Part shown: in pieces, positions 1 through 49,510 of the stretch
Layout of the letters: each line of letters starts with the position of its first letter
Numbering within the stretch: position 1 is the stretch's first letter
Source of the DNA: Demequina subtropica
GTDB taxonomy: Bacteria > Actinomycetota > Actinomycetes > Actinomycetales > Demequinaceae
Assembly (NCBI RefSeq): GCF_000971235.1
Contig: NZ_BBMB01000006.1
Coordinates: forward strand, 65,876 to 115,385
Length of the DNA: 49,510 bases
Direction of reading: 5' to 3'
The notes under the pieces: generated by a model
What the model saw: the letters and a program-made list of their open reading frames with translations, nothing else
Databases searched by the model: none
What the model was told of the DNA's origin: nothing
Translations under genes and position numbers: made by a program

Positions 1-321
1 GTCGGGGCCCACGCGCGCGTCGACGGCCGCCACCGCGACCCCGGGGGCCACGCGCCCCAAGGCGTCCGCGGCGGCCTCGACCTTCGCGCGCCCCACGTCG
101 CCGGGCCCGAACAGCACCTGCCGATGCAGGTTGGTCACGGACACGCGGTCCGAGTCGATCAGCGTGAGGGATCCGACCCCCGCGGCCGCGAGGTACAGCG
201 CAGCGGGGCACCCGAGGCCCCCCACGCCGACCACCGCGACCCGCGCCGACCCGAGCGCGTCCTGCCCTGCGGCCCCGAAGCCCGGCAGGGCGCGTTGCCG
301 CACGTACGCGTCAGCTTCCAC
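1..321 (-). CDS. MoeB/ThiF-family adenylyltransferase, partial (N-terminal 107 codons)
   Basis: Translating the minus strand from the GTG at 321-319 gives an open frame of 107 codons that runs off the left edge. It contains the dinucleotide-binding signature [20 protein letters not shown], then LTLID and [10 protein letters not shown], which are typical of E1-like enzymes (MoeB/ThiF/HesA). These adenylate the C-terminal glycine of a ubiquitin-like sulfur carrier. Beside a molybdenum nitrate reductase, a role in molybdopterin synthesis (MoeB with MoaD) is the likeliest, but ThiF (thiamine) cannot be excluded because the C-terminus is missing. The start overlaps the end of the chelatase gene by 11 bp, so it is probably the next gene of the nitrate operon. 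The family is clear; the pathway is inference. Confidence 0.85.
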
Positions 322-997
322 CCGCGTCACGGTACCGGTCGAGCACGATCTCCACGAGGCGAGGATGCGGCGCCAGCGGGGCGGTGACGTAGTCCGCGCC
401 CGCCTCGGTGAGCCGCTTCTGGAAGAACCCCGGTGCGAGGAGGAACGATGCGACGGCGACCACGCCGTCCTCTCCGTACGCGCGGGCCTCGGTCACCGCA
501 TCCGCCACCGTCGGGTGGATGCCCGCCGCGTAGCCGATGCGCACCGGCCCGCCCCACCGCGCACGCAGCATCTCCGCCGCCGTCGCGGTGTCGGCCTCGC
601 TGCGCGGGTCGGAGGAGCCGGCCGCCGCGAGCACGAGCGTCGCCGTCTCCGGCACGCCCGCCTCGTGGATCCGATCGAGCACGATGTCGATGAGCCGGGC
701 ATCGGGCCCGAGCGCGGTCGCCGAGACGACGTCCGTGCGGTCCGCGACCGCCTCCGCGATGTCGTGGTAGACGTGATAGCCGCCGGCAAGCAGCAGCGGC
801 ACCACCACGGCGGAGGTGTCCTCCTCCGTGGAGACCTCGGCCACCACGTCCTTGCAGTAGGGGCCGTGGACGTCGACGTAGGCGTCGCGCACATCGTGGT
901 CGGGCAGCGCCGCACGCACGTCCTCGACCACGCGCAGGATGGTCGCCTGGCCGTCCGGGTCCTTGGTGCCGTGCGCGCACGCGATGAGCACGCTCAT
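311..997 (-). CDS. sirB: Sirohydrochlorin chelatase (CbiX/SirB family)
   Basis: A 228-residue protein that begins with the CbiX-type metal-site motif LIACAHGT (His9). A second half beginning around [12 protein letters not shown] resembles the first, the usual tandem ferrochelatase-like fold. It should insert Fe2+ into sirohydrochlorin to make siroheme, the cofactor of the nitrite reductase encoded in the same operon. The start codon overlaps the stop of the nnaR-like gene by 4 bp and its own stop overlaps the MoeB/ThiF-like gene by 11 bp, so translation is probably coupled. The CysG-like protein upstream also has a dehydrogenase domain, so together they complete siroheme synthesis. A cobalt chelatase role (CbiX) is possible by sequence but not supported by the context. 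Confidence 0.88.
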
Positions 998-2109
998 GCC
1001 GCGCTCACCGCCAGCGCATAGCCCCGCTTCACCACAGTTCTCACCAGCATGGGTGCCCCCGAGTTCTCCCTCAGCCTGTTGATCGCCGCCTCGACCGCGT
1101 GCGGACCCGCCTGCGCGCCCGGAAGCACCGCGGCGAGCTGCTCACGCGTGAGCACGTTCCCCTTGGCGTGCGCAAGCGCACGCAGGATCTCCAACCCCGT
1201 CGGCGTGAGCGGCAGCACCCGCCCGCCGAGCACGGCGGAGGTCGCGCGCATCACCAGCGGGCCGTCGGGGGTCGGCACGCCCACCGCCGACTCCGTGAAG
1301 TCCTGGACCAGCAGGCGCACGAGCGCGCCGAGCCGCCAGCGATCGGGATGGCGCACCGCGATGCCCGCCGCCTCGAGCGGGCCGGCCGTCACCGGACCGA
1401 CCGCCGCGACGACCAGGTCGCCCGCCTCCGCCCGCGCCGCGAGACGCTCGAGCATCCCCCGGGACCGCGCGGTCGCGAGCCACGACTCGGCGCCCGGGGC
1501 GGACGTGAACAGCACCGCGTCGACTCCGCCCGCCGCGGCCTGGTCGATCCATTCGTCGTGCAGCGCGGGGTTGAGCGGCGCGCCCCAGCCGTAGACCAGC
1601 AGGCTCTGCACCTCGGCACCGGCCGCCGTGAAGGCCTCGTCGAGGCCGTCCGAGCCGTTGCCGTGATGCTGGACCGCGACGCGGAGCCCGTCGACGCCCT
1701 CGGCGAGCAGGTAGTCGCGCAGCTCGACGGCGGTCTCGGACTCGGCCACCCAGTCGGCCTCGAAGCCCGCCTGCTGGATCGCTCCGCGCGCCTTGGGCCC
1801 CCGGGCGATGAAGCGGGCGTCCTTGATCGCGTCGAAGAGGTCGTCCACCAGCCCCGCCGCATCCGCGGCCTCGACCCATCCGCGGAACCCGATCCCCGTG
1901 GTCGCGACCACGATGTCCGGCGGCGACGCGATGAGCGCACGGGTGTCCGCGATCAGACGCGCGTCGTCAAGATGCGGGATGGTGCTGAGCGCAGGCGCAT
2001 GCCGCACGATCGCACCGCGACGCTCGAGCGCCGAGGCGAGCTCGCGCTTGCGACGATCCGCGGTGATGACCATCACACATCCCGACAGCGGCTCTCCCAC
2101 CATCGACAT
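994..2109 (-). CDS. nnaR: NnaR-like regulator: HemD (uroporphyrinogen-III synthase) domain fused to winged-helix DNA-binding domain
   Basis: A 371-residue protein in two parts. Residues about 1-265 match the HemD fold (VVATTGIGFRGWVEAADAAG, VLFTSAPGAESWL, VVAAVGPVTAGPLEAAGI). Residues about 280-370 form an OmpR/PhoB-type winged helix (LTPTGLEILRALAHAKGNVL, LPGAQAGPHAVEAAINRLRE, VRTVVKRGYAL). This fusion is known in Streptomyces and mycobacteria as NnaR, an activator of nitrate and nitrite assimilation genes. Its place inside the nitrate operon, directly before sirB, matches that role. A separate ordinary hemD lies at 14000-14776, so this copy is probably a regulator, perhaps sensing a tetrapyrrole; whether it keeps synthase activity is unknown. 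A GGAGG ribosome site precedes the ATG at 2109; an in-frame ATG at 2103 is the alternative. Confidence 0.85.
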   Translation of the reverse strand: MSMVGEPLSGCVMVITADRRKRELASALERRGAIVRHAPALSTIPHLDDARLIADTRALIASPPDIVVATTGIGFRGWVEAADAAGLVDDLFDAIKDARFIARGPKARGAIQQAGFEADWVAESETAVELRDYLLAEGVDGLRVAVQHHGNGSDGLDEAFTAAGAEVQSLLVYGWGAPLNPALHDEWIDQAAAGGVDAVLFTSAPGAESWLATARSRGMLERLAARAEAGDLVVAAVGPVTAGPLEAAGIAVRHPDRWRLGALVRLLVQDFTESAVGVPTPDGPLVMRATSAVLGGRVLPLTPTGLEILRALAHAKGNVLTREQLAAVLPGAQAGPHAVEAAINRLRENSGAPMLVRTVVKRGYALAVSAA

Positions 2110-2122
2110 GCGGTCCTCCCCG

Positions 2123-3349
2123 TCACTCGCGTCGCTGCGGCGTCGCGGCGACCTGCGAGGCCAGAAGACCCGGCCTCGCCACGTTTCCGACGACCATAAC
2201 GGCGGGAGGTTTCACCCCTGTTTCACCCGCGATAAGAACGATGTCAGCCAATGTCCCGTGGGTGACGCGCTCGTCGGCGGTGGTGCCCGACTCGACGATC
2301 GCGACCGGCGTCGCGGGGTCCGCACCCCCGGCCAGACCAGCGGCGACGATGTCCGGCAGCGCCGCGACGCCCATGAGCACCACCACGGTGGTGCCGTGCG
2401 TCATCGCCGCCACCGAGGTCGCGTCCGCGCCCGCATGCCCCGACGTCACGAGCACCGCGGTCGACAGCCCGCGCTGCGTCACGGGGATGCCCGCGCGACC
2501 GGGCACGGAGAGCGCCGACGTCACCCCCGGCACCACCTCGACGGCCACGCCGGCCTCGAGGCACGCGTGCACCTCCTCGCCGCCGCGGCCCAGGACGAAC
2601 GGGTCGCCGCCCTTGAGCCTCACCACGGTGCGGCCCGCCTGGGCATGCTCGACAAGGATCCGGTTGATCTCGTCCTGCGGGACGGGGTGGCGGTCGGGCG
2701 ACTTGCCCACGTTGACCACCTCGACGTCGTACGGCACCGTCACCAGCAGCTCGGTGGTGCCCAGGCGGTCGGTGACCACCACGTCGGCCTCGGCGAGCGC
2801 CTGGCGGCCGCGCACCGTGATGAGGCCCGGGTCGCCCGGACCGGCGCCCACGAGGATGACCCTGCCCGCGCCGGACCGGCGGCGGCGGAGGTCCACCTCC
2901 CCCGCGTCGATCTGAGCCGCGATCGCGTCGCGCACCGCGCGGATGCGGCGCGGATCCGGCGTGTCGGTGGAGATCACGCCCACCGACAGCTCGCCGTGCG
3001 ACGAGACCGCGGCCTGGCGCGCCGTGCCTCGCGCCGCGTCCGAGGCGTCGATGCAGAACACGCGCCGCGCCTCCGCCCACGCCGCGACCGCGTCGTTGAC
3101 CTCGGGGCTGTCCGTCGCGGCGAGCACGAACCATGCGCCGTCGACGTCGCCCTCCTCGACCGGACGCGCCGCCCAGTCCAGGTCGCCGTGCTGCGCGAGG
3201 CGCCGTACGTCGTCGCTCGCGTCCGGCGACACGACGCGCACGTCCGCGCCCTCCGCGAGGAAGCGCTTGATCCGCCGCGAGGCGACATGCCCCGCGCCGA
3301 CGACGAGGACGCGCCTGCCCTTGAGATCGAGTCCGAAGAGAGCCGTCAC
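2123..3349 (-). CDS. cysG: Siroheme synthase: precorrin-2 dehydrogenase plus uroporphyrinogen-III C-methyltransferase
   Basis: A 408-residue CysG-like fusion. Residues about 8-150 are the NAD-binding precorrin-2 dehydrogenase part (GRRVLVVGAGHVASRRIKRF, VFCIDASDAARGTARQAAV). Residues about 165-400 are the SAM-dependent methyltransferase (VILVGAGPGDPGLITVRGRQ, VVRLKGGDPFVLGRGGEE, VPGVTSALSVPGRAGIPVT). It converts uroporphyrinogen III to precorrin-2 and then sirohydrochlorin. It is shorter than the roughly 457-residue E. coli CysG, and the operon carries a separate sirB, so iron insertion is probably done by SirB. The start is the GTG at 3349, overlapping the nirD stop by 4 bp (GTGA). It supplies siroheme to NirB. 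Confidence 0.93.
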   Translation of the reverse strand: MTALFGLDLKGRRVLVVGAGHVASRRIKRFLAEGADVRVVSPDASDDVRRLAQHGDLDWAARPVEEGDVDGAWFVLAATDSPEVNDAVAAWAEARRVFCIDASDAARGTARQAAVSSHGELSVGVISTDTPDPRRIRAVRDAIAAQIDAGEVDLRRRRSGAGRVILVGAGPGDPGLITVRGRQALAEADVVVTDRLGTTELLVTVPYDVEVVNVGKSPDRHPVPQDEINRILVEHAQAGRTVVRLKGGDPFVLGRGGEEVHACLEAGVAVEVVPGVTSALSVPGRAGIPVTQRGLSTAVLVTSGHAGADATSVAAMTHGTTVVVLMGVAALPDIVAAGLAGGADPATPVAIVESGTTADERVTHGTLADIVLIAGETGVKPPAVMVVGNVARPGLLASQVAATPQRRE

Positions 3350-3744
3350 GCACTACCTGCCAGGTCGATGAACACGTCGCCATTGTCGAGGCTCACCCGG
3401 TGAACGACCAAGTCCGCCGCGCGCCCCTCCTTCGGCTGCTTGTCCATCGTGACCAGGCAGGTCCCGTCGAGGAGGGAGAACACCTGCTTGTAGATCGGCG
3501 ACGCGATCGTGGGGACGTCGCCCTTGGAGCCCGTGATCCCCCGCGACAGCACCGAGGCGCCGGAGAACGGATCGAGGTTCTGCACGCAGTGGAGCGAGCC
3601 GTCCGCGAGCAGGAAGATCGCGACCTGCTCGCCGTCCACGAGCGCCGCCACGCCGAGCTCGGGCGTGAGGTCCGCGAGCGCGCACACGCGGGTGGGAGCG
3701 GACGTGCCCGCGGTGGACGATGCGGTGGGCAGGGTCGCGGTCAT
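3346..3744 (-). CDS. nirD: Nitrite reductase (NADH) small subunit NirD
   Basis: A 132-residue protein with the NirD hallmark segments NLDPFSGASVLSRGI, ASPIYKQVFSLLDG and HRVSLDNGDVFIDL. NirD has a Rieske-like fold without the cluster-binding Cys/His pairs, and none is visible here. It is the small subunit of cytoplasmic NADH-dependent nitrite reductase, partner of the NirB gene directly upstream. The ATG at 3744 overlaps the nirB stop by 4 bp, and its stop overlaps the cysG start, so it is translationally coupled on both sides. The Thr/Ala/Ser-rich first 17 residues look disordered. Length is slightly above the usual 105-120 residues because of that tail. Confidence 0.93.
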   Translation of the reverse strand: MTATLPTASSTAGTSAPTRVCALADLTPELGVAALVDGEQVAIFLLADGSLHCVQNLDPFSGASVLSRGITGSKGDVPTIASPIYKQVFSLLDGTCLVTMDKQPKEGRAADLVVHRVSLDNGDVFIDLAGSA

Positions 3745-6311
3745 GAGCGGACCTCCAGGGTGGTCGGGGCGATGAGCACGGGCGCGCTCGCCCGCTCCTC
3801 GGGTGTGGCGGGGCGGCGCTGGCCGCGTTGCGGGACGTACGCGAGCGTCGGGTCGGGCTCCTCGGGAGCGTTGACGAACGAGGCGAACTGCCGCAGCCGC
3901 ACCGGGTCGTTGAGCACCGCCTTCCACTCGTCCTCGTAGCTGTCGATGTGGCGGGCCATGTGCGCGTCGAGCTCCTCGCCCAGGCCCAGGGAGTCGTCGA
4001 CCACGATCCGGCGGATCTCGTCGAGCCCGCCCTCGTGCTCCTGCTGCCACGGCGCGGTCCGCTGCAGCCTGTCCGCGGTCCGGATGTAGTACATGAGGTA
4101 GCGGTCGATCACGCGGAAGACGTCCTCGTCCGGCACGTCCTCGACGAGCAGCTGCGCATGCACCGGGGTGAAGCCGCCGTTGCCGCCCACGTACACGTTC
4201 CAGCCCTTGTCGGTCGCGATGACGCCCACGTCCTTGCCGCGGGCCTCCGCGCACTCGCGTGCGCAGCCCGAGACGCCCAGCTTGAGCTTGTGCGGGCTGC
4301 GCAGGCCGCGGTAGCGCAGCTCGAGCGCGATCGCGAGCCCCACGGAGTCCTGGACCCCGTACCGGCACCACGTCGAGCCGACGCACGACTTCACGGTGCG
4401 CAGGGACTTGCCGTACGCGTGGCCCGACTCCATGCCGGCGTCGACCAGCCGCTTCCAGATCTGCGGGAGCTGCTCGAGGCGGGCGCCGAACATGTCGATG
4501 CGCTGGCCGCCGGTGATCTTCGTGTACAGCCCGAAGTCCTGCGCGATCTGCCCGATGAGGATGAGGTGCTCGGGCAGGATCTCGCCCCCGGGCACGCGCG
4601 GCACCACCGAGTACGTGCCGTCCTTCTGCATGTTCGCCATGACGCGGTCGTTGGTGTCCTGCAGGGCCGCCCGGTCGCCCGCGAGCACGTGCTCGTTGTA
4701 GAGGCTCGCGAGGATCGACCCGACCGTGGGCTTGCAGATGTCGCAGCCGCGGCCGGCGCCGAAGCGCTCGATCACCTCGGTGAACGTGGTGACCTCCGCG
4801 ACCTTGATCGCGTTGAAGAGCTGCGCGCGCGACAGCGCGAAGTGCTCGCACAGCGCGTTCGAGACCTCGATGCCGGACTTCTCGAGCTCGGTCGCCATGA
4901 TCTTCTTCACGAGCGGCAGGCACGAGCCGCACGAGGTGCCGGCCTTGGTGCAGGCCTTCACCGCGCCCAGGTCGTGGCACTCGTGGTCGTTGACGGCGCC
5001 GCGGATGGAGCCCGCCGAGACGTTGTTGCACGAGCACACGCCCGCCTCGTCCGGCAGCTCGATCTCGCCCTTCTCGACCGAGCCCTCGGGGAGGATCCAC
5101 GCGGCCGGGTCGCCCGGCAGCTGGGCCCCCACCATCGGTCGCAGCGAGGCGTAGGCGCTCGCGTCCCCGACCAGGACGCCGCCCAGCAGCGTCGTCGCGT
5201 CGTCGGTGAGCACCAGCTTCTTGTAGACGCCGTTGACCGGGTCGGCATAGACCATCTCGAGCGCCCCGGGCGTGGTCGCGAACGCATCGCCGAAGGACGC
5301 GACGTCGACCCCGAGCAGCTTGAGCTTGGTGGCGGTGTCGGCTCCCGGGAAGGTGCTCTCGCCGCCCAGCAGGCGGTCCACGGCGATCTCGGCCATGGTG
5401 TTGCCGGGCGCGATGAGGCCGATGCAGGCGCCCTGGATGCACGCCACCTCGCCGATCGCGCTCACCGCGGGGTCGCCGGTGAGGCACGTGTCGTCGACCA
5501 CGACACCCCCGCGAGGCCCCATCTCGAGACCGGCCGCCGCGCCGAGCTCGTCCCGCGGGCGCACGCCCGTGGCGAAGACCACCACATCGACCAGCTGCTC
5601 GGCGCCGTCCGCGAACGCCATCGAGCCCACGTGACCGTCCTTGCCCGCGCGGATCTCCTTGGTGGCGGTGTTGCAGCGCACCGCGACGCCCATGCCCTCG
5701 ATGAGGCGCTTGAGCGCCTCGCCGCCGCCCGCATCGACCTGGAGGTTCATGAGGCGGTCGTTGAACTGGATGACCGTGCTGTGCGCGCCGAGGCCCTGGA
5801 GCGCGCCCGCGGCCTCGAGGCCGAGCAGCCCTCCGCCGATCACCGCGCCCCGCACCGGGCGTCCGAGCGTCGCGCGGCGCTCCTCGACGTAGCCGCGCAG
5901 CGCGGCGACGTCGTCGAGCGTGCGGTAGACGAAGACCCCGGGGAGGTCGGCGCCGGGCGTGGGCGGCGTCCACGCGTAGGACCCGGTCGCGAGGACCAGG
6001 TGGTCGTAGGCGACCTCGCGGCCGCCCTCGACGGTGACGATGCGGCGGTCGCGGTCGACGCCCGTGGCGCGGGAGTCGCGGTGCAGCGTCACCAGCGGGT
6101 CGTGCCACAGCGCGGGGTCGCCCAGCTGAAGGTCCTCGGGGGCGCGGCCGGTGAAGTAGCTGGTGAGCGCGACGCGGTCGTACGGCGCGCGCGGCTCCTC
6201 GGCGATCACCTCGACGGAGTAGCGCCCTTCCGCGTCGCGCGCGCGCAGCGCCTCCGTGAACCGGTGGGCGACCATGCCGCCGCCCACGACGACGATGTGC
6301 TCGGTGGTCAT
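3741..6311 (-). CDS. nirB: Assimilatory nitrite reductase (NADH) large subunit NirB
   Basis: An 856-residue protein, close to the roughly 847 of E. coli NirB. The N-terminal FAD/NAD oxidoreductase domain has VVVGGGMVAHRFTEALRA and the second nucleotide fold VIGGGLLGLEAAGALQGLG. A BFD-like [2Fe-2S] domain follows near the middle (CSCNNVSAG ... GTSCGSCLPLVKK). The C-terminal half is the siroheme/[4Fe-4S] reductase, with the ligand motifs SCVGSTWC and GCARECAEARGKD. It reduces nitrite to ammonium with NADH in the cytoplasm. The ATG at 6311 overlaps the upstream stop by 4 bp. Siroheme genes follow in the same operon. Confidence 0.96.
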   Translation of the reverse strand: MTTEHIVVVGGGMVAHRFTEALRARDAEGRYSVEVIAEEPRAPYDRVALTSYFTGRAPEDLQLGDPALWHDPLVTLHRDSRATGVDRDRRIVTVEGGREVAYDHLVLATGSYAWTPPTPGADLPGVFVYRTLDDVAALRGYVEERRATLGRPVRGAVIGGGLLGLEAAGALQGLGAHSTVIQFNDRLMNLQVDAGGGEALKRLIEGMGVAVRCNTATKEIRAGKDGHVGSMAFADGAEQLVDVVVFATGVRPRDELGAAAGLEMGPRGGVVVDDTCLTGDPAVSAIGEVACIQGACIGLIAPGNTMAEIAVDRLLGGESTFPGADTATKLKLLGVDVASFGDAFATTPGALEMVYADPVNGVYKKLVLTDDATTLLGGVLVGDASAYASLRPMVGAQLPGDPAAWILPEGSVEKGEIELPDEAGVCSCNNVSAGSIRGAVNDHECHDLGAVKACTKAGTSCGSCLPLVKKIMATELEKSGIEVSNALCEHFALSRAQLFNAIKVAEVTTFTEVIERFGAGRGCDICKPTVGSILASLYNEHVLAGDRAALQDTNDRVMANMQKDGTYSVVPRVPGGEILPEHLILIGQIAQDFGLYTKITGGQRIDMFGARLEQLPQIWKRLVDAGMESGHAYGKSLRTVKSCVGSTWCRYGVQDSVGLAIALELRYRGLRSPHKLKLGVSGCARECAEARGKDVGVIATDKGWNVYVGGNGGFTPVHAQLLVEDVPDEDVFRVIDRYLMYYIRTADRLQRTAPWQQEHEGGLDEIRRIVVDDSLGLGEELDAHMARHIDSYEDEWKAVLNDPVRLRQFASFVNAPEEPDPTLAYVPQRGQRRPATPEERASAPVLIAPTTLEVRS

Positions 6312-7801
6312 CGGGCCTCCCCCGCCCCCGCGAGCGCGGGGGTCTTGTCCTCGCTCGCGGCGTGCGCCTCGAGCAGCTCCTTCACCTGCGGCTTGCAGTC
6401 GCCGCATCCGGTCGACGCGCGGGTCGCGCGCGACACGTCCTGCAGGGACCCGCATCCATCGGCGATCGCGTCGCAGATGCGTCCCTTGCTGACCCCGTTG
6501 CACTGGCAGACGGTGTCGTCGTCGTCCATCTCGGTCACGCTCTTGCGGGCCGGCCCCGCGCCGGGGACGGGCCGGACGATGAGGTGGGCCGGGTCCGCCG
6601 GCACCGGCAGCATTCGCGTGTAGAGCGCCTGCAGCTCGGTCGCGCAGGCCTTGTCGCCGACGACCGTCGCCCCGACGAGCAGGCCGTGCGAGATCACGAC
6701 CTCGACGAAGCGGCCGATGGTCGGGTCCGAGAGCCGGACCGCGCGCAGCTCGCGCTCGCCGTGCTCGAACTTGCCCGACAGCCCCATCGTCACCACGTCG
6801 AGACCGCTCGCCTTGACCCGCACCACGTTGGTGGTGTCGGCGTCCTCGCCGCGCGGGCGCGCGAGGTGGACGCCGGGCACATGCGCGTCGACCCACGCGT
6901 CGACGAGCCTCGCGGCCTGGTCCCACCCCTGCGCGACCAGCCCGGTGCCGCCCTCGGGCGGCTGCGCGCAGTCACCGATCGCGAACACGTGGGCGTCCTC
7001 GGGCGACGCCAGGTCCTCCCCCACCACGATGCCGCGCTCGCACGGCAGCCCGGCGCGCCGCGCGAGGGCGGTCTCGGGGATGGTCCCCGCGCACATGACG
7101 AGCATGTCGGTGAGCACCTCGGCGCCGGTGCCGAGCACGACGCCGCTGATGCGGCCGCGGCGCTCGAGCACCCGGGTCACCGAGGTGGTGGTCACCACCG
7201 TGATGCCGAGGCGTCCGAGCGCCCCCTCCGCCACGGCGGAGGCGGCGCTGCCGAGCTGGCGCTCCATGAGCCGGTCGGCGTGGTGCACGAGCGTGACTGC
7301 GATGCCTCGCGCGGCCAGCCCCGTCGCGACCTCCAGCCCCAGCACGCCCGCGCCGAGCACCACGGCGCGGCGCGCCTTCGGCAGCGCCGCGAGGATGCCC
7401 TTCGCGTCGTCGAGGTCCTTGAGGACGCTGACGCCGGAGACCAGGCCGTCGGGGGTCGCCACGTGCTGAATCTGAGGGATCCGGGCGGCGGACCCGGTCG
7501 CGAGCACGAGCCGGTCGTAGCGGTGCAGCGAGCCGTCGGACGCGGTGACGATGCGCCGCTCGCGGTCGATCTCCGACGCCGACACGCCCTGACGCACGTC
7601 GATGCGCTCGTGCTCCGGCGCGTCGAGCGCGATCCCGTCGGCGGCGGCCTTGCCGGCTACCACGCTCGACAGGAGGACCCTGTTGTACGGGGCGTGCGGC
7701 TCGCGGCCCAGCACCGTGACGTGTGCGTCGGGCAGGCGGGTGACGGCGTCCTGCGCGAAGCGCGAGCCCACCATCCCGTGACCGATGACGACGATCCTCA
7801 T
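6308..7801 (-). CDS. FAD-dependent oxidoreductase with C-terminal BFD-type [2Fe-2S] domain (nitrate reductase electron-transfer subunit, NasB-like)
   Basis: A 497-residue protein like the N-terminal half of NirB. It has an FAD fold (VVIGHGMVGSRFAQD), an NAD(P) fold (VVLGAGVLGLEVATGLAARG), and an FAD-site motif VFAIGDCAQPP. The C-terminus carries a BFD-like cluster motif CQCNGVSKGRIC ... STGCGDCKPQVKELL. It lacks the siroheme domain. In several bacteria such a protein passes electrons from NAD(P)H to the catalytic assimilatory nitrate reductase, and here the gene lies directly between that subunit and nirB with 4-bp overlaps at both ends. The role is inferred from context; the fold assignment is firm. 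The tail after residue 480 (Ala/Glu-rich) looks unstructured. Confidence 0.88.
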   Translation of the reverse strand: MRIVVIGHGMVGSRFAQDAVTRLPDAHVTVLGREPHAPYNRVLLSSVVAGKAAADGIALDAPEHERIDVRQGVSASEIDRERRIVTASDGSLHRYDRLVLATGSAARIPQIQHVATPDGLVSGVSVLKDLDDAKGILAALPKARRAVVLGAGVLGLEVATGLAARGIAVTLVHHADRLMERQLGSAASAVAEGALGRLGITVVTTTSVTRVLERRGRISGVVLGTGAEVLTDMLVMCAGTIPETALARRAGLPCERGIVVGEDLASPEDAHVFAIGDCAQPPEGGTGLVAQGWDQAARLVDAWVDAHVPGVHLARPRGEDADTTNVVRVKASGLDVVTMGLSGKFEHGERELRAVRLSDPTIGRFVEVVISHGLLVGATVVGDKACATELQALYTRMLPVPADPAHLIVRPVPGAGPARKSVTEMDDDDTVCQCNGVSKGRICDAIADGCGSLQDVSRATRASTGCGDCKPQVKELLEAHAASEDKTPALAGAGEAR

Positions 7802-9999
7802 CGTGCCGCTCCTTCCAGCTCCGTCGCGGGGCGCAGCTGGTGCGCCGCGCGGATCGAGACGGCCGTGACCTTGAACTCGGGCATCGACGAGGTCGGGTCG
7901 GTCGCGTCGTTGGTGAGCCGGTTCGCGCTGCCCGCGCCCGCCCAGTGGAAGGGCATGAAGACCGTGTCGACGCGGATGTCCATCGTGAGGCGCACCCGCG
8001 CCATCGCCTCGCCGCGGGACGTCGCGAGGAACGCGACCGCGCCCTCCGTCAGCCCGTGCCGCTCGGCGAGCAGCGGGTGCATCTCGACGAAGGCCTCCGG
8101 CTGGGCCTGCACCAGCTCCCTGACGCGGCGCGTCTGCGCGCCCGACTGGTAGTGCTGGAGCACGCGGCCCGTTACCAGGTAGGTGGTCGCGCCGGGACGG
8201 ACCTCGTCGTCGGGACCCCGGTGCGCCACCGGGATCATCCGCGCCCGGCCGGAGGGCGTGGGGAACCTGTCGAGGAACGGGCGCGGCGTGCCCGGGTGGG
8301 GCTCGTGCCCGAGGTCCGCGGCCGGGCATGGCCAGAACAGCTCCTCGCCCGCGTCGAGCCGGGCGTAGGTGATGCCGCTGTAGTCGGCCTTGCCGCCGGC
8401 CGAGGCACGGGCCATCTCGTCGAACATCGTCTCCGCGTCGTCGCTGAAGAGGGCGTCGCACCCGAGGCGCCGGGCCAGCTCCCCCAGGATCCACAGCTCG
8501 CTGCGGGCCTCGCCCGGGGCCGCGACGGCCGCACGACGGCGGATGATGCGGCCCTCGAGGTTGGTCATGGTGCCGTCCTCCTCCGCCCACTGGGTGACGG
8601 GAAGGATCACGTCGGCGAGCATCGCCGTCTCGGACGGCACGAGGTCGCACACGACCAGCAGGTCGAGCGCCCGGAGGCGCTCCTCGACCGCGGTCGCGTT
8701 CGGCGCGCTCACCACGACGTTGCTGCCGTGCACCAGGAGCGCGCGCGGGCCGCCCGGGGTGCCGAGCGAGCTCAGCAGCTGCACGGCGGGAACGCCGGGG
8801 CCGGGGATCACCTCGGGATCGACGCCCCAGACCGACGCGACATGAGCGCGCGCGGCGGGGTCGGTGATCATCCGGTATCCGGGGAGCTGATCGGACTTCT
8901 GGCCGTGCTCGCGTCCGCCCTGCCCGTTGCCCTGGCCGGTGACGGGCCCGTAGCCGGAGCCGACGCGGCCCACCAGGCCCAGCGCGAGCGCGAGGTTGAT
9001 CGCGGCGTTCACGCAGTCGGTGCCCTGCGCCATCTGCTCGACCCCGCGCCCCGTGAGGATGTAGGCGCCCCGGCCGCCGCGCGAGGGGGATGCGGCGGCC
9101 AGGAGTCGCGCGACGTCGCGAAGCGTGTCGGCGGGGATCCCGGTGACGGCCTCGGCGCGCTCGGGCCACCACTGGGCCACCGAACGGCGGGCGTCGTCGA
9201 GGCCGTCGACCCGCGCCGCGAGGTACGCGGCATCGTGAAGGCCCTCGGCGAGGACGATGTGCAGCAGCGCGAGCAGCACCACCATGTCGGAGCCGGGCAC
9301 GGGCGCGAGGTGGACGCCCGCGCCGCCGGCGGCGAGCTTGGCGGTCACGGTCGCGCGGGGGTCGACCACGACCAGCCCCCCACGCGACCGCACCCCCGCG
9401 AGATGCTGGACGAACGGGGGCATCGTGGTGCCCATGTTCGATCCGAGGACGAGCACCGCATCGGCCCCGCCGAGGTCCGCGAGCGGGAAGGCGAGGCCGC
9501 GGTCCATGCCGAGCGCGCGGTTCGAGGCCGCGGCGGCCGACGACATGCAGAAGCGGCCGTTGTAGTCGATGAGCCGCGTCCCGAGCGCGAGCCGCGCGAA
9601 CTTGCCGAGCGCGTACGCCTTCTCGTTGGTGAGGCCTCCCCCGCCGAACACGGCCACCGCATCGTCCCCGGACTCCGCCTGGAGCGCCGAGATCCGCGAC
9701 GCGACCAGGTCGAGGGCCTCGTCCCACGAGGCCTCGCGGAAGCCGCGATCCGCGGTCCGGATCATCGGTGCGGTGATGCGGTCGGAGGCACGGAGCACCT
9801 CGGCCGAGGTCCAGCCCTTCTGGCACAGGCCTCCGCGGTTGGTGGGGAACTCCCGCCCCGCCACCGTGACGGGGAGGCGCTCCCCCGCCGTCACGGTGAG
9901 CGTCTGCGCGCACTGGAGCGCGCAGTAGGGGCAGTGGGTGGCCACGGCGGCGGCGGCGTGGGGAGCCGCCGCCACCGTGGCCGGCTGGGGGGCCGTCAT
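7798..9999 (-). CDS. nasA: Assimilatory nitrate reductase catalytic subunit (molybdopterin oxidoreductase)
   Basis: A 733-residue member of the DMSO reductase family. An N-terminal [4Fe-4S] motif CPYCALQC (Cys23, 26, 30) with Cys59 in GGLCQKG is followed by the molybdopterin domain: NGRFCMSSAAAASNRALGMD, VLVLGSNMGTTMPPF, and AINLALALGLVGRVGSGYGP. The C-terminal dinucleotide-binding domain contains YLVTGRVLQHYQSGAQTRR. It should reduce nitrate to nitrite in the cytoplasm; no Tat signal is seen. It resembles NarB/NasA/NasC enzymes rather than respiratory NarG (much shorter). The gene overlaps the FAD subunit by 4 bp and sits 1 bp after narK. The symbol used differs between species (nasA, nasC, narB). 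Confidence 0.93.
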   Translation of the reverse strand: MTAPQPATVAAAPHAAAAVATHCPYCALQCAQTLTVTAGERLPVTVAGREFPTNRGGLCQKGWTSAEVLRASDRITAPMIRTADRGFREASWDEALDLVASRISALQAESGDDAVAVFGGGGLTNEKAYALGKFARLALGTRLIDYNGRFCMSSAAAASNRALGMDRGLAFPLADLGGADAVLVLGSNMGTTMPPFVQHLAGVRSRGGLVVVDPRATVTAKLAAGGAGVHLAPVPGSDMVVLLALLHIVLAEGLHDAAYLAARVDGLDDARRSVAQWWPERAEAVTGIPADTLRDVARLLAAASPSRGGRGAYILTGRGVEQMAQGTDCVNAAINLALALGLVGRVGSGYGPVTGQGNGQGGREHGQKSDQLPGYRMITDPAARAHVASVWGVDPEVIPGPGVPAVQLLSSLGTPGGPRALLVHGSNVVVSAPNATAVEERLRALDLLVVCDLVPSETAMLADVILPVTQWAEEDGTMTNLEGRIIRRRAAVAAPGEARSELWILGELARRLGCDALFSDDAETMFDEMARASAGGKADYSGITYARLDAGEELFWPCPAADLGHEPHPGTPRPFLDRFPTPSGRARMIPVAHRGPDDEVRPGATTYLVTGRVLQHYQSGAQTRRVRELVQAQPEAFVEMHPLLAERHGLTEGAVAFLATSRGEAMARVRLTMDIRVDTVFMPFHWAGAGSANRLTNDATDPTSSMPEFKVTAVSIRAAHQLRPATELEGAAR

Positions 10000-10000
10000 G

Positions 10001-11398
10001 TCAGACGTTCCTCATCGTGGCGCCCTTGCGCAGGTAGAACACCCACGTGAGGGCCGCCATCACCAGGAACACCACCACGTAGATCTGGAGCGCGGGGACG
10101 ATGGTGCCGCTCTGCTCCTTGGCGATCTTGTAGATGAACGGGATCGCGAAGCCGCCGAAGGCGCCCACCGCGGAGATGATGCCCACGGCACCCGCGGCCT
10201 GACGCTTGAAGTCGAGCCGGCTCTCGTCGGTGTCGGCGCCCTTGGACTTCTGGAGCCGGCCGAAGATCGACGGGATCATGCGGTAGGTCGAGCCGTTGCC
10301 GATCCCGGTGGCCGCGAAGAGGACCATGAAGCTCACGAAGAACAGCGCGAGCGAGTGGTGCTGCACGCCGATCACCGCGGTCACGCCGGCGATCGCCATC
10401 ACCACGAACGCACCGACAGTGATGATCGCGCCGCCCACCCGGTCGGCGAGCTTGCCGCCGTACGGGCGGGACAGCGAGCCGATGAGCGCGCCGAGGAAGC
10501 CCCAGCTGAGCGCGATGTCGGCACGCTCGAAGACCACGGTGAGCAGCGTGGGGAACGCCGCCGAGTAGCCGATGAACGAGCCGAAGGTGCCGATGTAGAG
10601 GAACGCCATGAGCCACGTGTGGCCGTGCTGGAGCGAGGCCGCGGTGGGCTTCGGGTCGGCCTTCGCCTCGCGCAGGTTGTCCATGAAGAGGAACGCGAGG
10701 ATCGCGGACGCCACAGCCAGCGGGACGTAGACGAGGCCCGCGGCCGAGAGGCCGAGCGCGCCGATGCCGATGACGAGCGGCACGAGCTTCTGCGCGACCG
10801 CGACACCGATGTTGCCGCCGGCCGCGTTGAGGCCGAGCGCCCAGCCCTTCTCCTTGTCGGGGTAGAAGAACGAGATGTTCGACATCGACGAGGCGAAGTT
10901 GCCGCCGCCGAAGCCGGCTGTCGCAGCGATGAGCACCAGCACGCCGAAGGAGGTCTCGGGGTACTGGACCACCCAGGCGAGGCCGAGCGTGGGGATCAGC
11001 AGGAGGAGCGCCGAGATGACGGTCCAGTTGCGGCCGCCGAAGATCGGCACCGCGAAGGTGTAGGGGACGCGCAGGAATGCGCCGACGCCGGAGGCGACCG
11101 CGAGGAGCGTGAAGCCCTGGCTCGCGGTGAGCGCCCAGCCGTTGGCGCCGGCCGTGACAAGCGCTCCGGACTCGTCGAAGGTGCCGTACATCCGCACGAC
11201 GACGATCGACCACAGCAGCCATACGGAGAATCCGATGTGCTCGGCGACGATGGAGAACACGAGGTTGCGGAACGCGATGGACTTGCCGCGGGCCTCCCAG
11301 AACAGCGCGTTCTCGGGCTCCCACCGCTCGATCCATCGGCCCTTGCCGATGACGCCGGGCTCGATGGCCTCGACGGCGGTCTTGTCGGAGATGGTCAT
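10001..11398 (-). CDS. narK: Nitrate/nitrite transporter, MFS (NarK/NasA type)
   Basis: A 465-residue membrane protein with about 12 hydrophobic segments. NarK-family signatures are visible: GFGGGNFASSMSNISFFYPD (the nitrate signature), ALGLNAAGGNIGVAVAQKL in the first half, and GFLGALIGSLSRPYGGKLADR plus GIGNGSTYRMIPSIFG in the second. It imports nitrate (or exchanges nitrate and nitrite) across the cytoplasmic membrane. It is the first gene of the operon, with a good ribosome site GGGAGG five bases before the ATG at 11398 and the promoter region upstream at 11399-11698. The nitrate reductase gene follows after 1 bp. Confidence 0.93.
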   Translation of the reverse strand: MTISDKTAVEAIEPGVIGKGRWIERWEPENALFWEARGKSIAFRNLVFSIVAEHIGFSVWLLWSIVVVRMYGTFDESGALVTAGANGWALTASQGFTLLAVASGVGAFLRVPYTFAVPIFGGRNWTVISALLLLIPTLGLAWVVQYPETSFGVLVLIAATAGFGGGNFASSMSNISFFYPDKEKGWALGLNAAGGNIGVAVAQKLVPLVIGIGALGLSAAGLVYVPLAVASAILAFLFMDNLREAKADPKPTAASLQHGHTWLMAFLYIGTFGSFIGYSAAFPTLLTVVFERADIALSWGFLGALIGSLSRPYGGKLADRVGGAIITVGAFVVMAIAGVTAVIGVQHHSLALFFVSFMVLFAATGIGNGSTYRMIPSIFGRLQKSKGADTDESRLDFKRQAAGAVGIISAVGAFGGFAIPFIYKIAKEQSGTIVPALQIYVVVFLVMAALTWVFYLRKGATMRNV

Positions 11399-11544
11399 GG
11401 TCCCTCCCGGGGGACTGAGGTCCGACCGGGACGGTTGCCCCGCGGGGAATCGGACTCCTCAGACGCTACGGAGGGGAGGTTTCGCCTGAACGCGCGCGCG
11501 ATGAAACCTGCGAGAACTCTTCCTCACGCACGCGTGGGGCACTC

Positions 11545-11560
11545 GGTGAGAACTCTCACC
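11545..11560. promoter_or_regulatory. Perfect 16-bp palindrome, candidate operator of the nitrate operon
   Basis: GGTGAGA-AC-TCTCACC is a perfect 7+7 inverted repeat about 150 bp upstream of the narK start. Its core GAGAACTCT is repeated at 11512-11520, 36 bp away. NnaR or another nitrogen regulator is a plausible ligand, but no consensus I can recall matches exactly. Confidence 0.5.
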
Positions 11561-11667
11561 GCGACCTGCCGACCACGAGAGGAACGCGACCTACCAGGAA
11601 CGACGCCCTTTGGACGGGCCTCACAGCGCCCGCCGCGGCGCGGTGAGGAACGCGTAACCGCGAAACA

Positions 11668-11682
11668 TGGGCGTCCCGCCCA
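11668..11682 (-). terminator. Possible weak hairpin terminator of the hem operon
   Basis: TGGGCG-tcc-CGCCCA forms a 6-bp stem with a 3-nt loop 17 bases past the hemL stop. On the minus strand it is followed by TGTTTCG, a poor U tract. It would separate the hem operon from the nitrate operon, which reads the same way. Weak evidence. Confidence 0.35.
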
Positions 11683-11698
11683 CGCCTCGCGGCTCCCG

Positions 11699-13012
11699 TC
11701 AGGCGTGCGCCGCGACCTCGCCGTCGGCCCAGTGGGCGACCGTCGAGACGATGTGGCGGACGTCGTGCGCGGTGTGCGCGGCGGAGACGAACCACGCCTC
11801 GTACGCGCTCGGCGGGAGAGCCACGCCCTCGCGGCGAAGCGCGTGGAAGAGGCGCGCGAACGCCTCGGTGTCCTGGCGCGACACCTCCTCGAAGGTGGTC
11901 GGCGCCTCGTCGAGGCCCAGGAAGATCGAGAACAGCGTCCCGGCGCGCCCCACCGCGTGGGCGATGCCGCGCGCGGTCAGCGCCTCCGAGACGCCCTCGA
12001 CCAGCGCGTCGGCCACCGAGGCGACCCGCGCGTGGACCTCGTCGGTGAGCAGCCGCATCGTCGCGAGGCCCGCCGCGACCGCGACCGGGTTCCCCGACAG
12101 CGTGCCCGCCTGGTATACCGGGCCGAGCGGCGCGAGCTGCTCCATGAGGTCGCGGCGCCCGCCCAGGGCGGCCACGGGCAGGCCGCCGCCGATGACCTTG
12201 CCGAAGGTCACCAGGTCCGGGGTCCAGGGGTCGAGGCCCTGCGCGGCGTCTTGGTCGCGCTCGACGCCCCAGTACCCGGCCGGCCCGGCGCGGAAGCCCG
12301 TGAGCACCTCGTCGAGGATCATCACGGCGCCCTCGTTGCGGCACAGGGTCGAGATGAGGCGGTTGAAGCCCGCGGGCGGCGCGATCACGCCCATGTTGGC
12401 GGGCGCGGCCTCGGTGATGACGGCGGCGATCTCGGCGCCGTGCTCGGCGAACGCCTCGGTGAGCGCCGCCTCGTCGCCGTACGGCAGCACGATGGTGTCC
12501 TGCGCGGCCCCGGGCGTGACGCCCGCGGAGTCCGGGACGCCCGCCGTCGCGAGGCCCGAGCCCGCCGCGACCAGGAGCGCGTCCGAGTGGCCGTGGTAGC
12601 AGCCCGCGAACTTGATGAACTTCTGGCGTCCGGTGGCCGCGCGCGCGAGTCGGATCGCGGTCATCGTCGCCTCGGTGCCGGTCGACACCAGGCGCACCCG
12701 CTCGGCGGGCGCGTACCGGTCGCGGATGATCTCCGCGAGCTCGACCTCCGCCTCGGTGGTCGCACCGAAGGACAGCCCCTTCGCGGCGGCGGCCTGCACG
12801 GCCGCGACCACCTCGGGCCTCGCGTGGCCCAGGATCGCGGGGCCCCACGACGCGACCAGGTCGATCATCTCGCGGCCGTCCGCGTCGACGATGCGGCTGC
12901 CGTGAGCCTCCGCGATCGGCACGGGCTCTCCCCCGACGCCGTTCCAGGCACGCACGGGCGAGTTGACGCCCCCGGGCAGGATCGCGCGGGCGCGCTCCGA
13001 GTACTGCGACAC
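11699..13012 (-). CDS. hemL: Glutamate-1-semialdehyde 2,1-aminomutase
   Basis: A 437-residue PLP enzyme. Family features include ILPGGVNSPVRAWNGVGGEP near the N-terminus, KFAGCYHGHSDALLV, MILDEVLTGFRAGPAGYWG, and the PLP-lysine segment TFGKVIGGGLPVAALGG. It converts glutamate-1-semialdehyde to 5-aminolevulinate in the C5 pathway. It starts directly after the hemB stop (ATG at 13012, no gap) and is the last gene of hemC-hemD-hemB-hemL. hemA, the enzyme before it in the pathway, is not in the window. Length and motifs are normal. Confidence 0.97.
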   Translation of the reverse strand: MSQYSERARAILPGGVNSPVRAWNGVGGEPVPIAEAHGSRIVDADGREMIDLVASWGPAILGHARPEVVAAVQAAAAKGLSFGATTEAEVELAEIIRDRYAPAERVRLVSTGTEATMTAIRLARAATGRQKFIKFAGCYHGHSDALLVAAGSGLATAGVPDSAGVTPGAAQDTIVLPYGDEAALTEAFAEHGAEIAAVITEAAPANMGVIAPPAGFNRLISTLCRNEGAVMILDEVLTGFRAGPAGYWGVERDQDAAQGLDPWTPDLVTFGKVIGGGLPVAALGGRRDLMEQLAPLGPVYQAGTLSGNPVAVAAGLATMRLLTDEVHARVASVADALVEGVSEALTARGIAHAVGRAGTLFSIFLGLDEAPTTFEEVSRQDTEAFARLFHALRREGVALPPSAYEAWFVSAAHTAHDVRHIVSTVAHWADGEVAAHA

Positions 13013-13987
13013 TTAGTTCTCCTTGAGCCAGGCGGCGAGCTCGAGCGCCGCGTAGGTGACGATGATGTCGGCGCCGGCGCGGCGCATCGAGGTGAGGGCC
13101 TCGAGGTGCGCGGCGCGGCGGTCCAGCCAGCCATGCGCGGCGGCCGCCTCGATCTGGGCGTACTCGCCCGACACGTGATAGGCCGCGACGGGGACGCGCG
13201 ACTGCGCGGCCACCTCGGCGACCACGTCGAGGTACGGCAGGGCGGGCTTCACCATGACGATGTCGGCGCCCTCGAGCTCGTCGAGCTCGGCCTCGTGGAG
13301 GCCCTCGCGGCCGTTCGCCGGGTCGAGCTGATAGGTCCGGCGGTCGCCCTGGAGCTGGCTGTCGACGGCCTCGCGGAACGGCCCGTAGAAGGCCGAGGCG
13401 TACTTCGCCGCGTAGGCGAGCAGCGAGACGTCGGCGAAGCCCTCCGCCTCGAGCGCGTCGCGCACCACGGCGACCTGGTGGTCCATCATGCCGCTGAGGC
13501 CCAGCACGTGGGCGCCGGCGCGGGCCTGCGCGAGGCCCATCTCCACGTAGATCGCGAGCGTCGCGTCGTTGTCCACGCGACCGGCGCCATCGAGGACGCC
13601 GCAGTGACCGTGGTCGGTGAACTCGTCCAGGCACAGGTCCGCCATGATGACCAGGCGGTCGCCCGCCGCGTCCGCGGCCGCGCGGATGGCCCGGTTGAGG
13701 ATGCCCTCCGGGTCGACCGCACCGCTGCCCTCCGCGTCGCGCACGGACGGGATCGCGAACAGCATGAGCCCGCCGATCCCGGCCTCGATCGCGGCGTCGA
13801 CGAGCGCCGGCACGGCGGACAGGGGGTGCTGGGACACCCCGGGCAGCGAGCCGATGGGACGCGCCTCGGTGAGGTCCTCGTGCACGAAGACGGGCCAGAC
13901 CAGCTCCGAGGCGTGCGGCCGCACCTCGCGGACCAGGCGGCGCATCGCCGGCGTGGTGCGCAGGCGTCGGGGGCGGTACGAGGTCAT
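13013..13987 (-). CDS. hemB: Porphobilinogen synthase (delta-aminolevulinic acid dehydratase)
   Basis: A 324-residue protein with the HemB signatures: ELVWPVFVHEDL near the N-terminus, DLCLDEFTDHGHCGVLDGAG (allosteric/active-site region), LGLSGMMDHQVAVVRDAL, and the Schiff-base lysine segment IVMVKPALPYLDVV. It condenses two 5-aminolevulinates to porphobilinogen. The TDHGHCG sequence has fewer cysteines than the zinc enzymes (DVCLCxYTxHGHCG), suggesting a Mg-dependent type. It lies 12 bp after hemD and abuts hemL. Confidence 0.97.
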   Translation of the reverse strand: MTSYRPRRLRTTPAMRRLVREVRPHASELVWPVFVHEDLTEARPIGSLPGVSQHPLSAVPALVDAAIEAGIGGLMLFAIPSVRDAEGSGAVDPEGILNRAIRAAADAAGDRLVIMADLCLDEFTDHGHCGVLDGAGRVDNDATLAIYVEMGLAQARAGAHVLGLSGMMDHQVAVVRDALEAEGFADVSLLAYAAKYASAFYGPFREAVDSQLQGDRRTYQLDPANGREGLHEAELDELEGADIVMVKPALPYLDVVAEVAAQSRVPVAAYHVSGEYAQIEAAAAHGWLDRRAAHLEALTSMRRAGADIIVTYAALELAAWLKEN

Positions 13988-13999
13988 GCGGCGTCTCCC

Positions 14000-14776
14000 T
14001 CAGGCGTCGGACGGGTCGGCGGTGGCGAGCGCCGCGTCGAGCGCGGCCCTGATGCCAGCGTAGGTGGGCGTCTCGGCCACGGCATCCACCGTGAGCCCGG
14101 CCGCGCGCGCACCCGCCTGCGTGGTGCGGCCGATCGCGATGATCCGCGTCCCGGGCGCGACGCGCGGGCAGGCCGCCGCGAAGCGCTCCGCGACGGAGCC
14201 TGAGGTGAGCAGCACGGCGTCGATCCCGCCCGCGGCCACGGCGGCGACCGTCGCCTGGTCCGGGCCCGGGCCGTCGACGGTCCGGTAGGCCTCGACCGTC
14301 GTCACGGTCCATCCCTTGCGCTCGAGACCGCGCTGGAGCACGGGAGACGCAAGGTTGCCCAGGGGCGCCAGCACCCTGCCGGGTCCCTCCGGCATCTCGG
14401 CCACGATGCCGCGCGCATCGTGGCGCTCCGACGGCACCAGGTCGATGGCGAGACCGACAGACGCGCACACGCCCCGCGTCGCCTCACCCACGGTCGCGAT
14501 GCGCGCGCCGGGCTGAGGCTCGCCGAGCGAGCGGCCGCGCGAGCGCGCGATGCGGTCCATCGCGAGCACAGCGTTGCGGCTCGTCACCGCCATCCAGTCG
14601 TAGTCGCCCGCGAGCCACGCGAGCGTGGCCTCCTCGAGCGCCTCCGCGTCCTTGGGCCCGTCGATCGCGATGAACGCGACCGCGGTCACGATCGCGCCCT
14701 CGGCGGCGAGATCGTCGGCGAAGGCCGTGCGCTCGGCGGTCACGGGGACCAGGAGCCGCCGTCCCGCGAGGCTCAT
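14000..14776 (-). CDS. hemD: Uroporphyrinogen-III synthase
   Basis: A 258-residue HemD protein: LAGRRLLVPVTAERTAFADD at the start, WMAVTSRNAVLAMDRIARSR in the middle, and the C-terminal half motif IDAVLLTSGSVAERFAAAC followed by IIAIGRTTQAGARAAGLTVD. It closes hydroxymethylbilane to uroporphyrinogen III. The ATG at 14776 overlaps the hemC stop by 4 bp. Unlike the paralogue at 994-2109 it has no winged-helix domain, so this is the housekeeping enzyme. Confidence 0.93.
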   Translation of the reverse strand: MSLAGRRLLVPVTAERTAFADDLAAEGAIVTAVAFIAIDGPKDAEALEEATLAWLAGDYDWMAVTSRNAVLAMDRIARSRGRSLGEPQPGARIATVGEATRGVCASVGLAIDLVPSERHDARGIVAEMPEGPGRVLAPLGNLASPVLQRGLERKGWTVTTVEAYRTVDGPGPDQATVAAVAAGGIDAVLLTSGSVAERFAAACPRVAPGTRIIAIGRTTQAGARAAGLTVDAVAETPTYAGIRAALDAALATADPSDA

Positions 14777-15690
14777 GCGCGGCCCATGAGGCGCTCGGCG
14801 CCGCGGCCCAGGAGCGAGAAGCCGCTCGACCGGCCGATCGACGCGGCCTCGGCCACCACACCCGTGTTGCGCTCGTTGAGCGCGAGCGCGCCGTCCGTGG
14901 AGATGACGCGTGTGTGGAGCGTCAACCGACCGCGCACGACGGTCGCGTGCGCCGCGACGGGCGCGGCGCAGCCAGCGTCCAGCACGCGCAGCGCCTCGCG
15001 CTCCGCGGTCACGCACGCGCGGGTCTCGGCATGGTCGAGCGTCGCGAGCAGCGTGCGCAGCTCGTCGGGGGCGTCCTCGCGGATCTCGATCGCGAGGGCG
15101 CCCTGACCCGGTGCCGGGACCATGTCCCCGACCGCGAGCGGCGCCGTCGCATCGTCCGCGCGGCCCAGGCGGTTGAGGCCCGCGGCCGCGAGGAGGACCC
15201 CGTCGAGGTCCTCGCCGATGTGGCCGAGCCGCGTGTCGACGTTCCCCCGCAGCGGGCGGATGTCGAGGTCGGGTCGCATCGCGAGCAGCTGCGAGCCCCG
15301 GCGGGGCGAGCCCGTCCCGATCGCCGCGCCCGCGGGCAGCTCGTCGAGCGTGCGCCCGTCGGTGCACAGCACGTCCCTGGGGTCCTCGCGCTCGGGGATC
15401 GCGACCACCTCGAGGCCCGGGTACGGCTGCGTCGGGACATCCTTGAGCGAGTGCACGATGAAGTCGCACTCCCCCGCGAGCAGCGCCTCGCGCAGCGCGG
15501 TGACGAACACGCCGGTCTGGGACAGCCCGACGAGCGAGCCGCGGTCGACGTCCCCCTTGGTGGTCACCTTCACCAGCTCGACGGTCGCCTCGGAGCCGCG
15601 CGCCGCCGCGGCGGCGACGACCGCATCGGCGAACTGCCCCGACTGTGCCGTCGCGAGCGCGGATCCACGGGTGCCCAGACGGAGATTCAT
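14773..15690 (-). CDS. hemC: Porphobilinogen deaminase (hydroxymethylbilane synthase)
   Basis: A 305-residue protein beginning RLGTRGSALATAQSGQFAD, with IVHSLKDVPTQPYPGLEVV, IGTGSPRRGSQLLAMRPDLD and the cofactor-binding Cys in VLDAGCAAPVAAHA. It polymerises four porphobilinogens into hydroxymethylbilane. It is the first gene of the hem operon. On the minus strand a TACCCT box (-10-like) ends only a few bases before the ATG at 15690 and I see no Shine-Dalgarno, so the message may be leaderless. Confidence 0.96.
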   Translation of the reverse strand: MNLRLGTRGSALATAQSGQFADAVVAAAAARGSEATVELVKVTTKGDVDRGSLVGLSQTGVFVTALREALLAGECDFIVHSLKDVPTQPYPGLEVVAIPEREDPRDVLCTDGRTLDELPAGAAIGTGSPRRGSQLLAMRPDLDIRPLRGNVDTRLGHIGEDLDGVLLAAAGLNRLGRADDATAPLAVGDMVPAPGQGALAIEIREDAPDELRTLLATLDHAETRACVTAEREALRVLDAGCAAPVAAHATVVRGRLTLHTRVISTDGALALNERNTGVVAEAASIGRSSGFSLLGRGAERLMGRA

Positions 15691-15742
15691 GCGTACCAGG
15701 GTAACGAGTCGGTGACGGGACCCTGGACCGCGACGGGACCCG

Positions 15743-16957
15743 TCAGCGGCGGTAGCCCGGGCCGACGAACACGAGCACGACGGCGACGAGCGCGAGCGCC
15801 AGCGCGACCCAGGCCGGAGCCACGTAGCCCCAGCCGAGCCCGATCACCACCGCACCCAGGCCCGTGCCGACCACGGTCGCCGCGTTGAGCGCCGAGTGCG
15901 ACAGCGCCGCGCCGAGCGAGGGCGAGGTGTGCACCACGTCCATGAGGTGCGCCTGAGCCGACTGGGAGAAGATCTGGATGCACGCGCCGAGCAGCACGAG
16001 CGCGATCACCACAGGCCAGCCGAGCGTGCCCACCAGGCCGAGCGCGAGCAGCATCACCCCGACCCCGATGATCCCGACCCGCGCGGTGAGCAGGGTGGAC
16101 CGATCCGTGAGGCTGCCGCCGATGAACGCGCCGGCCGTCATGCCGAGGCCGAAGATGCTGAGGATGACGGTGACGGCGCCCGTCGAGAACCCGTTGGTGT
16201 CCTCGAGCAGCGGCACCATGTACGACTGCACCGCGCCGAGCCCGGCGAACCCCACCGTGACCGTGAGGATCGCTGTCCACAGCACGCGCCCGCGCAGCGC
16301 GGCGATCTCGCCGCGGAAGCCCGATCCGCGGGTCCCCGGGACCGACGGCACGAAGGCCCACATGAGCGCGAGCCCCACCAGCCCCACCGCGGTGACCACC
16401 GCGTAGGAGGCGCGCCATCCCGCCTGCACGGAGAGCCACTGCAGGCCGGGGACGCCCACGACCGCCGCCGCCGTGAGCCCGTACATGAGCGTCGCGATCG
16501 CCTTGCCACGGCGCTCCGGCCCGAGCGCGAGCGCGCCCACGTACGTCGCGCTCCCCAGCAGCGCGCCGTGCGGGAGCCCGTTGAGGAAGCGGATCACCAG
16601 GAGGGACTCGACCGTCGGGGCCACCGCGGTGAGCGCCGCGGTCGTGACGAACGCCACGGACATCGTGAGCAGCAGCGTGCGGCGGTCCCACGCGGCGAGC
16701 CCGACCATGATGAGCGGCGCGCCCACCACGACGCCGAGCGCGTACGCGACGATGGTCCAGCCGATCATGTCGACCGTGGTGTCGAGCGCGCTCACCTGAT
16801 CCTGGATCACGCCCGCCGCACCCTGCTGCGACAGGCCGATCCCGAAGGCGGCGATCACGAATCCTGCAAGCACCAGGCCTGGGTGGGCCGCGTGGGCGGT
16901 GGGCGGCATGAGCCAGCGTGGGATGCCCGACCGCGACGTCGGGGGAAGGTTGGTCAT
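15743..16957 (-). CDS. MFS transporter (DHA1/AraJ-like)
   Basis: A 404-residue protein with about 12 hydrophobic segments and MFS loop motifs (IVAYALGVVVGAPLIMVGLA, then WDRRTLL). It is probably an exporter of drugs, sugars or metal chelates; the substrate cannot be told from sequence. I chose the ATG at 16957, which shares one base with the stop of the DtxR-family gene (TGATG) and has an AGG six bases upstream; a start at 16981 would overlap more. Coupling to a metal-dependent regulator suggests control by Mn2+ or Fe2+. Confidence 0.85.
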   Translation of the reverse strand: MTNLPPTSRSGIPRWLMPPTAHAAHPGLVLAGFVIAAFGIGLSQQGAAGVIQDQVSALDTTVDMIGWTIVAYALGVVVGAPLIMVGLAAWDRRTLLLTMSVAFVTTAALTAVAPTVESLLVIRFLNGLPHGALLGSATYVGALALGPERRGKAIATLMYGLTAAAVVGVPGLQWLSVQAGWRASYAVVTAVGLVGLALMWAFVPSVPGTRGSGFRGEIAALRGRVLWTAILTVTVGFAGLGAVQSYMVPLLEDTNGFSTGAVTVILSIFGLGMTAGAFIGGSLTDRSTLLTARVGIIGVGVMLLALGLVGTLGWPVVIALVLLGACIQIFSQSAQAHLMDVVHTSPSLGAALSHSALNAATVVGTGLGAVVIGLGWGYVAPAWVALALALVAVVLVFVGPGYRR

Positions 16958-17628
16958 CAGGAGCCTTGCGTGACGAGCCACACCGCGGACGCGGTGGCGG
17001 GCGGGACGACGATGCCGGTCGCCTCATCGGTCTCCACCTGGATCCCGCCGGACGGATCGGGGCCATGCACCCGGATCGAGGCGTCCACGGTCAATCCTAG
17101 GGACGCCAGGTCCCGGAGCACGGCAGGATCTGCGTCGGACAGCCGCGCCACGCTCCACGCGCCCGGCGCCGCGAGGGCGAGGTTGGTCCCGTCGACCGCG
17201 ACGATGCGCCCGCTCGCGGTCGGGATCGGGTCGCCGTGCGGGTCGCGCGTCGGATGGCCCAGCAGAGAGTCGATCGCGTCGATCATGCGCGACGAGCACG
17301 CGTGCTCGAGCACCTCGGCCTCGTCGTGGACCTCGTCCCACCCGTACCCGAGGTGCGTCACCAGGAACGTCTCGATGAGCCGATGCCGGCGCACCATGTC
17401 GAGCGCGCGGCGCTCCCCCTCGACTGTCAGCGTGATCGCGCCGTACGGCTCGTGGTCGAGCAGACCCGCCGCGACGAGCTTGCGGACGTTCTCGGACACC
17501 GTGGGAGCGGACACCCCGAGACGCTCCGCGAGCGCCTTGGTGGTGACGGGCGCGTCGGACCACTCGGTGGCGCTCCACACGATCTTGACGTAGTCCTGGG
17601 CGGTCGCGGTGAGCGGTGCGTCGGCCAT
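16957..17628 (-). CDS. DtxR/MntR-family metal-dependent transcriptional regulator
   Basis: A 223-residue protein of IdeR-like length. Residues about 8-65 form the helix-turn-helix (TTKALAERLGVSAPTVSENV, then RKLVAAGLLDHEPYGAITLT). The dimerisation/metal domain includes RRHRLIETFLVTHLGYGWDE and AEVLEHACSSRMIDAID, with the His/Glu/Cys residues expected to bind Mn2+ or Fe2+. The C-terminal 75 residues resemble the FeoA/SH3-like domain. It probably controls its own operon with the MFS gene. The CopC-like gene ends 4 bp upstream, so three genes may form one transcript. Confidence 0.9.
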   Translation of the reverse strand: MADAPLTATAQDYVKIVWSATEWSDAPVTTKALAERLGVSAPTVSENVRKLVAAGLLDHEPYGAITLTVEGERRALDMVRRHRLIETFLVTHLGYGWDEVHDEAEVLEHACSSRMIDAIDSLLGHPTRDPHGDPIPTASGRIVAVDGTNLALAAPGAWSVARLSDADPAVLRDLASLGLTVDASIRVHGPDPSGGIQVETDEATGIVVPPATASAVWLVTQGS

Positions 17629-17632
17629 CGCG

Positions 17633-18214
17633 TCAGTCCTCCCGGCGCTGGCGGAGCGCGATCGTGAGCGCGAGCGCCGCGGCGGCGACCACGCCGATGA
17701 TGACGTACACCGCGGGGTTGGGCCCGACCTCCTCGTACACGGTCACGTGCGGGCTCGGGCTCGCGGTCACCACCGGGCCCGCGGCCGCCGACGGCTCCAC
17801 GGTCGCCGACGGGCTCGGCTCCGCCGGGCCGGACGCCTCGACGGGCGCGTAGGTGAACGTCACCTCGCCCTCGATGGGGTGGCCGTCGGCCGACACGACG
17901 CGGAAGGCGAGGATGTTCTCCCCCGCCGCGAGCGCATCGTCCGGGACGGCGGCGGTCACCACCTCGGTCACCGGCGCGTCGATCTCGAGCGCGGTGCGCG
18001 TCCCGTCGGGGGCGACGATCGCGAGCTCGTTGCCGATGTCGAGCAGCTGCTCGGTGAACTCGAGCGAGACCTCGGACAGCTCCGTCACGGTCTCGCCCTC
18101 CGCGGGCGAGGACGAGACAAGCGCGGTGTGGGCCGAGGCGGGCGCCGCGACCACGACGGCCGCCAGGAGCGACACCGCGAGGGCGGCCAGGAGCGCGGGG
18201 ATCGTGCGAGGCAT
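17633..18214 (-). CDS. CopC-domain secreted/membrane-anchored protein
   Basis: A 193-residue protein from the ATG at 18214 (GGGAGG nine bases upstream). It has an N-terminal signal peptide ending ASA, so the mature protein starts at the AHTALVSSSPAEG segment, whose His resembles the copper-binding N-terminus of CopC. The CopC/YcnJ-like beta-sandwich follows (SLEFTEQL, LAFRVVSADGHPIEGEVTFT, with the His of DGHPIEG). Then comes a Pro/Ser/Ala linker, one membrane helix (AVYVIIGVVAAAALALTIAL) and RQRRED, so it is anchored outside. It may bind copper; no copper pump is in the window. Confidence 0.85.
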   Translation of the reverse strand: MPRTIPALLAALAVSLLAAVVVAAPASAHTALVSSSPAEGETVTELSEVSLEFTEQLLDIGNELAIVAPDGTRTALEIDAPVTEVVTAAVPDDALAAGENILAFRVVSADGHPIEGEVTFTYAPVEASGPAEPSPSATVEPSAAAGPVVTASPSPHVTVYEEVGPNPAVYVIIGVVAAAALALTIALRQRRED

Positions 18215-18253
18215 GCCCCGATCCTCCCACGAAGCCCTGGGAGCCTTCATGCA

Positions 18254-18275
18254 ACCGTCATCGGACCGTCATGCG
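18254..18275. repeat. 11-bp tandem direct repeat in divergent promoter region
   Basis: ACCGTCATCGG at 18254-18264 is followed directly by ACCGTCATGCG at 18265-18275, and a third ACCGTC occurs at 18293. The site is between the CopC-like gene and the glycosyltransferase cassette. Tandem 11-bp direct repeats are typical of OmpR/PhoB-type response regulator sites; the binding protein is unknown. Confidence 0.45.
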
Positions 18276-18328
18276 ACATCAAGCCCGACGCAACCGTCGG
18301 TTCGCCTGGGCACCGAACACTGACGCGT

Positions 18329-19450
18329 GTGAAGGTCGCGCTGGTCGCAGAGTCGTTCCTGCCGCACACGAACGGCGTCACGCACTCGCTGCTGCGGGTG
18401 CTCGATCACCTCGCCGCCCGCGGCGACGAGGCGGTCGTCATCGCCCCCGAGGCCCCCGGGGCTCCGGACACGGTCGCGGGGGCGCGCATCGTCCATGTCC
18501 CCGCGGTCGGCTGGCCGGGCTACCGCGACGTGCGCGTCGCGCTGTCGAGCGTGCGCCGGCTCACCCGCCTCCTCGCGGAGCTCGGGCCCGACGTGGTGCA
18601 TCTCGCATCGCCGTTCATGCTCGGCTGGGCCGCGGTGCGTGCCGCGGCGGACCTCGGGCTGCCGACCGTCGCGATCTACCAGACCGACGTGCCCTCCTAC
18701 GCGGCCGCCTACGGGATGCCGTGGGGCGAGCCGCTGCTGTGGACCCGGGTGCGCCACATCCACAGCGCCGCCGACATCACGCTCGCCCCCTCGACCGCGG
18801 CGATGGGCCAGCTCGAGGCGCTGGGAGTCGAGCGCCTCGGGCTGTGGCCGCGAGGCGTCGACACGGCACGGTTCGATCCCGCGCACCGGGACGATGCGCT
18901 GCGCGCGCGGTGGGCGCCGCACGGCGAGGTCGTCGTCGGGTACGTGGGCCGGCTCGCGCCGGAGAAGCGCGTGGGCGACCTCGCGAGGATCGCGCGCATG
19001 CCGGGAGCGAGGCTCGTGGTGATCGGCGAGGGCCCCGAGGGCGCGCGGCTGCGGCGCGCGATGCCGCGCGCCGAGTTCGCGGGCTTCCTGGGCGGCGGAG
19101 AGCTCGCACGCGCCGTCGCGAGCCTCGACGTCATGGTCCACCCGGGCGAGCTCGAGACCTTCGGGCAGTCGGTGCAGGAGGCGCTCGCCTCCGGCGTACC
19201 CGTGGTCGCGCCCCGCCGCGGCGGCCCCATCGACCTCATCGACCACGGCGCGAACGGCTTCCTCTACGAGCCCGGCCGCCTCGACCACCTCGAGGACGCC
19301 GTCGCCGAGCTGGTCGCGTACGAGGACCTCCGCGCGCTCCAGGGCGCCCATGCGCGGATCTCGGTCGAAGGCCGGACCTGGCCGCGCGTGTGCGAGGCTC
19401 TCACGCGCCACTACGAGGCGGCCATGGCGGCGCGGGCGGTGCGGCGATGA
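18329..19450 (+). CDS. GT4-family glycosyltransferase (GT-B; PimB/MgtA-like alpha-mannosyltransferase)
   Basis: A 373-residue GT-B protein starting with VALVAESFLPHTNGVTHSLL. It has the donor-site segment VGYVGRLAPEKRVGDLARIA and the GT4 ExxxxxxxE element in HPGELETFGQSVQEALASGV. The closest actinobacterial family is the GDP-mannose-dependent mannosyltransferases acting on glycolipids, but the donor is inference. The start is the GTG at 18329; no ribosome site is visible before it, so the transcript may be leaderless. Its stop overlaps the next glycosyltransferase by 4 bp, and the SGNH gene follows in the same manner. Confidence 0.88.
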   Translation: MKVALVAESFLPHTNGVTHSLLRVLDHLAARGDEAVVIAPEAPGAPDTVAGARIVHVPAVGWPGYRDVRVALSSVRRLTRLLAELGPDVVHLASPFMLGWAAVRAAADLGLPTVAIYQTDVPSYAAAYGMPWGEPLLWTRVRHIHSAADITLAPSTAAMGQLEALGVERLGLWPRGVDTARFDPAHRDDALRARWAPHGEVVVGYVGRLAPEKRVGDLARIARMPGARLVVIGEGPEGARLRRAMPRAEFAGFLGGGELARAVASLDVMVHPGELETFGQSVQEALASGVPVVAPRRGGPIDLIDHGANGFLYEPGRLDHLEDAVAELVAYEDLRALQGAHARISVEGRTWPRVCEALTRHYEAAMAARAVRR

Positions 19451-20571
19451 GGATCGCGCAGGTCGCCAACTTCTACGGGCCGCGCTCGGGCGGCCTGCGG
19501 ACCGCGCTTCACGCCCTCGGCCGCGGCTACGTCGAGGCCGGGGACGACGTCCTGCTGGTGGTGCCGGGCGACGCCGACAGCATCGCGGACACCCCCCATG
19601 GCTGCGTCGTGACGCTCCACAGCCCCCTGCTGCCGCACAGCGGCGGCTACCGCGTCATCACCCGGCTCGGCGCCGTGATCGACACGCTCGCGGCCTTCGC
19701 CCCCGACGTGCTCGAGGTCTCCGACCGCACCACGCTCGCGCATCTCTCTCCGTGGGCGCGCGAGCGCGGGACCGCCACCGCCTTCCTCGCTCACGAACGC
19801 GTGAGCGGGGTCCTCGACACCGCGCTGCGAGGCCGCGCGCCGGGCGCCGCCGCGCGGCTCACCGAGGCGCACTCGCGCTGGATCGCGCGCAGGTTCGACA
19901 CGCTCGTCGCCACCACCGCCTACGCGGGCGCGGAGCTCGCCGCGGTCGGCGCGCACGTCGAGACGGTGCCGCTCGGGGTCGACCTCGACCGCTTCCATCC
20001 GGGCCGCGCGAGCGCCACGACCCGCCGTCGCCACGCTCCCGACGACGTCCCGCTGCTGGTCATGGCCTCGCGGCTGTCCCGCGAGAAGCGCCCCGACCTC
20101 GCGATCGAGGCGGTGCGCGAGCTGGGGCGCCGCGGCCGACCGGTGCGCCTGGTGGTCGCGGGGAGCGGGCCGCTCGAGGGGCGCGTGCGACGCGCGGCCG
20201 CGAGCCTCCCGGTCGAGCCCCTGGGGTTCGTGGACGACCGTGACCGCTTCGCGTCGCTGCTCGCCTCCGCCGATGCCGTGCTCGCGCCGGGCCCGATCGA
20301 GACCTTCGGGCTCGCGGCGCTCGAGGCGCTCGCCTCGGGGACCCCGACCGTCGTGAACGCCGCCTCCGCGCTCCCCGAGGTGGTGGGTGACGCGGGGCTC
20401 GCCGCGCTGGGCACGCCGGCGGCGTTCGCGGACGCGGTCGAGACGATGCTCGCGCGCGACGGGCGGCAGCGGCGGCTCGACGCCCGCGCGCGGGCCGTGC
20501 GGTTCCCGTGGTCCGCCACGGTCGCCCGCATGCGCGAGGTCCACTCGCGGGCCCTGGCGGGGGCGCGATGA
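19447..20571 (+). CDS. GT4-family glycosyltransferase (second of the cassette)
   Basis: A 374-residue GT-B protein with an N-terminal glycine loop NFYGPRSGGLRTALHALG, the donor-site strand LLVMASRLSREKRPDLAIEA and the GT4 element GPIETFGLAALEALASGT. It shares the fold but is clearly divergent from the gene before it, so it is probably a partner rather than a recent duplicate. Both its ends overlap neighbours by 4 bp (19447-19450 and 20568-20571). It likely acts in sequence with the first enzyme on an envelope glycolipid or glycan. Confidence 0.88.
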   Translation: MRIAQVANFYGPRSGGLRTALHALGRGYVEAGDDVLLVVPGDADSIADTPHGCVVTLHSPLLPHSGGYRVITRLGAVIDTLAAFAPDVLEVSDRTTLAHLSPWARERGTATAFLAHERVSGVLDTALRGRAPGAAARLTEAHSRWIARRFDTLVATTAYAGAELAAVGAHVETVPLGVDLDRFHPGRASATTRRRHAPDDVPLLVMASRLSREKRPDLAIEAVRELGRRGRPVRLVVAGSGPLEGRVRRAAASLPVEPLGFVDDRDRFASLLASADAVLAPGPIETFGLAALEALASGTPTVVNAASALPEVVGDAGLAALGTPAAFADAVETMLARDGRQRRLDARARAVRFPWSATVARMREVHSRALAGAR

Positions 20572-21341
20572 CCGGCCCGCGCATCGTCGCGCTCGGGGAC
20601 TCGATCACCCTCGGGGTCGGCGACGGCGTGCAGCGCGCGTGGGGCGAGGTCGGCTGGGCGGCGCACACCGCCGCAGCCCTCGGCGCCTCGTCCTTCCTCA
20701 ACCTCGCGGCGAACGGCGTGCGCGCCCAGGAGATGCTCGAGCGTCAGGTGCCGCGCGCGCTCGCCGCACGCCCCGACGTCGTGCTGCTCACGGTCGGCGG
20801 CAACGACGTGCTGCGTGGGGACTTCTCGCCGGTCGAGGTCGAGCGGGCGCTCCGCGGCGCGATCGATCGGCTCGCGAGACCCGGGCGACGCATCGTCACG
20901 GTGTCGCTCGATCGCATCGGACTCTTCGACCTGGCGCCGCGTCGCGTCGCCGAGGCCATGGCACGGCGCGTCGGCGAGGCGAACGCCGCGATCGCGCGGG
21001 CCGTCGCGCTCACGGACGTCGAGGTGATCGACGGCGCGACCCTGCTCGCCTCGCTCGGCCGGCGCGCATGGCACATCGACCGGATCCACCCGTCTCCGCT
21101 CGGCCACCGCGCCCTCGCCGGAGAGGCCGCCGCGCTTCTCGCCGGCGACTGGCGCCCCTGCGGCGCGGTCCCGGCCCCGCCTGAGCCGCCGAGCCGCGCC
21201 GCGGTGGCCGCGTGGCTCGCGGTCAACGGGGTGCCGTGGGCGGTCAAGCGCAGCCGGGACCTCATCCCCCAGGTGACGATGGTGGTCGCGCGCGAGCTGC
21301 GCGACGAGCGGCGCGCGGCGCGGCGTCCCGCGGACGCGTGA
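20568..21341 (+). CDS. SGNH/GDSL-family hydrolase
   Basis: A 257-residue protein with the four SGNH blocks: ALGDSITLGVG (Ser), the Gly in NLAANGVRA, VGGNDV (Asn), and DRIHPSPLGH (Asp/His). It is an esterase/lipase/acyltransferase fold without a signal peptide. Coupling to two glycosyltransferases suggests it trims or transfers an acyl group on their product; this is inference. The C-terminal 70 residues beyond the catalytic His are basic and may bind membrane. A second SGNH hydrolase occurs at 43243-44001. Confidence 0.87.
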   Translation: MTGPRIVALGDSITLGVGDGVQRAWGEVGWAAHTAAALGASSFLNLAANGVRAQEMLERQVPRALAARPDVVLLTVGGNDVLRGDFSPVEVERALRGAIDRLARPGRRIVTVSLDRIGLFDLAPRRVAEAMARRVGEANAAIARAVALTDVEVIDGATLLASLGRRAWHIDRIHPSPLGHRALAGEAAALLAGDWRPCGAVPAPPEPPSRAAVAAWLAVNGVPWAVKRSRDLIPQVTMVVARELRDERRAARRPADA

Positions 21342-21360
21342 CGCGTGCACGCACGACGAA

Positions 21361-21386
21361 GGGGCGGGACCCCGCGGCCCCGCCCC
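21361..21386. terminator. Bidirectional hairpin terminator between the SGNH and DoxX genes
   Basis: GGGGCGGG (21361-21368) pairs with CCCGCCCC (21379-21386) around a 10-nt loop. It lies 20 bp past the plus-strand SGNH stop and 17 bp past the minus-strand DoxX stop, the expected place for a shared terminator of convergent genes. Confidence 0.7.
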
Positions 21387-21402
21387 TCCTGCGTCCGGTC
21401 GG

Positions 21403-21981
21403 CTAGACCAGCCAGCTCTTCTCTCCCACGAGCCCGCGCCACCAGCGCCCGAGGCCGATGGTCTGGTGCTCGAGCTCGACCCACACGATCGCGAAGATCG
21501 CCAGGATGTAGATGATGTGCTCGTCGAAGATCGGGTTGGTCGACACGGGCATCTGCGTCATGTACATGAACAGCAGCATGAGCCCGCCCGCGAAGGCGGC
21601 GACCTTGGTGCCCATGCCGAGCATGAGCGCGAGGCCCACGCCCAGCAGGCCGAGCATGAACGGCCAGTCGGTCCAGCGCTGCCCGCCGAGGTCCACGAAG
21701 AAGTCGTGGAACGGGCTGTTGACGTTGCCCGCGTAGACCAGGTAGCCCTCCGTGATGGGCGCGCCGTTGAGCCACGACTTGTCGCAGAACGCGTCGATGG
21801 TGAAAGTCCCATCCTCCGCCGTCGTCCGGCACGTCGAGAAGCCGAGGCCCAGGAACTTGTCCAGGAACGCCCAGAGGAAGTAGAAGCCGAGCGAGATGCG
21901 GGTCACGCTCAGCATGGCCCAGCCGAAGCCGCTCCTGGTGGTCGAGCTGCTCGTCGTGGTTGTGGGTTCGGTGCTGTCCAT
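21403..21981 (-). CDS. DoxX-like integral membrane protein (copy 1)
   Basis: A 192-residue membrane protein with about four hydrophobic segments (LSVTRISLGFYFLWAFLDK; WPFMLGLLGVGLALMLGMGT; AAFAGGLMLLFMYMTQM; IYILAIFAIVWVELEH). This is the DoxX/thiosulfate:quinone oxidoreductase small-subunit-like fold. Between the first two helices an extracytoplasmic-type loop has two cysteines (TCRT, FCDK). Function is not known. A near-identical paralogue lies immediately upstream at 22138-22719. I chose the ATG at 21981 because GGGAGG stands five bases before it. Confidence 0.82.
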   Translation of the reverse strand: MDSTEPTTTTSSSTTRSGFGWAMLSVTRISLGFYFLWAFLDKFLGLGFSTCRTTAEDGTFTIDAFCDKSWLNGAPITEGYLVYAGNVNSPFHDFFVDLGGQRWTDWPFMLGLLGVGLALMLGMGTKVAAFAGGLMLLFMYMTQMPVSTNPIFDEHIIYILAIFAIVWVELEHQTIGLGRWWRGLVGEKSWLV

Positions 21982-22058
21982 CACTGCCTCCCGGATGAGA
22001 TGCGAATGCGGTTCGTATCGACGGACTCCCTTGTCCGCTCCGACCACGCTACTCCGGA

Positions 22059-22083
22059 TTGCACCATTCCTGCTGGAATGCAA
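22059..22083. promoter_or_regulatory. Near-palindrome upstream of DoxX copy 1
   Basis: TTGCA (22059-22063) and ATTCC (22066-22070) mirror GGAAT (22075-22079) and TGCAA (22079-22083) around TGCT. It stands between the terminator of DoxX copy 2 and the start of copy 1, so it may be an operator of copy 1. No similar site precedes copy 2. Confidence 0.35.
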
Positions 22084-22088
22084 CGAAA

Positions 22089-22120
22089 ACGGGGTCCCGC
22101 GCGCCGGCGCGGGACCCCGT
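22089..22120 (-). terminator. Strong intrinsic terminator of DoxX copy 2
   Basis: A perfect 14-bp stem (22089-22102 with 22107-22120) with a 4-nt loop, followed on the minus strand by TTTTCGTTG. It is a classic rho-independent terminator 17 bases past the DoxX copy 2 stop, meaning the two DoxX copies are transcribed separately. Confidence 0.85.
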
Positions 22121-22137
22121 GAGAACGGCCGTGGCGG

Positions 22138-22719
22138 TCAGACCAGCCACGCGTTCTGCTTGACGAGGGGAAGGCTCCTCCACCACTTCCCGAGCCCGAT
22201 GGGCTGGTGCTCGAGCTCGACCCACACGATGGCGAGGATGGCCAGGATGTAGATGATGTGCTCGTCGAGGATCGGGTTGGTCGACGGCAGCATCTGGGTC
22301 ATGTACATGAACAGCAGCATGAGGCTGCCGGAGATCGCGCCGATCTTGGTGCCGATGCCGAGCATGAGCGCGAGGCCCACGCCCAGGAGGCCGATCATGA
22401 ACGGCCAGTCGGTCCAGCGCTGACCGCCGAGGTCCACGAAGAAGTCGTGGAACGGGCTGTTGACGTTGCCCGCGTAGACCAGGTAGCCCTCGGTGATCGC
22501 GTGGCCGTTGATCCACGCGCTGTCGCAGAACGCGTCGATGGTGTAGGTCCCATCCTCCGCGACGGTGCGGCAGGTCTGGAAGCCGAGGCCCAGGAGCTTG
22601 TCCAGGAAGGCCCAGAGGAAGTAGAAGCCGAGCGCGATGCGGGTCACGCTCAGCATGCGCCAACCGAAGGCGCTGCGGGTGGTCGTGGAGGTCTCAGCGA
22701 CCTGCGAGTTGACTGCCAT
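22138..22719 (-). CDS. DoxX-like integral membrane protein (copy 2)
   Basis: A 193-residue paralogue of the 21403-21981 gene; by eye about 85% of positions are the same over the core. It has the same four membrane segments and the same two loop cysteines (TCRT, FCDS). The ATG at 22719 is preferred because AGGAG lies seven bases before it, whereas the ATG at 22725 would leave only one base. Its 5' leader carries a GAGCCC-tgt-GGGCTC hairpin at 22739-22753. Differences cluster at the N- and C-termini. Confidence 0.82.
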   Translation of the reverse strand: MAVNSQVAETSTTTRSAFGWRMLSVTRIALGFYFLWAFLDKLLGLGFQTCRTVAEDGTYTIDAFCDSAWINGHAITEGYLVYAGNVNSPFHDFFVDLGGQRWTDWPFMIGLLGVGLALMLGIGTKIGAISGSLMLLFMYMTQMLPSTNPILDEHIIYILAILAIVWVELEHQPIGLGKWWRSLPLVKQNAWLV

Positions 22720-22856
22720 TGTCATTCTCCTTCGACGCGAGCCCTGTGGGCTCTCGGCGCCGGGGTAGCGCCTGGTACGAACCTAGAAGCGTTGCTGACA
22801 GCCCGGTAGGGACCTGAGTCCCGATCGATGATGGGTCAACCACCTGCACCCGCGTG

Positions 22857-23435
22857 TCACGTCAGCTGGGCGCGCAGGTGCGCCTCGAGCACCGCGGCCA
22901 TGTCGACCTCGGGATCGAGCAGCCACTGGACCTGGAGCCCGTCCATGAGCGCCACGAGCTGGCGCGGCGCGGCCTCCGGCTCCACGCCGGCGGCGAGCGC
23001 CCCGGCCTCCGCCAGGGCGCGGTAGGCCCGCTCGAGGTTGGCCACGAGCGCGGCGTAGCGTGCCTGGAAGTAGGCGCGCGCGGGATGGTCGGGGCTCGAC
23101 GCCTCCGCCGACAAGGTGGCGTAGAGCTCGACCACGCCGCGCTGCGTCGCGTTGAGCCGCGCGGTGGCGACGAGGTGCTCGAGCATCGCACGCGGCCCGA
23201 GCGCCTCGAAGCCCTCGCCACCGTCCGCCTCGTCGCGGCGCGTGAGCACCGCCATGAGCAGGTCCGGCTTGCGCGGGAAGTGGTAGAGCAGCGCCGGATG
23301 GGTGAGCCCGCAGCGCGACGCGATCTCGCGCACCGAGGTGCCGCGGTACCCGCCCTCCGCGAAGGCCGCGAGCGCGGTGTCGAGGATCAGTGCGCGCGTC
23401 TCCGCTCCTCGGTCGGACAGCTCCCTGGTCGCCAT
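22857..23435 (-). CDS. TetR-family transcriptional regulator
   Basis: A 192-residue TetR protein. The N-terminal helix-turn-helix is typical: ALILDTALAAFAEGGYRGTS, then VREIASRCGLTHPALLYHFP. The C-terminal ligand domain is similar to the TetR_C_6-like group and ends LLDPEVDMAAVLEAHL. It is divergent from the GH3 beta-glucosidase gene, 95 bp apart, with a TACCA-tg-TGGTA palindrome between them, so it probably represses that gene and itself. Its ligand may be a glucoside. Confidence 0.92.
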   Translation of the reverse strand: MATRELSDRGAETRALILDTALAAFAEGGYRGTSVREIASRCGLTHPALLYHFPRKPDLLMAVLTRRDEADGGEGFEALGPRAMLEHLVATARLNATQRGVVELYATLSAEASSPDHPARAYFQARYAALVANLERAYRALAEAGALAAGVEPEAAPRQLVALMDGLQVQWLLDPEVDMAAVLEAHLRAQLT

Positions 23436-23472
23436 GCGTCCCCTCCGCTTGCATCGTTTCGACAGTCCTTTT

Positions 23473-23484
23473 TACCATGTGGTA
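23473..23484. promoter_or_regulatory. Putative TetR operator between tetR and the GH3 gene
   Basis: TACCATGTGGTA is an inverted repeat (TACCA/TGGTA) around TG, in the 95-bp divergent gap, 46 bp before the GH3 start and 37 bp before the tetR start. Position and symmetry fit an operator controlling both genes. Confidence 0.6.
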
Positions 23485-23530
23485 GAACTCTCGGGACAGC
23501 CCCGCCCGCAGCCGTGCGAAAGGAACCGCC

Positions 23531-25768
23531 GTGACCGCTCCCTACCTTGACCCGACGCTCGCCACCGCCGAGCGCGTCGCCGACCTGCTGGGCCGCATGA
23601 CCCTGCCCGAGAAGGTCGGGCAGATGATCCAGATGCACACCTACGACGGCGTCCCGCATCTGATCGAGGAGATGCACGTCGGGTCGATCCTCCACGCCTC
23701 GCCCGAGCGCCTCGCGCTCGCGCACTCCCTCGTCGAGCAGACGCGCCTGCGCATCCCGCTGCTCATCGGCGAGGACTGCATCCACGGCCACTCGTTCTTC
23801 AAGGGCGCGGAGATCTACCCGACGCAGCTGGGCATGGCCGCGACCTTCGATCCCGACCTCCTGGAGCGCGTCGCACGCGCCACCGCGGTGGAGGTCGCGG
23901 CGACGGGCATCCACTGGACCTTCTCCCCCGTGCTGTGCATCGCGCGCGACCTCCGCTGGGGCCGCGTGTCCGAGACGTTCGGCGAGGACCCGTACCTGCT
24001 GGGCGAGCTGGGCGCCGCGATGGTCCGCGGCTACCAGGGCGACGGGCTGGGCGACCCCACCGCGATCCTCGCGACCGCCAAGCACTTCGCGGGCTACTCC
24101 GAGACCCAGGGCGGGCGCGACGCGTCCGAGGCCGACATCTCGCAGCGGAAGCTCCGCTCCTGGTACCTGCCGCCGTTCGAGCGCATGGCGCGGGCCGGCT
24201 GCGGCACCTTCATGCTCGGCTACCAGTCCACCGACGGCGTGCCGATCACCATCAACGAGTGGCTGCTGAAGGACGTCATGCGCGGCGAGTGGGGATACTC
24301 GGGCACGCTCATCACCGACTGGGACAACGTGGGCAACCTCGTGCGCGAGCAGCGGCTCTTCCCCGACTACGCGCAGGCCGCGGCGGCCGCGGTCAACGCG
24401 GGCAACGACATGATCATGACCACGCCGGCCTTCTTCCAGGGCGCTCAGGACGCCGTCGCGCAGGGGCTGCTCGAGGAGTCGCGCATCGACGAGGCGGTGT
24501 CGCGCATCCTCACCCTCAAGTTCGACCTGGGCCTGTTCGAGGACCCGCGCCTGCCCGACCCGGCGCTCCAGGCCGCCGTGGTCGCCCAGCCCGCGCATCG
24601 TGCCCTCAACCTCGAGGTCGCGCGCCGGTCGCTGGTGCTGCTCGAGAACGACGGCACGCTGCCGCTGCCGGCCGACCGACCGCTGCGCCTCGCGGTCGTG
24701 GGCCCCAACGCCGACGACGCGGACTGGATGCTCGGCGACTGGGCCGGCGCCTCCGGCCAGGCCGACTGGCTCATGGAGGGCCACCCGCGCGACATGATCA
24801 CCACCGTGCTCGACGGGCTGCGCGCGCTCGCGCCGTCCGGCTCCGAGGTGACGCACGCCCGGGGCGCCGAGATCATCACCACCGGTCCGGACCCCAAGGG
24901 CGCGTTCTTCCCCGACGGCCAGCCGCGCCCCCTCATCGCCTTCCCGGTCGAGCCCGACCCGGAGATGATCGCGGAGGCCGTGGCCGCCGCCGAGGGCGCC
25001 GATGCGGTGGTCGCGGTGCTGGGCGACCGCATCGAGCTCGTCGGCGAGGGCAAGTCGACCGCGACGCTCGAGCTCCTCGGCGGACAGGTCGCGCTGCTCG
25101 ACGCGCTCGTGGAGACCGGCACGCCGGTGATCCTCGTGGTGCTCGCGTCGAAGCCGCACGTGCTGCCGCGCTCGGCCGAGCGCGCCGCCGCCGTGATCTG
25201 GGCCGCGAACCCGGGCATGGCCGGCGGGACCGCGCTCGCCGAGCTCCTGCTCGGGCGCATCGAGCCCAGCGGCCGCCTGCCGATCTCGTGGCCGCGCCAC
25301 GTGGGCCAGCAGCCCACGTTCTACAACCAGATCGACGCGCAGCACGGCTACCGCTACGCGGACCTCACGCAGGAGCCGCGCTGGGTCTTCGGCGACGGGC
25401 TCTCGTACTCGAGCGTCGAGTACTCCGGCCTGCGCCTCGCGGCGTCCTCGCTGGGCCTCGGCGACACCGTCGAGGCGACGGTCACGGTCACCAACACCGG
25501 CGACCGCCCGGTGCTCGAGACCGTCCAGGCGTACGTCCGCGACGTCACCACCTCCGCGACCTGGGCCGACCGCGAGCTCAAGGGCCTCACGCAGGTGACC
25601 CTCGAGCCCGGCGCATCGGTCGAGGCGACCGTGCGCATCCCCGTCGCGGACTGCAGCATCGTGAACGCGCGCGGCGAGCGCGTGGTCGAGCCGGGCGCGT
25701 TCCAGGTGCTCGTGGGTCCCACCTCGCGCCTGGCGGACCTGCTGGTCGCGGACCTCTCGGTAGCGTGA
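23531..25768 (+). CDS. Glycoside hydrolase family 3 beta-glucosidase (BglX-like)
   Basis: A 745-residue GH3 enzyme without a signal peptide, so it is probably cytoplasmic. The N-terminal TIM-barrel has PLLIGEDCIHG, SPVLCIARDLRWGRVSETFG and AKHFAGYSE, with the nucleophile Asp in TLITDWDNVGNL (TDW rather than the usual SDW). The second alpha/beta domain follows (RRSLVLLENDGTLPL; AVIWAANPGMAGGTALAELL). A fibronectin-III-like C-terminal domain carries VTVTNTGDRPVLETVQAYV. The start is the GTG at 23531 with AAAGGA six bases upstream. An MFS gene follows after 4 bp, suggesting uptake and hydrolysis of one oligosaccharide. Confidence 0.95.
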   Translation: MTAPYLDPTLATAERVADLLGRMTLPEKVGQMIQMHTYDGVPHLIEEMHVGSILHASPERLALAHSLVEQTRLRIPLLIGEDCIHGHSFFKGAEIYPTQLGMAATFDPDLLERVARATAVEVAATGIHWTFSPVLCIARDLRWGRVSETFGEDPYLLGELGAAMVRGYQGDGLGDPTAILATAKHFAGYSETQGGRDASEADISQRKLRSWYLPPFERMARAGCGTFMLGYQSTDGVPITINEWLLKDVMRGEWGYSGTLITDWDNVGNLVREQRLFPDYAQAAAAAVNAGNDMIMTTPAFFQGAQDAVAQGLLEESRIDEAVSRILTLKFDLGLFEDPRLPDPALQAAVVAQPAHRALNLEVARRSLVLLENDGTLPLPADRPLRLAVVGPNADDADWMLGDWAGASGQADWLMEGHPRDMITTVLDGLRALAPSGSEVTHARGAEIITTGPDPKGAFFPDGQPRPLIAFPVEPDPEMIAEAVAAAEGADAVVAVLGDRIELVGEGKSTATLELLGGQVALLDALVETGTPVILVVLASKPHVLPRSAERAAAVIWAANPGMAGGTALAELLLGRIEPSGRLPISWPRHVGQQPTFYNQIDAQHGYRYADLTQEPRWVFGDGLSYSSVEYSGLRLAASSLGLGDTVEATVTVTNTGDRPVLETVQAYVRDVTTSATWADRELKGLTQVTLEPGASVEATVRIPVADCSIVNARGERVVEPGAFQVLVGPTSRLADLLVADLSVA

Positions 25769-25772
25769 GGCC

Positions 25773-27005
25773 ATGACCGTCCCCACGGGAGCGCCCCCCG
25801 TCGCACGGCACCTGCGCCGCGCACGCCTCGGCGTCTCGCTGATCTTCTTCACCAACGGCATCGTGCTGGGCGGGTTCGCGCCGCGCGTGCCGGAGATCAG
25901 GGCGGGGCTGGGCATCTCGTACGGGACGCTCGGGGTCGCGATGGCGATGTGGTCCGTGGGCGCGCTCGCGCTCGGGCTGCTCGCCGCCGCGATGATCCGC
26001 CGGTTCGGGTCGGGACGGGTCGCGACGGTCACGATGATGGTGAGCGCCGCCGCGATGCTCGCCGCGGGGCTCGCGCCAGGGGTGTGGATGTTCGCCATCG
26101 CCCTGTTCGTCGTCGGCGTGACCGATGCGTGGGTCGACGTCGCGCAGAACGCGCACGGCCTCGAGGTCCAGCGGCTCTACAAGCGCTCGATCCTCAACTC
26201 CTTCCACGCGCTGTGGTCCATCGGCGCGGTGACGGGCGGCCTCATCGGCGGCGCGTGCGCCGCGCTCGGCATCGGCGTCCCGTGGCAGTTCGCGGCGACG
26301 CTCGCCATCGTGATCGCGGCGAACCTCGCGGCGTCCCCGCTGCTGCTGCGGAAGGACGCACCCACCGAGTCCGAGGTCGACCACGCCGCCGGCGAGGCCG
26401 CGGTGCCGCAGCACACGCCGCTCCGCAGGATCCCGCTGCGCACCTGGGGCACCCTGCTCGCCCTCACCGTGATCGCGATCGGCGGCGGCTGGGCCGAGGA
26501 CGCCGCGTCCACGTGGTCCGCGTCCTACATGTCGGACGAGCTGCTCGCAGGCGCCGGGCTCGCCGCCTTCGCGTTCGTCGCGATGCAGGGATGCCAGTTC
26601 ATCGGGCGCCTCCTGGGCGACGGCATGGTCGACCGCTGGGGTCAGCGCGCCGTGGCCCGGTGGGGCGGCGCGCTCGTCGCGGTCGGCATGGGGCTCGCGC
26701 TCGCGTTCCCGTCGCCGTGGGGCACCATCCTGGGCTTCGGCGCGGCCGGCTTCGGCGTCGCGACGCTCATCCCGGGCGCGATGCACGCCGCCGACGAGCT
26801 CCCGGGCCTCCGTCCCGGCACCGGCCTCACCATCCTGTCGTGGCTCCTGCGCCTCGCCTTCCTCCTGTCCCCGCCCGTGGTCGGCTGGATCGCGGACCAG
26901 ACCTCGCTGCGCGCCGGCCTCACGCTGGTGCCGGTGTTCGGCGCGCTCATCGTCCTGCTCGCGGGATCGATGGCCACCCGCAAGGAGCCCGCCCCCGCGA
27001 ACTGA
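25773..27005 (+). CDS. MFS transporter, probably sugar-linked
   Basis: A 410-residue, 12-helix MFS protein resembling the YbjJ/FucP-like group, with NGIVLGGFAPRVPEIRAGLG near the N-terminus, NAHGLEVQRLYKRSILNSFH, and IGGGWAEDAASTWSASYM in the second half. The start is 4 bp after the GH3 stop, so the two genes share a transcript. Import of the GH3 substrate is the natural guess, but exporters exist in the same family. A hairpin at 27007-27028 follows. Confidence 0.85.
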   Translation: MTVPTGAPPVARHLRRARLGVSLIFFTNGIVLGGFAPRVPEIRAGLGISYGTLGVAMAMWSVGALALGLLAAAMIRRFGSGRVATVTMMVSAAAMLAAGLAPGVWMFAIALFVVGVTDAWVDVAQNAHGLEVQRLYKRSILNSFHALWSIGAVTGGLIGGACAALGIGVPWQFAATLAIVIAANLAASPLLLRKDAPTESEVDHAAGEAAVPQHTPLRRIPLRTWGTLLALTVIAIGGGWAEDAASTWSASYMSDELLAGAGLAAFAFVAMQGCQFIGRLLGDGMVDRWGQRAVARWGGALVAVGMGLALAFPSPWGTILGFGAAGFGVATLIPGAMHAADELPGLRPGTGLTILSWLLRLAFLLSPPVVGWIADQTSLRAGLTLVPVFGALIVLLAGSMATRKEPAPAN

Positions 27006-27006
27006 T

Positions 27007-27028
27007 CCGACCCCCGAACCCGGGTCGG
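27007..27028 (+). terminator. Hairpin after the GH3-MFS operon
   Basis: CCGACCC (27007-27013) pairs with GGGTCGG (27022-27028) across an 8-nt loop, beginning right after the MFS stop. There is no U tract, but many high-GC terminators lack one. Confidence 0.5.
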
Positions 27029-27084
27029 GACGCTCAGCCCTCCTCATGGCGCTCCCACCGGGCCTCGCGGGACACTGAGTCCTC

Positions 27085-27843
27085 ATGGACCACGTCAAGG
27101 CGAGCCCCGCCGCCCCGCCAGGCTTCTTCGAGGCCGAGGCGGCCGGGCTGCGCTGGCTCGCGGAGGCCGGCGGCGCCCGGATCGCCGCGGTGCGTGACGT
27201 GAGGCCGGGCCGCATCGTCCTCGAGCGGGTCGAGCGCGCGACCCCGACCCCGGCCGCCGCACGTGCCTTCGGTCGCGGCCTGGCCCGCACCCACGCGGCG
27301 GGGGCGCCGGCCTTCGGCGCGGGGCCCGAAGGCTGGGACGGTCCGCTGTTCATCGGCAGCCGCGAGATGCCGGCCACCACCCACCCACGTTGGGGCGCCT
27401 TCTACGCCGAGGCGCGCGTGCGCCCCTTCCTGGACCCCGCGCTCGCCGCCGGCTTCCTGCGCGAGGAGGAGGCCCGCATCGTGCACCAGGCCTGCGACCT
27501 CATCGCGAGCGGCCCCTTCGACGACGGCGCCCGGCCTGCCCGGATCCACGGCGACCTGTGGGCCGGCAACGTCCTCTTCTCCCCCGCCGGCGTGGTGCTG
27601 ATCGACCCCGCCGCGCACGGCGGCCACGCCGAGACCGACCTCGCGATGCTCGCGCTCTTCGGGCTGCCGTTCCTGGACGATGCGCTGGCGGGCTACCAGG
27701 ACGCGGCGCCTCTCGCGCCGGGCTGGCGGGCGCGGCTCCCGCTGCACCAGCTCCACCCGCTCGCCGTCCATGCCGCGGGGCACGGGCGCGGCTACGGGGT
27801 CGCGCTAGCCGAGGCCGCAGCGGCTGTGATGCGGCTCGCCTAG
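27085..27843 (+). CDS. Fructosamine kinase-family protein
   Basis: A 252-residue protein with the APH/fructosamine-kinase fold: LARTHAAGAPAFGAG (substrate side), the catalytic loop RIHGDLWAGNVLFS and the Mg-binding VVLIDPAAHGGHAETDLAML. FN3K-family enzymes phosphorylate ketoamines on glycated proteins or sugar-amine adducts. The stop TAG shares the tetranucleotide CTAG (27840-27843) with the stop of the convergent metallo-hydrolase. The protein is a little shorter than the roughly 290 residues usual in the family. Confidence 0.85.
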   Translation: MDHVKASPAAPPGFFEAEAAGLRWLAEAGGARIAAVRDVRPGRIVLERVERATPTPAAARAFGRGLARTHAAGAPAFGAGPEGWDGPLFIGSREMPATTHPRWGAFYAEARVRPFLDPALAAGFLREEEARIVHQACDLIASGPFDDGARPARIHGDLWAGNVLFSPAGVVLIDPAAHGGHAETDLAMLALFGLPFLDDALAGYQDAAPLAPGWRARLPLHQLHPLAVHAAGHGRGYGVALAEAAAAVMRLA

Positions 27844-28484
27844 AGCTCCACCGTCTCCCCTGGCGCCACGTGCTCCACATCGACCGGCACCAGCGGGCCG
27901 GCGCTGAGGAACCTCGTCGCGGAGGCGATCCCGATCTCCGAGAGCATCGCGTCGTGGATCTGGACCGCCCGCGCGGGCGCGACCGCGCGCACGAAGTCGG
28001 CGGCCTCGCCGAGCTTGGCCCACGGCCCGCTGACGGGAACCAGCAGGACCTCGACCTCCACCCCCGGCGCCTCGTACGAGTCGCCCGGATGGAAGACCCG
28101 CCCGCCCACCAGGTACCCGACGTTGACGAAGCGCGGCAGGTCCGGATGGATGACGGCGTGCAGGCCGCCGTTGACCGCCACCGACAGCCCTCCGGCCTCG
28201 AACGCGTCGCCCGGCGCGACCACCGTCACCTGCCCCGGGAAGCGCTCGACCCACTCGCCGACCACCGCCGCAGGCCCCCACACGCGCAGCGCCGGCCGCG
28301 CCTCGAGGTCGGCGAGGATCGCCTCGGCGTGGACGTGGTCGGGGTGCTCGTGCGTGAGGAGCACCGCGGACGTGGCAGCCAGGAGCGCCGCGGCGTCGGG
28401 AGCGTAGACGCCCGGATCGATCAGCAGGTGACCCTCGTCGGTGGAGATCGCGACGCAGGCATGGGCGTGCTTGGTGACGAGCAT
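27840..28484 (-). CDS. Metallo-beta-lactamase-fold hydrolase
   Basis: A 214-residue protein from the ATG at 28484. The zinc signature LLTHEHPDHVHAE gives HxHxDH at residues 45-50, and downstream metal-site candidates are GLHAVIHPD and VFHPGDSY. It looks like the UlaG/YtnP-type L-ascorbate-lactonase-like group of MBL hydrolases; the substrate is unknown. It is convergent with the fructosamine kinase gene and divergent from the LLM operon. Confidence 0.87.
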   Translation of the reverse strand: MLVTKHAHACVAISTDEGHLLIDPGVYAPDAAALLAATSAVLLTHEHPDHVHAEAILADLEARPALRVWGPAAVVGEWVERFPGQVTVVAPGDAFEAGGLSVAVNGGLHAVIHPDLPRFVNVGYLVGGRVFHPGDSYEAPGVEVEVLLVPVSGPWAKLGEAADFVRAVAPARAVQIHDAMLSEIGIASATRFLSAGPLVPVDVEHVAPGETVEL

Positions 28485-28609
28485 GGCCCCATCACAGCAC
28501 AGCGCGAGCGGAGGTGAGCGTCCCGCGTGAAGGGGTTTCGGAGGATCGCGGAGTGCTGAGCGTCCCGACTCCAGGGGCGGCGGGAATGAAACACCGGCGC
28601 GCGCGTTAG

Positions 28610-28629
28610 TTACATGCGTACGCATATAA
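28610..28629 (+). promoter_or_regulatory. Promoter/operator of the LLM-MarR-FMN reductase operon
   Basis: TTAcATGCGTACGCATaTAA is a near-perfect 20-bp inverted repeat with a perfect 12-bp core (28614-28625). It overlaps a consensus -10 box TATAAT at 28625-28630. A repressor bound here would block RNA polymerase. The MarR protein of the same operon is the natural candidate. The ribosome site AGGAGG stands before the LLM ATG at 28699. Confidence 0.75.
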
Positions 28630-28698
28630 TCGGCGGCAGCGACCGGGAGCACCGCACCCGGCACGAGCAGCCCTCGAGTCCCCCGCAGGAGGCACACC

Positions 28699-29886
28699 AT
28701 GCAGTTCGGCATCATGTCCGTCTCGGACATCACCCGCGACCCGGTCTCGGGCCACACACCCTCCGAGGCGGAGCGCATCGAGAACATCGTCAAGATCGCC
28801 GTCCACGCGGAGGAGGTGGGCCTCGACGTCTTCGCGATCGGCGAGCACCACAACCCGCCGTTCTTCAGCTCGTCCCCGACCACGCTCCTGGCACATATCG
28901 CGGCGCTCACGAAGACGCTCACCGTGACCACGAGCACCACGCTCATCACCACCAACGACCCGGTGCGCCTGGCCGAGGAGTACGCGATGCTCCAGCACCT
29001 CGCCAAGGGCCGCATGGACCTCATGCTGGGCCGCGGCAACACCGCGCCGGTGTACCCGTGGTTCGGTCAGGACATCCGCCAGGGGCTGCCCTTGGCGCTC
29101 GAGAACTACAACCTGCTCCACCGCCTGTGGCGCGAGGACGTGGTCGACTGGGAGGGCCAGTTCCGCACCCCGCTGCAGGGCTTCACCTCGACCCCGCGCC
29201 CGCTCGACGACGTCCCGCCGTTCGTGTGGCACGGCTCGATCCGCACCCCCGAGATCGCCGAGCAGGCCGCGTTCTACGGCAACGGCTACTTCGCGAACAA
29301 CATCTTCTGGCCCAAGGAGCACTACAAGCGCCTCATCACGTTCTACCGCCAGCGCTTCGAGCACTACGGCCACGGCACGCGCAAGCAGGCCGTCGTCGGG
29401 CTCGGCGGCCAGGCCTTCATCGCGAAGAACAGCCAGGAGGCGCACGACCAGTTCCGCCCGTACTTCGACGAGGCACCCGTGTACGGCAACGGCCCGCGCA
29501 TGGAGGACTTCGAGGAGATGACGCCGCTCAGCGTCGGCTCCCCGCAGGAGGTCATCGACAAGACCCTCACCTTCCGCGACGCCTTCGGCGACTACCAGCG
29601 CCAGCTGTTCCTCATCGACCACGCCGGCCTTCCCGTCGACATGGTGCTGAAGCAGCTCGACCTGCTCGGCGAGCACGTGGTGCCGGTCCTGCGCGAGGAG
29701 CTGGAGTCGCGCCGCGACCCCGAGGCGCCGGCGAACCCGCCGTCGCACGCCGACCTGGTCAAGGCCAAGTACGGCGACGCCGCCCCGCGCCAGCCGCGCC
29801 CCAACGCCAACCGCGGCGACAACGTCACGGGCGGCTCCCCGTACCAGGACTCGGAGTCGGCGGTCGACTCCTACCCGACCCTCTAG
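28699..29886 (+). CDS. LLM-class FMN-dependent monooxygenase, CE1758 family
   Basis: A 395-residue luciferase-like monooxygenase. The N-terminus MQFGIMSVSDI and the segment GLDVFAIGEHHNPPFFSSSP are typical, with LMLGRGNTAPVYPWFGQD and YGNGYFANNIFWP further on. The last 45 residues (Pro/Asn/Asp-rich) look disordered, a feature I associate with this actinobacterial family. It should oxidise an organic substrate with O2 and FMNH2 supplied by the FMN reductase two genes downstream. The MarR gene starts 8 bp after its stop. The substrate is unknown. Confidence 0.9.
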   Translation: MQFGIMSVSDITRDPVSGHTPSEAERIENIVKIAVHAEEVGLDVFAIGEHHNPPFFSSSPTTLLAHIAALTKTLTVTTSTTLITTNDPVRLAEEYAMLQHLAKGRMDLMLGRGNTAPVYPWFGQDIRQGLPLALENYNLLHRLWREDVVDWEGQFRTPLQGFTSTPRPLDDVPPFVWHGSIRTPEIAEQAAFYGNGYFANNIFWPKEHYKRLITFYRQRFEHYGHGTRKQAVVGLGGQAFIAKNSQEAHDQFRPYFDEAPVYGNGPRMEDFEEMTPLSVGSPQEVIDKTLTFRDAFGDYQRQLFLIDHAGLPVDMVLKQLDLLGEHVVPVLREELESRRDPEAPANPPSHADLVKAKYGDAAPRQPRPNANRGDNVTGGSPYQDSESAVDSYPTL

Positions 29887-29894
29887 GAGGGACG

Positions 29895-30356
29895 ATGGAC
29901 ACCCGCACACGCGGCCGCACGCGCCTCGCGAACGATGCGTGGGAGGCCGCCCTGGGCGCGCACGGCGCCCTCATGCGCGGCTTCTCGGCGGAGGACGTCT
30001 GGCACGGCCTCACGATGCGCGAGTACGACGTCCTCTACACGCTGTCCAAGTGCGACTCGCCGCAGCGGCTCGGCGACCTCGGCGGCCACGTGCTGCTGAG
30101 CCAGCCGGGCCTGTCGCGGCTGGTCGACCGCCTGGTCGAGCGCGGGCTCGTGGCACGATGCGCGGATCCCCGCGATGCGCGCGCGGCGAACCTCACGCTC
30201 ACCGACGAGGGCCGCTCGCTCCAGCGGCGCGTCGGCCGGGCGCACGGCGCCTCCGTGGCGGCCGCGATGACGGCCCGCCTCACCGACGAGGAGCTCGCGC
30301 TCCTCGAATCCCTCTCCCTCAAGCTCGCGACCGACCCCGAAGGGGATCCGACATGA
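29895..30356 (+). CDS. MarR-family transcriptional regulator
   Basis: A 153-residue protein with a MarR winged helix: LTMREYDVLYTLSK, LGDLGGHVLLSQPGLSRLVD (recognition helix) and RLVERGLVARCADPRDARAA for the wing. GGAGG lies four bases before the ATG at 29895. It stands between the monooxygenase and its reductase and overlaps the latter by 4 bp. It probably represses the operon through the palindrome at 28610-28629, released by an aromatic or oxidised ligand. Confidence 0.92.
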   Translation: MDTRTRGRTRLANDAWEAALGAHGALMRGFSAEDVWHGLTMREYDVLYTLSKCDSPQRLGDLGGHVLLSQPGLSRLVDRLVERGLVARCADPRDARAANLTLTDEGRSLQRRVGRAHGASVAAAMTARLTDEELALLESLSLKLATDPEGDPT

Positions 30357-31057
30357 CCGACTTCCGCCTCGTGGTGGTGAGCGCCGGCGTCTCCGACCCG
30401 TCCTCGACCCGCCTCCTCGCCGACCGCGCCACGCAGCGCGTCACCGCGCTCGCCAAGGAGCGCGGCCACACCGTCACCGTCACCACGGTGGACCTGCGCG
30501 AGCTCCTCCCCGAGCTCCCCGCCGCGCTCTCGAGCCAGCTCCTGGGCCCCCGGTTCACGCGCGCCGTCGACGCGCTCGGCGCCGCCGACGCGATCGTGGC
30601 CGCCGCGCCGGTGTACAAGGCCAGCGCGTCGGGGCTGTTCACCAGCTTCTTCCAGGTGCTCGACAACGACCTGCTGATCGGCAAGCCGGTCATCCTGGCG
30701 GCGACCGCCGGCACCGCTCGCCACGCGCTCGTGGTCGACGAGGAGATGCGCGCGCTGTTCGCCTACCTCCGCGCCCTGCCCGTCCCGACCAGCCTGTTCG
30801 CCTCGACCGAGGACTGGACGGACACCGGCTTCGGGACCCGCATCGACCGCGCCGCGCGCGAGCTGGTGCTCCTCATGGAGTCCGGTTTCGCCCGGGCCGT
30901 GCGGGACGATGCGTGGGGCGCGTACCAGCACAGCTACGGCTCGGCGGGCGGCACCGAGCTCGACATCGACCTGAACTCGGACCTCATGCGGCTCGCGACG
31001 GGCGGCACGCTGCGCCCGAGCACCGACGAGGACCCGTTCGACCCGCGCAAGGGCTAG
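30353..31057 (+). CDS. LLM-partnered FMN reductase, CE1759 family
   Basis: A 234-residue flavodoxin-like NADPH-dependent FMN reductase. VVVSAGVSDPSSTRLLADR binds the flavin phosphate, and AAPVYKASASGLFTSFFQVL is the usual flavin/NADPH loop. The acidic C-terminal tail ends STDEDPFDPRKG. It should supply reduced FMN to the monooxygenase encoded at 28699-29886; such pairs are conserved in actinobacteria. It is coupled to the MarR gene by an ATGA overlap. Confidence 0.92.
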   Translation: MTDFRLVVVSAGVSDPSSTRLLADRATQRVTALAKERGHTVTVTTVDLRELLPELPAALSSQLLGPRFTRAVDALGAADAIVAAAPVYKASASGLFTSFFQVLDNDLLIGKPVILAATAGTARHALVVDEEMRALFAYLRALPVPTSLFASTEDWTDTGFGTRIDRAARELVLLMESGFARAVRDDAWGAYQHSYGSAGGTELDIDLNSDLMRLATGGTLRPSTDEDPFDPRKG

Positions 31058-31103
31058 ACCCTCTCCCCTGGCAGACCGGCGCCTCACGAAGCAGGATGGA
31101 GAC

Positions 31104-31478
31104 ATGCCTCTTCACGAGCTGCCGGGGATGCCCGAGCACATGGTCGGGTTCCGCGCGACGGGACTGGTGAGCGCCGAGGACTACCGCGCCGTCTTCGACC
31201 CCGCGCTCGAGCGAGCCATCGCGACGGGCACCCCCGTCAACGTGGTCTACGTCCTCGGCCACGACTTCGACAGGTACTCCGCGGGCGCGCTCTGGGAGGA
31301 CCTCCGGCTCGAGGCGCAGCCCCATGACTCGTGGGGCCGTCTCGCGCTGGTCACCGACCACGGGGTGCTCGCCGAGGTGGTCCACCTGCTGTCCTTCCTG
31401 CTGCCCGGCCATGTGCGGATCTTCCCCACCTCGGAGGAGCGCGAGGCGGTCGCCTGGGCGAGCGGCGCCACCGCGTGA
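31104..31478 (+). CDS. SpoIIAA-like (STAS-related) protein
   Basis: A 124-residue protein of the SpoIIAA-like family (VGFRATGLVSAEDYRAVFDP, VNVVYVLGHDFDRYSAGALW, HVRIFPTSEEREAVAWA). The fold is a small alpha/beta STAS-like domain; no anti-anti-sigma phosphoserine is evident. Function is unknown. Its stop overlaps the GTG of the acetyltransferase-like gene by 4 bp, starting a three-gene coupled set with pirin. Confidence 0.75.
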   Translation: MPLHELPGMPEHMVGFRATGLVSAEDYRAVFDPALERAIATGTPVNVVYVLGHDFDRYSAGALWEDLRLEAQPHDSWGRLALVTDHGVLAEVVHLLSFLLPGHVRIFPTSEEREAVAWASGATA

Positions 31479-31771
31479 ACGACGTCGACGTGGTCCGGGT
31501 CGAGGACCGCGCCCGCTACGAGCTCCTGATCGACGGCGCCCTCGCGGGGGTCGCCGAGTTCAGGCTGCGCTCGGGCCGCATCGTCTTCACGCACACTGAG
31601 ATCGCCGGCGCGTACGAGGGCCAGGGCCTCGGCACGACGCTCGCTCGCGAGGCCCTGGCCGATGCCGCCGCCCGCGGCGAGGTCATCGTGCCGGTGTGCC
31701 CGTTCATCGGGGCGTACCTGCGCCGGCACACCGTCCCGGGAGCCAGCGTGGACTGGCCGGAGAGCGCGTGA
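31475..31771 (+). CDS. GNAT-like N-acetyltransferase (YidJ/COG2388-type, short)
   Basis: A 98-residue protein with the short GNAT pattern: YELLIDGALAGVAEFRL, IVFTHTEIAGAYEGQGLGTT (acetyl-CoA loop), then LAREALADAAARGEVIVPVC and PFIGAYLRRH. These small acetyltransferases have unknown substrates. It starts at the GTG 31475 overlapping the previous stop, and its own stop overlaps the pirin GTG. It is too short for full-length GNATs but normal for this group. Confidence 0.83.
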   Translation: MNDVDVVRVEDRARYELLIDGALAGVAEFRLRSGRIVFTHTEIAGAYEGQGLGTTLAREALADAAARGEVIVPVCPFIGAYLRRHTVPGASVDWPESA

Positions 31772-32748
31772 CGCGCCTCGACGCGGGGCCGGTCGCGGAG
31801 GTGCTGCGCCCCGGGGCCGGACAGCGGCCCGGGCCCGTCGCGCGCGTGCTCGAGCCGCGCGACGTCCCTCTCGGCGGGGTCCGCGCGATGAGCGTGCGCC
31901 GCTCCCTCCCGCAGCGCGGGCTCACCACCATCGGCGCCTGGTGCTTCCTGGATCGGTTCGGGCCGCAGGAGGCGCTGATGCGGGTCGAGCCGCACCCGCA
32001 CATGGGCCTCCAGACGGTGACATGGCCGCTCGCCGGCGAGATCCGCCACCGTGACTCGCTCGGCTCCGACGTGGTGCTGCGGCCCGGCGCGCTCAACCTC
32101 ATGACCGCGGGGCACGGCGTCTCGCACTCGGAGTACTCGCTCGGGGAGGACGCGATCGAGCTCGACGCGCTCCAGCTGTGGGTGGCGCTGCCCGAGGACG
32201 CACGCCACGGGCCTGCCGGCTTCGAGTCGCATGCGACGTTGCCGACGCTCGTGCTCGGGGACGGCGCCACCGCCACCGTGGTGCTGGGCACGCTTGACGG
32301 GGTCACCTCGCCGGCGACGGCCTTCACCCCGATCGTGGGCGCACAGGTCGCTCTCGACGCCGAGACCGAGGCGGAGCTGCCGCTCGATCCACGGTGGGAG
32401 CACGGCGTCGTCCCGCTGTCGGGAGACGTCGAGGTGCACGATGCGACGGGCACCCTGGCCTTGCCCGAGCCTGGCGGGATCCTCTACCTGGGCACGGACC
32501 GCACCTCGGTGCGGCTGGGGTCGCGGCACGGCGGCACCGTGATGCTTCTGGGAGGCGAGCCCTTCCCTGACGACCTGGTGATGTGGTGGAACTTCGTGGG
32601 GCGCGACCACGACGAGATCGTCGAGGCATGGCATTCCTGGAACGGGGACGACGGCCGCTTCGGCACCGTCCCCGGTCACGGCGACATGCGCATCCCCGCG
32701 CCGCCGATGCCCGAGGTGAGGCTCAAGCCCCGGACGCGCGGGAGCTGA
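31768..32748 (+). CDS. Pirin-family protein
   Basis: A 326-residue bicupin protein. Pirin metal ligands are recognisable in RVEPHPHMGLQTVTW (two His) and GHGVSHSEYS (His and Glu). The C-terminal pirin domain includes MLLGGEPFPDDLVMWWNFVG. Pirins bind Fe and can act as quercetin dioxygenases or redox-linked regulators. It starts at the GTG 31768, overlapping the upstream gene by 4 bp. It is convergent with the HNH gene, 47 bp away. Confidence 0.93.
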   Translation: MTRLDAGPVAEVLRPGAGQRPGPVARVLEPRDVPLGGVRAMSVRRSLPQRGLTTIGAWCFLDRFGPQEALMRVEPHPHMGLQTVTWPLAGEIRHRDSLGSDVVLRPGALNLMTAGHGVSHSEYSLGEDAIELDALQLWVALPEDARHGPAGFESHATLPTLVLGDGATATVVLGTLDGVTSPATAFTPIVGAQVALDAETEAELPLDPRWEHGVVPLSGDVEVHDATGTLALPEPGGILYLGTDRTSVRLGSRHGGTVMLLGGEPFPDDLVMWWNFVGRDHDEIVEAWHSWNGDDGRFGTVPGHGDMRIPAPPMPEVRLKPRTRGS

Positions 32749-32795
32749 TCTCCGGCGCTGCCCGGGTGCGGTCCGCGAGCGGAGCTCTCCCGTGG

Positions 32796-34067
32796 TCATG
32801 CGATGGGCCGTGGGTCGAGGCGTGCGGTGCCGCCGCGGATGGGGGTGCGGGTGTGGTCGACGGCGGCGGGTGGGATCAGCCACGGGTGCCCGTCGCGCAG
32901 CTCGAGCTCCCACTCGCTTGTGTGGAGCCGGACATGGCATCCCGTGCAAAGAAGCACGCCGTTGCCGATGTCCGTGCGTCCGCCGTCCGACCAGAATTCC
33001 ACGTGGTGGACGACGCACCGGGTCGGCGGGGCGAGACACCACGCGCAGCCTCCGTCGCGTTCGACGATCGCTTTGCGCTGCGCTGGCGTGAAGAGCCGCT
33101 TCCTGCGCCCCCAGTCGAGCGGGAGGCTCTCTCCGCCGAGCACGACGGGAAGCATGCCTGCGTCGACAGCCATGATGCGCGCCGTGCCACCGCTGATGGG
33201 CCCCGTGAGCGAGTCGCACGAACCCACTCCGATCCCAGAACGGAGGGTGTCGTAGTCCAACCTCACCACCACCTCGGTGCGCACCCCGCTGCCGGGCTCG
33301 TCACAGCCCAGGCAGTGCTGCGCGAGCATCACCAGCGCGTCGGCGCGGATCTGCCCCGCGGTACGGGTGTCCGCGTCGGCGACCACCGCGTCGTCGCGTC
33401 GGCGCTGGAACGCGTCACGCACCTGCGCATCCAGCAATGCCACCACGGGCGCGGCGGACGCGGCATCCAGTCGTGCGCGGAGCGTGACCATGCCGTCCCC
33501 GTCTCGACCGACGACCAGCTCACGCTGGTCACGGTGACGGCGTTCCTTCTGCTCCAGGAGCTCCCGGCGATGCAGCGCGATCGCCTGCTCGCACGCGCGG
33601 CGGAGCTCACGAAGCGTCAGGCGCTCGGCCTTTGCGACAAGGCGCGCCTCAAGACCGGCAGGCGCCTCGCCCAGCATGTTCAGGCAGTGCTCGAGGATCT
33701 CGACCGCGGGTGCACCGATGCGCCCCTGACGGAATGCCTCCCGCGCCAGCGGGTGCCTCGCACGGTCGGGTTCCCCGCCGGCGGCGATCAGCTGTTGCGC
33801 GCTGCGCTCATCAACACCCAGCATCTGCGCCGTGTCACGGCGCTGCCCCGCGAGCTCGCGCGGCGTCGGCTCCCCACGCGTTCCCCGCACCCGATCGAGC
33901 TGCGCGGCGGCGCCCGCCGCGACGATCACACCCGCCTGACGGTAGACCGCAGCCGACGCGGCCGTGAACCGCGTGAGCTCGTCCACCGTCAACGCCGACA
34001 AGTCCCGACCCTCGAACTCGCGCAGCGCTTCGAGCGCCGTGGCGAGCCGGACCGAGGAGAACGTCAT
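32796..34067 (-). CDS. DUF222/HNH endonuclease-domain protein
   Basis: A 423-residue protein. Residues about 20-320 are the DUF222 (13E12-repeat-like) helical domain: ELTRFTAASAAVYRQAGVIV, LTLRELRRACEQAIALHRRE. The C-terminal HNH nuclease domain has CAWCLAPPTRCVVHHVEFWS and NGVLLCTGCHVRLH, with both CxxC zinc pairs. Such proteins occur in many copies in actinobacterial genomes and may be mobile, but I see no inteins, target repeats or transposase here. Its GC usage looks a bit less extreme than its neighbours. Confidence 0.9.
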   Translation of the reverse strand: MTFSSVRLATALEALREFEGRDLSALTVDELTRFTAASAAVYRQAGVIVAAGAAAQLDRVRGTRGEPTPRELAGQRRDTAQMLGVDERSAQQLIAAGGEPDRARHPLAREAFRQGRIGAPAVEILEHCLNMLGEAPAGLEARLVAKAERLTLRELRRACEQAIALHRRELLEQKERRHRDQRELVVGRDGDGMVTLRARLDAASAAPVVALLDAQVRDAFQRRRDDAVVADADTRTAGQIRADALVMLAQHCLGCDEPGSGVRTEVVVRLDYDTLRSGIGVGSCDSLTGPISGGTARIMAVDAGMLPVVLGGESLPLDWGRRKRLFTPAQRKAIVERDGGCAWCLAPPTRCVVHHVEFWSDGGRTDIGNGVLLCTGCHVRLHTSEWELELRDGHPWLIPPAAVDHTRTPIRGGTARLDPRPIA

Positions 34068-34327
34068 GGGTACATTCGATCACCAGGGTCTGACATCGCC
34101 CCCGGCCTTTTTCACAGATCTACCAGGGTGGATAACTCTCGCGCGCACGGGACTGTGGACATCGCCTCGCGAGACGGCGGCAACGCGGCGGCGGACATCC
34201 ACGGGCGCTCAGGCGAGGCGAGGGCACACGAGGACTCCCTTGGAAACCCTCGTCACCCCACGCGGAGGACCCGCACCAAGCGAGACCGCACCAAGCGAGA
34301 TCGCACCGACCCACGTCAGCGCGACGC
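34068..34327. other. Intergenic region with two DnaA-box-like 9-mers and a 15-bp tandem repeat
   Basis: This 260-bp gap has no gene I can support. It holds GGTGGATAA (34127-34135, 8/9 to the complement of TTATCCACA) and TGTGGACAT (34154-34162, 8/9 to the complement of TTGTCCACA). It also has two copies of a 15-bp unit beginning CGCACCAAGCGAGA at 34272 and 34287. The region is also the promoter of the HNH gene, and there is a T-rich run near 34108. Confidence 0.4.
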
Positions 34328-35638
34328 TCAGCCGATCTCGATCTGCGCGCCCACCTGCAGAGCGGTGCGGCTGAACGGCACCTTGTCCTGCGCGTCCCAC
34401 GCCGTCGAGCCGTCCTTGCCGGTCCACGCGTTGAGGTTCGCCCCAAGCGTTCCCGCGAGCGTGCCGCGCACGCCGTGGTCCCCTGGCTCCGAGGTGTCGA
34501 GGTCGGTGAGGTCCCACACCACGGGGAACGATGCGGTCCCGCCGCCGTGCAGCCGCGCCTCGGCGAACGCCGGGAGGGCGACGTCGAGCGCCTCGACGGA
34601 CGTGCCCGCCGAAGCCGCGACCACCCCGAGGTCCGTCCGGACGGGACCCGCCGCATCGGCCCGCCGCAGGGCGTCGTGCCGGTCTCGCGTGAGCCCCAGG
34701 ATCCCGCCGTGCTTGGTGGCGGCGCGCAGCGAGAACCGCGGGCTGTCGAGCGGAGCCCACGGGACGTCCGCGTCGAGGTCCGTCGAGACCATCGGCCTGT
34801 AGCCCACCGAGGGGATGACGTCCACGTAAAGGTACCAGCGGTCCTCACCGTGAGCCTTGAACATCGTGGGGCCCTCGACACCGTGCCCGGCGGCGTAGCC
34901 CTCGCCGATGCGGGTCTGGACCTCGCGCCACGCGGCGCCCGGCTCCCACCAGCGCTCGGCCTCGGTGACCTCCATGAACAGGCCGCGACGCGTCGCGCCG
35001 TTGGACTTGGTCACGCGGTAGGTCCGGCCGCCACGCTGGATCATCGTGGTGTCGATGGTGTCCTCGCCCTGGTCGAGGAGCACGCCCCCGTAGGCCCACG
35101 TGGACTGCGTGAAGTCCGTGGTGGAGCCCCACAGGATCACCTGGTGGTCGCCGACGGTCGACGTCCAGTACACGACGAAGGCTCCCTGACCCGCGCCGTG
35201 GAAGTCGGGCACGAACGTCGTCTCGGCGGCCCACATCATGCCCATCTCGGGCGCACCGGCGGCAGGCTCGCCGGCAGGACCGCGCGCCACGTCGATCTGG
35301 CGCAGCGGCGACCACGTGATGAGGTCGCGCGACTCCCACACGTTCATGCGGGTCGAGTAGCCGTGCGACCAGCCCGCCCAGCCCGCATCGTCCCCGCCGA
35401 AGACCCGCAGGTCGGTGCCGAGGATGTAGTAGACCCCGGTCTGCGGGTTCACCGTGAGGTGCGGGTCGCGCACGCCGGTGGTGCCCAGGTGGGACGCGAG
35501 CACGGGCGCCCCGCCGTTGAGCGGGACCCATCGCTCGGGGTCGTCCCCGTCGGAGAGGTCGAGGTAGATCTTCTCGGCATAGCCCTCGGGGTCCTCGAGG
35601 AAGTGGACCATGAGGTACCCGTAGGGCTGGTCCGTCAT
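34328..35638 (-). CDS. GH43-like beta-propeller glycosidase with C-terminal Ig-like domain
   Basis: A 436-residue protein without a signal peptide. The five-bladed propeller begins YGYLMVHFLEDPEGYAEKIY and has candidate catalytic acids in GVRDPHLTVN (Asp), AFVVYWTSTV context, and HGVEGPTMFKAHG (Glu general acid). Residues about 345-420 resemble a Big_4 Ig-like domain (LPAFAEARLHGGGTASFPVV, DLDTSEPGDHGVRGTLAGTL). It is probably an alpha-L-arabinofuranosidase or xylosidase acting on imported oligosaccharides. The ATG at 35638 overlaps the upstream GH43 gene by 4 bp. Confidence 0.85.
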   Translation of the reverse strand: MTDQPYGYLMVHFLEDPEGYAEKIYLDLSDGDDPERWVPLNGGAPVLASHLGTTGVRDPHLTVNPQTGVYYILGTDLRVFGGDDAGWAGWSHGYSTRMNVWESRDLITWSPLRQIDVARGPAGEPAAGAPEMGMMWAAETTFVPDFHGAGQGAFVVYWTSTVGDHQVILWGSTTDFTQSTWAYGGVLLDQGEDTIDTTMIQRGGRTYRVTKSNGATRRGLFMEVTEAERWWEPGAAWREVQTRIGEGYAAGHGVEGPTMFKAHGEDRWYLYVDVIPSVGYRPMVSTDLDADVPWAPLDSPRFSLRAATKHGGILGLTRDRHDALRRADAAGPVRTDLGVVAASAGTSVEALDVALPAFAEARLHGGGTASFPVVWDLTDLDTSEPGDHGVRGTLAGTLGANLNAWTGKDGSTAWDAQDKVPFSRTALQVGAQIEIG

Positions 35639-37518
35639 GCCACGACCACGGTGACCGCGACCTCGCGCAGCTCGGGCAGCAGCTCCTCGTCGGTCTCCAT
35701 GTCGAGCACCGGCATGCCGTCCGCCGCGAAGTGGACCCGGCGCACGAACATGTCGCGACCGGTGAGGCCCTTGTGGTCGGTGCGCGCGTGGAACACGTAC
35801 AGCAGGTTCCCGTCCTGGTCCTCGGACCACATGCCGTGGCCGGTGCCCAGCTGCATCTCGCCGTTGAACGGGCCGGACTTCTGGATCGGGTAGTTGAGGC
35901 GCGTCCAGGCGGCCGGGTCGGTGAGGTCGACGCCCTCGCCGGCGGTCGCGGTCACCAGGCCGGTGGTGTAGCTGTCGCCCACGGTCGAGCCCGAGTAGAG
36001 CATCCACAGGCGGCCGTCGCGCACCAGCACGTTGGGGCCCTCGGCGATGAAGTTGTCCCACGCATACTCCGGCGCGACGATGCGCACCGGCTCGGAGGTG
36101 AGTCGCGTCGGGTCGGCGGGGTCCATGGTCGCGACGAAGACGCTGCCGAGCATCTGCCAGGCGTAATAGTGCAGCCCGGAGTCCTGGAAGTACGTCATGT
36201 CGAGCGAGATGCCCTGGATCGTGTTGAGCGGCGAGCCGTCGGCGCAGACCACGTGGCGCGCCGCGGTCCAATGCTCGGGCACGGTCGGGTCGAGGTGGTT
36301 CCCGGACTCGTCCTTGCGCAGCTGGACGATGCTCGCACGGCCGGACCACATGTCCGTGGGCTCTCCGTAGGAGGGCATGAAGAGGATCGACAGGGTGCCG
36401 TCGATCAGGTGGATCTCGGGCGCCCAGAAGCAGCCGGTCATGGGGTTGCCGTCGGCGTCGAGCGAGCCGTGGACCAGCAGGTCGACCTCGGCGACGCGCC
36501 CGGCCTCGAGCGCCTCGTCGGAGAGGTCCTCGATGCGGTCCGCCATGCGGATCGGCATGCCCACGGGCTCGCCAGCGTTGTTCACCGGGTCCATGTGGAG
36601 GTCCTTGGTGGCGATCATGAGGAACTTCTGCACACCGTTGAAGTCGAAGCGGTAGACGCTCGGATCGGCGCGCTCGTCGGCGAACGGGGTCGGGTAGACC
36701 TCCTGGCGGACGCGGCCGTTCACCACATGCTCGCCCGGAGCCGTGGTGTCGATCGCGGCGATCGCCTCGGCGTCCCACCCGATCGCGAGCGAGCCGGTCG
36801 AGCCGTCGCTGTAGTCGAGCTCGAGGCGCGCGGGCAGGGCGTCCGCCGAGAGCGAGCCCCCGACGGCGACCTCGACGGCAGGCAGCGGGCGCGCACCCGT
36901 GTTGACGATCGGCCCGAAGCGGACCTCGAGGCCTCGCGCGACCTCGGCGGGGATGGCAAGGGGCGCGCCGGGCTCGAGGCCGGGGACGCCGCCGGGCTCG
37001 GCGGGGCTGACGGTGCCGCCGTCCGCGGGATCGGTGACGGCGGCGTGCCGAGCCTCGCCCGCATCGTCCGTCCAGGACACGAGGTACGTGTCGCTCTCCG
37101 CGTCGTAGACGGCGGCGGGACGATGCACGCCGTCGGTCACGCCGAGGTCGAGCAGGCCGAGCTCGGTGTAGGTGAGCAGGTCCGGCGAGACCGCGACGAG
37201 GACGCTCGAGCGCTCGGTGCCGTCGGGCCCGCCCCCGCGCGCCACCCGCGTGGCGACCACGCCGAAGCCGCCGTCACGCATGCGGAACAGGTGCGGGTCG
37301 ACCAGCGACCGCATGATCTCCTCGGTGGTGCCGGCCGGTCCGGGGACCTCCGAGACGAGCGGGAAGAAGATGCCGTAGTCGTCGAACAGCGGTGCGAAGC
37401 CGTCGGGGCCCTCGAGCGCGAGGTGCAGGCTCAGCGCGACGTCCTCGTTGTTCGCCTCCGCGGCGGTCGTGGGCGTGCGGTGGTAGGCGCGGACGCGGCG
37501 CTCCGTCGAGTCGGTCAC
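35635..37518 (-). CDS. Composite GH43 glycosidase: partial propeller, Ig-like domain, full GH43 domain
   Basis: A 627-residue protein from the GTG at 37518 (AGGAG seven bases upstream). Residues about 25-165 look like part of a GH43-type propeller (SLHLALEGPDGFAPLFDDYG, SLVDPHLFRMRDGGFGV). Residues about 190-275 resemble a Big_4 Ig-like domain (ARLELDYSDGSTGSLAIGWD). Residues about 280-610 are a full GH43 domain with RADPSVYRF (Asp base), CFWAPEIHLIDG, ISLDMTYFQD (Asp) and IAEGPNVLVRDGRLWMLYSG (Glu acid). There is no signal peptide. A likely alpha-L-arabinosidase; it is translationally coupled to the next GH43 gene. Confidence 0.85.
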   Translation of the reverse strand: MTDSTERRVRAYHRTPTTAAEANNEDVALSLHLALEGPDGFAPLFDDYGIFFPLVSEVPGPAGTTEEIMRSLVDPHLFRMRDGGFGVVATRVARGGGPDGTERSSVLVAVSPDLLTYTELGLLDLGVTDGVHRPAAVYDAESDTYLVSWTDDAGEARHAAVTDPADGGTVSPAEPGGVPGLEPGAPLAIPAEVARGLEVRFGPIVNTGARPLPAVEVAVGGSLSADALPARLELDYSDGSTGSLAIGWDAEAIAAIDTTAPGEHVVNGRVRQEVYPTPFADERADPSVYRFDFNGVQKFLMIATKDLHMDPVNNAGEPVGMPIRMADRIEDLSDEALEAGRVAEVDLLVHGSLDADGNPMTGCFWAPEIHLIDGTLSILFMPSYGEPTDMWSGRASIVQLRKDESGNHLDPTVPEHWTAARHVVCADGSPLNTIQGISLDMTYFQDSGLHYYAWQMLGSVFVATMDPADPTRLTSEPVRIVAPEYAWDNFIAEGPNVLVRDGRLWMLYSGSTVGDSYTTGLVTATAGEGVDLTDPAAWTRLNYPIQKSGPFNGEMQLGTGHGMWSEDQDGNLLYVFHARTDHKGLTGRDMFVRRVHFAADGMPVLDMETDEELLPELREVAVTVVVA

Positions 37519-37562
37519 TGGCGCTCTCCTTCGAGTCGGGCTGCGGGGGGCAGACAAGAAAT

Positions 37563-37574
37563 TTACATCGATTA
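37563..37574 (-). promoter_or_regulatory. Putative LacI-type operator half upstream of the GH43 pair
   Basis: TTACATCGATTA lies 45 bp upstream of the GH43 GTG at 37518 and overlaps the TAA stop of glycerate kinase. Its left 8 bases TTACATCG are identical to those of the full palindrome at 47001-47014 before the secreted GH43 gene. LacI/GalR regulators often bind such sites. Confidence 0.45.
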
Positions 37575-38588
37575 CCTACGCGGCACAAAAGGGCCGGGAC
37601 CACGCCTGTCCCAGTCCTCCGCGACAGTCCGCCCGGCGACCTCGAGCCAGCGCTCGGGCGCGGCCATGGCGGCCTCGCGCGCGCCGGCGAGCGCCGCGAG
37701 CGAGACCGACGGCACGCCGGGGTCGACCGCCACCTCGCCCGCGACCACCGCGACGCGCGGGAAGGCCGCAAGCGCGTGTCCCGTCACCTTCCCCAGGACG
37801 GACTGCGCATCGAACCGCCCCTCCCCCGTGATCACCAGGTCCGCCGAGCGCGCGACGGCGTCGAGGCCCGTGAGCCGAGCCATCTGGCGCGCGCCCTCGA
37901 CCAGCGCCGCTCCCCACGCGTGCAGCGCATAACCCACGCCGCCCGCGGCGCCCGCGCCCGGCGTGCGGGGATCCGCGCCGAGGCGCACCGCCACCGCCTC
38001 CAGCCTCGCCTCGAGCGCGCCGACGTCGGCCGCCGAGGCCCCCTTCTGTGGCCCGAACACCGCCGCCGCCCCTCCCGGGCCGAGCAGCGGCGCGCGCACG
38101 TCGCACAGCACCGTCACGCCTCCGGGCGGAGGCCTCCGGTCGCCCAGGGCCTCGAGCACGGGGACCCCGCCGTCGGTCGACGCGGAGCCGCCCAGCGCGA
38201 TCACCAGGCGCGACGCCCCCGCATCGAGCGCGCGCGCCATGACCTCGCCGAGGCCCCGCGACGTCGCGCCGAGCGCGTCGAGACCCGGCATGAGGTGCAT
38301 GCCCGCGACCAGCGCGAGCTCGCACACGGCGGTCCCGTCGCCGAGGTCGAGCCACGCGCCGGGGACCGGCGCGCCAGCGGGTCCGGTGACGTCACCGCAC
38401 GGGTGCGTGGTCGAGCCTGGCAGGGCACCGCGGATCGCGGCGATGGTGCCCTCGCCGCCGTCGGCCTGCGGGATCTCCACCACCTCGTCGTCGGGCCGCA
38501 CCGCGCGCCAACCGCGAGCGATCGCCGCGGCCGCACGCCCGGCGGCCAACGTGCCCTTGAACGAGTCCGGCGCGACCACCACCCGCAT
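37572..38588 (-). CDS. Glycerate kinase
   Basis: A 338-residue GckA/GlxK-type kinase, opening VVVAPDSFKGTLAAGRAAAA and with IPQADGGEGTIAAIRGA, VIALGGSASTDGGVPVLEAL, AVFGPQKGA and VITGEGRFDAQSVLGKVTG. It phosphorylates D-glycerate to 2-phosphoglycerate with ATP. It reads with the NADP-binding gene just upstream (2-bp gap). No glyoxylate-pathway partner is seen, so the source of glycerate is unclear; the GH43 genes downstream may be an independent unit with their own promoter. Confidence 0.95.
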   Translation of the reverse strand: MRVVVAPDSFKGTLAAGRAAAAIARGWRAVRPDDEVVEIPQADGGEGTIAAIRGALPGSTTHPCGDVTGPAGAPVPGAWLDLGDGTAVCELALVAGMHLMPGLDALGATSRGLGEVMARALDAGASRLVIALGGSASTDGGVPVLEALGDRRPPPGGVTVLCDVRAPLLGPGGAAAVFGPQKGASAADVGALEARLEAVAVRLGADPRTPGAGAAGGVGYALHAWGAALVEGARQMARLTGLDAVARSADLVITGEGRFDAQSVLGKVTGHALAAFPRVAVVAGEVAVDPGVPSVSLAALAGAREAAMAAPERWLEVAGRTVAEDWDRRGPGPFVPRR

Positions 38589-38590
38589 CG

Positions 38591-39250
38591 TCAGCCCGCC
38601 TCGCCGCGGGCGCGCGCGACCACCCGTCCGCGCTGCGAGCGGGGGAAGCGCGCGAGCATGTCACGCAGCTCGTCCGCGGTCGCGTCCGAGCCGAAGACGT
38701 CGGTGGGCGGCTCGAGCATCACCCCCGCGGACAGCGGTCCCGCATCGACGGGGTCGAAGCCCATCGCGTCCACCAGGGCCGCGACCACGGCCCTGTCCCT
38801 GGCATCGTCGCCCGCGATCGCGAGCCCGCGGCGGTCGGGATGGCCGGCCGGGTGCGCGAGGTTCTCGAGCTCCCACACGCTCGCATGGTTGAAGGCCTTC
38901 ACCACGCGCGCGCCATCGAGGAACGCGGCGACCGTCTCGGACGTGGAGGTGCGCGGGTCGTCGAGGTCGGGCCGCGCGCCGTCGAGCTCCCACCAGTAGT
39001 TCATCGCATCGACCACCAGGCGGCCCCGCAGCAGGTCCTTCGGCAGCGTGCGGTACCGCCCGAGGGGCACTGCCAGGATCACCACCTCCGCGGCGCACGC
39101 CGCCGCGGGATCGTCGCGGGACGATGCAGCGTGCACCTCGAGCCCGGCGTCGCGTGCGAGCCGTGCCAGCACCGTCCCGACCCGGCCCGTGCCGAGGATC
39201 CCCACCGTGCGCGGCAGCGCCGCCTGGCCGCCGTCCCGCGCATCGTCCAC
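38591..39250 (-). CDS. NADPH-binding protein, F420-dependent NADP reductase (Npd/COG2085) family
   Basis: A 219-residue protein with an N-terminal Rossmann loop VGILGTGRVGTVLARLARDA and the family segments AEVVILAVPLGRYRTLP and VVKAFNHASVWELEN, RGLAIAGDDARDRAVVAALV. Many members of the family are annotated as coenzyme F420-dependent NADP+ reductases, but others are of unknown function. Both start and stop lie close to neighbouring genes (2 bp from glycerate kinase), so it belongs to that transcript. Confidence 0.8.
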   Translation of the reverse strand: MDDARDGGQAALPRTVGILGTGRVGTVLARLARDAGLEVHAASSRDDPAAACAAEVVILAVPLGRYRTLPKDLLRGRLVVDAMNYWWELDGARPDLDDPRTSTSETVAAFLDGARVVKAFNHASVWELENLAHPAGHPDRRGLAIAGDDARDRAVVAALVDAMGFDPVDAGPLSAGVMLEPPTDVFGSDATADELRDMLARFPRSQRGRVVARARGEAG

Positions 39251-39298
39251 GCCTGCGAGGCTACCCGGGGCGGTCGACGGGTGCCCGCCGTGCCGCCC

Positions 39299-40306
39299 TT
39301 ACAGGCGCTCGATCTCGACGACCGCGTAGACGCCGTCGTCGGCGATGTACGCCATCGCATCCGCCACGAGGGCCCCTGACCTCGCGATCAGTGCGGCGAG
39401 CTCCGCGAACGTCCACCGCGGAGGGCTCGGCCACGCGGCGTTGAGGTCCGGCTCCGGGCGGTCGGCGAGCATCGCGGAGAACGCGAGCGCCCCACCGGGT
39501 CGCACCAGGGAGAACGCGCGTCGCAGCGCGAGCGCGGCCTCGGCCGGGGTGCGGTCGGCCAGCAGGTCGAGCGCCTCGACGAAGTCCTGCGACGCCTCGG
39601 GGACGGGCGGCTCGGAAGCCCCGAGCGCATCGGTACGCGAGAGGAAGCGGTGGCGCGCGGGATCGAGGCCCTGCGTCCGCACGAACCGCCGGGTGACGTC
39701 GAGCGAATCGTGGCACGTGTCGATGAAGGTGGCCTCGACATCCGCGCCCACGTCACGCGCCTCGGCGAGCGCGCCGATCACGGGAAGTGCGGGACCGCAC
39801 GCGAGGCTGGTCCAACGCACCGTCCGCGCGACGTCGATCGAGGTGCGCACCGCGAGCCACTGCGTGACGCGGGCACGCGCCCTCAAGGCCCGGGCGTCGC
39901 GCACGAGCGTGAGGTAGCGACGCGTGAGCGCGTCCACGGGCGAGCCGCTGAAGATCGCCTCGCCCTTGCTGCGGCTCGAGAGCCGTGGCGCGGCAGGCAT
40001 GTAGATGTTCGGCATCGCCGCGGCGGTCCCCAGGCGCGCCGACCACTCCCGGAACGCCGGGGTGTGGACCGGCGAGGGATGCGCATCGGCGTCCTGCGGA
40101 CCGGCGTCGGACTCATCCCCGACTGCCAATCGCAGGACCCTCAGCCCTGACGGATCGAGCGCGGCCCCATTCACCCGCACGTCACGCTTCACGAAGCGCT
40201 GCGCGGCCCCCTCAGCCGTGTGCACCATCAGAACCTCCGCATCCCCCGCCGGCCGGCGGTCCCCCAGGAAGAGCGTGTCGACGGGGTGCACCGTCGACAT
40301 CGGCAT
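39299..40306 (-). CDS. SAM-dependent methyltransferase-like protein
   Basis: A 335-residue protein. The C-terminal two-thirds have the class I methyltransferase pattern: WTSLACGPALPVIGALAEA (motif I), ATFIDTCHDSLDVTRRFVRT (motif II region), and FVEALDLLADRTPAEAALAL then SLVRPGGALAFSAMLADRPE (late strands). The first 130 residues (VDTLFLGDRRP, AEGAAQRFVKRDVRVNGAAL) match nothing I recognise. Start at the ATG 40306; no ribosome site is visible, and a TAACAT -10-like box ends just before it, so the message may be leaderless. Target unknown. Confidence 0.65.
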   Translation of the reverse strand: MPMSTVHPVDTLFLGDRRPAGDAEVLMVHTAEGAAQRFVKRDVRVNGAALDPSGLRVLRLAVGDESDAGPQDADAHPSPVHTPAFREWSARLGTAAAMPNIYMPAAPRLSSRSKGEAIFSGSPVDALTRRYLTLVRDARALRARARVTQWLAVRTSIDVARTVRWTSLACGPALPVIGALAEARDVGADVEATFIDTCHDSLDVTRRFVRTQGLDPARHRFLSRTDALGASEPPVPEASQDFVEALDLLADRTPAEAALALRRAFSLVRPGGALAFSAMLADRPEPDLNAAWPSPPRWTFAELAALIARSGALVADAMAYIADDGVYAVVEIERL

Positions 40307-40410
40307 CACGATGTTATGGCGCTCGTGCGGGATTCGGCAAGGCGAGGGGCGGAGCCGCCCCCTGAAGCGGGGGCTGACGCGATGTCGGACCCTCGTCGCA
40401 CAATGGCGTG

Positions 40411-41892
40411 ATGACCGACGAGCTGGTGACCCGCGAGGACCGTGCGGTGGACGCGCCCGACCCCGAGATCGCACGCCGGAACACCGCGGTGATCTGGGTG
40501 CTGATCGTCGCCGCGTTCGTGGTGATCCTCAACGAGACCGTGATGGGCGTCGCGATCCCCCACCTCATGGAGGACCTGGGCATCACCGCGATCGCTGCGC
40601 AGTGGCTCACCACCGCGTTCCTGCTCACCATGTCGGTGGTGATCCCCGTCACGGGCTTCCTGCTGCGCAGGTTCCACACCCGGCCCATCTTCCTCAGCGC
40701 GATGTCGCTGTTCGTCGGCGGCACGCTCATCGCGGCGCTCGCGCCGGGCTTCGAGGTGCTGCTCGTCGCGCGCGTGGTCCAGGCCTCGGGCACGGCGATC
40801 ATGCTGCCGCTGCTCATCACCACCGTGATGCAGCTCGAGCCGCCCGAGACGCGCGGGCGCCGCATGGGCTCGATCTCCGTGGTCATCGCGGTCGCGCCGG
40901 CGATCGGGCCCACGATGTCTGGCCTCATCCTCAGCGTGCTGCCGTGGCGCTTCATGTTCGTGTTCGTCCTGCCGATCGCCGCGACGGTGCTTGCGCTCGG
41001 CTGGCGGCTCATGCGCAACGTCACCGAGCCCTCGGACGCCCCTCTCGACGTCCTGTCGGTGGTGCTCGCCGCGCTCGGCTTCGGCGGCGTGGTCCTCGGC
41101 CTCAGCCGGATCGGGGAGGCGGGCGGCGACGGCGTGCCCACCTCCGCGTTCGCGTCGCTCGGCGTCGGCGTCGGCGTGCTCGCGCTGTTCGTGTGGCGGC
41201 AGATCGTGCTCCAGCGGATCGACGACGCCCTGCTCGACCTGCGCACCTTCAGGGTGCCCACGTTCGCGGTCTCGATCGTGATGTTCGTCATCCTCATGAT
41301 GTCGCTGTTCGGGATGATCATCCTGCTGCCGCTCTTCATGCAGGGCGTGCTCGGGCTGTCGGTGCTGCAGAGCGGGCTGCTTCTGCTCCCGGGCGGGCTG
41401 CTCATGGGCCTGTGCGCCCCGGCGGTGGGACGCGCGGTCGACCGCATCGGGCCGCGACCGCTGCTGATCCCGGGCGCCGCGCTGGTCGCGGGCGTGCTGT
41501 GGACGCTGTCCTTCCTGCTGTCCGAGACGACGCCCTGGTGGGCGCTGCTCGCATGCCACGTGGTGCTGAGCGCGGGGCTCGCGCTCATGTTCACGCCGCT
41601 GTTCGCAGCGAGCCTGGGCTCGCTCCCGCCGCGCCTCTACGCGTACGGCTCCGCGACCGTCTCGACCATCCAGCAGGTCGCCGGGGCCGCGGGCACCGCC
41701 CTGTTCGTCTCGACGATGGCGGCGGTCGCGGCATCGCAGGAGGCCGCCGGAGCCGCGGAGGCCGCCGCTCAGGCCAGCGGGATCCGAGCGGCCTACCTGA
41801 TCGCCGCGATCCTCGCCTCGGGGGCGGTCGTCGCCGCGTGCTTCATCCAGCGCCCCCTCGACGCGCCGGGCCCCGAGCACGCGGGTCACTGA
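40411..41892 (+). CDS. DHA2-family MFS multidrug exporter (EmrB/QacA type)
   Basis: A 493-residue protein with about 14 hydrophobic segments. DHA2 signatures are visible: LNETVMGVAIPHLMEDLGIT (motif D1-like), QWLTTAFLLTMSVVIPVTGF, VVQASGTAIMLPLLITTVMQ and the motif C-like SVVIAVAPAIGPTMSGLILS. It exports drugs or metabolites with H+. I place the start at ATG 40411; GTG 40408 directly before it is the alternative. It is divergent from the methyltransferase-like gene, 104 bp apart. The C-terminus is His/Glu rich. Confidence 0.93.
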   Translation: MTDELVTREDRAVDAPDPEIARRNTAVIWVLIVAAFVVILNETVMGVAIPHLMEDLGITAIAAQWLTTAFLLTMSVVIPVTGFLLRRFHTRPIFLSAMSLFVGGTLIAALAPGFEVLLVARVVQASGTAIMLPLLITTVMQLEPPETRGRRMGSISVVIAVAPAIGPTMSGLILSVLPWRFMFVFVLPIAATVLALGWRLMRNVTEPSDAPLDVLSVVLAALGFGGVVLGLSRIGEAGGDGVPTSAFASLGVGVGVLALFVWRQIVLQRIDDALLDLRTFRVPTFAVSIVMFVILMMSLFGMIILLPLFMQGVLGLSVLQSGLLLLPGGLLMGLCAPAVGRAVDRIGPRPLLIPGAALVAGVLWTLSFLLSETTPWWALLACHVVLSAGLALMFTPLFAASLGSLPPRLYAYGSATVSTIQQVAGAAGTALFVSTMAAVAASQEAAGAAEAAAQASGIRAAYLIAAILASGAVVAACFIQRPLDAPGPEHAGH

Positions 41893-41899
41893 ACACCAC

Positions 41900-41979
41900 C
41901 GCCGCCACCTCGGCCACGCGTGCCGCCACCACCCCAGCCTCCCGCGCCGCCACCACCTCAGCCACCCGCGCCGCCACCA
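41900..41979. repeat. Degenerate 24-bp tandem repeats after the DHA2 exporter gene
   Basis: About three and a half copies of a unit like GCCGCCACCACCTCAGCCAC (plus CCGC) occur just past the exporter stop. On the minus strand they could encode VAARVAEV-type octapeptides, but I do not support a gene there. The function is unknown; replication slippage is likely. Confidence 0.7.
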
Positions 41980-42115
41980 AAGTGGTAGCTAGTTGACGCA
42001 TTCCACGGTTTGCCGCGTCGCACTGGTCGACCATTGTCGGCACACCCCTGGGCCCCGACGCTGAGCCACCACTGCCGCGCGGCGATCCTCCGAAACCGAC
42101 ACTGATCTACCACTT
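41980..42115. other. Nested inverted-repeat block, candidate structured element
   Basis: AAGTGGTAG (41980-41988) mirrors CTACCACTT (42107-42115). Inside them CGGTTT (42006-42011) mirrors AAACCG (42093-42098) and GCCGCG (42012-42017) mirrors CGCGGC (42078-42083). The interior has TGGTCGACCA (42024-42033) and GTCGG/CCGAC (42036-42040 / 42055-42059). The pairs are properly nested, as in a folded RNA or a small palindromic mobile element. No promoter is evident. Confidence 0.4.
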
Positions 42116-42120
42116 CCGCC

Positions 42121-42164
42121 GGGCGCGGGCCGGAGCGCGGGCGCGGGCGCGGGCGCGGGCCGGG
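42121..42164. repeat. GCGGGC hexamer repeat tract
   Basis: A run of GCGGGC hexamers with two interruptions lies just past the stop (42177) of the first Nudix gene. It is a simple low-complexity tract of the kind that varies in copy number. Confidence 0.7.
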
Positions 42165-42176
42165 GCACAGGCAGGC

Positions 42177-42665
42177 TCAGCGCTCGAAGCGCGTGACGTC
42201 CCTTCCCGCGAGGACCGTGCCGACGCGGCCCTGCATCTCGCGCGACAGGGGTGGAAGGGCGTCCTCGTCGAACCAGGCGACCTCGGAGTTCTCGCCGTCG
42301 GCGGGATGCGGGTCCCCGCTGACGTACCGGAACCGGAACGTGAGGTCCAGGAACTGGACCCGGTCGCCGTTCGGGTACGTCGCGGGCGCCTGCGCGTGGA
42401 CCCACGCGAGGGCCTCGGGCTCCGCCACCACACCCGTCTCCTCGAGGCACTCGCGTGCGGCCGCGACCGCGGGCTCCTCGCCGGGGTCGATGATCCCTCC
42501 CACGGCGGCCCAGACGTCGAAGTCGGGACGATGCGCGAGCAGCACCTGCCGCACGCCGGGGCGGCCGGGGGACGGGCGCAGCACCACCGCGGACGCGCTC
42601 ATCAGCCACAGCGGATGCGACCCGACCCGCTCCCGCAGCGCGAGGATGAAGCCCGGGGTCGCCAT
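42177..42665 (-). CDS. Nudix hydrolase (copy 1)
   Basis: A 162-residue Nudix protein. The complete Nudix box (Gx5Ex7REUxEExGU) is seen as GIIDPGEEPAVAAARECLEE followed by TGVV. The N-terminus MATPGFILALRERVG and the C-terminal FLDLTFRFRYVSGDPHPADG are shared with the neighbour at 42731-43219. It should hydrolyse a nucleoside diphosphate-linked compound with Mg2+; the substrate is unknown. Its paralogue lies 65 bp upstream in the same orientation. Confidence 0.92.
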   Translation of the reverse strand: MATPGFILALRERVGSHPLWLMSASAVVLRPSPGRPGVRQVLLAHRPDFDVWAAVGGIIDPGEEPAVAAARECLEETGVVAEPEALAWVHAQAPATYPNGDRVQFLDLTFRFRYVSGDPHPADGENSEVAWFDEDALPPLSREMQGRVGTVLAGRDVTRFER

Positions 42666-42730
42666 GCGGCCACGCTACCGCGGCGAACGGGGGCCGACCA
42701 GGGCCGATGCCCGAACGCCCCGCGGAAGGG

Positions 42731-43219
42731 TCAGAACGCCCAGCGCGCCACGTCGCCCGGCGCGATCCCCGCGGCCACGCGCGCCGCCATCTCGGGAGAC
42801 ATCGCGGGAAGCTCGTCGAGCTCGAACCAGGCCGCCTCGAGGTTCTCGCCGTCGGCGGGGTGCGGCTCGCCGCTCACGTACCGGAAGCGGAAGGTCAGGT
42901 CGAGGTACTGCGAGCGGTCGCCGTTCTCGTAGGCCATCTCCGGAAGCGCATGCACCCAGACGAGCGCCTCGGGCTCGGCCACCACATCGGCCTCCTCGAG
43001 GCACTCGCGCGCGCCGGCGGCGGCAGGCTCCTCGCCGGGATCGATGATCCCCGTCACCGGGGTCCACTGACCGTTGTCCGCGCGGCGGACCAGGAGCACC
43101 TGGCGCTCGCCCGGACGCGCGGGCGAGGGCCGCAGCACGACGGCGGTGACGCCGGGGAGCCACAGCAGGTCGGTGCCGATCTTCTCGCGCAGCTCGAGGA
43201 TGAACTCAGGTGTCGCCAT
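42731..43219 (-). CDS. Nudix hydrolase (copy 2, altered Nudix box)
   Basis: A 162-residue paralogue of the 42177-42665 gene with the same length and roughly two-thirds identity by eye. The Nudix box reads GIIDPGEEPAAAGARECLEE followed by ADVV, so the near-invariant Gly after the EE pair is Asp. The catalytic RE and EE residues are kept, so activity may persist with changed geometry or specificity. The paralogues have separate short 5' gaps. The tandem arrangement suggests local duplication and divergence. Confidence 0.9.
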   Translation of the reverse strand: MATPEFILELREKIGTDLLWLPGVTAVVLRPSPARPGERQVLLVRRADNGQWTPVTGIIDPGEEPAAAGARECLEEADVVAEPEALVWVHALPEMAYENGDRSQYLDLTFRFRYVSGEPHPADGENLEAAWFELDELPAMSPEMAARVAAGIAPGDVARWAF

Positions 43220-43242
43220 GGCGCCACGCTACCGGGCGCGCG

Positions 43243-44001
43243 TCACGCGCCCGGCGCCTCGATCGTGGTCCATGCGGGATGCTTGGGCGTCCGGCCGTCG
43301 CCCGACGAGCGGCCCATGAGGCGGCGCCCGATCCACGGCAGCACGTAGCGCCCCAGGTATCGCGACTGCTCGAGCACCCCCGGTCGCCCGGGGTCGCCCG
43401 CCGGCGCGAGCGGCAGGTCCGTCTCGACGTCCAGCGCCGCGAGGACTCGCGCCGCGACGCGCGAGTGGCCCAGCGGGTTGAGATGCAGGCGGTCGTCGTC
43501 CCAGTACGCGGCGCGGCGCATCTCGGGATCCCGGTAGTTGTCGACGAACGTGACGTGGTCGTGCGCCGTCGCGAGGTCGTCGATCAGCGTCATGAGCGGA
43601 TCGGCGCGCTCGGAGAAGGTGCGCCCACGCGGCAGCCGCTCCGTCGGGTCCGGTCCGGACAGGATCACCAGGCGCACCCCCGCCTCGCCCGTGCGGTCCA
43701 CGACGCGGCGCGTGAGGGTGTCGATGCGGGCGAGGTCCCATCCGGGCCTCATCATGTCGTTGCCGCTGCCGTTGAAGGTCATGAGGTCGGGACGCGGGTC
43801 GAGCGCCAGCGCCGCGTCGCACTGGTCGGTCGCGATCGGCTCGAGCAGGCGCCCGCGGATGGCGAGGTTCGCGTACTCGACGCTCCCGTGCGCCGCCGCG
43901 AGCCCGAGGGCCACAAGGTCCGCCCAGCCGCGCATCGTCCCATCCGGCTGCGGGTCCCCCACACCCTCGGTGAAGCTGTCCCCGATCGCCACGTATCTCA
44001 C
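43243..44001 (-). CDS. SGNH/GDSL-family hydrolase (second)
   Basis: A 252-residue protein with the SGNH blocks AIGDSFTEGVGD (Ser), NLAIRGRLL (Gly), FNGSGNDMM (Asn) and DDRLHLNPLGHSR (Asp/His). There is no signal peptide. I take the GTG at 44001 as the start, since VRYVAIGDS is the usual N-terminus in this group. The C-terminal 60 residues resemble those of the paralogue at 20568-21341 in arrangement. It lies downstream of the KstD-like gene, separated by a strong hairpin. Confidence 0.87.
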   Translation of the reverse strand: MRYVAIGDSFTEGVGDPQPDGTMRGWADLVALGLAAAHGSVEYANLAIRGRLLEPIATDQCDAALALDPRPDLMTFNGSGNDMMRPGWDLARIDTLTRRVVDRTGEAGVRLVILSGPDPTERLPRGRTFSERADPLMTLIDDLATAHDHVTFVDNYRDPEMRRAAYWDDDRLHLNPLGHSRVAARVLAALDVETDLPLAPAGDPGRPGVLEQSRYLGRYVLPWIGRRLMGRSSGDGRTPKHPAWTTIEAPGA

Positions 44002-44018
44002 GGGAATCGACCCTAGCG

Positions 44019-44050
44019 CGCCCGCCCCGCACCGATGCGCGGGGCGGGCG
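44019..44050 (-). terminator. Strong hairpin terminator of the KstD-like gene
   Basis: A perfect 12-bp stem CGCCCGCCCCGC (44019-44030) / GCGGGGCGGGCG (44039-44050) with an 8-nt loop, 11 bp past the KstD-like stop and just before the SGNH start. No U tract follows, as is common in high-GC actinobacteria. Confidence 0.65.
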
Positions 44051-44060
44051 ATGCCAGCGG

Positions 44061-45764
44061 CTAGGCCACCGCGGCGGCGTCGGGCGCCGGCGCGGGGGCG
44101 GGAGCATCGTCCCCCCGGTTCGCCGCGTGCGTGCCGGCGAGGTAGCCGAACACGAGCGCCGGGCCGAGCGTCGAGCCCGCACCCGGGTACGTGCGACCGC
44201 AGACGGCCGCCGAGGTGTTGCCCGCCGCGTAGAGCCCGTCGATGACCGTCCCCTCGGTGGACAGCACCCGCGCATGCTCGTCGGTGAGGAGCCCGCCCTT
44301 GGTCCCCAGGTCGCCGAGCACGATCTTGAGCGCGACGAACGGGCCGTGCGCGATCTCGCCGAGGTTGGGGTTGGGACCGTGGGTCGGGTCGCCGTAGTAG
44401 GTGTCGTACGCGTCGTGACCGCGACCGAAGTCGTGGTCGACGCCGTCGCGGGCGAACGCGTTGAAGCGCTGGATGGTCGCCTTGAACGTCGCCTTGTCGA
44501 CCCCCATCTTCTCCGCGAGCTCCTCGAGGGTGTCGGCCTTGACCGCGACACCCTCCTCGAAGAAGGTCTTCGACCCCATGAGGAAGGCGTTGTTGAGGTA
44601 GCGCCGACGGTGGCGCACGTCGAGGACCATCCAGCTGTGGTTGGTGCGCTCGAGCCCGCGCTCGATCATCGCGTGCCCGAAGTCGACGTAGCTGGTCGAC
44701 TCGTTCACGTAGCGGCTCCCCTCCTGGTCCACCACGATCGAGTACGGCATGGACCGCTCCGAGACGATGAAGGTGGGCCCGCCCTTGCTGGTCGGCGCGA
44801 CCGAGGGCCCCCACCACGCATCGTCCATGAGCGCGACGTCCGCACCGTGGCGCATGCCGATCTCGATGGCGCCGCCGGTGTTCGCGGGGTTGCCCGACGA
44901 CTGCTCGTCGGACAGCCCCTGGTACTCCTCGCGCCAGGCGGCGTTGTGGTCGAAGCCGCCCGCTCCGAGGTGCACGCCGCGCCGAGCGCGGATACGGCGC
45001 TCGCCCTCGGGGCCGGCGACGACGGCGCCGACGCACGCGCCGCCCTCCATCACGAGGTCGACCAACGGCGTCGAGAGCCTCACCTCGGTGCCCTGCTGCA
45101 TCTTCGCGATGTACATGAGCCGTGCCGCGAGCGACATGCCCAGCCCCGAGAGCTTGCGCGCGGTGACCGCGCCGCCGAGGGCACGGAACACCAGGCGCGC
45201 GCCGCCGACCATGCCGGAGAACGTCGACCAGGAGCGCGCGAGCAGGTACGTGTCCCCCGCGAACAGGGGCAGGCCGGGCGGCAGGGTCTCGCGCGCGTGG
45301 CCGTACCAGTCCCCCAGCTTCTTCACATCGAACGGCGCCGGCTCGACGGTGCGTCCGCCGGCGATGCCGCCGGGCAGGTCCGGGTAGTAGTCGGGGTACG
45401 CCTTCGCCGTCTTCCAGACGAGCCCGTGGTCCTCGAGCCAGGTGTGCACCAACGGCGCCGTGCGCACGAAGGCCTCTCGTCGCGCGAGGGACGATGCGGG
45501 CCCCACCTCCTCGGGAGTTCCCACGCACGCGTCGAGGTAGGTGAGGACCTTCTCCTCGGAGTCCTCGACGCCGATCTCCTTCATGCCGGGGTGCGTCTGG
45601 AGCCAGCAGCCTCCGCCGCTCATCGCGGTCGAGCCTCCCCACTTGTCGGAGCCCTCGACCACGAGCACGTCGAGCCCCGCATCCGCCGCGGCGATGGCGG
45701 CGGACATCGCCGCCGCACCCGTGCCGACCACCAGGAGGTCGACCTCCTCGTCCCATCCGGTCAT
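44061..45764 (-). CDS. FAD-binding 3-ketosteroid-Delta1-dehydrogenase-like protein (KstD family)
   Basis: A 567-residue flavoprotein of the fumarate reductase/KstD superfamily. The FAD fold is VDLLVVGTGAAAMSAAIAAA ... VEGSDKWGGSTAMSGGG. The KstD-like C-terminal motif YPGAGSTLGPALVFGYLAGT and the central SRYVNESTSYVDFGHAMIER, AYDTYYGDP are seen. In KstD this family removes hydrogens at C1-C2 of 3-ketosteroids. No other steroid genes are nearby, so the substrate is only inferred. The ATG at 45764 has AAGGGGAG upstream. The C-terminus is Ala/Pro-rich. Twin 20-bp palindromes lie just upstream. Confidence 0.82.
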   Translation of the reverse strand: MTGWDEEVDLLVVGTGAAAMSAAIAAADAGLDVLVVEGSDKWGGSTAMSGGGCWLQTHPGMKEIGVEDSEEKVLTYLDACVGTPEEVGPASSLARREAFVRTAPLVHTWLEDHGLVWKTAKAYPDYYPDLPGGIAGGRTVEPAPFDVKKLGDWYGHARETLPPGLPLFAGDTYLLARSWSTFSGMVGGARLVFRALGGAVTARKLSGLGMSLAARLMYIAKMQQGTEVRLSTPLVDLVMEGGACVGAVVAGPEGERRIRARRGVHLGAGGFDHNAAWREEYQGLSDEQSSGNPANTGGAIEIGMRHGADVALMDDAWWGPSVAPTSKGGPTFIVSERSMPYSIVVDQEGSRYVNESTSYVDFGHAMIERGLERTNHSWMVLDVRHRRRYLNNAFLMGSKTFFEEGVAVKADTLEELAEKMGVDKATFKATIQRFNAFARDGVDHDFGRGHDAYDTYYGDPTHGPNPNLGEIAHGPFVALKIVLGDLGTKGGLLTDEHARVLSTEGTVIDGLYAAGNTSAAVCGRTYPGAGSTLGPALVFGYLAGTHAANRGDDAPAPAPAPDAAAVA

Positions 45765-45785
45765 GCGTCTCCCCTTCGGGTCCAG

Positions 45786-45841
45786 ACCGGACAGCGTTGT
45801 CCGGTTCTGGCGCCCGAGCCTACCGGACATCCTTGTCCGGT
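45786..45841. promoter_or_regulatory. Twin 20-bp operators upstream of the KstD-like gene
   Basis: ACCGGACAgcgtTGTCCGGT (45786-45805) and a second copy with spacer TCCT (45822-45841) are perfect 8+8 inverted repeats. The two sites are 36 bp apart (start to start). The first begins 22 bp before the ATG, so a repressor bound here would cover the promoter. TetR-family proteins commonly use such symmetric sites; no such gene is adjacent. Confidence 0.8.
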
Positions 45842-45892
45842 CACAGGGTGGATCCGCGAACCTTCCGACGGGGCCGGCCCCGAGGCGCCGGC

Positions 45893-46876
45893 TCAGCCCA
45901 TCTGGACCACGAGCGAGCCCCCGGCACGGCCGGAGCGGAGGTCCGCGAGCGCGTCCCCGACCCCGTCGAACCCGTAGGTGGTGACCGCCGGCGCGAGCCG
46001 CAGGTTCCGCGCCAGTGCCAGGAACTCCGCGCCGTCGGCTCGCGTGTTGGCCGTGACCGAGCGCAGGTCGCGCTCGTAGAACAGCGAGCGGTCGTAGTCG
46101 ATCTCGGGGATCGGCGACATGTGGATCCCCGCGCTCACCACCGTGCCGCCCCGCGCTGTCGCATCGAGCGCCTGCGTGAGGATCGCGCCGACGGGCGCGA
46201 AGACGATCGCCGAGTCGAGCACCTCGGGCGGGACGGCGTCCTCACCCCCGACGTAGTCCACCTCGAGCTCGCGCGCGAGCGCCTGGTTGCGCGCGCCCCG
46301 CGTGATCGCGAACACCGTCGCGCCGGCCGCCTTGGCGAGCTGCGCCGTGATCGACGCGCTCGAGCCGAAGCCGTAGATCCCCAGGACGCCTCCTGGCGGG
46401 AGCTGCGCACGCCGCAGGGCTCGGTAGCCGATGATGCCCGCGCACAGGAGCGGCGCGAGCGCGAGAGCCTCGTCGTCGTGCGGCAGGGGGTAGGCGTAGG
46501 ACTCGGGCACCGTGACCAGCTCGGCGTAGCCGCCATCGTGATCCCACCCGGTGAAGCTCGCGTCGGGGCACAGGTTCTCGCGGCCCGACCGGCACCAGCG
46601 GCACGTCCCGCACGTGCGATGGAGCCACGCGACGCCGACCCGATCGCCGAACCCGGTCGAGCGCACCGCGTCGCCGGCGCCCATCACCGTGCCGACCACC
46701 TGATGCCCCGGGACCACGCCGGGACGATGCACGGGCAGGTCACCGTCGATCACATGAAGGTCGGTGCGGCACACGCCGCACGCCTCGACGCGGACCAGAA
46801 GCTCGTCGGGCGCGGGCACCGGGTCGGGCGCCCCCTCGCGCCGGAGCGCACCGTCGCGCACCTTCCAGGCGTCCAT
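45893..46876 (-). CDS. Zinc-dependent alcohol dehydrogenase (MDR family)
   Basis: A 327-residue MDR enzyme with both zinc sites: catalytic VEACGVCRTDLHVIDGDLP plus GHQVVGTV, and structural CGTCRWCRSGRENLC. The nucleotide fold is VLGIYGFGSSASITAQLAKA. The closest group is the AdhP/AdhA-like class with zinc-binding alcohol dehydrogenase activity. The ATG at 46876 has GGAGG seven bases upstream. It reads toward KstD; the gap between them holds the KstD operators, so they are separate units. Confidence 0.92.
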   Translation of the reverse strand: MDAWKVRDGALRREGAPDPVPAPDELLVRVEACGVCRTDLHVIDGDLPVHRPGVVPGHQVVGTVMGAGDAVRSTGFGDRVGVAWLHRTCGTCRWCRSGRENLCPDASFTGWDHDGGYAELVTVPESYAYPLPHDDEALALAPLLCAGIIGYRALRRAQLPPGGVLGIYGFGSSASITAQLAKAAGATVFAITRGARNQALARELEVDYVGGEDAVPPEVLDSAIVFAPVGAILTQALDATARGGTVVSAGIHMSPIPEIDYDRSLFYERDLRSVTANTRADGAEFLALARNLRLAPAVTTYGFDGVGDALADLRSGRAGGSLVVQMG

Positions 46877-46910
46877 CGCGCACCTCCGAGACCAGTGAAA
46901 CACCGGGCGG

Positions 46911-46932
46911 GACGATGCGCCCGGGCATCGTC
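46911..46932. repeat. Inverted pair of the GACGATGC motif
   Basis: GACGATGC (46911-46918) and GCATCGTC (46925-46932) form an 8-bp stem with a 6-nt loop, in the gap between the alcohol dehydrogenase and the GH43 arabinanase. It is the only spot where two copies of the window-wide motif stand face to face. Confidence 0.6.
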
Positions 46933-47000
46933 GCCCCCGCCGCCACGCGGGGCCGCCGCGAGCCCCGAGGATGCTCGCAAACCTCCTATTGCGGGCGCCG

Positions 47001-47014
47001 TTACATCGTTGTAA
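47001..47014 (+). promoter_or_regulatory. Putative LacI-type operator upstream of the secreted GH43 gene
   Basis: TTACATCGTTGTAA is a TTACA/TGTAA palindrome, 69 bp before the GTG at 47083. It resembles LacI-family operators of carbohydrate genes. The left half equals that of the site at 37563-37574, so one regulator may control both GH43 loci. Confidence 0.65.
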
Positions 47015-47082
47015 GGTCACGAGCGGCGGGATCGATGCAGATCCCCGCAACATTCTCTGTCCAACGATGAACAGGAGATGAC

Positions 47083-49476
47083 GTGACCATCAGCCGCAGC
47101 GCGCGCCTCGCGATCGGGACGGTCGCCGCGACCGCGAGCCTCGCGATCGCCACGCCCGCATGGACCGCATGCGCCCCCGCGACGGGCTCACCCAAGCCGC
47201 ACCCGCACGAGGCACCCGCGCCGACCTTCACCGAGGCGACGGTCCACGACCCGTCGGTGGTGACCGCAGGCGACCAGGTCTGGGTCTTCGGCTCCCACGG
47301 GGCGTCGGCCTACACGACGGACCTCATGAACTGGACCCAGAACTCGGTCGATCTGAGCCAGGACCCGGACAACCCGCTGTTCGAGGACATCTACACCGAG
47401 CTCGCGGAGACCTTCGCCTGGGCCCAGACCAGCACGTTGTGGGCGGCGGACGTGATCCAGCTCGCCGACGGCCGCTACTACATGTACTACAACGCCTGCA
47501 AGGGCGACTCCCCCCGCTCGGCTCTCGGCGTCGCGGTGTCCGACGACGTCGACGGCCCATACGAGGACCTGGGCATCATCCTCAAGTCCGGGATGTGGGA
47601 CGAGGAGTCGGAGAACCCCGGCGAGATCTACGACGCCACCATCCACCCCAACACCGTCGACCCCGACACGTTCTACGACGCCGACGGCAACCTCTGGATG
47701 GTCTACGGCTCGTACTCGGGCGGCATCTTCATCCTGCAGATGGACCCGGCCACCGGCCTGCCGCTCCCCGATCAGGGCTACGGCACGCACCTGGTCGGCG
47801 GCAACCACGCGCGCATCGAGGCGCCGACGATCCGCTACGACGAGGAGACCGGCTACTACTACCTCTTCCTGTCGTACGGCGGCCTCGGCGCGGACGGCGG
47901 CTACGAGGTCCGGGTCGCGCGCTCGGAGAGCCCCGACGGCCCGTACGTCGACGCCAACGGCCACGACATGTCGACCGTGAAGGGCGCGGAGGGCACGCTG
48001 TTCGACGACGCCTCGATCCAGGACTACGGCGTCAAGATCATGGACGGCTACCTCTTCACGCGCGAGGTGGGCGACCCCGGCACGGGCGCGGGCACCGGCT
48101 ACGTCTCCCCCGGCCACACCTCCTGGTACGACGACCCCGACACGGGCGACTCCTACATCGTCCTCCACTCGCGCTTCCCAGGCACCGGCGAGGTCCACAA
48201 CGTGCGGGTCAACCAGATGTTCATGGACGCCGACGGCTGGCCCGTGGTGGCCCCGTTCCGGTACGCGGGCGAGTCCGACGGCCGCCTCAAGGCCAAGGAC
48301 GTGGCGGGCACGTGGCAGATCGTGGACTTCGACACGGCGATCAGCGCCGCACCCGCCCTCCCCGTCGAGGTCACGCTCGCGCCGAACGGCCGCGTCACGG
48401 GCGACCTCACGGGCACCTGGAGGATCGGCCGCGACAACGCCGCGACGCTGCAGACCTCCGACGGCACCTACACGGGCGTGTTCACCCCCGTGTGGGACGA
48501 CCAGCGCGAGACCTGGAGCGTCGGCCTCACGGTGCAGGACTCCACGGGCGACTCCCTGTGGGGCCGCCAGGTGGTGGTCCTGAAGCCCAAGGACGCGGTC
48601 GCCGCGGTCGCGGCGGACCTCGACCTCGGCGACACCTCCGCGGTGGTCGCCGATCTCGACCTGCCCACCACGGGAACGAGCGGCACCACCATCACGTGGG
48701 AGAGCTCGGACCCGGCGCACGTCTCCACCACGGGCGACGTGACCCGGCCCGGCGTGGGCGAGGACGATGCGACGGTCACCCTCACGGCGACCATCCGGAA
48801 CGGCAAGGTCACCACGACCGTCGCCTTCACCGTGGTGGTGAAGGCGCGCCCGGCCCCGGTGCAGGTGGGAGCGTGGTCGTTCGAGGGCACGCTCGCGGAC
48901 GATGCCGGCGCACTCGCCATGCCGACCGTCACCGGCGACCGCATCGACAACACCGGCGGCACGGTGTCGTACGTGGCCGACGGCGTCAGCGGATCCGCGC
49001 TGCACCTCGACGGCGCGACCGGAGTCCGGCTCCCGGACGGCCTCATCCAGGGCGACACCTACACCGTGTCGCTGTGGCTGCGACCCTCTGCGCTCACGCC
49101 GTACACCACCGCGTTCTTCGCGGCGAGCTCGGGCACGCAGTTCCTCAGCGTGGTGCCGCAGGGCTGGAACGGCGAGACGATGCTGTGGTCCAACAACAAC
49201 GGCACCTGGTACGACGGCTTCACCGGGCAGCTGCTCCCGCTCGACGAGTGGACGCACGTCGCCTTCGCGGTCGACGCCGGCGAGGTGACGCTGTACATCG
49301 ACGGCGTCGACGTGGGTGCGAGCAGCGCCTTCAACGACGTGCTCACCAGCCCGACCGCGCTGTTCGCGCTCGGCGTCAACTGGTGGGACACCCCGTTCCA
49401 GGGCGACATCGACCAGCTCGCGATGTGGACGTCCGCCTTGACCCCTGAGGAGATCGCAGACCTCGCCACGGCCTGA
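47083..49476 (+). CDS. Secreted GH43 endo-arabinanase with GH43_C2-like, Ig-like and LamG-like domains
   Basis: A 797-residue exported protein. Residues 1-30 are a signal peptide ending around ATPAWTAC; the Cys30 after WTA could be a variant lipobox. The GH43 propeller (about 45-400) has TVHDPSVV (Asp56), WMVYGSYSGGIFILQMD (Asp in the VDPDTFYDADGN context), and RIEAPTIRYDEETGYYYLFL (Glu). Then comes a GH43_C2-like beta-barrel (about 400-505), an atrophied Ig-like domain (about 506-585) and a LamG jelly roll (about 590-795; DTYTVSLWLRPSALTPYT, WTHVAFAVDAGEVTLYIDGV). The start is the GTG 47083 with AGGAG six bases upstream. It likely cuts arabinan outside the cell. Confidence 0.93.
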   Translation: MTISRSARLAIGTVAATASLAIATPAWTACAPATGSPKPHPHEAPAPTFTEATVHDPSVVTAGDQVWVFGSHGASAYTTDLMNWTQNSVDLSQDPDNPLFEDIYTELAETFAWAQTSTLWAADVIQLADGRYYMYYNACKGDSPRSALGVAVSDDVDGPYEDLGIILKSGMWDEESENPGEIYDATIHPNTVDPDTFYDADGNLWMVYGSYSGGIFILQMDPATGLPLPDQGYGTHLVGGNHARIEAPTIRYDEETGYYYLFLSYGGLGADGGYEVRVARSESPDGPYVDANGHDMSTVKGAEGTLFDDASIQDYGVKIMDGYLFTREVGDPGTGAGTGYVSPGHTSWYDDPDTGDSYIVLHSRFPGTGEVHNVRVNQMFMDADGWPVVAPFRYAGESDGRLKAKDVAGTWQIVDFDTAISAAPALPVEVTLAPNGRVTGDLTGTWRIGRDNAATLQTSDGTYTGVFTPVWDDQRETWSVGLTVQDSTGDSLWGRQVVVLKPKDAVAAVAADLDLGDTSAVVADLDLPTTGTSGTTITWESSDPAHVSTTGDVTRPGVGEDDATVTLTATIRNGKVTTTVAFTVVVKARPAPVQVGAWSFEGTLADDAGALAMPTVTGDRIDNTGGTVSYVADGVSGSALHLDGATGVRLPDGLIQGDTYTVSLWLRPSALTPYTTAFFAASSGTQFLSVVPQGWNGETMLWSNNNGTWYDGFTGQLLPLDEWTHVAFAVDAGEVTLYIDGVDVGASSAFNDVLTSPTALFALGVNWWDTPFQGDIDQLAMWTSALTPEEIADLATA

Positions 49477-49496
49477 TCTCCTCACCCGAGGAGATC
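49475..49496 (+). terminator. Hairpin at the GH43 stop codon, adjacent to a duplicated 3' segment
   Basis: GATCTCCTC (49475-49483, containing the TGA stop) pairs with GAGGAGATC (49488-49496) over a 4-nt loop. The second arm belongs to a 23-base near-copy (49488-49510) of the gene's own 3' end (49447-49470). The window ends inside it, so a U tract cannot be checked. Confidence 0.5.
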
Positions 49497-49510
49497 GCAG
49501 ACCCGCCACG

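What the first reader, a model, noticed from the sequence alone, without database searches (positions are those of the whole stretch)
3715..48905. Window-wide 9-mer GGACGATGC in 24 copies, in several reading frames
By hand I counted GGACGATGC at 3715, 18889, 27675, 30904, 36324, 37118, 39119, 42526, 45489, 46722, 46910, 48762 and 48897, and its complement GCATCGTCC at 9659, 15149, 17934, 18486, 27212, 35385, 37061, 39240, 43932, 44104 and 44818. At an assumed 72% GC, an independence estimate gives fewer than one copy in this length, so it is strongly enriched. About half spell Asp-Asp-Ala, but other copies spell HRP, ASS, IV or TM in other frames, and they use GAT, CAT, CGT and GCA, which look uncommon here. 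That points to selection or drive at the DNA level. It could be a Chi-like, uptake, methylation or nucleoid-protein motif; I know no such described motif.
Basis: partly seen in the sequence, partly recalled or inferred. Interest (0 to 1): 0.7.

Follow-up and report, generated by a model that had tools for sequence, protein, structure and literature searches.

The report
Likely DNA uptake tag in actinobacteria
A nine-letter DNA word occurs about 1,400 times in this high-GC bacterium's genome, is spelled differently in many of its sister species, and is likely a "take up your own kind's DNA" tag, a device described so far in two Gram-negative families.

Summary
GGACGATGC occurs 24 times here (shuffles 1.5) and 1,392 times in the 3.08 Mb assembly, against 18 for the letters reversed. 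It is a DNA-level signal: synonymous-codon shuffling gives 26.5 against 154 observed, all six frames are above expectation, and it is denser between genes. It has a strict core (CGATGC), softer flanks, no strand polarity and even spacing. Relatives carry other spellings: GGACGATGC is rich in 16 of 47 family genomes, GGCCGATGC in 18 of 47, CCCGACGCT in 2 of 47, with few changes on the species tree. Words with a GATGC core are among the top three de novo words in 17 named Microbacteriaceae loci and go with type IV pilus PilB (one-sided p 0.0006-0.04 inside that family, by cut-off). This genome has what looks like a full type IVa pilus operon, and comEA-comEC. Best explanation: a DNA uptake sequence with dialects, as in Neisseriaceae and Pasteurellaceae, but in Actinomycetota. 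Uptake is untested, the receptor was not found, and five motif-rich genomes lack PilB.

The parts
3715..3723 (+). GGACGATGC copy, intergenic by my gene calls
9659..9667 (-). GGACGATGC copy, spells DDA in gene 7798-9999(-)
15149..15157 (-). GGACGATGC copy, spells DDA in gene 14773-15690(-)
17934..17942 (-). GGACGATGC copy, antisense in ORF 17609-19450(+), spells IV; gene call uncertain
18486..18494 (-). GGACGATGC copy, antisense in ORF 17609-19450(+), spells IV; gene call uncertain
18889..18897 (+). GGACGATGC copy, spells DDA in ORF 17609-19450(+); gene call uncertain
27212..27220 (-). GGACGATGC copy, antisense in gene 27085-27843(+), spells IV
27675..27683 (+). GGACGATGC copy, spells DDA in gene 27085-27843(+)
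30904..30912 (+). GGACGATGC copy, spells DDA in ORF 29939-31057(+)
35385..35393 (-). GGACGATGC copy, intergenic by my gene calls
36324..36332 (+). GGACGATGC copy, antisense in gene 35635-37557(-), spells IV
37061..37069 (-). GGACGATGC copy, spells DDA in gene 35635-37557(-)
37118..37126 (+). GGACGATGC copy, antisense in gene 35635-37557(-), spells HRP
39119..39127 (+). GGACGATGC copy, antisense in gene 38591-39250(-), spells ASS
39240..39248 (-). GGACGATGC copy, spells DDA at the start of gene 38591-39250(-)
42526..42534 (+). GGACGATGC copy, antisense in gene 42177-42665(-), spells HRP
43932..43940 (-). GGACGATGC copy, intergenic by my gene calls
44104..44112 (-). GGACGATGC copy, spells DDA in gene 44061-45830(-)
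44818..44826 (-). GGACGATGC copy, spells DDA in gene 44061-45830(-)
45489..45497 (+). GGACGATGC copy, antisense in gene 44061-45830(-), spells ASS
46722..46730 (+). GGACGATGC copy, antisense in ORF 45893-47053(-), spells HRP
46910..46918 (+). GGACGATGC copy, antisense in ORF 45893-47053(-), spells ASS; left arm of the inverted pair 46911-46932
46911..46932 (.). inverted pair of the 8-mer core (GACGATGC ... GCATCGTC)
48762..48770 (+). GGACGATGC copy, spells DDA in gene 47083-49476(+)
48897..48905 (+). GGACGATGC copy, spells DDA in gene 47083-49476(+)

Best explanation
GGACGATGC(G) is a short word repeated about 1,400 times across this genome in all reading frames and on both strands, and it likely works as a DNA uptake sequence: a self-tag that the cell's type IV pilus/ComEA-ComEC import machinery would prefer when it takes up DNA. 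Shown: the enrichment, its DNA-level nature, the strict CGATGC core with softer flanks, the even unpolarised spread, the spelling variants (dialects) that follow the species tree, the related GATGC-core words in Microbacteriaceae, and genes for a type IVa pilus, ComEA and ComEC. Inferred: that a surface DNA-binding protein prefers the word; that biased uptake followed by recombination spreads and maintains the copies (molecular drive); and that a change in receptor specificity makes a new dialect. Not identified: the receptor.
For: Genome: 708+684 copies vs 6+12 for the reversed word; 198 vs 16.5 expected (order-3 Markov; 28.3 at order 4) in 449,510 bp. Synonymous-codon shuffle in 333 of 334 predicted genes: 154 vs 26.5, sd 4.3, max 38 of 100 shuffles; every frame above expectation, e.g. 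ASS 30 vs 0.83, GRC 5 vs 0.17. Density 0.63/kb intergenic vs 0.40/kb coding. Core: most substitutions in positions 4-9 are near background, six of nine in positions 1-3 stay at 2.3-3.5x. Even: 25 stretches of 20 kb, mean 8.56, variance 8.51; strand chi-square 27.0 on 25. Dialects; 4 changes on a 39-genome tree vs a mean of 18 for shuffled labels. Within a dialect, sites are kept more often than control 9-mers (0.34 vs 0.22; 0.19 vs 0.10), between dialects less often (0.02 vs 0.09; 0.03 vs 0.10) (pairs, not independent). Machinery: pilus operon, PilB-strength T2SSE match in 47 of 47 family genomes, ComEC in 46 of 47 (the miss is 85% complete), comEA-comEC in this genome. Microbacteriaceae (family checked for the 12 genera): GATGC words in the top three of 21 of 80 named loci, strongly in 17; GGATGCCGC up to 2,099 per genome; with PilB [[12,5],[7,26]] one-sided p=0.001 over 50 genomes, [[12,5],[2,8]] p=0.015 within Microbacteriaceae; other cut-offs 0.041 and 0.0006.
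Against: No uptake data exist. Five motif-rich Microbacteriaceae (M. elymi, Agromyces fucosus, two M. testaceum, Microbacterium APC3901) have no PilB-strength match, and seven PilB genomes show no strict motif. The z cut-off was set after seeing the list; dropping the weakest locus gives a two-sided p of 0.054 inside the family, and phylogeny inside the family is not corrected for. G004, G043 and G044 have pilus and comEC but no strong word. Neither the minor-pilin sets, nor the orphan pilin (no match found outside the pilus operon in G006 or G014, and only partial matches in G000 to proteins without the pilin N-terminus), nor ComEC (30 genomes) explains the second origin of the A dialect in G021/G029. 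In G000 the oddest fifth of 5 kb windows holds 31 of 229 copies (p=0.016), but there is no rank correlation (p=0.78), and three dialect-C genomes show no depletion (p=0.69); the least codon-adapted genes are not depleted. Inverted pairs are few (10 within 60 bp, of 319 8-mers). One unrelated word, GCTCGCGCT, is also above its codon shuffle (96 vs 41.7), though less so.
Confidence: 0.72

Rival explanations
1. The word is the binding site of an intracellular chromosome-organising, segregation or repair protein (nucleoid-associated, matS-like, Chi/KOPS-like), whose specificity drifted among species.
For: Genome-wide, intergenic and genic, lineage-specific. Five motif-rich Microbacteriaceae lack PilB. 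Receptor for uptake not identified.
Against: No strand polarity and no clustering in 25 stretches, unlike Chi, KOPS or matS as recalled. Association with PilB inside Microbacteriaceae. Dialects one letter apart with 1,000-2,000 copies each in many species would need very many sites replaced without the drive that recombination of imported DNA supplies (inference).
Confidence: 0.17
2. The word is a relic: it was an uptake sequence in an ancestor and is now decaying in some or all lineages, this one included.
For: Motif-rich genomes without PilB (M. elymi, Agromyces, M. testaceum), and intermediate counts such as Okibacterium 735 without PilB, look like persistence after pilus loss.
Against: Within-dialect conservation of sites exceeds that of control 9-mers, and this genome keeps an intact-looking pilus operon and comEA-comEC.
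Confidence: 0.06
3. Restriction-modification or methylation site (a HIP1-like iterated motif).
For: Short, genome-wide, differs between close species.
Against: Non-palindromic; restriction sites tend to be avoided rather than enriched (recalled); strict core with softer flanks is unlike a methylase site; the palindrome GCGATCGC, recalled as HIP1, is only mildly raised here (314 vs 182).
Confidence: 0.03
4. Codon, dipeptide or composition bias.
For: DDA is the commonest reading (68 of 154).
Against: Codon shuffle 26.5 vs 154, all six frames enriched, intergenic density higher.
Confidence: 0.02

Closest known systems
DNA uptake sequence (DUS) and its dialects, Neisseriaceae (Frye et al. 2013, PMC3630211; passages incl. 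parts of the abstract seen)
   Same: Short word over-represented genome-wide, genic and intergenic; dialects that follow the core-genome tree; an invariant short core (CTG there, CGATGC/GATGC here).
   Different: Sequence unrelated; actinobacteria; no ComP orthologue identified; uptake not tested; inverted pairs are few here.
Uptake signal sequence (USS), Pasteurellaceae, with dialects and a predicted pilin receptor ComN/PpdA (PMC12616744; passages seen)
   Same: 9-mer, genome-wide, dialects among related species, type IV pilus machinery.
   Different: Different word and phylum; [quoted passage not shown]
Natural transformation of Micrococcus luteus (PMC4322843; passages seen)
   Same: Actinobacterium with a transformation system that includes ComEA/ComEC homologues.
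   Different: Uses Flp/Tad pili; the terms 'uptake sequence' and 'uptake signal' do not occur in that paper's main text.
HIP1 of cyanobacteria (recalled)
   Same: Short, highly iterated genomic word.
   Different: HIP1 is a palindrome (GCGATCGC); this word is not, and has dialects with a strict core and softer flanks.

Membership tests
DUS/USS-type uptake sequence | short word massively over-represented genome-wide | tested here: met
   1,392 vs 18 control; 198 vs 16.5
DUS/USS-type uptake sequence | DNA-level signal independent of reading frame | tested here: met
   codon shuffle 154 vs 26.5, all six frames
DUS/USS-type uptake sequence | no strand polarity, spread evenly | tested here: met
   25 stretches: variance/mean about 1, strand chi-square 27.0 on 25
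DUS/USS-type uptake sequence | invariant core with softer flanks | tested here: met
   neighbour scan
DUS/USS-type uptake sequence | dialects that follow the species tree | tested here: met
DUS/USS-type uptake sequence | intergenic enrichment and inverted pairs at terminators | tested here: inconclusive
   density 0.63 vs 0.40 per kb; only 10 inverted pairs within 60 bp of 319 8-mers, 4 of them outside predicted genes, one of those 4 between convergent genes
DUS/USS-type uptake sequence | type IV pilus and ComEA/ComEC uptake machinery in the bearer | tested here: met
   for this genus; PilB not found in 5 of 17 motif-rich Microbacteriaceae
DUS/USS-type uptake sequence | a pilin receptor that binds the word (ComP, predicted ComN) | tested here: inconclusive
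   pilins found, but none tracks the dialect; sequence search against solved structures finds type IV pilins, no chain named ComP among the hits
DUS/USS-type uptake sequence | preferential uptake of motif-bearing DNA | not testable with these tools
   needs a transformation assay
DUS/USS-type uptake sequence | depletion in foreign DNA | tested here: inconclusive
   p=0.016 for the oddest fifth but no rank correlation in G000; p=0.69 in three dialect-C genomes
Chi / KOPS | strand skew along the replichores | tested here: not met
   both strands in each of the 20 stretches listed; chi-square over 25 stretches as for a coin toss
HIP1 | palindromic GCGATCGC-type word (recalled) | tested here: not met
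   the word is not palindromic

The most novel reading that the evidence does not exclude
Actinobacteria of the window's family and of Microbacteriaceae share an old system of self-tagged DNA uptake: one GATGC-type core, respelled into species dialects (GGACGATGC, GGCCGATGC, CCCGACGCT, GGATGCCGC, ACGGATGCC, GTGGATGCG), read by type IV pili, and acting as a barrier to gene exchange between dialects in a Gram-positive phylum.
Probability: 0.55. Interest if true: 0.92.

Novelty: new variant of a known kind. Interest (0 to 1): 0.83.

Why it matters
[quoted passage not shown] A dialect system in Actinomycetota would show that self-tagged uptake evolved again, or is far older, in cells without an outer membrane. 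It gives a natural comparison of many dialect-bearing species for finding the receptor, predicts which environmental actinobacteria may be transformable and with which tag, and could open genetics in genera that lack it.

Tried and rejected
Codon or DDA bias: rejected by codon shuffle, six frames and intergenic density. Replication-strand polarity: not seen. Minor pilins of the main operon as dialect determinant: at least two pilin sets, both found in both dialects. Orphan pilin as ComP analogue: no match outside the pilus operon in G006 and G014, and only partial matches in G000 to proteins without the pilin N-terminus (the metE neighbourhood of these three was not inspected); its types go, by eye, with the pilus operon type. 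ComEC: follows the species tree in 30 genomes, so it does not explain the second A origin. In-place conversion of sites between dialects: rare (in 5 of 457 site-genome pairs an A site reads as C). The closest pair, G000 and G006, shares only 1 of 3 sites in those eight genes (control 0.53), too few to weigh. A de novo scan of 20 kb pilus loci of the family is too short and too odd in make-up: the word or a variant tops only 6 of the 35 loci that passed. Literature: GGACGATGC as a string gives 207 papers, 20 listed, none of those 20 on bacterial uptake by title; 'DNA uptake sequence', 'Actinobacteria', 'natural transformation' 5 papers; 'uptake signal sequence' with 'Actinobacteria' 2; 'uptake sequence' with 'Actinomycetota' 0; five Gram-positive/competence terms 4, one of them on Veillonella, not read; DUS dialects 44, 20 listed; Micrococcus luteus terms 49, 20 listed; Microbacteriaceae or Microbacterium terms, 15 of 845 and 12 of 21 listed, none on this by title. 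The library lacks most subscription journals and all preprints.
Full report
What was checked. GGACGATGC is present 24 times in the window at exactly the stated places, with about 1.5 expected by shuffling or 1.7 by a third-order Markov model. It is the window's most enriched 9-mer.

It is genome-wide. The assembly that holds the window (3,075,577 bases, 23 contigs) has 708 forward and 684 reverse copies; the same letters read backwards occur 6 and 12 times. In 449,510 bases (window plus 20 stretches of 20 kb) there are 198 against 16.5 expected at order 3 and 28.3 at order 4. Substitutions at positions 4-9 (CGATGC) are near background, except tiny counts at position 5 (1 and 2 copies) and T at position 9 (14 vs 6.8); at positions 1-3 six of nine substitutions stay at 2.3-3.5 times expectation, one is depleted and two are at background. 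G follows in 77% of copies. The fuller consensus is GGACGATGCG.

It is a DNA signal, not a protein one. Among 333 of 334 predicted genes (one with N dropped), 154 copies stand against 26.5 (sd 4.3, maximum 38 of 100 shuffles) after synonymous codons are shuffled within each gene. By frame, observed and shuffled: DDA 68 and 7.3, ASS 30 and 0.8, IV 29 and 14.4, TM 11 and 3.4, HRP 11 and 0.4, GRC 5 and 0.2. Of the other words tried, GGACCATGC, GGACGAGGC, GGAGGATGC, GCACGATGG, GGGCGATGC and GGTCGATGC lie near or within the shuffled range; GGCCGATGC (54 vs 22.4) and the unrelated GCTCGCGCT (96 vs 41.7) are above it. Intergenic density is 0.63/kb (42 copies in 67 kb) against 0.40/kb in genes. In 25 stretches of 20 kb the count has mean 8.56 and variance 8.51, and strand use fits a coin toss (chi-square 27.0 on 25). 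The most codon-adapted quarter of genes has the lowest density (0.30/kb against 0.41-0.50). Genes come from my own simple caller, so single calls may be wrong.

Relatives respell it. In the 47 genomes of the family, 16 have 929-1,864 copies of GGACGATGC and the other 31 have 13-275. Of those others, 18 are instead rich in GGCCGATGC, with 584-2,018 copies; G018 has both words (1,294 and 664), and G000 itself has 487 of the second. CCCGACGCT, found de novo in G038, has 988 copies in G038, 335 in G027 and 9-124 in the other 45. Weaker variants: GCCGATGCC in G012 (32 vs 6.3), GCCGACGCT in G035 (19 vs 4.6), GGATGCCGA in G043 (15 vs 2.6). Of 396 genomes drawn from the order, none of the 361 outside the family exceeds 399 copies of GGACGATGC.

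The dialects sit on the species tree. A quick-method tree of four housekeeping proteins (39 of the 41 genomes held for that locus; G043 and G045 lacked genes, six of the 47 were not fetched there) needs 4 changes for three labels (cut-offs mine: A over 900, C over 550) against a mean of 18 for shuffled labels: one clade of 13 A genomes, C genomes in groups of 13 and 3, and a separate A pair (G021, G029) beside genomes without A. In eight aligned genes, motif sites are kept more often than control 9-mers within a dialect (A 0.34 vs 0.22; C 0.19 vs 0.10) and less often between dialects (0.02 vs 0.09; 0.03 vs 0.10). These are pairwise counts over few sites, so not independent.

The uptake machinery is there. 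G000 has an operon pilB-pilT-pilC-pilA-two pilins-a PilX-like protein-pilD-pilM-pilN-pilO between aroE and aroC (Pfam support for PilB, PilT, PilC and PilA; the other names, aro genes included, are by position and by eye). It has comEA-comEC about 26 kb from the window. A PilB-strength match is found in 47 of 47 family genomes and ComEC in 46 of 47.

Microbacteriaceae show the same kind of word. In 80 named actinobacterial loci from a HemB scan, words with GATGC are among the top three de novo words in 21 of 80, and at z of 8 or more in 17, all Microbacteriaceae (the family of the 12 genera in the set was looked up; the cut-off was set after seeing the list): GGATGCCGC in Microbacterium, Agromyces, Marisediminicola and Salinibacterium, ACGGATGCC or AGCGGATGC in Cryobacterium, GTGGATGCG in Schumannella. 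Jonesia, Ruania, one Cryobacterium and Homoserinimonas are the weak four. Genome-wide GGATGCCGC reaches 2,099 copies in M. elymi, 1,913 in Agromyces fucosus and 1,879 in Microbacterium Root180; the ten Microbacteriaceae without the strict word have 173-735, and the Arthrobacter, Nocardia, Streptomyces and Kribbella genomes examined 119-364. Over 50 of the 80 named genomes (all 27 Microbacteriaceae among them), 12 of 17 with the strict word have a PilB-strength match (E below 1e-130), 7 of 33 without (one-sided p=0.001); within Microbacteriaceae 12 of 17 against 2 of 10 (p=0.015). Without the weakest locus the latter is 0.041 one-sided and 0.054 two-sided; with all 21 loci it is 14 of 19 against 0 of 8, 0.0006. 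The search scored 31 candidates per genome, and the tests ignore phylogeny inside the family.

Results against. Five motif-rich genomes lack PilB and seven PilB genomes lack the strict word. The receptor is not found: pilin sets, the orphan pilin and ComEC do not track dialect. G004, G043 and G044 have the machinery but no strong word. Depletion in odd DNA is weak in G000 (p=0.016 for the oddest fifth, no rank correlation, p=0.78) and absent in dialect C (p=0.69); a 9 kb motif-free, low-GC stretch in L020 carries a Vsr-like reading frame, judged by eye only. Inverted pairs are not frequent.

Reading. Enrichment, frame independence, lack of polarity, a core with softer flanks and dialects on the tree are the profile of Neisseriaceae DUS (PMC3630211, passages) and Pasteurellaceae USS. 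A 2025 paper states that these two families are the only ones known to discriminate DNA in this way (PMC12616744, passage). I therefore commit to a DNA uptake sequence as the most likely function (0.72), with a chromosome-organising protein as the main rival (0.17). It works like a DUS; for membership the functional feature (preferential uptake) could not be tested.

Noticed in passing
L272-L291 (for example L273:2587-3003 +, L287:2616-3032 -): Many relatives carry a lone type IV minor pilin of about 138 residues outside the pilus operon; in the nine loci whose neighbours I listed it lies between a GNAT-like acetyltransferase gene and a metE-like gene (names by eye). No such match was found in G000, G006 or G014.
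   Followed up: partly
L315:1495-2235 (-), L320, L311: Proteins that, by eye, end in a pilin-like globular domain; the one in L315 has a DUF2510 head, those in L320 and L311 look alike.
   Followed up: partly
L212-L251: The type IV pilus operon between aroE and aroC comes in at least two very different minor-pilin sets that occur in neighbouring branches of the species tree, as if cassettes were exchanged.
   Followed up: partly
G043, G004, G001, G038 samples (L268-L271, L041-L044, L057-L060, L260-L263): The palindrome ATCGCGAT is about three and a half to five times over-represented.
   Followed up: no
family f20 (G098, G268, G238, G216): Another family of the order has mildly raised GGACGATGC (up to 399 copies); a variant word may be present there.
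   Followed up: no
L020:10704-20000: Low-GC, motif-free stretch beside and including a Vsr-like endonuclease reading frame (10385-10810, by eye), perhaps a defence island.
   Followed up: no
L068 (Microbacterium oryzae), L127 (Aeromicrobium terrae), L091 and L093 (Ornithinimicrobium, Arsenicicoccus): Other over-represented words: CGGATGGCC, GCCCAGGGC, CGGCATAC; they may be further dialects or unrelated.
   Followed up: no
41899-41979: Tandem repeat of a 24-base unit, 3.4 copies, just after the gene that I end at 41892.
   Followed up: no
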